Source: Pempheris klunzingeri (Eukaryota > Chordata > Actinopteri > Acropomatiformes > Pempheridae). Taken from it: a stretch of DNA of 64,000 nucleotides. Made by a program: the position numbers and the translations under genes. The notes beneath the pieces are model-generated. The model did no database searches. It saw only the letters and a program-made list of their open reading frames with translations, and was not told the origin of the DNA. Position 1 is the stretch's first letter, and each line of letters opens with the position of its first letter. Below are positions 1 through 64,000 of this stretch, piece by piece. The stretch lies in the NCBI RefSeq assembly GCF_042242105.1, contig NC_092022.1, positions 26,590,001 to 26,654,000 on the forward strand, read 5' to 3'.

Positions 1-2940
1 TTTGCTGTTTTTTTCAAATCTGGGTCGCCATCGTCGGTGGCTCTGCAATTTAAAAACTGCGGGTTTCCACAGGACGTCCTGTGTCCTTCTGACCAATCAG
101 AGCTCTGCAGTGCTTTCACCATCAGCTCAGCTCGCTCGGCGCCTCGACGAAGGCGATGCCGGATAAATTAGCGGCTATCAGGTCCTAAACACGACTTCTG
201 CCGACGGTTCTAATCTAATAATACGTATATTAAACTGATGGTGACGTTTCCGTCTGGATTCTGTTCTATTTTGCTGTCGACTCTGCAGAAATCTCTGGTT
301 TTCTGACGAGGATACAAGCGCCCATGACACATCTCACATCCCCGACAGTTTCAGTTTGTACATGCAGGCTCGCAGGACGTCACTAGATTATTTGCCATGA
401 AAAAAAAAAAAGTAAATAAAAAATCAGCCTATACATTACAATGACCATATTCCAGTGTAATCACCTGGAAGAAAAGTACTGTAAGCACACAGCCGCCGTG
501 TGATCCTGCTCAGGCATAAAGAAGCATGTAAAAACAGGCTCAATCACAATGCCCAGACTTCTGTTTTATTGCACTGCTTTTCCTACATTTCACATCGCGT
601 ACTTACGTTACTTCTCTCTAGTTTAATACTCAGGTAGACACACTGGATCCAGGCCATTTTCTGGTAAAGTGGCACCAAAATAATCGTTTACTTCATCGGG
701 TCCCACAGATGTACAATCCCTGCCCTCGGCATGCAAACAGAAGAGACCAGAACGGACCAGAGCAGAGCTGCGGGGGAGATTCACACATTCGACCCGGCGA
801 ACGAGGCCAGAAACAGCGGTCATGTGACGGCGCCAAGCTGGTTTAACAGCTGGTTAACTAGTCAAAGTGGCTGGTGAATCTCAGAGTCGACCAGCTGCTG
901 CGAAGCCAAACACATATCAGCTGTTCGGGTCAAATCTGACCTTCTGCTTTGCAGCGCGACTCCGGTTATTGTTTTCATTTCTGGACTTAAATAATAATAC
1001 AGATTAGACTCCTCAGGTGTTTCTGGCGTTGGCACGATTTCTTAAAACGGCATCCAGAGCACGGCACGGTGCGGCGACCTGGTGGCCCGAAGGGGTCGGT
1101 ATTAAAAGAAGAGGGCGTTGGATCACCGGAGCTCCGTCCTGTTCATCCAATACGGGACGAGTTTGATACGATGACCGAACGTCGAGGCGTTTTTCGTAAC
1201 ACAAACAAGATGGCTGCTGCTGACGTGGAGCGTTCAGAACAAAAAAACAACCAACTGAGCTTAAAGCTTCTGTTGATAAGATCGATGTGTTTGCCGGACG
1301 TCCAACAGGTGAGTGAACCTGGACTGAGAGGTTCAGGCTGATGAAGGTCAATGACCTTTTGGAGTCTAAACGGCCGAAGAGCAACATCAAACCCCGTTTC
1401 TGACCCTCGGTAACTCCGGTCGATCTGATCTGAACAGAACAGCCTGACATCTGCAGCAGCTGCAGAACAAATCGAGGCCATTTTTGAGAGTTTTATCTCT
1501 CGATTTTGGGGTTTGATGTTTTGTTTTGCTTTGCTGAGAGTTTGCATTTGCTTTCTTTCGAACTCTGACTTGGGAGACACACGAGTCTGTACTTTAACTG
1601 AATTCGGTCGGTTATAGCCGTAAATTCTGGGACTGACTGCATTTTGCCATTTTGCTCGTTGATACTCGACTACCACAGAAGGATCCTCTGGACTGATCCA
1701 GACGAATCATTAAAGTATTCAGCAGATTTAGCGATACTTAAAATGATCTAGTTGGGCCGTAACTGAAGATGTTTCACGAGAAAACACGACTGCAGACCGA
1801 GAAAGGCCTCAAGTCCCCGTCGACCCTAAATGTGACCCCGTTTGGCCCGACAGCGTGAAGCAGGTGAATGTGTGCCGTCAGAATTGATCTCCCACATGAA
1901 GCCGCTGACCGTCTGAGCGCTCTTAAACAAAATGACCTCAGTACAGAACAACACACAGACAGGAAGGTTTCTTCCATTTCCTGTTTGCTCTGCAGTCTGA
2001 TTGGCGGCTGTCAGGACCAGGATGTGTCAGAACGTGATGTGAACCAATAGGAGGACAGAGCCGATCAATAACAAGCAAACAGAAGCAGTGTGGATGTTAG
2101 CATCATGCTAACGGTGACATTCGCTACAAAGGTACGTACTGTTTAAATCAAAATTTCATCAATATTTCTTTTAAAATCCTCAAATGTTCTAACAGTTTGG
2201 CCAATAAACAGTTTTTCACTGTCAAATCTATCAAAACGTGAAATATTTCACACTAAATCTGATCATTTCTCCACTTTGCTAAAAGTTTACATGCCTGAAA
2301 ATGTGTCGCTACGATTCACACCAAAAAAACCCAAACATGTTCCTTCACATTCACTAAAAACTGGTGCGAAATTTAGACCAACTGATTGTAAAAAAAAACA
2401 CATAAATAAATGAGTCCAAACTCCTTCCTGTCGGGTCAGGTTTACCATGAATATAAAGATTTGTTAAACACCTCTTTGTGTGGACGTCTATGGCCGCCAA
2501 CACCAAAACGGAGTCATTCCAATTTGTGTGCCCATGGTGCAACACAACATGTTTTAAAGTCTATTTGTCATTTTCACATTTGCAAATGTATTATTACTGA
2601 AATGAAAATGAAAATGTGCTCCTGAGCTCAACACTGACACGACAGGGGAAGAAACTAAATGTGAAACTAACCTTGAAAATTAAATTTCCATTTGGATTTT
2701 TGTGAATTACGTCCTGATTTCAGCGTATTTCCTAATGAAAATGGAAATAATATAATGTTAAGATTTTTCACTGTGTTTTTTCATGATTTGACAATTAAAA
2801 ATAACCGAGAAAGAAAAAAGATATTTACATTTAATTTTGTTTAAAAATGAGCTAAAACCAGAATCTAATGTAATCTAATCATATTTAAATGCAAAGTCCA
2901 GTTTGCCATTTTCACATTCAGCTTCACTCTCAGTACGACA
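1..2940. other. non-coding flank, no gene recognised
   Basis: I find no exon with splice signals or a recognisable protein motif here. The open frames on both strands are short and mutually exclusive. Because arl8a ends at 5100 on the minus strand, part of this stretch and of 3063-5099 may be its 3' UTR and downstream flank. I could not place a poly(A) site with confidence. Confidence 0.5.
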
Positions 2941-2984
2941 TTGTTAAAGGGCGTCACACTGCAGGAAGTCTGTCACATTTTATA

Positions 2985-3062
2985 GCCACAAAAATAAATA
3001 AAATAAAATAAAAAGAGCCCTAATTTCATTGTACCGCAATGACAATAAAGGCTATTCTATTC
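2985..3062 (+). mobile_element. LINE 3'-tail remnant
   Basis: The segment ends in 'caatgacaataaaggctattctattc', preceded by 'tttcattgta'. This is the common fish LINE 3' tail pattern (TTTCATTGTAC..CAATGACAATAAAG followed by TTCTA repeats). Only the tail is present, so it is a dead 5'-truncated copy. The family name cannot be fixed from so short a piece. Confidence 0.5.
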
Positions 3063-3710
3063 AAAAATGCATATTTCATTTTTAATTAAATAGTTTTTCC
3101 CAATATTGGCAGCAACAGACTTCCATATTTGTCCGTCTGTACGCCCGGATGCTGATGAGATTGGAAAAGACAAATTTCTTTGATTAGGATGATCTATTTA
3201 TTGACTTTTGCACCTGTCAGCATGTTTCCAAATGCAGAATATATTGTGTTTGTCACTCCTGGTGTCCTGAATCACAAAACTGTGTCGAGAGGAAAATAAA
3301 TGGATGAAAACTTTTCAAAATCAAAATCGATTTTTAGAATAAATATTTAATACATGTGTGAGTTGCAGTTGCGTTTGATCACGTGACACCCCCTGGTCCA
3401 ATCAGCAGACGTCTCAGAGCAGAAAACACTGAACTCCGGCTTCACGTCCAGAGCAGACTCATGAAGCCAAACAAACAAGCATAAAAAATAATGACAATAT
3501 AAAACAAATACAAAATAAAAAGCTTATTACAGAGATATGAACAGAAACAATAACATTTCTCCTTCTCCAGTTAAAGTACCACTTCCTTAAATCTGGACAG
3601 ACCAGGTTATGTCACAATAAGAAGATTATTAACATTATTCTCATTATTAATATCTTACAAAACCAAAATCAACAGTGCAATAAAAAGGTTTTTAATCCCT
3701 CGCTCAGCAG

Positions 3711-3975
3711 GAGAGAGAGAGGGGGGGGGGGAGACAACGAGGGGCGGGGCTTGGCGGCGAGGAAAGGAGGGAACATCCAAAAATAAGAAAAGAGGAGGAA
3801 GGACAGAGGGAATACAGAGGAGGAGGAGGAGGAGGAGGACAAGCAGTTCACAACAGACGGAGGGAGGAGGAGGGGGACCTCAGGGTTATAGAAATGTGAA
3901 AAAAAATGGAGGGATGGATGGATGGAAGATGTGGAGGTAGAAAGGGAAAAGAAAAGAGAGGAGGAGAGGAAGAGG
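3711..3975. repeat. purine-rich tract (GGA/GA) in likely arl8a 3' flank
   Basis: About 260 bp is almost pure purine on the plus strand, with runs of GAGAGAGG, poly-G and tandem GGA triplets, plus a short GGAT run. On the arl8a sense (minus) strand it is pyrimidine. The open frames that cross it are low-complexity artefacts. Confidence 0.7.
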
Positions 3976-5099
3976 AGGAGAGAGGGAACGATGAAGGCAG
4001 ATTTGTGGCTAACGGCCGAGACGTGATGAAGGTGGGGGTGACGGGAGAGGAGGATCATGGGAGGGAGAGTACAGATCCACAAAACGGGCTCCAGCTAACT
4101 GGCTAACGATGCTAAATGTGCGTCTTCCTCCCCCTTTGTTTTATTTTTTTTAAAGTTACGGTGGTGATTAAAAGCCAACATGGCCGACCGAGCGGCTGCC
4201 ACGTATATAAAAGATGTTTAATTCAAAGTCGGGGATAATAACTGAGGCTGTCGTGTGGATCTGTAAAGATGCACTGATACCACTTTTCTACTGCTGCTAC
4301 CAAACAGCTTCACTGCTTTTATTCTGGTGATTCACAGGTTAAGAATATTTCACCCAAATGACAAAACGTGTATTTCCTCTCCTCCTTGTGTCCATGACGA
4401 TGGGTTTTTTTTTGGTTTTATTCACGCCACTTTTCAGGCGTCTGCCTCCACTGCAGCGAACTGGAGGTTTAGTTTGTGGAGCGTCAGTGTCCTGGTTACT
4501 CTGGATAAACCACAGACTGTTTAATAAGTGTCTCCCGTTCAAAATGCTCTGTGATTTGGGTGAAATGACCCTTTAACACCTGTGTAGATACATTTCTAAG
4601 CTGGGATTTATCTGTTTTTACCTGTTTTCTGGGTGTGTTTGTAGCATGTGTGCTGGTGTGTGTGCAGAAACACAGGCGCCCTCTACAGGCCGCATCAGTG
4701 CTGTCATGATTCTACTGATGATGATACAGAAAGAAAAACATCAGGAAGTTACAATCAACCCCAATGTATGAGTTAGAAGTAGCTCTGTGAGCTTTGTTTC
4801 TGATGTATTGATTGTGAAATCAGTGGGACACCTTTTGCCCGTCCACATGAGGAGACAGGACGGTGACGGCGAGGCTTTGGTTTGGTGTCTGACATGTTCT
4901 ACCTGCGTCTGGCTTCACTAAACACTGTGGTAACACACAGAAACGAGGCATCAGTGCGTCCCGAGGTGAAGGGGTGACTGGGGGGGTTAGGGAGTAAAGT
5001 TTTCAGGTTGGGGAGGTGGGGGAGGGGGGGTTTGATCGAAGAGCGAGTGTGTGTTAGGACAAGTGGGCGTGGCCTGTTCTGTTGGGGGCGTGTTTGTTC

Positions 5100-5195
5100 T
5101 CAGGAACTCCTTTTAGTCCTGGAGTGTTGGATCAACCACTGAAGAGTGATGTCTGCAGAGAGATTAGAGATAGATGGTGTGACGTCAGACAGAGG

Positions 5196-5231
<36 letters not shown>

Positions 5232-6209
5232 AAACAGAAACACACTGTGTGTAACTGTGTGTGTTACATCACTCTTTTCAAAGCTACCAGACTCCATTGA
5301 CAAAAACGGTCATTTTACCTTGCAGAACGCAGGAGTTGCTGATCCACTGCTTCCTGGATCTGTTAGTTTGTTCGTGTTATATTGTGACTCTTTGGGTATT
5401 TTAAATGGTTAGTTGCGATTCAACACAACACTTGTACAACACACAACGGCACAAACTAACTAACCGATCTTGGCAGTGGAACACCAGCGACTACTGTGCC
5501 CTGCGAGGTAAAATTACTGTTTTTGTCAATGGAGTCTGGTGTGTTTGAAGAGAGCGACACAACGGCTGTTTCTGATCACACAAGAAAGATTTGAGTCATT
5601 TACACACCAAAATATGAACAAATAGGGTTTAAAACTACTGACGTTACCCTTCATTATAATGCAGTTCAACACAACACCACCGCTCCCTATAACTGGAATA
5701 ATAATCATATGCTATATCCATACATAGCTGTTTAAAACCTACATGTCCACATGCTGTGTAGTCCTGTTTTTAATCAAAGACTGACACCAGCTCTGCGGCT
5801 CATTTCCTACAGCTGCTTCACAATAAAAGCCCCCTGCTGGTTGGCTGATGGACCATGTTTGATGTGAAGCAGCAGGACACGTTGGGTCACTTCACACGGC
5901 CCTGATACAGCCGAGTGAATCAGAGGTGGCTCGGCACCACGGAGGCTCAGCTGGCTGCTGTTAGACCTCCGGACGACAGGATTTACCACCTGGAGATGTT
6001 GTGACCGGCAGGAGCAGGTGAGCAGCACAAACACTGTACACCTCCCAAAGTGATCCGCCGAGAGCGCCAAAGTGTTTTTATTAGTTTTAACTCAGGATGA
6101 CATCACGCTGCAGGTGAACTTTGTCCTGGTTCAACGTGTTTTTTTGGGTTTTCATTGTGCCAACGCAGTGAATGAGGACGTGTTCGTCATCTGAACACAG
6201 TGGTGCATT

Positions 6210-6267
<58 letters not shown>

Positions 6268-6400
6268 GTACCAATGTTGTCTTTCTCCTTGCAGGAGATG
6301 GAGTAGCAGCAGATCTCTCTGTCCTGGATGGCCGAAAGGTTCCTGATTAAAAACACACAATCAATAACCAACAGTCAGATGACACGTAAGCACCAGCAAT

Positions 6401-6446
<46 letters not shown>

Positions 6447-8355
6447 GACAGAAGTGGACGTGGCCACCATGACATCACCCGATTGGTGGAGGGCGGCGCT
6501 CTTCGTGGCCAATTTAAACCAGGACCGTGTTCTGGTCCTGAGCGGTCTGTGTTCCATTTCAGCTGAACTTGGGACGAACACTTCCAGCTAAAATACTATT
6601 CGATAGTGGTTGTGAGCTATTCAAAGATTATTTGAGTAGTTCACCTCGTGAAAACGAAGGAAAATAGTCGTGTAAACTGATATTTGAAAATCAGGTTCAC
6701 TAAAGAGCCTGTTTTGGATTCAAAATGGTGATTTTCACTAAACGGTGACTCGTCTGCACCCCTGAGGTTACCGTGGTGATGCAGCCTGGTTAACAGAGAA
6801 AACACCGACATGATTTTTGGGGTGCGTCCACTCACATCCTCTCTATGAGCTCCTTCTCGTCCAGCGCTCCTGGTAGGTCCCTCTTGTTGCCCAGAACCAG
6901 AACCTGGAGACACACAGGAGGAAGATGAGCCAGCTCAACACACCACAGAGCCCTACAGCAGGAAAAGACTAAACAAAAACATCTGGCTGCAGAAAAATGG
7001 AACCAGTTTGCCCTGACTTTTCCAAAACTGTTTGGATTTGATAGTTTCAGTTGCATCTTTCACGGCCTGGAGATGATTCTTAAGTCTCTTACAGGAATTC
7101 CCTGCAGCTGCGGTTTGTCCAGCAGGTTGTGGAGTTCGTTCTTGGAGGCTTCGATCTTCTCGGGGTCGGCGGCGTCGACCATGTAGCTACAACAAGAGGA
7201 AAACACGTTCAGTCACTTCAACAGCACATCAGAAAACAGCTCACACGGCGCTCCAGCCGCCTCAACCTCCGCCCTGCTGAAGAGAAACTACAAAAGGAGG
7301 TTGTAGGAGAAGCCGAATCACTCGTCGTTACATAAAGCGTTCCCGTCCCGTCTCACCAGGACAACTGGACTAATACGACACAACAAGACTCCACAGTCAC
7401 AGTCTGTGTCCGACTCTTTCCAAGGATCCAATAGCATCCATTAGCAGGATTCAGCAGAAACCCTCACGGGGGGGGGGGCACAGTTTAGGAGAGCAGGACT
7501 TACACGATGGCGCTGACTCCTCGACAGTAACGCTCCCACATGCTCCTGAACCGAGGCTGACCCCCGATGTCCCACAGCTACAGAGCGGAGAGAGTCAGAC
7601 AGGACAAAGTGTGGTTTAGACATGAGAAGAAAAACTAGTAAAATAAAATAAAGGGCACATTTTCTGTTTGCTTGGAAACTCTGCAGTGAGCTCATTTCTG
7701 GCTCTTTGTACTCATAATTCTAATCTCCTAAATGTTTGGATCTACTGGTTGGTACAACTGGCAGATTTTCATGTTGTAAGTGGTGTAAATGATTTGATGT
7801 TTGCATGCTGACATAAAGGACGGGTGTTCTGTGTTCTGTGTTGACTCTAACAGCTGAAGGCTTTACAGCTGGAATTAATGTTTTGTAGGAGCGTTCACTC
7901 AGTGAGTGGGAGCCTAATTCTTGATTTAATCATAGGATAACTGTGGTGTTTCTACCCATGATCCTCTCTGTCCACAGCCTGGTGTGTGAGTGACTGGTAG
8001 GTAGTAAAAGTGTTGGAACTGGTTGTTTGTCCTCTGTTCTGTGAGGTAAAATGACTGTGGCTTTGGAGAGATGTTGCAGTGCCAATTCCAACTCTTTGTA
8101 GACACCAAAATATGTACAAAGCTTAAAAATACCAGAAGTACCCTTTAACTAAGACAAGATAAACTTTTACTGATCAGCAGAGAGAAAATGTTTAAGAGAC
8201 ATTTAATGTTTATGGGGGATTTTTATAATCCATCTATAACATTATTGATTATTATCCAGCAGAACTACCAACCTTGATGGTGACGTTGCCTTTAGTGATC
8301 TTCCTCATGTTGAACCCAACCGTAGGAATCATGTCTTCACTGAACTGGCCAGACT

Positions 8356-8431
<76 letters not shown>

Positions 8432-9182
8432 ATGTGTTTTTGTTATTGGCTGAATGAAATTGAACAAAAACATTTTCAAAAAAAAAGGAAGTGAGACAAA
8501 CCATTGACCTCTGCGCTCCATTATCAGCTGATTTTTGCTCATCGCAGATACACTGTATTGATTTTTACGTCTTAAGATGATTAACAGGACAAAAAGGTCA
8601 ATGACTGAGGTGTCCAGGATCAGGACCAGGATCAGGTCCAGGTCCACGTCCCCCATCTCTCTACTTTCAGGAGGCCATAACCCTCTGGTCTGAACGTGCT
8701 CTGTGGTGGAATAAAACACTCGTCTGTCCACTGGAGAGCAGCGAGTTCTTACAGTAAAAACCAGATTTAAAGGGACATTTCTTCATGTTGTGTGACTGTT
8801 TAAACACGGACTAAGTGGCTTTAGACTCAGTTCCTCTCCCAGTGGGATCAGAGGGCCTCTGGGAGCGTTCAACTGTAAACCTGTGAAATGTAGTTTTGGT
8901 GAAAAACTTAAATATATTCTGGGTTGATGTTTCCAGAGCAACACAAACAGATGTTAGAGAGGGAATTATGTTTAACTTCCTGCCACCAGCCTCTAATATT
9001 CATTTAAAAACACTAATGAGGAGATTCTTTTTTTAACAACAGCACATGTTTACATTAAAATACAATAATTCAATCTCTAATCATATGAATCACGTGTTTT
9101 TACTGACTTCAGGATGGTTTAGATTATTTTTCAGGATGGTGAAGAACAGCACAGATCTGATTCAGCAGCTGTCACACATCCA

Positions 9183-9215
<33 letters not shown>

Positions 9216-10061
9216 TATATCCTCTGACCTCATGTGCACTCACACAGCAGTTACTCCGGGGAAGACACAAGAAAGTGTTTGTGTGTAAAAATGGCCGTTT
9301 TTAAGTGTGAAATGCTGAAGTCAGCCTTTAACATCCATCCCAGCTCCACACAGCTGCAGTGTGCAGGACACAAAACTACAAACCACAACTTCTACACGTG
9401 AAAGCATCCCAGTGGGAGCAGGAACATCTGTGTTAGTGGGTCACCCAAAACTGAAGCTGTGCAGCGCAGCAGGCGGCTGTCAGGTGAGGGAGGGAGGGGG
9501 GAGGGAGGGAGATGTGACCGGAGAGGGAAGGTCACACTGACAGGATGGAGGGAGGGAGGGGTGATCGATCCTAAAACCCTGGATAGATCTTTAAACTCCG
9601 CTAACAGCACCGGGGCTCAGGTGCCGAACACGGCCTTCCTCTCCGAGAAGAGCATCCACATTCCCGGTGGAGGCTGAGAGCTTCCCCCGGTGCAGCTGTG
9701 AGAGCAGCGGTGCTTATTTACATGTAGCATTTAGAGCCGCAGCGGGGGGGTCAAGTAGCATTAGCAGCACATATTACTATAATATTAAAATATAGCACTA
9801 ATTAAAACATATAAATCCCATCGACCTGCCCGCCGCCTCGCTAACTGGCTGACCTCACCACCGCAGGATAACAATGGATGCGGCCAGATGCTAACTGACA
9901 GCTGGCGTTAGCACGTTTAGCACTCAGCCTGAACTTACCGCTATCACATTGACGAAGGTCGTCTTCCCGGAGTACTGCAGCCCCACCAGGGTCAGCTCCA
10001 TCTCCTCCTTCCAGAAGAGCGCCTTGAACCAGTCCAGCAGTTTGTTGATTAGCGCTATCAT
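5100..10061 (-). CDS. arl8a: ADP-ribosylation factor-like GTPase 8A (seven coding exons)
   Basis: Arl8 is the Arf-like GTPase that recruits kinesin adaptors to lysosomes and drives their outward movement and fusion. Exons, read on the minus strand: 10061-9939, 8353-8273, 7577-7504, 7186-7093, 6903-6836, 6342-6272 and 5152-5100. All junctions are GT-AG and all phases agree, giving 187 aa against 186 in mammals. Visible motifs are the amphipathic N-terminus starting [13 protein letters not shown]-loop GLQYSGKT (27-34), switch I Thr52 in IPTVGF, WDIGGQ with Gln75, NKRD (130-133) and SCK (163-165). There is no myristoylated Gly2, as expected for Arl8, whose N-terminus is acetylated. MRKITKG and [13 protein letters not shown] match the 8A paralogue rather than 8B. 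The next gene upstream is ptpn7 in the same orientation, as in mammals. Odd features: intron 1 ends in a (GT)36 run touching the 3' splice site, and intron 6 starts with a CA run. Confidence 0.97.
5199..5228. repeat. TG microsatellite
   Basis: A perfect (TG)15-type dinucleotide run in arl8a intron 6, about 45 bp upstream of the last coding exon on the sense strand. Confidence 0.95.
5265..5558. mobile_element. fold-back (MITE-like) element in arl8a intron 6
   Basis: The two ends are inverted copies of each other: 'ccagactccattgacaaaaa' near the left end and 'tttttgtcaatggagtctgg' near the right end, with further matching inside. The centre carries 'cacaaactaactaacc' and related words. The same arm sequence recurs at 14.8-16.2, 20.6, 21.7, 28.7 and 33.8 kb, so this is a dispersed non-autonomous family with no coding capacity. 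Confidence 0.65.
6213..6266. repeat. TG microsatellite beside arl8a exon 6 donor
   Basis: A perfect (TG)27 run. On the gene strand it is CA, and it starts about six bases inside intron 6 (donor at 6271-6270). It lies where a splice regulator binding CA-rich RNA, such as hnRNP L, would act; that effect is inferred. Confidence 0.95.
6402..6442. repeat. CA microsatellite
   Basis: A perfect CA run of about 40 bp in arl8a intron 5, roughly 60 bp upstream of exon 6 on the gene strand. Confidence 0.95.
7970..8150. mobile_element. fold-back element, outer-arm fragment
   Basis: Begins with 'cctggtgtgtgagtgactgg', the same outer end found at 13717 and 28232, followed by 'gtagtaaaagtgttggaact'. It soon passes to the inverted return arm ('ccaattccaactctttgtag'), so it is a short internally deleted member. 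It lies in arl8a intron 2. Confidence 0.6.
8359..8430. repeat. AC microsatellite at arl8a exon 2 acceptor
   Basis: (AC)36 without interruption. On the gene strand it is (GT)36 followed directly by TTACAG and exon 2, so the microsatellite replaces the usual polypyrimidine tract of intron 1. Confidence 0.97.
9181..9217. repeat. ATC/CAT trinucleotide microsatellite
   Basis: About twelve tandem CAT units in arl8a intron 1. No coding role. Confidence 0.95.
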
Positions 10062-10400
10062 CTTTGTCGTCTGATGCTAATGCTAGGCTAGCTGCTGCGG
10101 CTGCTGTTGCTGCTACGGGCTAGGTGGCTATGCTAGCTAGCTAGCTGGCTAACGCCCCGACAGTGTTTTTTTATGTGGACACTGACAGTCGCTGTGACAA
10201 CCACGGACGGTAACGGGAAAACGGACGACACCGGCAGGCTTTCTGTGAACCGAAGAGAGTATCTAGCTAGTCGGTGTTTGTGGTTCTAATGTCTGCTGTG
10301 TGTTTTCGGCTTTCTGTGATGTTTACTTGCTAACGTTACGCCTTTTCCTAGCAGCGCTGTCAAAGCGGAAGTTGTACAGCACACCACTTCCGGTGCTACC
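10062..10400 (-). promoter_or_regulatory. probable arl8a promoter and 5' UTR
   Basis: Immediately upstream of the arl8a start codon lies a GC- and CpG-richer stretch with GCTAGC repeats and no TATA box. Two ETS/GABPA-type cores, CGGAAGT (10366-10372) and ACTTCCGG (10386-10393), lie about 310 bp upstream of the ATG. This is the normal arrangement for a TATA-less housekeeping promoter. The transcription start itself cannot be placed. Confidence 0.5.
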
Positions 10401-11945
10401 TTTCAAAATACACCTCACAGGAAACCCCACAAATAAGTCAAATAAAGGTTCAGTGTGGATTTTGATATTATATTTAACAATGAGCCTTCTGTAAATTTAC
10501 ACACGTGTGACGATTTATGTCTTGTTTTTCTCTTTTTCTCTGTTATCTCTATTTGATTTTCTCTAATGTGTGAGCAGGCTGTCTGGGTGGGGCTGACAGG
10601 AGGAAGAGGAGGGCAGAGACAAGAGGAGGCAGATGGAGTCGGACTCCTCTGTGTGATTCACACACTGCCCTCTGTTGGGTCAGATCACTCTGGAACAGAT
10701 CACATGACAGTTTTTGTAATTAGTCACATGATGAAGTCCATTTATCTTTATTTTTTTGACTTCCACAGATATTCTTTTTTTCTCTTTAAACATCTCAAAA
10801 CATCTTCAATGCAAATTAAATGTATTTTACACAGTATTGTTTTATATGTGTAAAATATAAATAAAATAAAATGCATTTTAAACAGTATTTTAGCTGAAAT
10901 GTCTATTTTAAATCAGCATATTTTACAGATGTAATCAAAAACATAACCAAGTAACCCCTGACAATGTATCTATAATCTAGAATAATGCTTTTATTATCTT
11001 TTACATGCAGTTTAATGTTTCTGTGTTTTCTTCTTCTTGGGTTTTATGTCCCTGTAAATAAATAAATAAACCTGCCTCATCATCCAACTGCATTTATTGT
11101 CTTCAAATTTAATCCAGACTAGTTATAGTTATTACATAATCACAATTATATACAATCCTTTTACAGTTATCATTCTCTTCATAACAAGAAAGTCATAATC
11201 ATTTATATTATTCCTGTATATGAACACTAACTAACTCATTTATGGATCCTAACCCCATGCAGCATGATGCACATGTTTTTTACTAACTTCTTTCTGATCT
11301 ATAAGAGCAGCGACTGTGTCAGTGATCAGTAAAGTATTTCTGGCTCTGAGACACTGAGACGTGACTCTTCAGTAGAAAAGTGAACTCAGTAAACACACCT
11401 TTAATGTGAGATGAAGTGGTCGACAGACAGAGCAGGGGAAGCTGTTCCACGATCAATAAATCTGTGTCACAGATTGACAAAATCACTCAAAGAAAAGTTG
11501 CAACCAGGAGAAGAGACTCCAGCCATCACCAGGATCGATCACATTAGTCTTCTGTCAGCTGACTGATTGATCAGTGGACTGGAGGTCTCAGCTGGACGTG
11601 AATAACCTGCTGGGGAGTTTAATCTTTAACAAAAACATCAGATTTTATAAATTCTTCACAAGTTTTCACTGTAAAACTGTGTAAAGTAACTGAAGTGGTT
11701 TAGATAAAGTGAAGTAAAAAGTACAAATATGCCTCTGAGACGTAGTAGAACGTGACAGGAAGATAAAATCAATTATTAACTTGTAACTTAATCAATAATT
11801 AAGTTATTAAGTTATTAAGTACCTCAAATTTGTACTTTTGTACAGTACTGGAGTAAATGTACTCAGTTACATTCTGTCACTGGATGAAACGTGAAGGAAG
11901 CAACACTGAGCCGGTTTATTCTTATTATTAATTACAGCCTCTTTA

Positions 11946-12000
<55 letters not shown>

Positions 12001-13240
12001 CACACTTCGGTCACACAGTCAGAGGCTCGTTTATAAAATCATCAGTTTACAGTCGACAAACATTAAAATCAAAATTCAAATTCAAACACCCAAAATCTGA
12101 CGACACAAGACTGGATCGTCATCAGTGTGTATAAAGGAGCTGTGGAGTCACCAGAAGAGGATTCTGCCGTCCTTTAAACCCACGAGAGGAAACAAACATT
12201 CAGTCACACAAGACGGAGGAGACGTTTCTCCCACACTCACGTTCACACCGAGGGGTCGAACCCCTTCTGATTAATGGACGGCCCTCTGAGACACAGTCTG
12301 GCTGTGGGAATGATCAGTCCCCCCATGGTGGCAACCTAGGTTAGAAAATTCAAAAGTCCAAAAACCTGCAACTCCCCAAGCAGAGTCACAGGTTGGAGGC
12401 AGCAGGAGGAGGCAGGAGGCAGGAGGAGGAGGGAGGAGGCAGGAGGAGGAGGGAGGAGGGAGGAGCCATCGTTTCCTCCTCACTACCTCCGGCTCCCACT
12501 AGCACGGACACGGCGAAGGCGCGAGCGAAGCGGCGGATTGTTTCTGCTTGTTTCTTGTCTGGAGGAGGAAAATACGTAACCATGGAAACCTGTTTTAGTG
12601 GTAACATCAACATGCTAAAAACTTTAACACGAGCAGGATGTGGGAGCTTTGAGCGTCTGTTCTCCTTTAAAACATCCTGGCTGTTTATGGCGCATCGTTT
12701 GGTACCCCGTGTTAAAGGAGCGCTGTGATTGGCCGACAGGTCGGGAGGAGAACCAAACACATCTAACGGAGGAAACGAACCTCGGGCTCATGGGAAATGA
12801 TGTTTGTTAAAGGCCGTCTGAACTTGCTTGTGTTCCGGTGCTGCAGTTTAGCGTTAAAGAGGTTTGAATAAAGTTTCTCGCTTCCGTAACAAAAACCCAG
12901 AAGTTCTGGTTTCACTCCGGTAAAATCATCTTTAAAGTTAAAGATCAAAAATCTTCTTATCTGTTTCCCTTTTCATTTGATGTGATCAGTTTCTGTGGGT
13001 CTCCTCCATTTGGTTCTCTTGGTTTGTGGTTCTTGGTTCCATGGAGAAAGGTTTAATGTTTAATGTCCCCGATGCTCTGGGTTCTCCGAGGCTCTGCAGC
13101 ACCGGTTCTTCTGGATCTCTACTGGACCAAAAGATCATGTTCTTATGGGGCTCCTGCTGCTGCTGGTTCCCCAGATTCTCCGTCTGTGAGTGCATCGGTT
13201 CTTTGGGTTCTGCTGCTGGTGTCTTACTGGTTCTTTCCGG
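10400..13240. other. intergenic region between arl8a and ptpn7
   Basis: No exon recognised. It contains a CA microsatellite (11948-12004) and a purine tract (12395-12465) that creates spurious open frames on both strands. The ptpn7 3' UTR must lie in the upper part, starting below 13287. Confidence 0.6.
11948..12004. repeat. CA microsatellite
   Basis: CA run of about 57 bp with one interruption, in intergenic DNA. Confidence 0.95.
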
Positions 13241-13286
13241 GCTTATTTAGGTGTGCGGCTGCTGGTTCTCCAGGTTCTGCTTGGCA

Positions 13287-16200
13287 TCATTTCCTCCTGT
13301 TGTGTGTGTCGTCCAGCTGGAGGTTCTGTAGCTGCGCACTGACGCACGGGTTCTCCGGGTTCTGCTGGTCCGGTGGCAGTGTGACGGGCCGGTTCTGGTC
13401 CTGCTCCTGGTGAAGAGGAAACACTGTGTTTAACCGCTGCACCACATCTAAACCACACGACTCTCCGATCTGGTGATCTGGTTAAGGTTTGGTTATGTTT
13501 AGGCGACTAAAACCACTCGGTTAAGCTCGTGGTGAAAAGATACCAAGGTTGATATTTGGTGGAAGACGTTCATGCTGTTTTTATCAAACAGTTTTTTATC
13601 AAACTTTATTGGAAAACACAGCAGAGAGCTGAGAGGAAATAAGAGGTCAGAGGTCCCCGAAGAGAAGATCAGTTAATAATCTGCTGTGATGTCCGGACGA
13701 AGTGGTGTTTTAACCCTGGTGTGTGAGTGACTGGTAGGTAGTAAAAGTGTTGGAACTGGTCCAGTAGATCACCTCAGCCAGCAGCCACCAAACGGCTGCA
13801 ATGGCTGCAACGTGATCCTTTGGGACAACTGCACCTGATCACAGTAGGTCCACTAAAAGAGCTTGTTTGATCCACTGACAGGCTCAGAGTGTTATTCTAA
13901 GTGTGTGACAGCATCATGGAAAGGATCCCTACAGAGAGAGACCTGGAAGATCCTTTTGGTTTAACCACAAACAGCACACACACCAGACTACATTCACTAA
14001 AATAGGGATTTTAGAGAACAGGACACAGGAGCTGCTGCTCTGCTGCTGCCTCCATCAGTCAGTGTGTTTGTGTTACTGTGTGTTACATAAATGTTGTGTT
14101 GGATCTGTACTAACCCTTAAAAAGCCCAAAGTCACACAATAACACAAACACTCTAACTGATGGAGGCAGCAGCAGAGCAGCAGCTCCTGTGTCCTGTTCT
14201 CTAAAATCCCTGTTTTAGTGAATGTAGTCTGGTGTGTGTGCTGTTTGTGGTTAAACCAAAAGGATCTTCCAGGTCTCTCTCTGTAGGGATCCTTTCCATG
14301 ATGCTGTCACACACTTAGAATAACACTCTGAGCCTGTCAGTGGATCAAACAAGCTCTTTTAGTGGACCTACTGTGATCAGGTGCAGTTGTCCCAAAGGAT
14401 CACGTTGCTGTTACTGTATTGTGAGTACCTGGTTGTGCTGTAGCTGGGAGCTGTACTGGCCCAGTGTGGAGTACAGGAACTGGTACTGCTCTGTGGTCTG
14501 GATCATACCACCCCTGCACAGGATTGGGAGGGGAGGGGGGGAAACTACGGGTTAAACATGCTGCATTTCAGGTATAACCTAAACGTGACAGCAGGGACAG
14601 AAAAAGATGAGAGACCCACCTGTCCAGTCGAAGCTGACACACAGTCTCCAGGATGTCAACCTGACCTGTTTCTCTGAGCTGCTGACAGCCGATACTGCTG
14701 GCTATAAAACAGCCTGTCCTCCCTATACCTGCACTGAGAGGAGGAGGGGGGGCAGGTTAGATTCACCAAAAGTTTTGGAATTGGTCATAGGTCTTAGTGT
14801 GTGACAGCATCATGGAAAGGATCCCTACAGAGAGAGACCTGGAAGATCCTTTTGGTTTAACCACAAACAGCACACACACCAGACTACATTCACTAAAACA
14901 GGGATTTTAGCTCACAGCACACAGGAGCTGCTGGTTTACTTCTGCCTTGATAAATTAGTTTGTTTGTGTTACTGTATGTTACTCAAATATTGTATTTGAC
15001 CTTTTAAAACACCAAAGTCACACAACAACTCAAACAAATTAACCAATCGAGGCAGCAGCAGACCAGCAACTTCTGTCTTCTGAAAGGTAAAATTACTGTT
15101 TTTATCAATGGAGTCTGGTCTGTTTAAGCGAGTGATTAAAAGACTCTTACTTACGAGGGATTTTGAACTTGTAATGGTGTATTTGCACATTAACATATTG
15201 GTGCTGCCTGTTGGTTAGTTAGTTTGTGTTACTGTGTGACTTTGGCATACATTCAGATCCAACACTATATTTGTGTATGTTGAAGTACGTTTAAATTCCA
15301 GTGAAATTTGACTGTGATTGAAGTCAGGTTGAGGGCAGACTCTCTCCATCTTCTCATGACTGCGGTGGTTTAATCTACTTCCTCTTTCTCGTTGGATCTC
15401 TAGAAACTCATCTCTTTGCATGTGGAGACACGTCGTAGGTCAGATCCGCACCACAGCCTGCACACTCACACTCTTTCATCTGTCCTCTCGGCTGTGGTTG
15501 GCTGCTCAGGTACGACGCTCTCTAACAGGAAGTAGCTTCCGACACATCCCCCGATCTGGTTTGAGGCACCGCAAGCTGGTTTTACAGTTCAGTTCCGCAG
15601 ACGCTTTCTACTGATGTACTTCACGACTTTTAATTTTGTATTTTTGAACCTTTTCAAACTTTTTGTGCTCCTTAACACCAAAGTCACACAGTAACACAAA
15701 CAAAGCAGATGACCAGCAACGCTTATGTTCTGTGAGGTAAAAGGAGTGAAAGTACCAAGTTAATGTAAAAATACTCCATTACAAGTAAAAGTCTTGCATT
15801 CAAAATCCCTCGTGAGCAAGAGTGAGAGTCTTTTAATCACTCTTCAAACAGGCCAGACTCCATTAACAAAAACAGTAATTTTATCTTTCAGAAGACAGAT
15901 GTTGCTGATAAACTGCTGCATGATTTGGCAAATTTTGAGTTGTTATGTGACTTTGGTGTTTTAAAGAGTCAGTTTGGGTCCAATACAATATTTGAGTAAC
16001 ACACAATAACACAAACACACTGACTGATGGAGGCAGCAGCAGAGCAGCAGCTCCTGAGTCCTGTTCTCTAAAATCCTTGTTTTAGTGAATGTAGTCTGGT
16101 GTGTGTGCTGTTTGTGGTTAAACCAAAAGGATCTTCCAGGTCTCTCTCTGTAGGGATCCTTTCCATGATGCTGTCACACACTTAGAATAACACTCTGAGC

Positions 16201-16859
16201 CTGTCAGTGGATCAAACAAGCTCTTTCAGTTAGGATGTGTACAGATAGGACTATAGATTTCATTACTACTCGTCCATCTTATGCTGCTGTAGACTTCATA
16301 TAACTATTGTTCTTCTCTTTAATTAAGATTTCAAGAGCAAAAGTTGTAATATTTTGAGGGAGAACTTGGTAATTTTTTGGTTTGACATGAAAAACAATTA
16401 TTCTTCTGGGTGTATCAAGCTAGCAACACTGTGAATTAGCAACCCATTGACTTTCGCCAATAATTTCTGTAACTTTTTTGTCCTTTTCAGGTGATTTTGG
16501 AGTCAAATGTCATCAGAAAACATTTGAAATAAATATTTTTTGATGTTTCAGGTCAAGAGACACAGAGACAGAGTTCCAAGCTCTGAATGTTCGCACAACT
16601 CCCAGAATCCTCATCTGCTGACGGCGAGCTGGTGAGGTGACCAGACGCGGTGATAAACGACCAACCTGCAGTGGACGACGATTGGTCCGCGAGTGAAGCC
16701 GGGGGCCGTGATTGGCTGGGAGCCGGGCGGCGGGAGGGACCTGCTGTACATCTCCACCTCCTCCACCAGCCGCAGCAGGGCAGCGGTGCATTGTGGGATG
16801 TGGTGGTCCGGCCAAGAGGTGAACCAGTAGTGTCTGACGGGACGGCGCTCCGCACACAG

Positions 16860-16903
<44 letters not shown>

Positions 16904-17666
16904 TATTATTAGAATACCCGTCAGTGCTGATGGTAAATGTAGTCCAGTAAGCAATAAACTCCTCAGTGCCGCTGTGCTGTTTGATGGGAGCGCCTACACG
17001 GACCAGGATGCATTGCTTCTGAGACTCCGTCTGGGTCAGCATCCAATAAGAACGACCGGTTCTGAAATCCATCAGAGCAGAACGATTCAGTTTCTGCCGA
17101 CATCAGAGGGAAGTTTGAGCGATATTCCTACATGGTCCTGGATGGTTCTAGATGGTTCTAGATGGTCCTGGATGGTTCTCGGTGGTCCTGGATAGTTCTA
17201 GATGGTCCTGGATGGTTCTAGATGGTCCTGGATGGTTCTGGATGGTTCTAGATGGTCCTGGATGGTTCTAGATGGTCCTGGATGGTTCTCGGTGGTCCTG
17301 GATAGTCCTTGGTGGTCCTGGATAGTTCTAGATGGTCCTGGATGGTTCTAGATGGTCCTGGATGGTTCTGGATGGTTCTAGATGGTCCTGGATGGTTCTC
17401 GGTGGTCCTGGATAGTCCTTGGTGGTCCTGGATAGTTCTAGATGGTCCTGGATGGTCCTCTGTGGTCCTGGATGGTCCTCGGTGGTCCTGAATGGTATTG
17501 GATGGTTCTGGACGGTCCTCTTGGTCCGGATCCTTGTGTACAGCTGCAGTCTCGGCCTGTCTGCGTTCCTTCTGTATAATCCAGCTCCAATGAATCCGGC
17601 GGAACATCCTCTGATTCTGGTTCTGGTACTAATTCTGGTCCTGGTTCTGGTCCTGGTTCAGGTTCA

Positions 17667-17699
<33 letters not shown>

Positions 17700-19328
17700 C
17701 CTGGTCCTGGTTCTGGTTCTGGTTCTGATTGAAACGCTTCACTAACACTGAGGAGAACAAGCAGGTTTGGTTTTGCCGTCTAAAGGTGAGTTCTGTACCT
17801 GGATCTCCATGTCGGTGACAGTAAACCCGTCTTTCTGTCGGCTGTCTCTCACTCTGAAGAGGAATCTGCCGAATCGGCTCGTCTCCTCCTCCTCCTCCTC
17901 CTCCTCCTCCTCCTCCTCCTCCTCCTGCTCCTCCTCTTCATCCTCCTCCTCCTCCTCCTTCACCCTTCTGCTCCTCTCCCTCGGCTGTGGCCAGTACAGC
18001 TCACATTTCTGGAAGAAACACCACAAACTTTTAGAAGAAGTCTGCAGGAGGAAGAGGAGGAGGAGGAGGAGGAGCAGGGGGAGGAGGAGAAGGAGGAAGA
18101 GGAGCAGAAGCAGGAGGAGAAGGAGGAAGAGGAGGAGGAGGGGGAAGAGAAGGAGGAGGAAGGACAAAGGAGGAGGAGGAGAAGGAGGAAGAGCAGCAGC
18201 AGCAGGAGGAGGAGAAGGAGGAGCAGGAGGAGGAGCAGCAGGAGCAGCAGGAGCAGCAGCAGCACCTCCCCACCTCGTTGCTCTCCTTCAGCCTGGTCAC
18301 CATGACGATGATGCTGCTCCCCTCCTGCCACATCATGTCCCAGAAGTCCCCCACAGTGTGAAGCATCGGGCCCTGGGTGGCAATGAAGGACCTCGGAGCC
18401 CCTCGGTACCCCTGTAGGGAGACGATCAATACAGCAATACACCGATCAATACAGCTCACAGCGATCAATACAGCGATACACTGATCAATACAGCGATCAA
18501 TACAGCGATCAATACAGCTCACAGCGATCAATACAGCAATACAATCAATCAATCAGTCAAACAGATTTTCAGCTTGTTTGTTTTTGACAAACTCAAAAGT
18601 TCGTCTCCTCTGATCGATACAGCAGGAAGTGAACGATCACTGAGCGTCCAATCAGCAGCCGTGTTTATCTACACCTTCATCTACACCTTCATCTTCACCT
18701 TTATCTTCATCTTTATCTTCACCTTCATCTACACCTTTATCTTCACCTTCATCTACACCTTTATCTTCACCTTTATCTTCATCTTTATCTTCACCTTCAT
18801 CTACACCTTTATCTTCACCTTCATCTACACCTTTATCTTCACCTTTATCTTCATCTTTATCTTCACCTTTATCTTCACCTTTATCTTCATCTTTATCTTC
18901 ACCTTTATCTACACCTTCATCTTCACCTTTATCTACACCTTTATCTTCACCTTCATCTACACCTTCATCTTCACCTTTATCTTCACCTTTATCTTCACCT
19001 TCATCTTCACCTTTATCTTCACCTTCATCTACACTTTATCTTAACCTTCATCTACACCTTCATCTACACCTTTATCTTCACCTTTATCTTCACCTTCATC
19101 TTCACCTTTATCTACACCTTCATCTACACTTTATCTTAACCTTCATCTACACCTTCATCTTCACCTTTATCTTCACCTTCATCTACACCTTCATCTACAC
19201 TTTATCTTAACCTTCATCTACACCTTCATCTACACCTTCATCTACATGCGTGTTTGCAGCTTCACGTCGAGCTTCATGAGTTCAGGAGGAGCAGCAGGTG
19301 TTTCTGCAGCAACTGTCAGCAGGTGAGT

Positions 19329-19381
<53 letters not shown>

Positions 19382-19521
19382 GTGAGGGATGCGTGGGCTG
19401 GGGGGGAGGGTGAGTCAGGGACATGTCACTTCCTCCCTCACTTCCTGTGGTTTTCCTGGTTGTCAGACTGACGCTGACAAACCGACGGCTCATATCTGAG
19501 TTTCTGCTTGTTTAGCTGTCC

Positions 19522-19594
<73 letters not shown>

Positions 19595-21536
19595 AGAAGA
19601 CGCCCACGCTGAGTGACAGCGCTGTCACATGCTATCGGCTTGTTTGCTTTTTGATAAAACACTGCAGGAAACATGTTTTAATCAATAATGAAATAAAGTA
19701 ACTGAACTGTCTCCTCAGTACTTCTTCATGCTGTGAATAAAGACATGAGGGAGGAACATTAAAATCCTTTTGCTGATCTTTTAAACCCTCTGAACTCTCT
19801 AAACGCTTCTTCTTCTTCTTCTTCATGTCCCTAAAATGTGTCCAACCTCAGCTAGAAGGTTCCAGAAGTCACTAAAGCAGAATGAGTGAGAAAAGACTTC
19901 AGACATGTTGTTCATCAGAGGAGACTAAAGAGAGACAGAGAACATGTTGATCCAGAACAACAGTGGATGTAGAAACAGAGACTAAAGATAAACGAAATGT
20001 GTGAATTGTCCAGTGCAGAACTTCCATTGAAAATCTGCCGTTTTAACGTTGTGTGAAACATCAGCAGGGTTTCAGGATCTGGAAAGCTGATTCAAATGAA
20101 GGAATGAAGTTAGACTCTGACCCTGATGTAGTTGGCGTTGATGTAGCGGTCCGGCCCCGCCTCCTCCTCCGCGCTCCTCAGGATCACCCGGCTCTCAGGG
20201 TCTAAACGGTAAAAACAGCAAACCACAACGGTGAACAAGAGGAAAACTGAGTCTGCTGAGTTTCTACTGAGCACAGGAGGACGGTGGAGTTACTGACTGG
20301 GTAGGATGGTTTTGTATCTGTCTTTGATTAAGTGTCCTGGAACGTCGAGCTCTGCAGGACTCACAAAGTTCGGAGGGATCTTCTGTGGGGGAGACAGGGA
20401 CGGGCTGGACGTTAAAACAAACACACCTCATCTCACGCAGAGCTCAGGTGTAAGAAGTTAGCATGAATGTCCACACAGGAGGGATGTGTGTTTAGAAAGA
20501 AGGCCAATTAAGCAAACAAATCTGCATTTCAAAGGGCAAATTCAGTCATTTTAATTCTGGACATTCTTCTCACATAGTTTGGGTTCAAGAAAGTGTTGGA
20601 ATTGGTCCAGTAGATGAAGTAAAATTGCTGTTTTTGTCAATGGAGTCTGGTGTGTTTGCAGAGAGCGATATTACGGCCTGTTTGAGGTGATCTACTGAGC
20701 CAATACCAACAGCTTCTATCCCTACAAGTCATTCAGACACCAAGACATGTAAAAATAGAGCCCAGGTTTAAAGATACTGAAGTTTTCTTTAAATCTTGAT
20801 CTCTCAGGAACATCAGGAAGTTGCTGTGTGCGATAAATCCATCACGCCGTTACCTGATACTCTGCATTCAGCGTGTTTGTGTCGGCGGCGGCCTGCAGCA
20901 GCGTGGCGTGCGTGAGCGGTCGGGAGGAGGTGTGAAGCAGCTGAAGCCACACCTCCTTTGGGGTGGAGACAGAGCAAACAGGCTCCGCCCCCAGGGTGCT
21001 CACGTCCAATAGCAGAGAGAGGTTGGAGCCCCGCCTACAAACAAAGAGCCCAATCAGGAAACGAGAAATTGATCTAGAAAACATTTTTATCTTCAGGAAA
21101 CTGAGGTCATTTCTGGAATACAACAATATTTTTGGACAGTAAAACATCTTTTAGGAAGAAAATTCAGACAATTTGGGAAATCAGACATTTTTAGAAAGAC
21201 TTTTTTTAAAGTAAGAAATCAGCAAAACAGATATTTTGTGCCGGTGGTATGAATATTTTTGGAGAACCGTCTTACAAAAGTAGAGAGTTTTTACATTTTC
21301 ACAAAGCGAAGACATTTTTTGAAAAGTGAGGATATTTCTGCAGAGTCCAGACAAGTTTGGAACATTAATACGTTTAGTAAAGTTATAACACGTGTGATAT
21401 TTGAAGATGTGTGAGTGGTTGATACCCACCTCTCCTGTAGACGGACCGAGGGCTTGCGTGGAGGCGTGGTCATGGGTGGGGGCGTGGTCGGCTCCTCAGC
21501 AGGGGGGGAGGCTGCGTGCACTGCCGACATGCTCAT
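13287..21536 (-). CDS. ptpn7: tyrosine-protein phosphatase non-receptor type 7 (HePTP-like), ten coding exons
   Basis: PTPN7 is a cytosolic phosphatase that binds ERK and p38 and dephosphorylates their activation-loop tyrosine. Exons on the minus strand: 21536-21430, 21034-20854, 20382-20298, 20201-20122, 18411-18274, 18008-17799, 16859-16666, 14733-14620, 14513-14429 and 13406-13287. All are GT-AG and phase-consistent, giving 437 aa against 360 in human. The kinase-interaction motif [12 protein letters not shown] (36-47) includes the PKA-site Ser39 that controls MAPK binding in the family. Other motifs are the WPD loop (283-285), the signature [10 protein letters not shown] with catalytic Cys331 and Arg337, and the Q-loop pair around Gln375-Gln379. 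Odd features: exon 6 carries a roughly 25-residue Glu-rich insertion (about 215-239) between the YWP motif and the following strand, and exon 10 adds a 39-residue Gln/Asn/Pro-rich tail of uncertain reality. The gene lies directly upstream of arl8a, as in mammals. Confidence 0.93.
13715..14410. mobile_element. near-complete fold-back element in ptpn7 intron 9
   Basis: A palindrome of about 0.7 kb. The left arm runs from the 'gtgagtgactggtaggtagt' end through 'acctggaagatccttttggt' and 'ggagctgctgctctgctgct'. The right arm repeats these as the reverse complement, ending at 'gatcacgttg'. The spacer is only about 60-80 bp. There are no open frames, so this is the non-autonomous fold-back/MITE pattern. 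Its right end lies about 20 bp from the exon 9 splice donor, and the outermost part of the right arm is missing. Confidence 0.8.
14790..15170. mobile_element. fold-back element, rearranged copy in ptpn7 intron 7
   Basis: Shares 'gacagcatcatggaaaggat' and 'cacaccagactacattcact' with the 13.7-kb copy, then passes into the variant inner arm seen at 5.3 kb ('tttttatcaatggagtctgg'). It is therefore a chimera of two arm subtypes. Confidence 0.65.
15660..16235. mobile_element. fold-back element, second copy in ptpn7 intron 7
   Basis: Begins with the 'caccaaagtcacacagtaac' inner word and ends 'gtcagtggatcaaacaagct'. It carries both the 'ccagactccattaacaaaaa' arm and the 'aaaggatcttccaggtctct' arm, in mixed order, like the 14.8-kb copy. 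Confidence 0.65.
16863..16901. repeat. CA microsatellite at ptpn7 exon 7 acceptor
   Basis: On the gene strand this is a GT run followed at once by GCAG and exon 7, so the 3' splice site lies inside the microsatellite. It is the second such case in the window (see arl8a exon 2). Confidence 0.95.
17128..17522. repeat. 10-bp minisatellite in ptpn7 intron 6
   Basis: About 39 units of a ten-base repeat alternating between TGGTCCTGGA and TGGTTCTAGA, with higher-order blocks of roughly 100-120 bp repeated. It gives open frames on both strands with no stop codons; these are artefacts. Confidence 0.95.
17603..17730. repeat. hexamer repeat CTGGTT in ptpn7 intron 6
   Basis: Tandem CTGGTT/CTGGTC units over about 125 bp, next to exon 6 on its downstream side in gene orientation. 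Confidence 0.95.
17882..17962 (-). repeat. coding GAG trinucleotide repeat in ptpn7 exon 6
   Basis: The plus strand reads CTC/TCC triplets; on the gene strand these are GAG codons in frame. They encode a Glu run broken by one Asp and one Gln, within the phosphatase domain. All units are triplets, so frame is kept. Confidence 0.9.
18047..18265. repeat. purine/pyrimidine tract filling ptpn7 intron 5
   Basis: About 215 of the 265 bp of intron 5 are GGA-type purine on the plus strand, hence CTCC pyrimidine on the gene strand. It is complementary to the GAG repeat of exon 6, with the exon 6 acceptor between them. Confidence 0.95.
18422..18556. repeat. minisatellite of GATCAATACAGC-type units
   Basis: Tandem imperfect copies of 'gatcaatacagc' with 'tcacagc' variants, in ptpn7 intron 4, about ten bases upstream of exon 5 on the gene strand. 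Confidence 0.9.
18664..19244. repeat. 12-bp minisatellite (ATCTTCACCTTT), 580 bp
   Basis: Nearly 50 units of 'atcttcacctt(t/c)' and 'atctacaccttc' in ptpn7 intron 4. Higher-order 60-bp blocks recur. The long plus-strand frame of alternating Phe-Ile-Thr is an artefact of the repeat. Confidence 0.95.
19330..19592. repeat. two long AC microsatellites
   Basis: AC runs at 19330-19377 (about 48 bp) and 19523-19592 (about 70 bp), separated by 145 bp of unique sequence in ptpn7 intron 4. Confidence 0.95.
20585..20775. mobile_element. fold-back element fragment in ptpn7 intron 2
   Basis: Contains 'aaagtgttggaattggtcca' and 'tttttgtcaatggagtctgg' followed by 'gaggtgatctactg', which are arms of the same family, heavily deleted. 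Confidence 0.55.
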
Positions 21537-21654
21537 GGTGTGTGTGTGTGTGTGTGTGTTTGAGTCGGTCTCAGCTGTTCATCACAACACCACGCTGATA
21601 GAGAGAGAGAAGGACCATTAAAATGATAGAAACACCACTGAAGGACTATTTAAC

Positions 21655-22222
21655 TAAAAAATGATTAGTAGGTACAAAATGTTTGGAATTGGTCCAGCAG
21701 ACCAGCAAACACACCAGACTCCATTAACAAAAACAGTAATTTTACCTTTCAGAAGACAGAAGATGCTGGTCTGCTGCTGCCTCGATCGGTTAATTTGTTT
21801 GAGTTGTTATGTGACTTTGGTTTTTAAAGGGTTAATTTGGATCCGGTACAATATTTGAGTGACCTATAATAACACAAACAAACTAATTTATCAAGCCAAC
21901 AGCAGAGCAGCAGCTCCTGTGTCCTGTTCTCTAAAATCCCTGTTTTAGTGAATGTAGTCTGGTGTGTGTGCTGTTTGTGGTTAAACCAAAAGGATCTTCC
22001 AGGTCTCTCTCTGTAGGGATCCTTTCCATGATGCTGTCACACACTTAGAATAACACTCTGAGCCTGTCAGTGGATCAAACAAGCTCTTTTAGTGGACCTA
22101 CTGTGATCAGGTGCAGTTGTCCCAAAGGATCACGTTGCAGCCATTGCAGCCCGTTTGGTGGCTGCTGGCTGAGGTGATCTACTGGACCAGTTCCAACACT
22201 TTTACTACCTACCAGTCATTTC
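21655..22222. mobile_element. fold-back element in ptpn7 5' intron
   Basis: The right arm is the most complete in the window, running through 'ttgcagcccgtttggtggct' to 'acttttactacctaccagtc', the reverse complement of the left outer end at 28232. The left arm starts near 'acaaaatgtttggaattggt'. It lies between the first coding exon and the probable 5' UTR exon of ptpn7. Confidence 0.75.
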
Positions 22223-22529
22223 AGTCTGAATTCCACAAAACACTCAAATTCAAAACTCAAACCAGTCAGTATCTGGACTGTGAACTCCTGATCTTTAAGT
22301 GTAACGTTGACACCGTTATCCCACAATGCAAAGCAAAAAGGAATCAGAGTTTAGAAAATCTTTTAATCGCCAGAAAACAAAAAAACAGTTTCTGCTTCTC
22401 AACTGAGGAGATCTGCCGATATTACAACAATATTTCACCTCATTAAAGGATGTGAATCCTGACATTTACTCCAGCAGCAGCAGCCCTTCGTCTCAGGCAC
22501 TTCTCTAACAACAAGAACGCTGCACTCAC

Positions 22530-22650
22530 CGCTCCGTCTTCCCTCCAGAGCCTCCAGTCTGCAGCTCAGACTGACTGAAGAGCTCCGGTAGCTCCGGCTG
22601 CACGTGCTTCTGCTGACGGCTGCAGCAGAAGCACTTTGTTGTCGTCGCCT
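22530..22650 (-). promoter_or_regulatory. probable ptpn7 5' UTR exon and promoter
   Basis: On the gene strand a GC-richer stretch ends at 22530 with AGCG followed by GTGAGT, a strong splice donor, and has no long open frame. The first coding exon (21536) is preceded by a CA run and a plausible acceptor ('gaacag' or 'ctgag') near 21575. The 5' limit is not visible. Confidence 0.45.
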
Positions 22651-22729
22651 CAATTAAGGAAGTTTGATATGACAAGTAAATTATTGATGCGATGACGAGG
22701 TGAAGCTCCCCCCAGACCTGTCATCAGTG

Positions 22730-22734
22730 AGTGT

Positions 22735-22782
<48 letters not shown>

Positions 22783-22880
22783 CCACATCAGTTAGGATCC
22801 GAAACGTTTCAGTGTGTCTCCATCGGAAGAGAGTTTCCTCACAGCAGGAAGTCAGCACACCCACACTGACTCAACACACA

Positions 22881-22927
<47 letters not shown>
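22730..22927. repeat. TG and CA microsatellites in opposite orientation
   Basis: A TG run (22730-22780) and a CA run (22882-22927), each about 45-50 bp and 100 bp apart. They are complementary and could pair as a hairpin. Confidence 0.9.
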
Positions 22928-22930
<3 letters not shown>

Positions 22931-23061
22931 AGTTGACGAACTGAAATGTAAAGACAGTCCAACATGACGAAGTGACATGTTTCAGAATCACTATTTAAAG
23001 CTCTCACGCTTTAACACATTTTGATCGGTGTGTTTCGGAGGCCATCTTTCTTTGTGTCCCT

Positions 23062-23064
<3 letters not shown>

Positions 23065-23140
<76 letters not shown>
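23065..23140. repeat. CA microsatellite
   Basis: A 76-bp CA run with one G substitution near its middle. Confidence 0.95.
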
Positions 23141-23143
<3 letters not shown>

Positions 23144-23144
23144 T

Positions 23145-23420
23145 GGCCGCCGCCATTTTGGCTCAGCCACCTCCACGGCTGCATTATGACATCAGAGGTG
23201 AGAGTCGCCGATGCCGGCCCAGACACAAAATGGCGGCCAGAACACTGCCGGGCCGCCCTCCGGCCGACGGGACCCGCTCAGGTTCTGTGTTGGCAGCCGG
23301 TGGTTATCGTCTCTTTGGCCGACTGCTCCGGAGCGAGCTAATGTCGGGTTTACGCTAACTAGTGGGAACTGCCGCCATGTTGGTCAGACCGCTGTTGTGG
23401 GACTGATTTTACACCCCCGA
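23145..23420. promoter_or_regulatory. CpG-rich island with YY1-like sites
   Basis: A short GC/CpG-rich stretch with three YY1-type cores (GCCGCCATTTTGG at 23148, AAAATGGCGGCC at 23228, GCCGCCATGTTGG near 23371). It lies about 500 bp upstream of the probable ptpn7 first exon, so it may be a distal part of that promoter or a separate bidirectional start. No coding exon can be tied to it. Confidence 0.35.
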
Positions 23421-24794
23421 GTTTATATCAAACACCAAACCCATTTTCTCGATACGAGACCTTTGATGACTGGAGCTGCACATCTTGTAGCTTCTGATCA
23501 GGAAACAGAAAGAGTTTTATCTGCTCATCAGACCTCTCACAGCCTCCGCTCGTGTCTGCTCTTGTTTTTCTTGCGTCATAAATCACATCCTGAGTCCACG
23601 TCTGGACAAGAACGGCCCAAATGTCGCCCCGTTTACCAACAAGACTTCTGCAGGTATCCCAGCATGCATTGCACATCAACCAGGTTTTTTTGTAGATTTG
23701 TTTTTTGCTGTTAAATTAACCGTTAAGTTATTAGTTACTGAAAATAACGTCTCAATGTGAAAAATGTGATTTTCAGAGATGTGAGAAGCTGTTTTAGTCG
23801 AGGTAAGACCTTTCAGTCGGTGTCCATGGTGCTCTCAGCTGCTCTTTGGTACTTTACTGCTGCAATAAATGTTCAGTGTTTGATTTGATTAAATATTTTT
23901 GGGGGATGTGGTTTGTGGTGTTGTGTTTTATGGCTAAACCCACACTGCTACGAACGTGGTGGACAGAATAAGAGAAACGCCCGTCAGATTAAAGCAGCAC
24001 ACCAGGAAGTCTAATCACCACTTCTCAAGAACAGCTTCACCGAGGAGGATTTATTACAGGACCTGACAGCATTAGCTTTGGCTAAGTGTTAGCTCGGAGC
24101 ACCTGAAAAAAACAGGTAACTGGAGTGTATGTGTTTTACGATGAGGACAACCGGTATTTCAACCCGCTCTCATTCCCACGTTGTCAAATATTGGCGCTTC
24201 GTCAGGCCTGAAGGCACCTTTCAGTGTCTGAGACGCACCAACACGACCGCCTAACGTAGCAACAGGTGAACTGGACCCTTTGTTGTCATGGTGACAACAT
24301 TACTAGGAAGCTAGCTAGGAAGTTCATTTGTCGTGTCAAGAAGCCCTGACAAAGTAAAGACAGAACATCCACACATATTCACAGGAGGTCTCCTCCCGCT
24401 GTGAAGTAAAACAACACTGAGCTGTTTCGTGTCACGCTGCGTTCACCTGGTCTTCGCCACAACAGATTTGGTGATCTTCCTCAAACTATGATTTAAAACT
24501 GAAAACAAACTATAAAAATCAAACTATGATCGTTTGAATTCTGCACATTTAAGTGTACAAACTTAGTTACGTTATTGAGTAGAAATCGGTGCCAAATGTC
24601 AGCAGAGAAAACGGACGTGTGTGGTCACACGTTTAAAAACTCAACTCTCGACTCTCGCTGCAATATTTGTGGTGTGAAATGCAAAGATGGACAAGATGTC
24701 CGACCTGACGAAGCACCTGGACACACTAAGTCTGTCTGAAAGTCCCCCACAGCAGCTGCAGCTAACGTTGTAGAGTTGCATACTTGTTAGCATG

Positions 24795-25015
24795 CCTGCA
24801 GCTAATGTTAGCAATCCTGCAGCTAATGTTATCATGCTGTTAGCTAATGATAGCACGCCTGCGGCTAATGTTACCATGCTGTTAGCTAATGATAGCACGC
24901 CTGCGGCTAATGTTACCATGCTGTTAGCTAATGATAGCACGCCTGCGGCTAATGTTACCATGCTGTTAGCTAATGATAGCACGCCTGCGGCTAATGTTAG
25001 CACTCCTGCAGCTAG
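24795..25015. repeat. 42-bp minisatellite, about five units
   Basis: Units contain 'gctaatgatagcacgcctgc' followed by 'ggctaatgttaccatgctgt'. The 42-bp period is a multiple of three, so frames stay open on both strands; nothing suggests translation. Confidence 0.92.
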
Positions 25016-26602
25016 CACTGACAAAGCTAAACCCTGCATGGATGACAAAACTTTTAGTGAAGCGTTGACAACTTCATCGACATCTTCAGGTCACTATTGA
25101 CTCAATGGATAAGTTGTTGTTGGAGATAACTTGGCTTTTTTCATTGTCTTGGTTGACGTTAGCTTAGCATTCATACCGCTTTAGCCAACATTATTGTTAC
25201 GTCGTGAGGTGTGTAAAATGTTTTAAATAAATAAATGTTTGGACGGAACTTTTTACAACTGGAATGACATTTTTGAGATTAAAGTCCTGGTAAAAACCCA
25301 AACCACAGGCAGGATCAAACCTCAGGCTAACAGCTCCTCTGCTGCTAAAACTCAAATGATTGTGGCTGTTACGAACGTCACGCTGTAGATTTTTACTCCC
25401 GTTCAGTGACGGCCGAACACATTCGCCACGCTGGATTAAACGCATTCACCTTTTAAGCGGCACGTTTTCAGATCACATGACACCAAAGAGACCAGTGACG
25501 GGCGGTCGTGAAGAGATCGTTGGTAGTAAATGTGTTGATCAGGCTTACCAGGTATTTGACAGCCATGACGTTCACTTTAGTGGGATTCAGGCAGTGAGCT
25601 GTGAATCCTCCTCTCCAGCTCACCTACTACAACAGCATACCTGAGTTTTTGTCAGACTAACTAACTAATGAACTAACTACCTAACTAATCACCCAGCTGA
25701 CCGGGTGACAAACTAACTAGCAGCAAAAGAGAAGGGAGATCTCAGCTCCTCCGTCTCTCTTCTCGCCCTCCTCACGTGAAATCGATGACTTGCTGACAAA
25801 CCAGGGGCAAGAAGAAACAAGTGAACGGAGAGAAAAAGGGAGTGAGAGAGAGAGAAAGTGATAGTGAAGGAGAGAAAGTGTGAGCTCGAGGCGGAGGAGA
25901 GAGTCGAGGCAGCAGGAATAGACATGTCCTGTTTTTCTGGCCGTTATTACCCTGATTCAAGGTGTTCAGGTAGAGAGAGGTAGAGAGAGAGAGAGAGAGA
26001 GAGACCTGGGGGGGAGAGAGGGGGAGACAATGAGTCAGACAGCGAATGAAAAGATAGAGATAATAAAAGAGAGATACTCCAGGCAATGATTATCAACACA
26101 CCACCAACAGCTGCTCATGAATCATTCATGTCCAGTGATATTACACACAGTCATACAACACACATGTGGAAAGAACAACACCACCGTGAGGCAACTTCAC
26201 ACCTCCGCCTTGTTTTTCACTCGGCAGTCCACGACGGAAAATTATGTCCTTTTGAACTTTGAACCCCGAGCTTGCGGTGCATTCAAGTGGCGTCGGAGTA
26301 GTCGCAAAAATGGACCCCCCCCCCCCCAGCTGGGAGAAGTCGTGTATACGCCCCCTCAGGTCGGAAAGACAGTGAGAGACTTTTTATTAATCCGTGTATT
26401 TCATATGAGTGTTTCTGCTGGTGTCAGGTTGTAACCGTCCAGGTAGAGTCACCTGGATTAGTGAGAAAAGTTATTTATGATGGAAATAAGAGTTAAAGTG
26501 TCGTTGAAACGCTCTGAGCAATAAAACACAGAACATCTTGTTTGTGTTGTTTCCACTTTACGAGCGAACAGCTCATGAAAGCACCGAAGTAGGAGAGCGA
26601 CA

Positions 26603-27199
26603 TCCCAAAGCACCTGAATGCACCATTATGCTGTTTATGAAATGGACAATCTGAAGCCCTGAAGGCACCACAAGGCTTTGAAAGCAACTGGACCTGGTGG
26701 CCAAACTAATAACAACAATGGCGTCCCTCTCTTGACTCAATGGGGCCCAAAAAGACTCTTATTGTGAAAGAGACACCTGGAAATCAGAGCTTCACAGCCT
26801 GTGAAATGACTCCTTCCACCGTCTGAATTTAATCAATTCAGTCCAATAATATTCAGAGAGTCTAAAAGAGCTGCACGATTACATCATTTTACTGCCATTC
26901 AAGTTAGCAAAGGGCTAACTTCCTGTTAGCTCAGCGCAACATCCCAAAGCACCTGAATGCACCATTTTGTTGTTTATGAAGGCAGCACAAGCAAACAATG
27001 GCGTCCGTCACGTGACTCAACGGGGCCCAAAAAGACTTTTTCCCACAAACTCTTATTGTGAAAGAGACACCTGGAAATCAGAGGAGACATTTTTTTTTAG
27101 CTTCACAACCTGTGAAATGACTCCTTCCACCGTCAGACTTTGATCAATTCAGTCCAATAATATTCGGAAAGTCTAAAAGAGCTGCACGATTACATCATT
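26603..27199. repeat. imperfect direct duplication, about 0.3 kb
   Basis: Block 26603-26886 and block 26938-27199 share ordered words: 'catcccaaagcacctgaatg', 'cttattgtgaaagagacacc' and 'agagctgcacgattacatca'. They differ by several small indels. Confidence 0.85.
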
Positions 27200-28229
27200 A
27201 GCTCAATCAATCATTAGCTCAGCGCTAACAGGAAGTTAGCCGGCTCTGCAGGCCTGAGATGTTGGTGCGCTCTACCTGGAAAGTCTTTTCTGCAGTTTAC
27301 TTTACACATGCATGTGTAGCATGTAGCATGTAGCGCCCCCTGCAGGTAGAGGAGTTTCTACTGTTCACTAAGCCCTTCCTCCAGAAAGCAACAGTCCAAT
27401 CACAGCTCAGTAACTGTGGCAGAGCACACGACATGTTCCCAAAACCAAAACAACAACAAAAGCATACAAGGGGCGATTGACTGCTGCTAACGTTAGCATT
27501 CTGCTAGCTGTAGCTGATTAGCAAAACCATGTGAGAACATCATCAGATCTCCTTGTTTCATGTTAGAAAAACCTTCTTCAGGACCAAATCAGTGCCTTTT
27601 AGTGGATCCAGAGAAGTTTGGAGGAAGTACTTCTATCCTTACTTAAGTAAAAGGACAGAAGTATTAGCGTCAAAATACACTTAAAATACCAAAAGTCAAA
27701 GTGCTCATTCTATGGATTATAATTCACGTGTGCATCTCTTTAATGTGGCAGCTGATAAAGGGTCATCTGATACAGCTCACCATGCTGTGACGTTAGTTAT
27801 CTGTGGATTTATGTTTTGCATCATTAATCTGAATCTGTGGGGGATTAAAAGTACAAAATACTGACCTCCAAAGTTTGGTGGACAGTCTTTGTACCTGTTT
27901 GAGTGTTTTCAGCCACATTTCACTGTTTGCTGAGTTACTATGTGTGATGATGAATCCCACCTTCCACTCACCATGTGTTCCTGTCTTCATCATATGACAC
28001 TGTGGAATAAATATTAGGGCCAACTCGGGCTACGCTGCAACACAAGAACAATGCTGCTCTTCTGCATGAGTCACCGGCTGGCGAGGATGATGACGACTTT
28101 GTGTGGGACCTGTTTGCTTCGGTCTTTATCTTCTGAGAATCTTCATCCCACAGTGCTGTCTGAGCTTATCGTGGTCAACAGATGCAGTTTTAGTGTCAGT
28201 TGGAAACAACCTTTGTTCTACCTGTCCAC

Positions 28230-28860
28230 ATCCTGGTGTGTGAGTGACTGGTAGGTAGTAAAAGTGTTGGAACTGGTCCAGTAGATCACCTCAGCCAGCA
28301 GCCACCAAACGGGCTGCAATGGCTGCAACGTGATCCTTTAGGACAACTGCACCTGATCACAGTAGGTCCACTAAAAGAGCTTGTTTGATCCACTGACAGG
28401 CTCAGAGTGTTATTCTAAGTGTGTGACAGCATCATGGAAAGGATCCCTACAGAGAGAGACCTGGAAGATCCTTTTGGTTTAACCACAAACAGCACACACA
28501 CCAGACTACATTCACTAAAACAGGGATTTTAGAGAACAGGACACAGGAGTTGCTGGTTTACATGAGGCTTGATAAATTTGTTTGTTTGAGTTATTGTATG
28601 TTACTCAAACATTGTACTGGATCCAAATTAACCCTTTAAAACACCAAAGTCACACAACAACTCAAACAAATTAACCGATCGAGGCAGCAGCAGACCAGCA
28701 ACATCTGTCTTCTGAAAGGTAAAATTAGTGTTTTTGTTAATGGAGTCTGGTGTGTTGGAAGATCCTTTTGGTTTAACCACAAACAGCACACACACCAGAC
28801 TACATTCACTAAAACAGGGATTTTAGAGAACAGGACACAGGAGCTGCTGGTGTATTGATT
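28230..28860. mobile_element. fold-back element with complete left outer end
   Basis: Starts 'cctggtgtgtgagtgactgg' and runs through the full left arm seen at 13.7 kb. It then continues into the variant inner arm and a second partial copy of the 'aagatccttttggtttaacc' word. It is one of the longest members. Confidence 0.75.
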
Positions 28861-29731
28861 TGTCTTACAGCACGTTTCATGGCTGCAGGACAAATTAAAA
28901 CGCTGCTTAACATGTTTACAAATCAGTAATAACTGACTGATAAATGTGTGACGAGTACTTTGACTTGCAATTAAATATCTTTAACGACACATTACAGCTT
29001 TCATCATTGCTTTGCTCTGATCGTGGAGTAAAAACACATCAGCAGGAGTTGCTGCTGACTGTTGGGTCCTCAAACAAAAATGAACGAAAGGAGAGAAGAT
29101 GACACGTCACCTGTCTTCTAAATAGATTACAACGGTACAAATGAACATTTTCCAATTTCAAAAATATGTCATAATGACACACGGCACAATAAATGACACC
29201 GTAATTCATCCATTGCAATATCACCAGTGTTGCTTCCTGCCTTACTGCTGTAATAATGTCCTGGTACTGAATTATCATTATGAGTTATTAACTTATTCGT
29301 GCTTAGAGACATGAAGCAGTCGCACTCCCTCACTAGAGGCAGGAAGTATTTCAGTGACACCTCATGTGGACGTCAGTGTTCAGATGTTAAAACTTATTAT
29401 CATAAAAACATATTTAGCTGTGATGAAGTCAGACTCACAGAGAGGAAGAGCAGCTGAAGACTAAAGCAGAGGAAACTTTCAAAAGATTTAGGAATAATAT
29501 AACTACCGTCCATCAGTTCGTCCGCCTCCCCCTCACCCCTCAGGTGAGCTTTCGTCTCCCCTCTTCCTCACTCACCTTTTTTCGTCTCCGTCTTCCTCCT
29601 CCTCTCTTTTTCGGTCCTCGTCGCTCGTCTCTTCCTCCTTTTCTCTCATCTGTTTCTTTCTGTCGTTTTTGTCTTCACTTCTACCTTCTTCTCCGCCACT
29701 TCCTTTTCTGCACCCACCCACTCTCTCATTA

Positions 29732-29771
<40 letters not shown>

Positions 29772-29876
29772 TTTTGCACACACATACACTTTCTATTCCC
29801 CTCATCCAAGGTTATGGGTCCCCTTTAGACTGCACGCCACAGGCTTCGACATTGTGTATCTGTGTATTTGTTTTGA

Positions 29877-29953
<77 letters not shown>

Positions 29954-31544
29954 CACAGTGGGGCTGTATAAACTGATTTTCCATGTCTTTTTCTCTCCAG
30001 CCGTCAGATGAGCAGCAGCCGGATGCGGCCCTACTGGGACCAGGCAGGACGGCTAACCTGCTAGCGTTATTAGCAGCCGCCGTAGAAATAAAACCGATAG
30101 AAGAGGATCGTACTGTGGTTGATTTGTGCTGCTGCTGCATCGCCATGTTGTTTTCTCTGCGTTTCAACACTTTAAGAGTCTCTATGAGCTCAGAGTGAAG
30201 GTGTGTGCCCCCCCCCCCCCCCCAGCATCCACTGGTACCAGGTATCAGCCAGCTGGTCACCAAGGGGTTAAATAACTAGTTAGTCAGTGTGTCAGTGTGT
30301 AGTGGAGGTCTATAGTGTGTGTGTGCTAGTTAGTCAGTGTGTTAGTGTGTAGTGGAGGTCTATAGTGTGTGTGTGTGTTAGTTAGTCACCAGAAGAAGAA
30401 ACAGCAGCGAGGACGCAGACGCAGCGTTTACAGGTCAGAGCAAAGGATCTTAACTGACTTTCCATTGGCATCGTTTCACGTAATTTTAACACATGATGTT
30501 CTGTAGAGACTGGACATCAGTCAGATCATATCAATCCATGTATTCATCATATTTGTCTAGTTTTGTGTTAGTATTAATGCACAACATCCAGTGTTATGCT
30601 AGCTACAAAGATCCAGCTTTGTTATGCTAACTAGGGAGAGCTAGCTTTGTTATGCTAGCTACAAAGAGCTAGCTTTGTTCTGCTAACTAGGGAGAGCTAG
30701 GTTTATTATGCTAGCTACAAAGAGCTAGCTTTGTTATGCTAACTAGGGAGAGCTAGCTTTGTTATGCTAGCTACAAAGAGCTTGCTTTGTTCTGCTAACT
30801 AGGGTGAGCTAGCTTTGTTATGCTAGCTACAAAGATCCAACTTTGTTCTGCTAACTAGGGAGAGCTAGGTTTATTATGCTAGCTACAAAGAGCTAGCATA
30901 ACTTTGCGAACTAACACAGCTAAATGTGAATGTGTTCCTGGATACATTTCAGCATTTACTTTACTAAAAGATAAAAACTTTGACATTTCAAGGAATTTAA
31001 ACAACTTAAATAACTTATTTTCTTACATATTTGTAATATCACACCGCTCTCTTCTTCTGTCCAGCTATTCCTCTGTATAACGGTGTGTTCACAGAAAACA
31101 GGAGGAAAGCAGTAAATGTTGTGCACTTGCAGATAAAGTGACTGGAAAGTCACAAGTGGGAGGCAAAAAGTTACGAAACACAGACTGACAAATTGAGGTA
31201 AAAATCGTTAGCTTGGTGCTAATCGTTAGCTTGGTGCTAACAGTTGCTCCACATAGTATGTAACACTGCAGAAGTAGCTGATTCAGGCTATTTAACGTAA
31301 ACGCTGGCAGCGAGGGCTAAACGTTGAGGTCGACACAGATCGCAGCATTAATCTGTGATGATCTACGGCTTCACGCCTTAATGTGTCTTTCTTTTTCTGT
31401 TACACTGCGAACATTTGCACATTTAATCAAAATACATGTATTTTACGTAATTTAATTCTCATTTTCTATTTTCTATTCATGATTATTGACTCTTACAGTC
31501 CTCACTTTCTTTTTCCTTACTTTGTTTATTGCGGCTGTTAATAG
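28861..31544. other. intergenic, microsatellite-rich, no gene recognised
   Basis: Holds CA/TG runs at 29732-29768 and 29880-29951, a poly-C run near 30211, a roughly 60-bp direct duplication at 30280-30380, and the 56-bp minisatellite at 30595-30900. A stretch at 29990-30200 is GC-richer and open on the plus strand, but has no recognisable motif. Confidence 0.5.
30595..30900. repeat. 56-bp minisatellite
   Basis: About five units made of 'gctagctacaaagagctagc' plus 'tttgttatgctaactaggga', with small substitutions. Confidence 0.92.
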
Positions 31545-31790
31545 ATTAGATTAGATTAACTTTATTGTCCACCTCAATAAAGTAAAACAAATTAAGTTTG
31601 CACAGCAAAACTGGCACACATACACTGCACTGAGAACATTATGAGGAGACATTAAAAACATGCAGAAAACACTATTAAAATAGGACAGATGGGCAGACGA
31701 GCAGGTAGATTAAGTAAATAATACAGCACAACATGCTTTAACATCATCAGAGCCTCCATGGGAGGTCAAGGGGTCAGTTTCATTTACATG
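31545..31790 (-). mobile_element. LINE/SINE 3'-tail, antisense
   Basis: Starts with tandem TTAGA units followed by 'actttattgtccacc', the reverse complement of the common fish retroelement tail ending GGACAATAAAGT(TAATC)n. The body is unrecognisable. Confidence 0.45.
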
Positions 31791-31879
31791 AACAAAAATC
31801 ACAAACCAGATAAGGAAAAAAAAAAGTTGATGTTGTTTTTGTGAGGACTGAAAACCTGCAGGTTGTTTGGTGGAAGACG

Positions 31880-32350
31880 CAGGGACTCGTTATCCCCGCT
31901 GCAATCAGCCGGCTTCATTTGCACATGAAATAACGCAGCCTCTGGTGTCTCCACAACTACTTTCCTCTTTCTTATTTGTACTTTTTATTGCCCCTCGCTC
32001 CCCGTCTGCTCCCATCCTCCTCCACCCAAACCATGTTCCGCATTAGCTGCCGTGTCTTCAGTCTGGGGGGGTTTTGACTCTGAAGCCGCTCCGACAACCA
32101 AATTTCCCCCATGAACAATAACGGCTGATCGGATTAGACGGCGGAGTGTGAGTGAAGCACAGCAGATGCAGCGCCGTTGACTTCGGCGGCGCCCTGTGAA
32201 GAAGTTTCATTAGTTTCTATGGTGATTCAGCGCCGCGACAGGAACAATTCACCGTGGACTCACCGGTGAAATACTTTAATTCATCTGCTAACGACATGGG
32301 GAGCGCTAATACTGTCATCTGTGCCATAATGGGACACGAAGCAAGAAAAG
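31880..32350. other. candidate conserved non-coding element
   Basis: About 470 bp of unique, repeat-free sequence among otherwise repetitive DNA. It contains many TAAT/ATTA homeodomain cores and a balanced composition, with stops in all frames. No exon is visible. Conservation cannot be tested here; see the finding. Confidence 0.3.
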
Positions 32351-33834
32351 ACAGAAAGAAAAGGGGGATGCAGAAAAGAGGAAGTGTGGTTGGCGGCTGT
32401 GAGCGTACAGGAAGTTAGAGAGGAAAGAGATAAAAGGGGGAGATAACAGAAAGAGTCAAGAACCTGAGTGATTACAGGTTAATGATGTGAACACAACAAG
32501 AAAAGATAATTAAAGAAATATCACATTTGGTTTTTGCATCAGATGTGAGAAGTTAAATGAACAAGAACGAAACTGTCGCTTCGTCGACAGTTTTCCAGCT
32601 CTGCAGCTTTAAGGATTAAAGTTAGATGAGTTACATTCAGAAGATCAAAGCGACTCTTCTGTGACGATAATGGTTGTTTATTATCTACATCAGAAACCGT
32701 GAGGAATAAATGTTCTCTAGTATCTGAAACGTCACTGTGATGATAATCAATTACAGGAAGGCAAAAGATTAGAATGATTAAACGAGACAGCAGGATGTGT
32801 ATTTAGTAAATTATGGTCCAGTTTAGAGGAAATTAGACCAGGAAGAGGAGGGGACGGGGGGGCGGGGCTACCTGCTGGCTAACCAATCAGAGGTTTGTGG
32901 ATGAACGTCACCTCTGGCTCCAAAAAAACAAAATCCATGAAGTCAAACTGGATCCTGTGTGTTAAGATGAGAGAAAATCCTAAAAGTCGACTCACGTCTC
33001 ACGTCCTGGGAACGTTTGGTGGCCTCGTATGTTCTGGACGTCGGACAGAAACATGAAGAAGAGCTTCTTCTGTCTCTGGATGCTGGATGATGAGGAGTGG
33101 AAACTGATGCAGCAGCGACCTCTAGTGACCTCTGAGCAGATCACAGCCAGTCTGGAGGTCAATCAGCTGCTCGTCCAGATGTGGTTGAATTTGAATGGAT
33201 GAATGAATGAATGAATTCACGCTGCGAGTAAAGTGTGAAAACACCCACATTAAGACCCCCCAGTGGTTCAGCTCATTCATCATTCTTGAGGTCATTTTTG
33301 TGTTTGTTTCTGGTCATTTTGTTCTCTTGAAGACATTTCATGGGTTCTTTGTGGTCATCTTGCGTCTCTGTTTGAGATTTGAGTCTCTGTGGTTGTTCTT
33401 GGTGTTTTTATAGTTTTTTTTTTTTTAGTTTTTTATATTTTTTATCTCTTTGTAGTCAAACCTGAGTGGCTGTTTTGTGTCTTTGTGTCTGTGTTGAGTG
33501 TCTTTGCAGTTGCTTTTTCTCTGTATTTGTTTTCTGTGTCTTTGTGGTTGTAGATTTGGCCCATGCACCACTATTAGCAGCTGTAAAGTGCAGGGATGTA
33601 TTGACTTACTCCTTTAATGTGTTTTTACTGAATAAAATGACTTTCCACCACAGCTGCTAAGAGGATTTGTTTATTGTGAATAAAACCACACAAGGAAACA
33701 AATGATCAGAGACAATGACATAATGAAGCTTTGATTCAAAACTAAAAACCAGGATTTTGTTGTGCATGAATTTCTTTATGCTCTTAGAAAAGTCGTTATG
33801 AGACTGAAGGTGTTTCCTTCCAAACAATCTGAGT

Positions 33835-34292
33835 CTCTTCAAAGACACCAGACTACATTAACAAAAACAGTAATTTTACCCTTCAGAAGACAGAAAGTGC
33901 TGGTCTACTGCTGCTTCGACTGGTTAATTTGTTTGAGTTGTTGTGTGACTTAAAGGATTAATTTGGATCCAATACAATATTTGAATAACATACAATAACA
34001 CAAACACACTAACTGATGGAGGCAGCAGCAGAGCAGCAGCTCCTGTGTCCTCTGAAGTAAAACCCCTGTTTTAGTGAATGTAGTCTGGTGTGTGTGCTGT
34101 TTGTGGTTAAACCAAAAGGATCTTCCAGGTCTCTCTCTGTAGGGATCCTTTCCATGATGCTGTCACACACTTAGAATAACACTCTGAGCCTGTCAGTGGA
34201 TCAAACAAGGTCTTCTAGTGGACCTACTGTGATCAGGTGCAGTTGTCCCAAAGGATCACGTTGCAGCCATTGCAGCCTGTTTGGTGCCTTTG
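33835..34292. mobile_element. fold-back element at the left edge of the CALHM-like array
   Basis: Carries 'gacaccagactacattaaca' near its left end and ends in 'gatcacgttgcagccattgc'. It is the last member of the family; none lies inside the tandem array that starts about 60 bp later. Confidence 0.7.
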
Positions 34293-34797
34293 TTGAATGC
34301 TTGGAGTAAAAATGCATTTAGTGCAACAAACACAGGTGTTTTCAGTTAGTGTAACGTTACAGGATCAGAGCTACAGATAAATATTCAGACATTAACCGAC
34401 TGCACTGGTTCGTCTGGGTCAAACTATGAAGCCACCTTCACGTGTTTCACACAGTTTGTCACACGTGAATCAATTTAAAGCAAAATCTAGATCAGATCAA
34501 GATTCCTGCGGCCACGTCTTCATGCTTTCACGCCAAGAAATCACACACAAGTTAAAAAACTCCTCCTTGATTATGATGTTCAGTCGATCTGAGAGCTGAA
34601 GATGAGTCCAAACACAGAAAACAAACATTAAAATCAAAAGTGAAATTGTTGTATACAGAGAGACAGTGGAGATATATGTACTTCAATTTAAAAGTGAAGA
34701 AAGAAGCTGCTGTATTTGTTATATAATTATCCCTTAATCCCTGATTAAAACTCAATATTTGTATGGATCCAGTAACAGAACTGTTCTGTAGGCGTCG

Positions 34798-36742
34798 TCA
34801 TGCAGGAGCTTCGTCATCTTCAGACTCAGTCAGTCTGTGTATGAGGATCTGTTTGGAAAAAAAGGTAAAAATTGTCAAACTTCCCATAAAAATCTACAGA
34901 AAACATGAACGTACGTGTTCAATATCAAACAACTGATGTATTAAAGGTGTAATAATATAATTATATACAGCTTCACTATTACAGAGGAACATCTGTGCTT
35001 GTTTGAATATTATACGTATATTAAAGAGTTCTTAGTGCTCAGAGATCAGAGACAGACAGACAGTCAGACAGACAGTCAGACAGACAGACAGACAGACAGA
35101 TGTGTTCACCTCTGTTTCCTCTGACTGTTGTTTCTTCCTCCTGCAAAAAGTTTCATATAATCAGTCAAAGTTTCATTTTCAGAAAGAAAACATGAAAAGG
35201 ATCAAAATAGTAGATGTTTAGAGTGAATGTTGTAGTTACCCCTGCTGCCTCGTCTGTAGCATCTCCTGTAGCTCCATCTGTTGCCCCTCCTGTTGCCCCT
35301 CCTGTTGCTCCGCCTGTTGCCCCTCCTGTTGCCCCTCCTGTTGCTCCTCCTGTTGCCCCTCCTGTTGCCCCTCCTGTTGCTCCTCCTGTTGCCCCTCCTG
35401 TTGAAAGAATTTCACATTACACTCAGCAGCTTGCAGACAAAAGGGATAAAAGAGATAAAAGTTTTTTTCACACAGACTGTTTCCTCTCCACCAAAAGTCT
35501 GTTAAACTGTTAATTTAATGAGGTAGGAAATATGTTTGTTTAGAGTATAGAGTTACCCCCCAACCCCCCCAGACAGACTTCTGTATCCTCACCAAACAGC
35601 ATAAGAGCCAACAGGTGTTGATTCCTTACCTTTTTCTTGTCTTTCCTTTCAATCAGTTCCTCAACAGCATCAAAACACTTTTCCCATGATTCACCACATA
35701 AGTTTTTCTTTGCTGCTTCTGTCAACTTCTCTTTTGCTTCTGTTGTCAAAATGTCTTTCACGACATCGTCCTCGTCCAAAATCACTCTGTGAAGTGCAAA
35801 GTTTCTGTTCCAACATGAGCCGTTACAGCATTTTCTCCATTCAAATGACGTCATTAAGGAAACCACAACAAGGGCACAGAAGAGAACAATGAAGCCGATA
35901 ACCTGGAGGAGAGGAGCCAGAGTTGGTTATAATGTCACCACAGAGTTCATTGTCTCCAGATAACAGAGGCTGATAACAGGATACAGATACAATATGATGT
36001 GAGCATTAACCATAACCACTGCAACCAGTGGAAGAACCGACTGACAGGACGTGTTTGAAGCAAGAAAAACTCACCATGGACTCGTTCTTCAGTTCAGTGA
36101 TGGTCGACTGTTCCTCTGCTGTGATGTTGTTCTGGTCTTTGCAGGCCAAATGTCTCTGTTGTTCAGACTGATCGTTCTGACAGCAAACGTACCAATCTCC
36201 ATCGATCAACACGAACACAGGCCACAGCAGGCCAACGAAAACCGCCTTGATGATGTGACACAATAAAACACAGGAAAATGTGCCCAGTCTTTTCCTGCAG
36301 CTGATGACTTCAGTCCAACATCGTTTCAAACATGTGCACACTTCAGTCCCACCTTCTGTGGCAGATGTACTCACTGCTTCAGTCCCACCTTCTGTGGCAG
36401 ATGTACTCACTGCTTCAGTCCCACCTTGTCCCAAACATGGACAGCCACATGTGTATTTCCAGGCTCTTTGAAATATCTTGTCCGTCCAAAGATGCAAAAC
36501 AAGCAAAATAAAAAACGGCATCACCATGTACATGTAGCAGGAATGAGGTTGTGGTTTGCAGGAGCACTTAAAATCCCTGTCAAGCACAACATTGTGAATA
36601 AAAATCACAATGATGGCGATGAAGGTGCTGAGCTGACTGAGAACGAATTGTGGAAAGATGTTCTTCATCTTTGGTGCAAACTTGGCATCTGCTGACAGCT
36701 GCTGCATGTAAGCTCTTGATATACTTTCAGGAAACCGCTCAA
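34798..36742 (-). CDS. CALHM-like channel gene, copy 1
   Basis: CALHM proteins form large-pore, voltage- and calcium-gated channels in the plasma membrane. Exons: A 36742-36075, B 35902-35630, C 35397-35240, D 35140-35110, E 34848-34798; all GT-AG and in phase. The likely start is the Met at 36668 (368 aa), because the upstream in-frame Met at 36707 is not conserved in copies 5 and 6. Exon A gives TM1, a first extracellular loop with CSC, TM2, a cytosolic loop with two 12-residue TEAVSTSATEGG repeats, and TM3 ending LIDGDWYVCC. A Cys-containing second loop follows, with NIT and NES sequons. Exon B gives TM4 (VIGFIVLFCALVVVSL) and a helical CTD ending WEKCFDAVEEL, as in CALHMs. The intron before TM4 fits the family. 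Exon C encodes QQE(E/G) repeats; exon E encodes TESEDDEAPA. Exon B ends ERKDKKK instead of ETPAGQNQ. No 5' exon was identified. Family assignment is by pattern only. Confidence 0.8.
35050..35100. repeat. GACA/GTCA microsatellite in intron D-E
   Basis: Tandem GACA with GTCA variants. The same run recurs at the equivalent intron position of the other copies (39401-39463, 43303-43340, 48500-48540, 56686-56730; a shorter one at 53147-53172), with a different length in each. Confidence 0.9.
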
Positions 36743-36809
36743 CTGTGGATGGAACAAAAGCGTTACACAACAGTTATAAAACAGTTTCTCTTTTTCTCTC
36801 TCTCTCACT

Positions 36810-37310
36810 TCAGCCGCTTGTATCCGCGCTCTTGTTCTTTCGGACATCACCAATCCGTCTGTTTCCAATGTATATACAGCTATTTATACTGCTCTTTATG
36901 TGTACTTATATTGTTCATATTCTTATTGTTCTAGTTTATTTCTTATTTTTACTGTACATAAAGAGAGAGAAGTTGCACCGGAGTCAAATTCCTTGTTTGT
37001 TTGTACAAACTTGGCCAAATAAAGTTGATTCTGATCTTACGTTCCATTTTACCCTCACTGAGAACAAGACCCCAAAATACTTAAACTCCCCCACTTGGGG
37101 CAGCAACTCACTCCCAACCCAGAGGGGGCAATCCCCCCTTTTCCCGGCACAGAACCACGGCCTCAGACTTAGAGGTGCTGACCCTCCTGACCGCTTCACA
37201 CTCAGCGCCTGCCGAAGAGATTCAATTTTGAGGTCCCCGAACCGGACGCTCTCCTCGGCTACGCCTTGAGATCCTGTCCATGAAAATCCCGTACAGGTTC
37301 TGTGATTAGG
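36810..37310 (-). mobile_element. LINE reverse-transcriptase fragment with nested LINE tail, upstream of copy 1
   Basis: Minus-strand translation near 36984-37199 reads VGSELLPQVGEFKYFGVLFS, the C-terminal RT motif of a common fish non-LTR retrotransposon. About 36862-37034 is a different insertion of opposite orientation, ending 'ggccaaataaagttgattct', a typical LINE 3' tail. The equivalent fragments upstream of copies 3 and 4 lack this insertion, so it came later. Confidence 0.75.
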
Positions 37311-37549
37311 GGCAGCCTTGGCCTCTGCCCCTTATTTTTCTTCCAGGTCGTTCATAATGGTTTGTAAAAAGATAGTTCATTAAATGTGAACATCTTCAGA
37401 ATGTACTCTTACATTTTTGCACTAAAGCAAAGGGAAACATTTGGAGTTGTCGTTATTTGAAGGTTATTATGCTGTGATTTTACACACTGGAGATCAAACT
37501 GGGCCCCTGTGCTAACAGATATTAGCTAGCTGATGGGTTAGCGTGATTA

Positions 37550-37586
<37 letters not shown>

Positions 37587-39140
37587 TGGCCTGGTGTTTA
37601 TACACTAATCATAGTCTCACCCATCCATTAACGAGGTTAACGAGGAGCGGTAGATGATGAGGAGGTACTGGGGGACACTAATGAAGCATCAGCTCAGAAT
37701 GTCAGTTAATCATTGGTTCCCAAAGTGAAGTGGTACATCAGATGAGGAGCTACCAGAAGCATCTCCACCATCAGGGTGGAGGTTTTACTGCCTGCAGGGG
37801 GCGACTGAAACACACTGATCAGGTTTTACCCCATCAGACGAGGATCTTCTGCTCTCTGGTTTCTGCTTCTTCTGGTGGTTTTGGTGCTAAGTGACGACAG
37901 GATTAAATTGTGCACTTGTGATTTATGGATTTACGGTTTGTTGTTTTTGCTCAGTTTTCTTTAAGGCTTTCAGAAGTTACAACAGAGAGTCGGATTCAAA
38001 CCCGGACCTGGAACATTTAGACCTCACAGCCGAGGCTGATGGGAAACACATCAGTTTATGAAGGAGCTAAACTCACAGTGAAACTGTTAGCATGCTAACT
38101 TTAGCTCCCAGCACTCAGTGGCGACTTGTCAGATGTAGAACAGAGAAAATGAAGATGGTTTCTGCAGATATTGATGTTGACCTTTAACCCTTGAACACTA
38201 ACCTAACAGTTAGTAACACCATCACTAACGTCAGGTATATTTTACCTGATAGAAAAATACTTCTCATCAAAACATATTAAAGTACAACAATACACGGCAA
38301 ACTGAAGAACTCTTCTTTTACTTTCCTTATACGTCTCATAAAACAGAAAAAAGGTATCATGGGGGAACCCTATAAAAAAAGACAAAGGTCTCCAGACATT
38401 CTTCAACTCCCCCCTGAATAAACAAACAAACCCAAAATATCCCCACAAAATCTACAGTTACACTGCCTGACATTAATGTTACCCTTTGATTTACATTTGC
38501 GTCGTAACTTGATTAAAGTGAATAATCTAAATAATAAAATGCCGTACAGAGTTCTGAAAGCTGCTCTGATACAGGAAATATGAAGCACAGCGTTTCCTTT
38601 TAACTGTCGGTACAAAGAATAAAAGCTGCCACAGCAAACTGGAGCCTGCGTCCGACGTGAAGCAACAACTTCAGATTAAAGCTCAAGAGAAAACGTATCA
38701 GCAGCATGTTGTGTTACAGGATCAGAGCTACAGATAAATATTCAGACATTAACCGGCTGCACTGGTTCGTCTGGATCAAACTATGAAGCCACCTTCACGT
38801 GTTTCACACAGTTTGTCACACGTGCGTCAATTTAAAGCTAAATCTAGATCAGATCAAGATTCCTGCGGCCACGTCTTCATGCTTTCACGCCAACAAATCA
38901 CACACATTAAAAAATCCTGATTATGATGTTCAGTCGATCTGAGAGCTGAAGATGAGTCCAAACACAGAAAACAAACATGAAAATCAAAAGTGAAATTGTT
39001 GTATACAGAGAGACAGTGGAGATATATGTACTTCAATTTAAAAGTGAAGAAAGAAGCTGCTGTATTTGTTATACAATAATCCCTTACTCCCTGATTAAAG
39101 CTCAATATTTGTATTCATCCAGTAACAGAACTGTTCTGTA
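37310..39140. other. intergenic module between copies 1 and 2
   Basis: Contains a TG run (37552-37583) and, at 38240-38700, a module that recurs downstream of copies 3-6 (42180-42600, 47340-47810, 52205-52675, 55550-55990) with very high identity. The part next to 39148 is the 3' UTR and flank of copy 2. Open frames shared by these modules follow from their identity and are not evidence of coding. Confidence 0.7.
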
Positions 39141-39147
39141 GGTGTCG

Positions 39148-41136
39148 TCATGCAGGAGCTTCGTCATCTTCAGACTCAGTCCCTCTGTGTATGAGGTTCT
39201 GTTTGGAAAAAAAGGTAAAAATTGTCAAACTTCCCATAAAAATCTACAGAAAACATGAACGTACGTGTTCAATATCAAACAACTGATGTATTAAAGGAGT
39301 GATAATATAATTATATACAGCTTCACTATTACAGAGGAACATCTGTGCTTGTTTGAATATTATACGTATATTAAAGAGTTCTTAGTGCTCAGAGATCAGA
39401 GACAGACAGACAGTCAGACAGACAGTCAGACAGACAGTCAGACAGACAGTCAGACAGACAGATGTGTTCACCTCTTTTTCCTCTGACTGTTGTTTCATCC
39501 TCCTGCAAAAAGTTTCATATAATCAGTCAAAGTTTCATTTTCAGAAAGAAAACATGAAAAGGATCAAAATAGTAGATGTTTAGAGTGAATGTTGTAGTTA
39601 CTCCTCCTGTGGCATCTTCTGTAGCTCCATCTGCTGCTTGTCTGTTGCTCCATCCTGTTGAAAGAATTTCACGCTCACACACTCAGCAGCTTATTATTTA
39701 TTATTACACTTTATTGTCCCCAGGGGGGAAATTCTTTTTCACAGCACTGATTCTGCTTGACAAACTGACAGTCAGACGGTAGACATGACAACACAACAAC
39801 AGCAGACTTAACAACACTTCACAAGACAACACTTCCCACTAACTTTACACATAGAAAAACACCAACAAAGCAGACAGCCATAGTCACACTCAGCGGGGTC
39901 TGTTGTTCACGACTGTTATGACAGCATGAATTAGGCTTGCAGACAAAAGGGATAAAAGAGGTCTGGTCACTAACTGTTTCCTCTCCACCAAAAGTCTGTG
40001 TCTGTGTACTGGAAATATGTTTGTTTTGAGTATAGACAGACTTCTGTATCCTCACCAAACAGCATAAGAGCAAACAGGTATTGATTCCTTACCTGGTTTT
40101 GTCCTGCAGGAGTTTCACTCAGTTCCTCAACAACATCAAAACACTTTTCCCACGATTTACCATGTAGTTTATCCTTTACTACTTTTGTCAACTTCTCTTT
40201 TGCTTTTTTTATCAAAATGTCTTTCACGACATCGTCCTCGTCCAAAATCACTTTGTAAAGTGCCAAGTTTCCGTCCCAACATGAGCCGTTGCAGCATTTT
40301 CTCCATTCAAATGACGTCACTAAGGAAACCACAACAAGGGAACAGAAGAAAAGACCGAGGCCGATAACCTGGAGGAGAGGAGCCAGAGTTGGTTATAATG
40401 TCACCACAGAGTTCATTGTCTCCAGATAACAGAGGCTGATAACAGGATACAGATACAATATGATGTGAGCATTAACCATAACCACTGCAACCAGTGGAAG
40501 AACCGACTGACAGGACGTGTTTGAAGCAAGAAAAACTCACCATGGACTCGTTCTTCAGTTCAGTGATGGTCGACTGTTCCTCTGCTGTGATGTTGTTCTT
40601 GTCTTTGCAGGCCAAATGTCTCTGTTGTTCAGACTGATCGTTCTGACAGCAAACGTACCAATCTCCATCGATCAACACGAACACAGGCCACAGCATGCCA
40701 ACGAAAACCGCCTTGAAGATGCGACACAATAAAACACAGGAAAATGTGTCCAGTCTTTTCCTGCAGCGGATGACTTCAGTCCCACCTTGTCTCGAACATG
40801 TACACACTTCAGTCCAACATTGTTTCGAACATGTACAGCTACATGTGTATTTCCAGGCTCTTTGAAATGTCTTGTCCGTCCAAAGATGCAAAACAAGTAA
40901 AATAAAACCTGGCATCCACATGTACATGTAGCAGGAATGAGGTTGTGGTTTGCAGGAGCACTGAAAATCCTTGTCAAGCACAACATTGTGAATAAAAATC
41001 ACAATGATGGCGATGTAGGTGCTGAGCTGACTGAGAACGAATGCTTGAAGGATGTTCTTCATCTTTGGTGCAAACTTGGCATCTGCTGACAGCTGCTGCA
41101 TGTAAGCTCTTGATATACTTTCAGGAAACCGCTCAA
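39148..41136 (-). CDS. CALHM-like channel gene, copy 2 (short form)
   Basis: Exons: A 41136-40541, B 40368-40093, C 39654-39602, D 39502-39472, E 39198-39148; all phases agree. From the Met at 41062 it is about 310 aa, the shortest intact copy. Topology is as in copy 1: CSC loop, TM3 ending LIDGDWYVCC, NIT and NES sequons, TM4 VIGLGLFFCSLVVVSLV, CTD with WEKCFDVVEEL. The TM2-TM3 loop has no 12-residue array, only Cys-rich half-units such as CTCSKQCWTEV. Exon C is 53 nt and has no minisatellite array; it reads KQQMELQKMPQE. The copy therefore looks closest to the unexpanded ancestral form. Intron B-C holds an inserted retroelement tail (39692-39935). The reading frame is open upstream into 'MKLLCNAFVPS', so a longer N-terminus is possible. 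Confidence 0.8.
39692..39935 (-). mobile_element. retroelement tail inserted in intron B-C of copy 2
   Basis: Compared with copy 1, about 240 bp interrupts 'actcagcagctt / gcagacaaaagg'. It begins with ATT-rich sequence and 'actttattgtcccc', the reverse complement of a fish retroelement 3' tail. A 'ctt' is present at both edges, possibly part of a short target duplication. It is absent from copies 1, 3, 4 and 6. Confidence 0.65.
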
Positions 41137-41204
41137 CTGTGGATGGAACAAAAGCGTTACATAACAGTTTCAAAACAGTTTCTCTTTCACTCTCTCCCTA
41201 ACCT

Positions 41205-41650
41205 CCCAGATCCTGGTTCTGTTAAAGGGGAGTTCTTCCTGCCACTGTTTCCTAATATAATATCTGATGTTGCTCATGTGGAGATTCTTGAATCCTTAAT
41301 GTTGAATTTCTAAATCCTTTGGTCTGAGCTGCAAGGAGGCGTCCTGATCAGATGCCTGAACCACCTCAACTGGCTCCTTTCGATGTGAAGGAGCAGCGGC
41401 TCTACTCCGAGCTCCTCACCCTTAGTGCTCCTCACCCTTAGAGCTCCTCACCCTTTGAGCTCTTCACCCTTAGAGCTCCTCACCCCTAGAGCTCCTCACC
41501 CTCTCTCTAAGGCTGAGCCCAGACACCCTACTAAGGAAACTCACTTCAGCTGCTTGCATCTGCGCTCTCGTTCTTTCAGTCATGACCTGCACTACTGCAG
41601 ACGCCGCACCAATCCGTCTGTCATCTCTGTCAAAAGACTTCTTCTTTAGG
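41205..41650. mobile_element. LINE fragments upstream of copy 2
   Basis: 41205-41330 carries the plus-oriented 'cctggttctgttaaagggga ... ttcttcctgccactg' motif of a fish L2-type 3' region. It is fused at about 41335 to a minus-oriented RT-LINE fragment (translation ERTRAQMQAAEVSFLSRVSG). The same junction is found upstream of copy 5 (54722), so it is older than the duplication that made those two copies. Confidence 0.7.
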
Positions 41651-43078
41651 TTGAGGAGATTGGAGCCAGCTTGCAAGTTATAACAAAGTTTAATCTTACA
41701 TGTAAGAGGAGCGTTTAACAGTGCAACAACATCATGGAGGTTACAGAGTAAAAGGCTCAACCAGTGAGCAGGTACAGTTGGTTTTTATAATGGGAGTTGT
41801 GGGTGTAGTTCTCACACATCGTGAGATCATCTACTGGCGTTAGAACTTCTTCTTGTCCTTGTAGATATGAGGCTTCACACCGTTGCAGAGCACACCCTCG
41901 ATTGCCACTCTGTCTGGCAATTCGTGAGCATGTCCTTGGATGGCAATTCTCATAACAAAGATGGTTTCTGCAAATATTCACCAGCTGAGCAGGCAAAATA
42001 TCGATGCAGGAGCCGTCACAGCGGAGTGCTGATTCACAGGAAAGATGGAAACAACAATAATGTTTCTCACAGAATTGAAGCACAGATGTTGACCTTTAAC
42101 CCTTGAACATTAACCTAACAGTTAGTAACACCATCACTAACGTCGGGTCTATTTTACCTGATACTTCTCATCAAAACATTAAAGTACAACAATACACGGC
42201 AAACTGAAGAACTCTTCTTTTACTTTCCTTATACGTCTCATAAAACAGAAAAAAGGTATCATGGGGGAACCCTATAAAAAAAACACAAAGGTCTCCAGAC
42301 ATTCTTCAACTCCCCCCTGAATAAACAAACAAACCCAAAATATCCCCACAAAATCTACAGTTACACTGCCTGACATTAATGTTACCCTTTGATTTACATT
42401 TGCGCCGTAACTTGATAAAAGTGAAAAATCTAAATAATAAAATGCAGTACAGAGTTCTGAAAGCTGCTCTGATACAGGAAATATGAAGCACAGCGTTTCC
42501 TTTTAACTGTCGGTACAAAGAATAAAAGATGCCACAGCAAACTGGAGCCTGCGTCCGACGTGAAGCAACAACTTCAGATTAAAGCTCAAGAGAAAACGTA
42601 TCAGCAGCATGTTGTGTTACAGGATCAGAGCTACAGATAAATATTCAGACATTAACCGGCTGCACTGGTTCGTCTGGATCAAACTATGAAGCCACCTTCA
42701 CGTGTTTCACACAGTTTGTCACACGTGCGTCAATTTAAAGCAAAATCTAGATCAGATCAAGATTCCTGCGGCCACGTCTTCATGCTTTCACGCCAACAAA
42801 TCACACACATTAAAAAATCCTGATTATGATGTTCAGTCGATCTGAGAGCTGAAGATGAGTCCAAACACAGAAAACAAACATGAAAATCAAAAGTGAAATT
42901 GTTGTATACAGAGAGACAGTGGAGATATATGTACTTCAATTTAAAAGTGAAGAAAGAAGCTGCTGTATTTGTTATACAATTATCCCTTAATCCCTGATTA
43001 AAGCTCAATATTTGTATTGATCCAGTAACAGAACTGTTCTGTAGGTGTCGTCATGCAGGAGCTTCGTCACCTTCAGAC

Positions 43079-45305
43079 TCAGTCAGTTGGGTTTAAGAGG
43101 TTCTGTTTGGAAAAAAAGGAGAAATCGTCAAACTTCCCATAAAAATCTACAGAAAACATGAACGTACATGTTCATTATTAAACAACTGATGTATTAAAGG
43201 AGTGATAATATAATTATATACAGCTTCACTATTACAGAGGAACATCTGTGCTTGTTTGAATATTATACGTATATTAAAGAGTTCTTAGTGCTCAGAGATC
43301 AGAGACAGACAGACAGTCAGACAGACAGTCAGACAGACAGATGTGTTCACCTCTGTTTCCTCTGACTGTTGCCCCTCCTGTTGCTCCTCCTGTTGCTCCG
43401 CCTGTTGCCCCTCCTGTTGCCCCTCCTGTTGCTCCTCCTGTTGCTCCTCCTGTTGCTCCGCCTGTTGCTCCTCCTGTTGTCCCGCCTGTTGCCCCTCCTA
43501 TTGTCCTGCCTGTTGCTCCGCCTGTTGCCCCTCCTGTTGCTCCTCCTGTTGCTCCTCCTGTTGCTCCGCCTGTTGCACCGCCTGTTGCTCCTCCTGTTGC
43601 CCCGCCTGTTGCTCCGCCTGTTGCACCGCCTGTTGCTCCTCCTGTTGCTCCTCCTGTTGTCCTGCCTGTTGCTCCGCCTGTTGCTCCTCCTGTTGCTCCT
43701 CCTGTTGCCCCGCCTGTTGCTCCGCCTGTTGCTCCTCCTGTTGCTCCTCCTGTTGTCCTGCCTGTTGCTCCTCCTGTTGCTCCGCCTGTTGCTCCTCCTG
43801 TTGCCCCTCCTGTTGCTCCTCCTGTTGCCCCTCCTGTTGCCCCATCCTGTTGCCCCTCCTGTTGCTCCTCCTGTTGCTCCTCCTGTTGTCCTGCCTGTTG
43901 CTCCTCCTGTTGCTCCGCCTGTTGCCCCTCCTGTTGCTCCTCCTGTTGCTCCTCCTGTTGCTCCTCCTGTTGCTCCTCCTGTTGCCCCATCCTGTTGAAA
44001 GAATTTCACATTACACTCAGCAGCTTGCAGACAAAAGGGATAAAAGAGATAAAAGTTTTTTTCACACAGACTGTTTCCTCTCCACCAAACGTCTGTTAAA
44101 CTGTTAATTTAATGAGGTAGGAAATATGTTTGTTTAGAGTATAGAGTTACCCCCCCCAACCCCCCCAGACAGACTTCTGTATCCTCACCAAACAGCATAA
44201 GAGCCAACAGGTGTTGATTCCTTACCTGGTTTTGTCCTGCAGGAGTTTCAATCAGTTCCTCAACAGCATCAAAACACTTTTCCCACGATTCACCACATAA
44301 GTTTTTCTTTGCTGCTTCTGTCAACTTCTCTTTTGCTTCTGTTGTCAAAATGTCTTTCACGACATCGTCCTCGTCCAAAATCACTCTGTGAAGTGCAAAG
44401 TTTCTGTTCCAACATGAGCCGTTACAGCATTTTCTCCATTCAAATGACATCACTAAGGAAACCAGAAAAAGGAAACCGAGGAGAACACCGAGGCCGCAAC
44501 GCTGGAGGAGAGGAGCCAGAGTTGGTTATAATGTCACCACAGAGTTCATTGTCTCCAGATAACAGAGGCTGATAACAGGATACAGATACAATATGATGTG
44601 AGCATTAACCATAACCACTGCAACCAGTGGAAGAACCGACTGACAGGACGTGTTTGAAGCAAGAAAAACTCACCATGGACTCGTTCTTCAGTTCAGTGAT
44701 GGTCGACTGTTCCTCTGCTGTGATGTTGTTCTGGTCTTTGCAGGCCAAATGTCTCTGTTGTTCAGACTGATCGTTCTGACAGCAAACGTACCAATCTCCA
44801 TCGATCAACACGAACACAGGCCACAGCAGGCCAACGAAAACCGCCTTGAAGATGCGACACAATAAAACACAGGGAAATGTGTCCAGTCTTTCCCTGCAGC
44901 TGATGAATTCAGTCCAACATTCTGTGGCAGATGTACTCACTACTTGAGTCCCACCTTGCCTCGAACATCTACACAGTTCAGTCCAACATTGTTTCGAATA
45001 TGAACAGGTACATGTGTATTTCCAGGCTCTTTGAAATATCTTGTCTGTCCAAAGATGCAAAACAAGCAAAATAAAAAACGGCATCACCATGTACATGTTG
45101 CAGGAAACAGGTTGTGGTTTGCAGGAGCACTTAAAATCCTTGTCAAGCACAACATTGTGAATAAAAATCACAATGATGGCCATGTAGGTGCTGAGCTGAC
45201 TGAGAGAGAATTGTGGAAAGATGTTCTTCATCTTTGGTGCAAACTTGGCATCTGCTGACAGCTGCTGCATGTAAGCTCTTGATATACTTTCAGGAAAACG
45301 CTCGA
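43079..45305 (-). CDS. CALHM-like channel gene, copy 3, with giant repeat exon
   Basis: Exons: A 45305-44674, B 44501-44226, fused C+D 43991-43351 (641 nt), E from 43102. From the Met at 45231 the predicted product is about 494 aa. TM1-TM3 and the sequons match copy 1. The TM2-TM3 loop has two degenerate 12-residue units. TM4 begins RCGLGVLLGFLFLVSL, unlike the VIG of the other copies. Exons C and D are joined without the intervening intron and hold about 50 copies of the 12-bp repeat. Reading starts in the Ala-Thr-Gly-Gly frame; a 13-bp unit near 43842-43854 then shifts it to Ser/Gly-Asn-Arg-Arg. The exon is 3n+2 where the family needs 3n, so the acidic tail is lost and translation stops within a few codons of exon E. 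It may be a decaying gene or a new C-terminus. Confidence 0.65.
43369..43991. repeat. 12-bp minisatellite, about 50 units, in exon C of copy 3
   Basis: Units are CCTCCTGTTGCT, CCTCCTGTTGCC and CCGCCTGTTGCT variants on the plus strand. Smaller arrays occupy exon C of copies 1 (35280-35397), 4 (48700-48990) and 6 (56885-57042). Because units are triplet multiples, all six frames stay open, giving long artefact frames on the plus strand. Confidence 0.95.
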
Positions 45306-45379
45306 CTGTGGATGGATCAAAAGTGTTACACAACAAATACACAACAGTTTCTCTATCTTTCTCTCCATCCAGATCCTGG

Positions 45380-45622
45380 TTCTTTTCCAGGTTTCTTCCT
45401 GTAAAAGGCAAGTCTTTACCTGTTAAAGGGGATTTCTTCCTGCCACTGTGTCCTAATCTATCATCTGACGCTCATGTTTGGATTCTTGAATCCTTAATGT
45501 TGAATTCCTGAATCGTTGGTCTCTGAATTACAGAGTTTGGTCTGAGCTGCTCTTTATGGAAAGTGTCTTGAGATAACACTGTTATGTTGGTGCTATATAA
45601 TAAAGATTGATTGATTGATTGA
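45380..45622 (+). mobile_element. L2-type LINE 3' end upstream of copy 3
   Basis: Contains 'atcctggttcttttccaggt' and ends 'gctatataataaagattgattgattgattg', the TTGA-repeat tail of fish L2-type LINEs. Very similar copies lie at 50300-50543 (copy 4) and, with a shorter tail, at 59165-59370 and 62590-62800. Confidence 0.75.
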
Positions 45623-45991
45623 AAGTGGACGTGGGCGAGAGACGATAAACTGTCTCCATTTATGGTGAAACTGATTGTTTTTGTATTTAGTTTTTTATTT
45701 TGCTGCCAATTCCGAGTGAAAACTAATACACAGAATCACACATGTGCAGACTGAAGAGGTGTTACGTGGCATTTGTGAACACGAGAAACCTTTTTAAGAC
45801 AAAGAGGAACAAAGGAAAGAAAGAAAGAAAACTTCCAGCAACGCGGGACGACTTTGCAAAGTGTAGAAATCACAGACACGACACTAACTGCTGTTTCAAA
45901 TGTGTCCACTGTTCAGTTCCAGATACGTGTGACTGAATGTTTGGTGCATTTGCAGACACACTGTGATCTGGAAGCTGTGATGCACATGTAC

Positions 45992-46710
45992 ATCCGTCCG
46001 TCCGTCCATCCATCCATCCATTATCTTCCACTTATCCGAGGTTGGGTCGCGGTGGCAACAGGTCAAGCAGGGCACTGCAGACGCCCTTCTCCCGTGCAGC
46101 GCTTTCCAGCTCACCCCGGGGGATCCCGAGGCGTTCCCAGGCCAGATGAGAGATTTAATCCCTCCAGTCGGTTCTGGGTCTGCCCCGGGGTCTCCTCCCA
46201 GAGCGACATGCCCAGAAAACCTCCAAGGGGAGGCGCCCAGGAGGCGTCCTGACCAGATGCCTGAACCACCTCAACTGGCTCCTTTCGATGTGAAGGAGCA
46301 GCGGCTTTACTCCGAGCTCCTCCCAGATGTCCGAGCTCCTCACCCTTAGAGCTCCTCACCCTCAGAGCTCCTCACCCTTAGAGCTCCTCACCCTGTTTCT
46401 AAGGTTGAGCCCAGACACCCTACGGAGGAAACTCACTTCAGCCGCTTGTATCCGCACTCTCGTTCTTTTGGTCATGACCCTACGACGCCGCACCAATCCG
46501 CCTGTCATCTCACGCTCCATTTTACCTTCACTGAGAACAAGACCCCAAGATACTTAAACTCCCCCACTTGGTGCAGCAACTCACTCCCAACCCAAAGGGG
46601 GCAATCCACCTTTTCTCGGCAGAGAACCACGGCCTCAGACTTCGAGGTGCTGACCCTCCTGAGTGCTTCAAACTGGACGCTTTCCTCGGCTGCGCCTTGA
46701 GATCAGAATG
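45992..46710 (-). mobile_element. RT-LINE 3' fragment upstream of copy 3
   Basis: Minus-strand translation gives IERSQLRWFRHLVR and GRRPRGRPRTDWRD, the C-terminal end of the reverse-transcriptase ORF of a widespread fish non-LTR retrotransposon. It ends in GGAT repeats (seen as ccatccatcc at 46008 on the plus strand). A small GAGCTCCTCACCCTTA array has expanded inside it (46315-46400). Confidence 0.8.
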
Positions 46711-48274
46711 TCTGACTTTCTGTACAAGCGGCTGCTGGTTGGGTAACGAATCCGTCACTGAGCGGCAAAACAAACGGATCAGTTAATCATTGGTTCCTGT
46801 TTTAGTGCGTCCCAAAGTGAAGTGGTACATCAGATGAGGAGCTGCCAGAAGCATCTCCACCATCAGGGTGGAGGTTTTACCGCCTGCAGAGGGCGACTGA
46901 AACACAGTGATCAGGTTCTACCCCATCAGACGAGGATCTTCTGGTCTCTGCTTTCTGCTTCTTCTGGTGGTTTTGGTGCTAAGTGACAACAGGATTAAAT
47001 TGTGCACTTGTGATTTATGGATTCACGGTTTGTATTTATTGTTGTTTTTGCTCAGTTTTCTTTAAGACTTTCAGAAGTTACAACAGAGAGTCGGATTCAA
47101 ACCCGGACCTGGAACATTTAGACCTCACAGCCGAGGCTGATGGGAAACACATCAGTTTATGAAGGAGCTAAACTCACAGTGAAACTGTTAGCATGCTAAC
47201 TTTAGCTCCCAGCACTCAGTGGAGACTTGTCAGATGTAGAACAGAGAAAATGAAGATGGTTTCTGCAGATATTGATGTTGACCTTTAACCCTTGAACACT
47301 AACCTAACAGTTAGTAACACCATCACTAACGTCAGGTATATTTTACCTGATAGAAAAATACTTCTCATCAAAACATATTAAAGTACAACAATACACGGCA
47401 AACTGAAGAACTCTTCTTTTACTTTCCTTATACGTCTCATAAAACAGAAAAAAGGTATCATGGGGGAACCCTATAAAAAAAGACAAAGGTCTCCAGACAC
47501 TCTTCAACTCCCCCCTGAATAAACAAACAAACCCAAAATATCCCCACAAAATCTACAGTTACACTGCCTGACATTAATGTTACCCTTTGATTTACATTTG
47601 CGTTGTAACTTGATAAAAGTGAAAAATCTAAATAATAAAATGCCGTACAGAGTTCTGAAAGCTGCTCTGATACAGGAAATATGAAGCACAGCGTTTCCTT
47701 TTAACTGTCGGTACAAAGAATAAAAGCTGCCACAGCAAACTGGAGCCTGCGTCCGACGTGAAGCAACAACTTCAGATTAAAGCTCAAGAGAAAACGTATC
47801 AGCAGCATGTTGTGTTACAGGATCAGAGCTACAGATAAATATTCAGACATTAACCGGCTGCACTGGTTCGTCTGGATCAAACTATGAAGCCACCTTCACG
47901 TGTTTCACACAGTTTGTCACACGTGCGTCAATTTAAAGCTAAATCTAGATCAGATCAAGATTCCTGCGGCCACGTCTTCATGCTTTCACGCCAACAAATC
48001 ACACACATTAAAAAATCCTGATTATGATGTTCAGTCGATCTGAGAGCTGAAGATGAGTCCAAACACAGAAAACAAACATGAAAATCAAAAGTGAAATTGT
48101 TGTATACAGAGACAGTGGAGATATATGTACTTCAATTTAAAAGTGAAGAAAGAAGCTGCTGTATTTGTTATACAATTATCCCTTACTCCCTGATTAAAGC
48201 TCAATATTTGTATTGATCCAGTAACAGAACTGTTCTGTAGGCGTCGTCATGCAGGAGCTTCATCACCTTCAGAC

Positions 48275-50235
48275 TCAGTCAGTTGGGTTTAAGAGGTTCT
48301 GTTTGGAAAAAAAGGAGAAATCGTCAAACTCCCCATAAAAATCTACAGAAAACATGAACGTACGTGTTCAATATCAAACAACTGATGTATTAAAGGAGTG
48401 ATAATATAATTATATACAGCTTCACTATTACAGAGGAACATCTGTGCTTGTTTGAATATTATACGTATATTAAAGAGTTCTTAGTGCTCAGAGATCAGAG
48501 ACAGACAGACAGTCAGACAGACAGTCAGACAGACAGACGTGTTCACCTCTGCTTCCTCTGACTGTTGTTTCTTCCTCCTGCAAAGAGTTTCATATAATCA
48601 GTCAAAGTTTAATTTTCAGAAAGAAAACATGAAAAGGATCAAAATAGTAGATGTTTAGAGTGAATGTTGTAGTTACTCCTGTAGCTCCATCTGTTGCACA
48701 ACTGTTGCTCCTCCTGTTGCTCCGCCTGTTGCCCTGCCTGTTGCCCCTCCTGTTGCTCCTCCTGTTGCTCCTCCTGTTGCTCCTCCTGGTGCTCCTCCTG
48801 TTGCTCCTCCTGTTGCTCCTCCTGTAGCTCCACCTGTTGCCCCTCCTCTTGCCCCGCCTGTTGCCCCTCCTGTTGCTCCTCCTGTTGCTCCTCCTGTTGC
48901 CCCTCCTGTTGCTCCGCCTGTTGCCCCTCCTGTTGCCCCTCCTGTTGCCCCTCCTGTTGCTCCTCCTGTTGCTCCTCCTGTTGCCCCATCCTGTTGAAAG
49001 AATTTCACATTACACTCAGCAGCTTGCAGACAAAAGGGATAAAAGAGATAAAAGTTTTTTTCACACAGACTGTTTCCTCTCCACCAAACGTCTGTTAAAC
49101 TGTTAATTTAATGAGGTAGGAAATATGTTTGTTTAGAGTATAGAGTTACCCCCCCCAACCCCCCCAGACAGACTTCTGTATCCTCACCAAACAGCATAAG
49201 AGCCAACAGGTGTTGATTCCTTACCTGGTTTTGTCCTGCAGGAGTTTCAATCAGTTCCTCAACAGCATCAAAACACTTTTCCCATGATTCACCACATAAG
49301 TTTTTCTTTGCTGCTTCTGTCAACTTCTCTTTTGCTTCTGTTGTCAAAATGTCTTTCACTACATCGTCCTCGTCCAAAATCACTCTGTAAAGTGCAAAGT
49401 TTCCGTTCCAACATGAGCCGTTGCAGCATTTTCTCCATTCAAATGACATCACTAAGGAAACCACAACAAGGACACAGAAGAGAACACTGAGGCCAATAAC
49501 CTGGAGGAGAGGAGCCAGAGTTGGTTATAATGTCACCACAGAGTTCATTGTCTCCAGATAACAGAGGCTGATAACAGGATACAGATACAATATGATGTGA
49601 GCATTAACCATAACCACTGCAACCAGTGGAAGAACCGACTGACAGGACGTGTTTGAAGCAAGAAAAACTCACCATGGACTCGTTCTTCAGTTCAGTGATG
49701 GTCGACTGTTCCTCTGCTGTGATGTTGTTCTTGTCTTTGCAGGCCAAATGTCTCTGTTGTTCAGACTGATCGTTCTGACAGCAAACGTACCAATCTCCAT
49801 CGATGAACACGAACACAGGCCACAGCAGGCCAACGAAAGCCGCCTTGATGATGTGACACAATAAAACACAGGAAAATGTGCCCAGTCTTTTCCTGCAGCG
49901 GATGACTTCAGTCCCACCTTGTCTCGAACATGTACAGGTACATGTGTATTTCCAGGCTCTTTGAAATATCTTGTCCGTCCAGAGATGCAAAACAAGCAAA
50001 ATACAACCCGGCATCACCGTGTACATGTAGCAGGAAACAGCTTGTGGTTTGCAGGAGCACTGAAAATCCTCGTCAAGTACAACATTGTAAATAAAAATCA
50101 CAATGATGGCGATGAAGGGGCTGAGCTTTTTGAGAGAGAATTGTGGAAAGATGTTGTTCATCTTTGGTGCAAACTTGGCATCTGCTGACAGCTGCTGCAT
50201 GTAAGCTCTTGATATACTTTCAGGAAAACGCTCGA
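48275..50235 (-). CDS. CALHM-like channel gene, copy 4 (Ala-Thr-Gly-Gly repeat form)
   Basis: Exons: A 50235-49673, B 49500-49225, C 48990-48677, D 48577-48547, E 48298-48275; all phases agree. From the Met at 50161 the product is about 377 aa. The start context reads MNN where other copies have MKN. TM1-TM4, the CSC loop and both sequons are present, and the TM2-TM3 loop is short. Exon C starts with a 13-base first unit and so is read as about 22 Ala-Thr-Gly-Gly repeats. A late GTTGTG word returns it to the family frame (VVQQMELQE) before the donor, so the exon keeps the family phase (3n+2). Exon E carries the TTAAACCCAACTGACTGA variant shared with copy 3, ending NLLNPTD and dropping the acidic tail. 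Expression is untested. Confidence 0.78.
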
Positions 50236-50299
50236 CTGTGGATGGAGCAAAAGTGTTACACAACAGTTTCTCTTTTTCTCTCTCCCCCTCTCCACCCAG

Positions 50300-50543
50300 A
50301 TCCTGGTTCTTTTCCAGGTTTCTTCCTGTTAAAGTCTTTACCTGTTAAAGGGACCTGCCACTGTGTCCTAATTTAATATCTGATGCTGCTCATGTTTGGA
50401 TTCTTGAATCCTTAATGTTGGATTCCTGAATCGTTGGTCTCTGAATTAAAGAGTTTGGTCTGACCTGCTCTTTATGGAAAGTGTCTTGAGATAACACTGT
50501 TATGTTGGTGCTATATAATAAAGATTGATTGATTGATTGAAAG
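50300..50543 (+). mobile_element. L2-type LINE 3' end upstream of copy 4
   Basis: Close copy of 45380-45622, with a deletion near 50335 and the same TTGA tail. It was duplicated together with the gene. Confidence 0.75.
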
Positions 50544-50910
50544 TGGACGTGGGCGAGAGACGATAAACTGTCTCCATTTATGGTGAAACTGATTTTTTTT
50601 GTACTTAGTTTTTTATTTTGCTGCCAATTCCGAGTGAAAACTAATACACAGAATCACACATGTGCAGACTGAAGAGGTGTTACGTGGCATTTGTGAACAT
50701 GAGAAACCTTTTTAAGACAAAGAGGAACAAAGGAAAGAAAGAAAGAAAACTTCCAGCAACGCGGGACGACTTTGTAAAGTGTAGAAATCACAGACACGAC
50801 ACTAACTGCTGTTTCAAATGTGTCCACTGTTCAGTTCCAGATACGTGTGACTGAATGTTTGGTGCCTTTGCAGACACACTGTGATCTGGAAGCTGTGATG
50901 CACATGTACA

Positions 50911-51560
50911 TCCGTCCGTCCGTCCATCCATCCATTATCTTCCACTTATCCGAGGTTGGGTCGCGGTGGCAACAGGTCAAGCAGGGCACTGCAGACGCCC
51001 TTCTCCCGTGCAGCGCTTTCCAGCTCACCCCGGGGGATCCCGAGGCGTTCCCAGGCCAGATGAGAGATTTAATCCCTCCAGTCGGTTCTGGGTCTGCCCC
51101 GGGGTCTCCTCCCAGAGCGACATGCCTGGAAAACCTCCAAGGGGAGGCGTCCAGGAGGCGTCCTGACCAGATGCCTGAACCACCTCAACTGGCTCCTTTC
51201 GATGTGAAGGAGCAGCGGCTTTACTCCAAGCTCCTCAGCCTTAGAGCTCCTCACCCTCTCTCTAAGGTTGAGCCCAGACACCCTACGGAGGAAACTCACT
51301 TCAGCCGCTTGTATCCGCACTCTCGTTCTTTTGGTCATGACCCTACGACGCCGCACCAATCCGCCTGTCATCTCACGCTCCATTTTACCTTCACTGAGAA
51401 CAAGACCCCAAGATACTTAAACTCCCCCACTTGGTGCAGCAACTCACTCCCAACCCAAAGGGGGCAATCCACCTTTTCTCGGCAGAGAACCACGGCCTCA
51501 GACTTCGAGGTGCTGACCCTCCTGAGCGCTTCAAACTGGACGCTTTCCTCGGCTGCGCCT
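50911..51560 (-). mobile_element. RT-LINE 3' fragment upstream of copy 4
   Basis: Same element and break points as 45992-46710. The internal GAGCTCCTCACC array is shorter. Minus-strand translation reads RTRVRIQAAEVSFLRRVSG and then IERSQLRWFRHLVR continuously (51069-51383). Confidence 0.8.
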
Positions 51561-52707
51561 TGAGATCAGAATGTCTGACTTTCTGTACGAGCAGCTGCTG
51601 GTTGGGTAACGAATCCGTCACTGAGCAGCAAAACAAACGGATCAGTTAATCATTGGTTCCTGTTTTAGTGCGTCCCAAAGTGAAGTGGTACATCAGATGA
51701 GGAGCTACCAGAAGCATCTCCACCATCAGGGTGGAGGTTTTACTGCCTGCAGAGGGCGACTGAAACACAGTGATCAGGTTTTACCCCCTCAGACGAGGGT
51801 CTTCTGGTCTCTGGTTTCTGCTTCCTCTGGTGGTTTTGGTGCTAAGTGACGACAGGATTAAATTGTGCACTTGTGATTTATGGATTTAAGGTTTGTATTT
51901 ATTGTTGTTTTTGCTCAGTTTTCTTTAAGACTTTCAGAAGTTACAACAGAGAGTCGGATTCAAACCCGGACCTGGAACATTTAGACCTCACAGCCGAGGC
52001 TGATGGGAAACACATCAGTTTATGAAGGAGCTAAACTCACAGTGAAACTGTTAGCATGCTAACTTTAGCTCCCAGCACTCAGTGGCGACTTGTCAGATGT
52101 AGAACAGAGAAAATGAAGATGGTTTCTGCAGATATTGATGTTGACCTTTAACCCTTGAACACTAACCTAACAGTTAGTAACACCATCACTAACGTCAGGT
52201 ATATTTTACCTGATAGAAAAATACTTCTCATCAAAACATATTAAAGTACAACAATACACGGCAAACTGAAGAACTCTTCTTTTACTTTCCTTATACGTCT
52301 CATAAAACAGAAAAAAGGTATCATGGGGGAACCCTATAAAAAAAGACAAAGGTCTCCAGACACTCTTCAACTCCCCCCTGAATAAACAAACAAACCCAAA
52401 ATATCCCCACAAAATCTACAGTTACACTGCCTGACATTAATGTTACCCTTTGATTTACATTTGCGTTGTAACTTGATAAAAGTGAAAAATCTAAATAATA
52501 AAATGCAGTACAGAGTTCTGAAAGCTGCTCTGATACAGGAAATATGAAGCACAGCGTTTCCTTTTAACTGTCGGTACAAAGAATAAAAGCTGCCACAGCA
52601 AACTGGAGCCTGCGTCCGACGTGAAGCAACAACTTCAGATTAAAGCTCAAGAGAAAACGTATCAGCAGCATGTTGTGCTGCAGAAAAAGGCGTCCGTCAT
52701 CCCGTCT

Positions 52708-54531
52708 TCACTCCAAGTGTGACGAAGAGGTTCCAGGCATAAAGGCATCGCTCTGTTTGGAGAAAACACAGATTCAAGAGGAAGTGAGTTTCTTTCATGA
52801 AAACATCATAATTATTATCCTACTAATAATAAAATATCAGAGCTGATCCTGAAATGCATCCTGCAGGAGAACATGTGGCCAGAAGTATGTAGACACCTGA
52901 ACCCTCCCTTCAGGTAGAACATCATCATCCGAACTCCTCAACACACTTCAGTTCATCCAAACTCTGCTCACACTCCCTCCACAGCCTCCACTGACCCTCG
53001 TCCCACAACGGATCCAATTTAAAAACCTGCTCTTCGCTCACAAAGCTCCACAACCGCAACCCTTTGAGTTCCTACCAACACTTCAGTCACATTCGGCTCC
53101 TGATACAAGATGGAACAGCGACCTCCAGTGGAGTTATGTGCAGACACACAGGCAGACAGACAGACAGACAGATGTGTTCACCTCTGTTTCCTCTGACTGT
53201 TGTTTCTTCCTCCTGCAAAGAGTTTCATAAAATCAGTCAAAGTTTCATTTACAGAAAGAAAACATGAAAAGGATCAAAATAGATGAGTAATGTTGTAGTT
53301 ACTCCTCCTGTGTCATCTTCTGTAGCTCCATATCTTGCTGCTCCTGTTGCTCATCCTGTTGAAAGGTTGTGCATTTTTAGTTTAGACTGTTTCCTCTCCA
53401 CCAAAAGTCTAATGAGGTAGGAAATATGTTTGTTTAGAGTATAGAGTTACCCCCAACCCCCCCAGACAGACTTCTGTATCCTCACCAAACAGCATAAGAG
53501 CCAACAGGTGTTGATTCCTTACCTGGTTTTGTCCTGCAGGAGTTTCAATCAGTTCCTCAGCAGCATCAAAACACTTTTCCCACAATTTACCATGTAGTTT
53601 TTCCTTTACTATTTTTGTCAACTTCTCTTTTGCTTCTGTTGTCAAAATGTCTTTCACTACATCGTCCTCGTCCAAAATCACTTTGTAAAGTGCAAAGTTT
53701 CTGTTGCAACATGAATCCTTACAGCATTTTCTCCATTCAAATGACATCACTAAGGAAACCACAACAAGGACACAGAAGAGAACACTGAGGCCGATAACCT
53801 GGAGGAGAGGAGCAAGAGTTGGTTATAATGTCACCACAGAGTTCATTGTCTCCAGATAACAGAGGCTGATAACAGGATACAGATACAATATGATGTGAGC
53901 ATTAACCATAACCACTGCAACCAGTGGAAGAACCGACTGACAGGACGTGTTTGAAGCAAGAAAAACTCACCATGGACTCGTTCTTCAGTTCAGTGATGGT
54001 CGACTGTTCCTCTGCTGTGATGTTGTTCTTGTCTTTGCAGGCCAAATGTCTCTGTTGTTCAGACTGATCGTTCTGACAGCAAACATACCAATCTCCATCG
54101 ATCAACACGAACACAGGCCACAGCAGGCCAACGAAAACCGCCTTGAAGATGTGACACAATAAAACACAGGAAAATGTGTCCAGTCTTTTCCTGCAGCTGA
54201 TGACTTCAGTCCCACCTTGTCTCGAACATGAACAGCTACATGTGTATTTCCAGGCTCTTTGAAATATCTTGTCCGTCCAAAGATGCAAAACAAGCAAAAT
54301 AAAAGCCGGCATCCACATGTACATGTAGCAGGAATGAGGTTGTGGTTTGCAGGAGCACTGAAAATCCTTGTCAAGCACAACATTGTGAATAAAAATCACA
54401 ATGATGGCAATGAAGGTGCTGAGCTGACTGAGAGAATGCTCGAAGGATGTTCTTCATCTTTGGTGCAAACTTGGCATCTGCTGACAGCTGCTGCACGTAA
54501 GGTCTTGATATACTTTCAGGAAACCGCTCGA
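52708..54531 (-). pseudogene. CALHM-like gene, copy 5, frameshifted in TM1
   Basis: Exons: A 54531-53971, B 53798-53523, C 53355-53303, D 53212-53182, and a different last exon 52752-52708. Relative to copy 2, two bases are missing near 54434 ('ctgagagaatgctcg' against 'ctgagaacgaatgcttg'). This breaks the frame between the N-terminal helix and TM1, and the upstream frame then stops soon after. Downstream the CSC loop, TM2, TM3, sequons, TM4 and CTD are open. Exon C is the short, array-free kind (ending MELQKMTQE). The usual last exon and part of the 3' flank are gone; an unrelated CCAAACAG acceptor with 14 in-phase codons (SDAFMPGTSSSHLE) takes its place. An internal Met after the deletion (54399) would lack most of TM1, so I call it a pseudogene. 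Confidence 0.7.
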
Positions 54532-54594
54532 CTGTGGATGGAACAAAAGCGTTACATAACAGTTTCAAAACAGTTTCTCTTTCTCTCTCTCCCT

Positions 54595-55020
54595 AACCTC
54601 CCAGATCCTGGTTCTGTTAAAGGGGAGTTCTTCCTGCCACTGTTTCCTAATATAATATCTGATGTTGCTCATGTGGAGATTCTTGAATCCTTAATGTTGA
54701 ATTTCTAAATCCTTTGGTCTGAGCTGCCAGGAGGCGTCCTGATCAGATGCCTGAACCACCTCAACTGGCTCCTTTCGATGTGAAGGAGCAGCGGCTCTAC
54801 TCCGAGCTCCTCACCCTTAGAGCTCCTCACCCTTAGTGCTCCTCACCCTTAGAGCTCCTCACCCCTAGAGCTCCTCACCCTCTCTCTAAGGCTGAGCCCA
54901 GACACCCTACTAAGGAAACTCACTTCAGCTGCTTGCATCTGTGATCTCGTTCTTATGGTCATGACCTGCACTACTGCAGACGCCGCACCAATCCGACTGT
55001 CATCTCTGTCAAAAGACTTC
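54595..55020. mobile_element. fused LINE fragments upstream of copy 5
   Basis: Same plus-oriented L2-type piece joined to the minus-oriented RT-LINE piece as at 41205-41650, with the same join and nearly the same sequence. The following 55020-55485 block also matches 41640-42110. Confidence 0.7.
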
Positions 55021-56431
55021 TTCTTTAGGTTGAGGAGATTGGAGCCAGCTTGCAAGTTATAACAAAGTTTAATCTTACATGTAAGAGAAGCGTTTAACAG
55101 TGCAACAACATCATAGAGGTTACAGAGTAAAAGGCTCAACCAGTGAGCATGTACAGTTGGTTTTTATAATGGCCGTTGTGGGTGTAGTTCTCACACATCG
55201 TGTGATCATCTACTGGCGTGAGAACTTCTTCTTGTCCTTGTAGATATGAGGCTTCACACCGTTGCAGAGCACACCCTCGATTGCCACTCTGTCTGGCAAT
55301 TCGTGAGCATGTCCTTGGATGGCAATTCTCATAACAAAGATGGTTTCTGCAGATATTCACCAGCTGAGCAGGCAAAATATCGATGCAGGAGCCGTCACAG
55401 CGGAGTGCTGATTCACAGGAAAGATGGAAACAACAATAATGTTTCTCACAGAATTGAAGCACAGATGTTGACCTTTAACCCTTGAACATTAACCTAACAG
55501 TTAGTAACACCATCACTAACGTCGGGTCTATTTTACCTGATACTTCTCATCAAAACATTAAAGTACAACAATACACGGCAAACTGAAGAACTCTTCTTTT
55601 ACTTTCCTTATACAATGTCTCATAAAACAGAAAAAAGGTATCATGGGGGAACCCTATAAAAAAAGACAAAGGTCTCCAGACACTCTTCAACTCCCCCCTG
55701 AATAAACAAACAAACCCAAAATATCCCCACAAAATCTACAGTTACACTGCCTGACATTAATGTTACCCTTTGATTTACATTTGCATCGTAACTTGATTAA
55801 AGTGAATAATCTAAATAATAAAATGCAGTACAGAGTTCTGAAAGCTGCTCTGATACAGGAAATATGAAGCACAGCGTTTCCTTTTAACTGTCGGTACAAA
55901 GAATAAAAGCTGCCACAGCAAACTGGAGCCTGCGTCCGACGTGAAGCAACAACTTCAGATTAAAGCTCAAGAGAAAACGTATCAGCAGCATGTTGTGTTA
56001 CAGGATCAGAGCTACAGATAAATATTCAGACATTAACCGACTGCACTGGTTCGTCTGGATCAAACTATGAAGCCACCTTCACATGTTTCACACAGTTTGT
56101 CACACGTGTGTCAATTTAAAGCTAAATCTAGATCAGATCAAGATTCCTGCGGCCACGTCTTCATGCTTTCACGCCAACAAATCACACACATTAAAAAATC
56201 CTGATTATGATGTTCAGTCGATCTGAGAGCTGAAGATGAGTCCAAACACAGAAAACAAACATGAAAATCAAAAGTGAAATTGTTGTATACAGAGAGACAG
56301 TGGAGATATATGTACTTCAATTTAAAATTGAAGAAAGAAGCTGCTGTATTTGTTATACAATTATCCCTTACTCCCTGATTAAAGCTCAATATTTGTATTG
56401 ATCCAGTAACAGAACTGTTCTGTAGGTGTCG

Positions 56432-56681
56432 TCATGCAGGAGCTTCGTCATCTTCAGACTCAGTCACTCTGTGTATGAGGTTCTGTTTGGAAAAAAAGGT
56501 AAAAATTGTCAAACTTCCCATAAAAATCTACAGAAAACATGAACGTACATGTTCAATATCAAACAACTGATGTATTAAAGGAGTAATAATATAATTATAT
56601 ACAGCTTCACTATTACAGAGGAACATCTGTGCTTGTTTGAATATTATACGTATATTAAAGAGTTCTTAGTGCTCAGAGATC

Positions 56682-56716
<35 letters not shown>

Positions 56717-59107
56717 GTCAGACAGACAGATGTGTTCACCTCTGTTTCCTCTGACTGTTGTTTCTTCCTCCTGCAAAAAGTTTCATATAATCAGTCAAAG
56801 TTTAATTTTCAGAAAGAAAACATGAAAAGGATCAAAATAGTAGATGTTTAGAGTGAATGTTGTAGTTACTCCTCCTGTGGCTCCGCCTGTTGTCCCGCCT
56901 GTTGCCCTGCCTGTTGCCCTGCCTGTTGCTCCACCTGTTGCCCCTCCTCTTGCCCCGCCTGTTGCCCCGCCTGTTGCCCCTCCTGTTGCTCCTCCTGTTG
57001 CCCCTCCTGTTGCTCCTCCTGTTGCCCCTCCTGTTGCTCCTCCTGTTGAAAGAATTTCACATTACACTCAGCAGCTTGCAGACAAAAGGGATAAAAGAGA
57101 TAAAAGTTTTTTTCACACAGACTGTTTCCTCTCCACCAAAAGTCTGTTAAACTGTTAATTTAATGAGGTAGGAAATATGTTTGTTTAGAGTATAGAGTTA
57201 CCCCCCAACCCCCCCAGACAGACTTCTGTATCCTCACCAAACAGCATAAGAGCCAACAGGTGTTGATTCCTTACCTGGTTTTGTCCTGCAGGAGTTTCAA
57301 TCAGTTCCTCAACAGCATCAAAACACTCTTCCCACGATTTATCACGTAAGTTTTCATTTACTACTTCTGTCAACTTCTCTTTTGCTTTTTTTCTCAAAAT
57401 GCCTTTCACTACATTGTCCTCGTCCAAAATCACTTTGTAAAGTGCAAAGTTTCCGTTCCAACATGAGCCGTTGCAGCATTTTCTCCATTCAAATGACGTC
57501 ATTAAGGAAACCACAACAAGGACACCGAAGAGAACACTGAGGCCGATAACCTGGAGGAGAGGAGCCAGAGTCGGTTATAATGTCACCACAGAGTTCATTG
57601 TCTCCAGATAACAGAGGCTGATAACAGGATGCAGATACAATATGATGTGAGCATTAACCATAACCACTGCAACCAGTGGAAGAACCGACTGACAGGACGT
57701 GTTTGAAGCAAGAAAAACTCACCATGGACTTGTTCTTCAGTTCAGTGATGGTCAACTGTTCCTCTGCTGTGATGTTGTTCTTGTCTTTGCAGGCCAAATG
57801 TCTCTGTTGTTCAGACTGATCGTTCTGACAGCAAACGTACCAATCTCCATTGATGAACACGAACACAGGCCACAGCAGGCCAACGAAAATCGACTTGAAG
57901 ATGCGACAGAATAAAACACAGGAAAATGTGTCCAGTCTTTTCCTGCAGCGGATGACTTCAGTCCCACCTTGTTTCAAACATGTGCACACTTCAGTCCAAC
58001 ATCGTTTCAAACATGTGCACACTTCAGTGACACCTTCTGTGGCAGATGTACTCACTGCTTCAGTGACACCTTCTGTGGCAGATGTACTCACTGCTTCAGT
58101 GACACCTTCTGTGGCAGATGTACTCACTGCTTCAGTGACACCTTCTGTGGCAGATGTACTCACTACTTCAGTGACACCTTCTGTGGCAGATGTACTCACT
58201 GCTTCAGTGACACCTTCTGTGGCAGATGTACTCACTGCTTCAGTGACACCTTCTGTGGCAGATGTACTCACTGCTTCAGTGACACCTTCTGTGGCAGATG
58301 TACTCACTGCTTCAGTGACACCTTCTGTGGCAGATGTACTCACTGCTTCAGTGACACCTTCTGTGGCAGATGTACTCACTGCTTCAGTGACACCTTCTGT
58401 GGCAGATGTACTCACTGCTTCAGTGACACCTTCTGTGGCAGATGTACTCACTACTTCAGTGACACCTTCTGTGGCAGATGTACTCACTACTTCAGTGACA
58501 CCTTCTGTGGCAGATGTACTCACTGCTTCAGTGACACCTTCTGTGGCAGATGTACTCACTGCTTCAGTCCCACCTTCTGTGGCAGATGTACTCACTGCTT
58601 CAGTCCCACCTTCTGTGGCAGATGTACTCACTGCTTCAGTGACACCTTCTGTGGCAGATGTACTCACTGCTTCAGTGACACCTTCTGTGGCAGATGTACT
58701 CACTGCTTCAGTGACACCTTCTGTGGCAGATGTACTCACTACTTCAGTGACACCTTCTGTGGCAGATGTACTCACTGCTTCAGTCCCACCTTGTTTCGAA
58801 CATGTACAGCTACATGTGTATTTCCAGGCTCTTTGAAATATCTTGTCCGTCCAAAGATGCAAAACAAGCAAAATAAAAGCCGGCATCCACATGTACATGT
58901 AGCAGGAATCAGCTTGTGGTTTGCAGGAGCACTGAAAATCCTTATCAAGCACAACATTGTGAATAAAAATCACAATGATGGCGATGTAGGTGCTGAGCTG
59001 TTTGAGAAAGAATTCTGGAAAGATGTTCTTCATCTTTGGTGCAAACTTGGCATCTGCTGACAGCTGCTGCACGTAAGGTCTTGATATACTTTCAGGAAAC
59101 CGCTCGA
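56432..59107 (-). CDS. CALHM-like channel gene, copy 6, with expanded TM2-TM3 loop
   Basis: Exons: A 59107-57723 (1385 nt), B 57550-57275, C 57042-56870, D 56770-56740, E 56482-56432; all phases agree. From the Met at 59033 the product is about 613 aa, roughly twice copy 2. TM1, CSC loop and TM2 are followed by 21 tandem copies of a 12-residue unit (consensus TEAVSTSATEGV, with A/V and V/G variants). Two Cys-rich units (TEVCTCLKRCW type) and the normal RKRLDTFS lead into TM3. In CALHM topology this loop is cytosolic. Exon C encodes about 14 QQE(E/G)-type repeats, later units QQAG; exon E has the acidic tail TESEDDEAPA. The second loop keeps NIT, and NES is changed to NKS, still a sequon. No stop or frameshift occurs in any exon, which argues for function, though near-identical repeats could simply be young. 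Confidence 0.78.
58023..58790 (-). repeat. 36-bp coding minisatellite, 21 units, in copy 6 exon A
   Basis: Perfect 36-bp period with few substitutions (GTGACA or GTCCCA, CTGC or CTAC). Two units of the same repeat exist in copy 1 (36340-36425) and one or two degenerate ones in copy 3. Plus-strand frames through it are open for the same arithmetic reason. There are no spacers between units. Confidence 0.97.
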
Positions 59108-59164
59108 CTGTGGATGGAACAAAAGTGTTACGCAACAAATACACAACAGTTTCTCTTTCTCTCT

Positions 59165-59370
59165 CTCCCTAACCTCCCAGATCCTGGTTCTGTTAATGGG
59201 AAGTTCTTCCTGCCACTGTTTCCTAATATAATATCTGATGTTGCTCATGTGGAGATTCTTGAATCCTTAATGTTGAATTTCTGAATTGTTTGGTCTGAGC
59301 TGCTCTTTATGGAAAGAGTCTTGATAACGCTGTTATTAATTGGTGCTATATAAATAAAGATTGATTGATT
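59165..59370 (+). mobile_element. L2-type LINE 3' end upstream of copy 6
   Basis: Contains 'atcctggttctgttaatggg' and ends 'gctatataaataaagattgattgattg'. It is duplicated with the flanking block at 62590-62800. Confidence 0.75.
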
Positions 59371-59669
59371 GTCGACGTGGGCGAGAGATTGATTTATATC
59401 ATACTGTCCCAGGATTAAATACACTGAAGTTATCTTTTGCCTTTAAAAACAACAGTATGGTAGCTTTATAGTATTTGGTATGATTTTTTGATAAGACAGC
59501 TGATCGTGTCCAGTTACTCCATGATTTTCTCTTTAAGACTGCAGGCAGAAATGAAAAGGTTGGCTGAGGACACCTTTCGTACAACAGCTTCTATAATATA
59601 AATCTCTTTTCTTTAAAAGCTACGGCACCAGTCAGTCAACTAAATAACTACACCTACAATATACTCACT

Positions 59670-60600
59670 AGGGACATGCCCAGGAAACCTCTAAGGGGAG
59701 GCGTCCTTAACCTGGAGGAGAGGAGCCAGAGTTGGTTATAACGTCACCACAGAGTTCATTGTCTCCAGATAACAGAGGCTGATAACAGGATACAGATACA
59801 ATATGATGTGAGCATTAACCATAACCACTGCAACCAGTGGAAGAACCGACTGACAGGACGTGTTTGAAGCAAGAAAAACTCACCATGGACTCGTTCTTCA
59901 GTTCAGTGATGGTCGACTGTTCCTCTGCTGTGATGTTGTTCTTGCCTTTGCAGGCCAAATGTCTCTGTTGTTCAGACTGATCGTTCTGACAGCAAACGTA
60001 CCAATCTCCATCGATCAACACGGACACAGGCCACAGCAGGCCAACGAAAACCGACTTGAAGATGCGACAGAATAAAACACCGTATTCCTGCAGCTGCTGA
60101 CTTCAGTCCCACCTTGTGTCGAACATATACACACTTAATTCACACATTGTTTCGAACATGTACAGGTACATATGTATTTCCAGGCTCTTTGAAATATCTT
60201 GTCCATCCAGAGATGCAAAACAAGCAAAATAAAACCCGGCATCACCATGTACATGTAGCAGGAAACAGCTTGTGGTTTGCAGGAGCACTGAAAATCCTCG
60301 TCAAGCACAACATTGTAAATAAAAATCACTGTGCACCATCTTTCCCTGCAGCTGATGATCTACAGCTACATGTGTATTTCCAGGCTGTTTGAAATATCTT
60401 GTCCGTCCAAAGATGCAAAACAAGCAAAATAAAAATCTTGGTTGCAGGAACACTGAAAATCTTTGTTAAGAACAACATTGTAAATAAAAATCTCAAAGAT
60501 GGCGATGAAGGTGCTAAGCTGACTGAGAGCATATTGTGGAAAGATGTTCTTGATCTTTGGTGCCAATCTGCTGACAGCTGCTGCACGTACTCAAAACAGT
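59670..60600 (-). pseudogene. CALHM-like gene, copy 7, truncated by a LINE fragment
   Basis: The TM3/second-loop part (59884-60060) is well conserved, including DGDWYVCC, NIT and NES. The cytosolic loop then breaks into two out-of-frame TM1-TM2 modules in tandem (about 60130-60330 and 60360-60570), each with its own CSC or CSCN loop. On the exon B side only the acceptor and the first few bases remain. At about 59706 they join 'gacatgcccaggaaacctct', a piece of the RT-LINE, and reading through gives a stop after six codons. No TM4 or CTD follows. Confidence 0.8.
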
Positions 60601-62520
60601 TTGACAACCCACAGAAAGTCGACATGGGCGAGAGACGTAAATCTGTCTCTACTTATGGTGAAACTGATTTTTTTTAAAAATATTTTGTTTGTTGTCCTGC
60701 CAATTCAGAGTGAAAATTAATACACAGACTTGAACAATAATCTTGAATATGTAAACAACAGATTTCAGAACGGCTGCAACAAAGCAAAGATTTGAGCTTT
60801 TGTTTGGTTTATTTTGGCAACTTTTAAAACGGTTACTGTCCATTAGATAAGTCTTTATTTATCCCACAGTGGGGAAATTCACAATCATGTGAATAGTGAG
60901 TACAATGCAGCAGAAACAGGAAATTATTTGCCCGAGAGACATAAACCTCAAGTGCCAGTGGTTATGAAAGTGTGCACAATACTTTATAAGTCACATGGCT
61001 TTTGGTTTGGTCCTAATACGTAACAGACAATATCAGAAACTTAAAGTACTTTTACCCAGTTTTACTCCCGCCAAAGGTCCCTGACTTGATTGATAATTGC
61101 ATCATAACATCATGAAAGTTATAATCGTAGCACTCAGTGACGTTGTGCAGAGTTCTAGGAGCTGAAAGCTGTTCCAATACAAAAAAATACGAAGCACAAA
61201 GTTTCTTTTAAACCGACTTTCCAAAGAACAAAATCAGCTAAAGCAAACTCAAGCCTGCGTCCAATGAGAAACAGCAATAGAGCAACCAAACCACAAAGAA
61301 ACCAAAGTATCTGAGAATATGAGGAAGCATCACAGATTTAGAGGTTGTGGATGAAGTTGTTTGCAGAAGAGTTTGGTCTAGACCTGCGTCTTGAGATAAT
61401 GCTGTATTGGCGCTATATAAATAACGATTGATTGATTGAAAGGGATCGCACTGTGATCTAGTGGGCAGTGTTTATCCAACATGCGGCAGCTGTTGTGTTA
61501 TTTCACATTTACTCAAAGAAACCAACATTTGTATGAATGTTTATATTTTCTTGATGAATTTTTTTTTTTTTATTGCATTGGATTCGTCAGTTCCACCAAC
61601 ATAACAAAGAAACACAAGAGAAATACTCTGGACTACATTTAATTGATTGGGAATTTGTCATTTAAACACCAAAATGTATGCATATTAAAACAACCATAAA
61701 AACAATCAATCAACTGTATTTGTCAGTAGATTTTAGTTAAATCTGAGCCATGAATGCTGAGTAAATAATATTTGTGATATTGTTACCAACAAATCTAAAC
61801 TACAACTCATCAGGCCGACCAGCCACAACTACAGAAAAACATTCCTTCCACAGAGGAAAATTAAAAATTACTTAATTAACAAGTCATTCACGCAGCAACT
61901 GTCATCCTTTGAATTATATCATGATATTTTTCAAATTGCTCATATTTCTGCAACTCAAATTAAAAACGTGGAACTAGGATGTGGAATTGAAACTCCCCCA
62001 AAGGCCCGACAGTTACATGAATGAGGAAACACTGTACAAATAAATACATTCAGCAGAAAACATGTCACTGGCACAGCATGAATACAAAAAACAGGAAATG
62101 TAACAACAACAGAAGCTTTAAGGTAAAGCTGCTCCATCCTGAGCAAAGAGACCAAAGACTCACGATATGTTGACGTCACTAGAAAACCAAAGAACGTCTC
62201 ACAACAAACTGTACAAAAACAAAACTTTTTTTATATCAATCATGTTTGATTTCAAAAACATTACCAGCAACTGAATATTGGCAAGACCAAAGTCCAATCC
62301 AATATTTATCCAATTTATTAAAAAGGGTTTAAAAATGAGTCTTTAAAAATGCGCCCTCTTCCTGTTTTGTGTTATAGTCATTATTGTTCACTCAGGAACC
62401 TTTAGGTGTTTCTCTAAACAAGGTGTGTCTCTGTTTTTCTACTGAATATTAATATTGTGGTAAAAAGTTGACTGAACTCTGGTGTTGTGTGAAACATTAG
62501 AGGACCCAGGACGGTTCCCT
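60600..62520. other. degenerate array flank between copies 7 and 8
   Basis: 60843-60960 looks like an antisense retroelement tail ('tttatttatcccacagtggggaaattcac'). 61070-61290 is a strongly diverged relative of the 38240-38700 downstream module. 61383-61440 is a short TTGA-type LINE tail. The rest (61440-62520) is AT-rich with nothing recognisable. Confidence 0.6.
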
Positions 62521-62523
62521 GGG

Positions 62524-64000
62524 GAAACCGCTCGACTGTGGATGGAACAAAAGTGTTACACAACAAATACACAACAGTTTCTCTTTCTCTCTCTCCCTAA
62601 CCTCCCAGATCCTGGTTCTGTTAATGGGAAGTTCTTCCTGCCACTGTTTCCTAATATAATATCTGATGCTGCTCATGTGGAGATTCTTGAATCCTTAATG
62701 TTGAATTTCTGAATTGTTTGGTCTGAGCTGCTCTTTATGGAAAGAGTCTTGATAACGCTGTTATTAATTGGTGCTATATAAATAAAGATTGATTGATTGT
62801 CGACGTGGGCGAGAGATTGATTTATATCATACTGTCCCAGGATTAAATACACTGAAGTTATCTTTTGCCTTTAAAAACAACAGTATGGTAGCTTTATAGT
62901 ATTTGGTATGATTTTTTGATAAGACAGCTGATCGTGTCCAGTTACTCCATGATTTTCTCTTTAAGACTGCAGGCAGAAATGAAAAGGTTGGCTGAGGACA
63001 CCTTTCGTACAACAGCTTCTATAATATAAATCTCTTTTCTTTAAAAGCTACGGCACCAGTCAGTCAACTAAATAACTACACCTACAATATACTCACTAGG
63101 GACATGCCCAGGAAACCTCTAAGGGGAGGCGTCCTTAACCTGGAGGAGAGGAGCCAGAGTTGGTTATAACGTCACCACAGAGTTCATTGTCTCCAGATAA
63201 CAGAGGCTGATAACAGGATACAGATACAATATGATGTGAGCATTAACCATAACCACTGCAACCAGTGGAAGAACCGACTGACAGGACGTGTTTGAAGCAA
63301 GAAAAACTCACCATGGACTCGTTCTTCAGTTCAGTGATGGTCGACTGTTCCTCTGCTGTGATGTTGTTCTTGTCTTTGCAGGCCAAATGTCTCTGTTGTT
63401 CAGACTGATCGTTCTTACAGCAAACGTACCAATCTCCATCGATCAACACAGACACAGGCCACAGCAGGCCAACGAAAACCGACTTGAAGATGCGACAGAA
63501 TAAAACACCGTATTCCTGCAGCTGCTGACTTCAGTCCCACCTTGTGTCGAACATATACACACTTAATTCACACATTGTTTCGAACATGTACAGGTACATG
63601 TGTATTTCCAGGCTCTTTGAAATATCTTGTCCATCCAGAGATGCAAAACAAGCAAAATAAAACCCGGCATCACCATGTACATGTAGCAGGAAACAGCTTG
63701 TGGTTTGCAGGAGCACTGAAAATCCTCGTCAAGCACAACATTGTAAATAAAAATCACTGTGCACCATCTTTCCCTGCAGCTGATGATCTACAGCTACATG
63801 TGTATTTCCAGGCTGTTTGAAATATCTTGTCCGTCCAAAGATGCAAAACAAGCAAAATAAAAATCTTGGTTGCAGGAACACTGAAAATCTTTGTTAAGAA
63901 CAACATTGTAAATAAAAATCTCAAAGATGGCGATGAAGGTGCTAAGCTGACTGAGAGCATATTGTGGAAAGATGTTCTTGATCTTTGGTGCCAATCTGCT
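62524..64000. repeat. recent direct duplication of 59096-60572
   Basis: Every landmark in 59096-60572 recurs exactly 3428 bp further on, without a single net indel that I can see and with only scattered substitutions. The block includes the start of copy 6 exon A, the L2-type tail and the whole of pseudogene copy 7. The left join is at 'ttccctgggg/aaaccgctcg'; the right end lies beyond the window. Confidence 0.93.
63098..64000 (-). pseudogene. CALHM-like gene, copy 8 (duplicate of copy 7), runs off the window
   Basis: Same broken structure as copy 7: RT-LINE join at about 63134, TM3/second-loop part with donor at 63312, then two out-of-frame TM1-TM2 modules. It keeps every disabling change of copy 7, so the duplication happened after the gene had died. 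One visible difference is YVCCKND for YVCCQND. Confidence 0.8.

Follow-up and report, generated by a model that had tools for sequence, protein, structure and literature searches.

Tandem CALHM-like genes in Pempheris klunzingeri carry an excess of amino-acid differences among their copies

Described CALHM channels and their likeness to the array

In published abstracts, CALHM channels are described as passing ATP in taste cells, and CALHM6 as acting at the immune synapse. The excerpted text of PMC13183375 counts 13 CALHM-wide positions, amongst which are the cysteines of the CALHM2 disulphides C46=C130 and C48=C162 together with F44 (section 11), and others named as Y56, I61, P64 and W117. 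The mobile loop between TM2 and TM3 of CALHM4 is given as 12 residues in the excerpt of PMC7242029. In fishes, calhm5.2 appears in the excerpted stickleback work (PMC9596333), calhm2 in the excerpted trout work (PMC7573577), and section 18 of PMC10768655 infers a duplication of Ca_hom_mod for Danio rerio.

We analyzed a window of 64,000 nucleotides of the Pempheris klunzingeri genome holding a tandem array of eight units, for which CALHM2/4/5/6 (PF14798) are nearest in layout. As in CALHM, there are four hydrophobic segments (seen in the hydropathy of u4, as the first-pass annotation had predicted), an F-x-C-x-C motif after TM1, and a C-terminal helix following TM4 (low-confidence predicted helices). 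The four CALHM disulphide cysteines and the phenylalanine of the excerpted account were placed by eye in u4 at F33, C35, C37, C127 and C141, their pairing being predicted. Additionally, W114 lies 13 residues before C127, which by eye is the CALHM spacing (u4 numbering, excerpted positions), and Y45, eight residues past F-x-C-x-C, is found in five of six copies, with N in u3. By the same comparison with PMC13183375 positions, the I61 place holds M and the TM2 proline stands two residues early. The C-x-C of loop 1 was as annotated, and loop 2 carries its Cys and two N-x-S/T sequons in all five open copies. The W-x-KCF motif does lie in the cytosolic helix, with its wording corrected to W-E-[KE]-C-F and its presence limited to six of the eight units.

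Unlike the CALHM2 of the excerpt, in which the loop-2 cysteines stand 32 residues apart, the array has them 14 apart, i.e., with 18 residues fewer between them (by eye). The array also differs from CALHM in being too divergent for sequence matches to solved chains, in a minisatellite-bearing TM2-TM3 loop of 14 to 288 residues, and in its eight tandem units. The published fish calhm genes belong to the same family by name and include duplicated members, but in those sources, which give names and inferred events, a tandem array of this size and positive selection are absent. Likewise, among the matches listed from titles and abstract openings in the open literature, none described either a comparably large tandem array of CALHM genes or positive selection acting on one. 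Accelerated protein change among tandem copies is shared with snake venom genes, as far as the abstracts on these describe them. Venom proteins are secreted, whereas the array product is predicted to be a membrane channel, and its variation lies mostly in the membrane-spanning and cytosolic segments.

Organization of the array

A blastn search of the window with one unit as query returned eight copies of exon A and six of exon B, every one on the minus strand; the units are here named u1 to u8 by position (Table 1). The eight-unit array of the first-pass annotation stands insofar as the GDWYVCC core of exon A is present in all eight units; open genes number five. Its multi-exon layout holds for six units only, as u7 and u8 lack exon B, which encodes TM4 and the cytosolic helix. 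Unit-like matches extend from 35065 to the window end, which moves the array start from the 34358 first proposed, as the lowest such match ends at 35065. The spacing had been described correctly: ATG-to-ATG distances are 4.2-4.9 kb among u1 to u6, and core-to-core distances are 2.2 kb to u7 and 3.4 kb to u8.

Exon A runs from the ATG to the GTGAGT donor and encodes the N-terminus, TM1-TM3 and the extracellular loops. An upstream ATG start (MQQL) was rejected; the codon is GTG in u5 and u6. The intron was found just before TM4, where it had been placed, as a 172-bp, phase-0 GTGAGT...CTCCAG intron in u1 to u6, and it ends in CTCCTCCAG ahead of exon B in all six units having that exon.

Both exons are open in u1, u2, u3, u4 and u6. 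In u5, 2 nt are missing directly after the ATG and cause a frameshift near the start. Exon A of u7 is disrupted and partly duplicated and its exon B was not found, the sequence after the exon B acceptor being, we assume, LINE-like; u7 and u8 share 99.7% identity over 1273 bp. The u5 frameshift, the u7 disruption and the near-identical u8 make the birth and death of copies, which had been proposed earlier, directly visible.

Table 1. Positions of the array features in the window (minus strand where marked), with PF14798 scores
Feature	Position	Strand	Remark
u1 exon A, open (N-terminus, TM1-TM3, extracellular loops)	36075..36668	-	PF14798 27.5 bits (enclosing ORF 36006-36773)
u1 intron, 172 bp, GTGAGT..CTCCAG, phase 0	35903..36074	-	
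u1 exon B (TM4, cytosolic helices)	35630..35902	-	
u2 exon A, open	40541..41062	-	PF14798 29.4 bits
u2 exon B	40093..40368	-	
u3 exon A, open	44674..45231	-	PF14798 21.1 bits, below cut-off of 25
u3 exon B	44226..44501	-	
u4 exon A, open, shortest TM2-TM3 loop	49673..50161	-	PF14798 33.7 bits (enclosing ORF 49604-50344)
u4 exon B	49225..49500	-	
u5 exon A, frameshifted after ATG	53971..54457	-	open remainder 53971-54453; PF14798 45.9 bits, 5e-12
u5 exon B	53523..53798	-	
u6 exon A, open 437 codons, in-frame 36-bp minisatellite in TM2-TM3 loop	57723..59033	-	PF14798 31.2 bits
u6 coding minisatellite, 36-bp, 21.4 copies	58022..58792	-	VSTSATEGVTEA
u6 exon B	57275..57550	-	
u7, broken exon A with internal duplication	59885..60589	-	
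u8, near-identical to u7	63313..64000	-	reaches window end
90-codon open stretch, copies	38403-38675, 42306-42578, 47504-47776, 52367-52639, 55687-55959		

The TM2-TM3 loop, with boundaries set by hand, measures 14 residues in u4, 25 in u2, 37 in u3, 49 in u1 and 288 in u6. It is made largely of in-frame units of 33 bp and 36 bp, which look related and are Cys-rich or S/T-rich. In the u6 repeat, 3 of the 36 unit columns vary, and the splice-donor-like GTGAGTAC occurs 21 times, so that this loop may provide a series of alternative donors. In four units, exon B is followed by a second minisatellite, with a 12-bp period (35263-35403, 43366-43997, 48676-48996 and 56871-57048), preceded by the acceptor-like TTCTTTCAACAG and containing units with CAACAG-like steps. 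It may or may not belong to a further coding exon; its open frame would read GGAT or EEQQ repeats and differs between copies.

Beside the array, on the minus strand, lie ARL8-like and PTPN7-like exons (8252-8782 and 16611-18552). ARL8A and PTPN7 are adjacent in human, so that this flank appears to preserve a vertebrate gene order. The 90-codon open stretch upstream of five units varies at 7 of 273 sites, and in the one copy scanned no Pfam family exceeded its cut-off. Between units, at 50831-51416 and 45896-46270, there are what we take to be LINE-like tails, which may have helped unequal crossing-over. An isolated fragment at 62523-62816, between u7 and u8, consists of 5' flank and the first 38 bp of the exon A query and is possibly a displaced u7 start.

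Amino-acid change among the copies

Changes were counted in the five intact copies (u1, u2, u3, u4 and u6), taking each codon column once. This gave 90 nonsynonymous (N) against 13 synonymous (S) changes, i.e., an N share of 87%, compared with a neutral expectation of about 74%. The one-sided p for the N excess was 0.0008 with kappa at 2.46, 0.0015 with kappa at 2 and 7e-5 with kappa at 4, and adding u5 gave 98 N and 17 S (p 0.002). A purpose-written M0 codon model returned an omega of 2.82 for the five copies (p=7.6e-5 against omega 1) and of 2.30 for u1 to u6 (p 3.0e-4 against omega 1); the ratio from pairwise counting over u1 to u6 was only 1.68. Variable columns at codon positions 1, 2 and 3 numbered 46, 32 and 22 of 233 each, and the coding frame had an N share of 0.874, with the remaining five frames lying between 0.606 and 0.811. 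By segment, exon B held 51 N and 7 S, and TM1-TM2 held 24 N and 6 S, which is not significant alone. Since protein-changing differences exceed silent ones beyond the neutral expectation, selection seems, as judged from these codon comparisons, to drive the channel subunits apart. The excess is the strongest feature of the array and had no place in the first-pass annotation.

The exons were also set against the DNA around them. Across u1 to u6 the intron varies at 3 of 172 sites, and the three exon parts at 32/201, 16/225 and 63/273. Variability steps up at the ATG (4/75 to 13/60) and at the exon B acceptor (2/60 to 18/60), so these two boundaries are supported independently of transcripts; the exon A donor, with 3/60 in the closing bases of that exon, and the exon B donor (4/60 vs 2/56) show no comparable change. 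For whole-unit pairs among u1 to u5, noncoding divergence is 1.8-5.6% upstream, 4-9% downstream and 0-0.6% in the intron, with exon A at 2.5-7.9% and exon B at 5.5-12.5%. Because exon divergence overlaps the noncoding range, the exons exceed by far only the intron and a very conserved 550-bp intergenic block (14 of 534 sites variable). The search of 33000-64000 found no Rfam family at gathering threshold, which leaves the uniform intron without a known-RNA explanation.

The copies recombine, and variants are mixed between them, with 421 of 780 informative column pairs failing the four-gamete test. For this reason site-class tests were distrusted, and the M2a versus M1a comparison (2dl 39.9) was set aside. 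Such strong mixing lends some weight to an alternative that we regard as unlikely, namely that positive selection plays no part and that the N excess arose artefactually, through multi-base mutations or through conversion tracts brought in from diverged paralogues. In agreement with it, TM1-TM2 and exon B have silent divergences (0.066 and 0.065, respectively) far above that of the intron, and in the reverse-strand wrong-frame control of exon B the N share of 0.846 comes close to the coding value of 0.879. However, conversion by itself does not raise N over S, the column counts are independent of any tree, and in TM3-ECL2 alone the intact copies show 15 N changes and 0 S. In addition, overall exon dS (0.046) falls within the upstream noncoding range, and with silent divergence thus near background, it is the protein-changing rate that stands out.

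An improbable account is that of a decaying array, in which most copies would be untranscribed pseudogenes drifting neutrally with frames open only through youth. It draws on the broken u5, u7 and u8 and on a 3' end that is ill defined and minisatellite-bearing. Drift, however, predicts the lower N share given above, and 0 of 3000 neutral simulations reached the observed one. The loop length differences among open copies also stay in frame. Additionally, no stop interrupts the compared codons of u1 to u6, although 103 neutral changes should have produced about 5 (P=0.007); the argument is partly circular, as the five copies were chosen as intact.

Family affinity and possible roles of the variation

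The CALHM affinity first proposed was supported by PF14798 (Ca_hom_mod) matches, clean reversed controls and residue spacing against the CALHM positions in the excerpt of PMC13183375. The curated cut-off of this family is 25 bits and its profile length 252. All six exon A sequences tried matched, at 21.1 to 45.9 bits, five of them above the cut-off and the u5 open remainder best. When exons A and B were joined and scanned for u1 to u4, as suggested earlier, u1 (30.8 bits) and u4 (30.9) exceeded the cut-off, and u2 (24.6) and u3 (17.4) stayed under it. Exon B alone (u1 and u4) did not match PF14798, and none of three reversed-protein controls gave a CALHM match. A DUF697 match in u6 was distrusted, as it begins inside the repeat array.

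Structural comparisons added less. A PDB sequence search with profile A1 gave zero matches, and the full listings for joined u2, profile A2 and u5 held matches at E 0.74 or worse and no CALHM; the 60 of 133 matches listed for the u1 ORF were antibodies, whose alignments fell mostly within the repeat loop. AlphaFold models of the exons folded separately had pLDDT of 43.9 and 48.1, too poor to judge the fold, and the fold search was of low confidence. No relatives of the array were found in collections of viral contigs and of genome contigs other than animal genomes. That a four-TM protein from outside CALHM has the cysteine pattern alone in common is very improbable: the solved CALHMs are unmatched by sequence in the full PDB listings, and joined u2 and u3 score under the Pfam cut-off, but PF14798 alone exceeds its curated threshold in the exon A translations of u1, u2, u4 and u5, and joined u1 aligns over profile positions 21-237. 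On sequence grounds, a divergent CALHM subfamily is the most fitting description of the array.

Altogether, we consider it probable that these are tandem, divergent CALHM-family genes for large-pore subunits, shaped by recent duplication, mixing, copy loss and diversifying selection. Each intact gene would encode a four-TM subunit, and by family resemblance the subunits would most likely assemble into a large-pore ring releasing ATP or other solutes. Unequal crossing-over would create copies, and gene conversion would shuffle them and hold the intron uniform. Diversifying selection would retain differences in the exons, above all in the N-terminal stretch, TM4 and the cytosolic helices, and these differences may alter gating and the choice of co-assembling paralogues.

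With segment borders set by hand, and leaving aside the repeat loop and the initial 7 residues, variable residues make up 13 of 20 in TM4, 15 of 36 in the cytosolic helix (CTH), 12 of 24 in the tail after it and 5 of 9 in the N-terminal stretch, with 3 of 42 in ECL2. Section 12 of PMC11186629 places the subunit interface of CALHM2 and CALHM4 at TM2, TM4, the cytosolic helix and the parts following it. Grouped on that excerpt, interface residues are variable at 45 of 97 positions against 27 of 137 for the others (p=2.5e-5), a contrast that is confounded, since ECL2 lies next to the uniform intron and is nearly devoid of silent changes too, and since the N/S of exon B (51/7) is not clearly different from that of TM1-TM2 (24/6).

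We advance as a hypothesis, tentative and possible at best, that the copies are being driven apart at the surfaces of subunit assembly (TM4, the cytosolic helices and the N-terminal gate) with extracellular loop 2 held fixed. The array would then encode self-sorting or combinatorial rings, one copy having a 288-residue repeat-built cytosolic loop, and would be evolving in the manner of immune or reproductive recognition. An array with a gene-wide omega near 2.8 would amount to a natural mutagenesis of a large-pore channel. From it one could learn which of the channel's surfaces tolerate change, and whether mixed rings are favoured or shunned by the paralogues; a role in conflict or in sensing is suggested.
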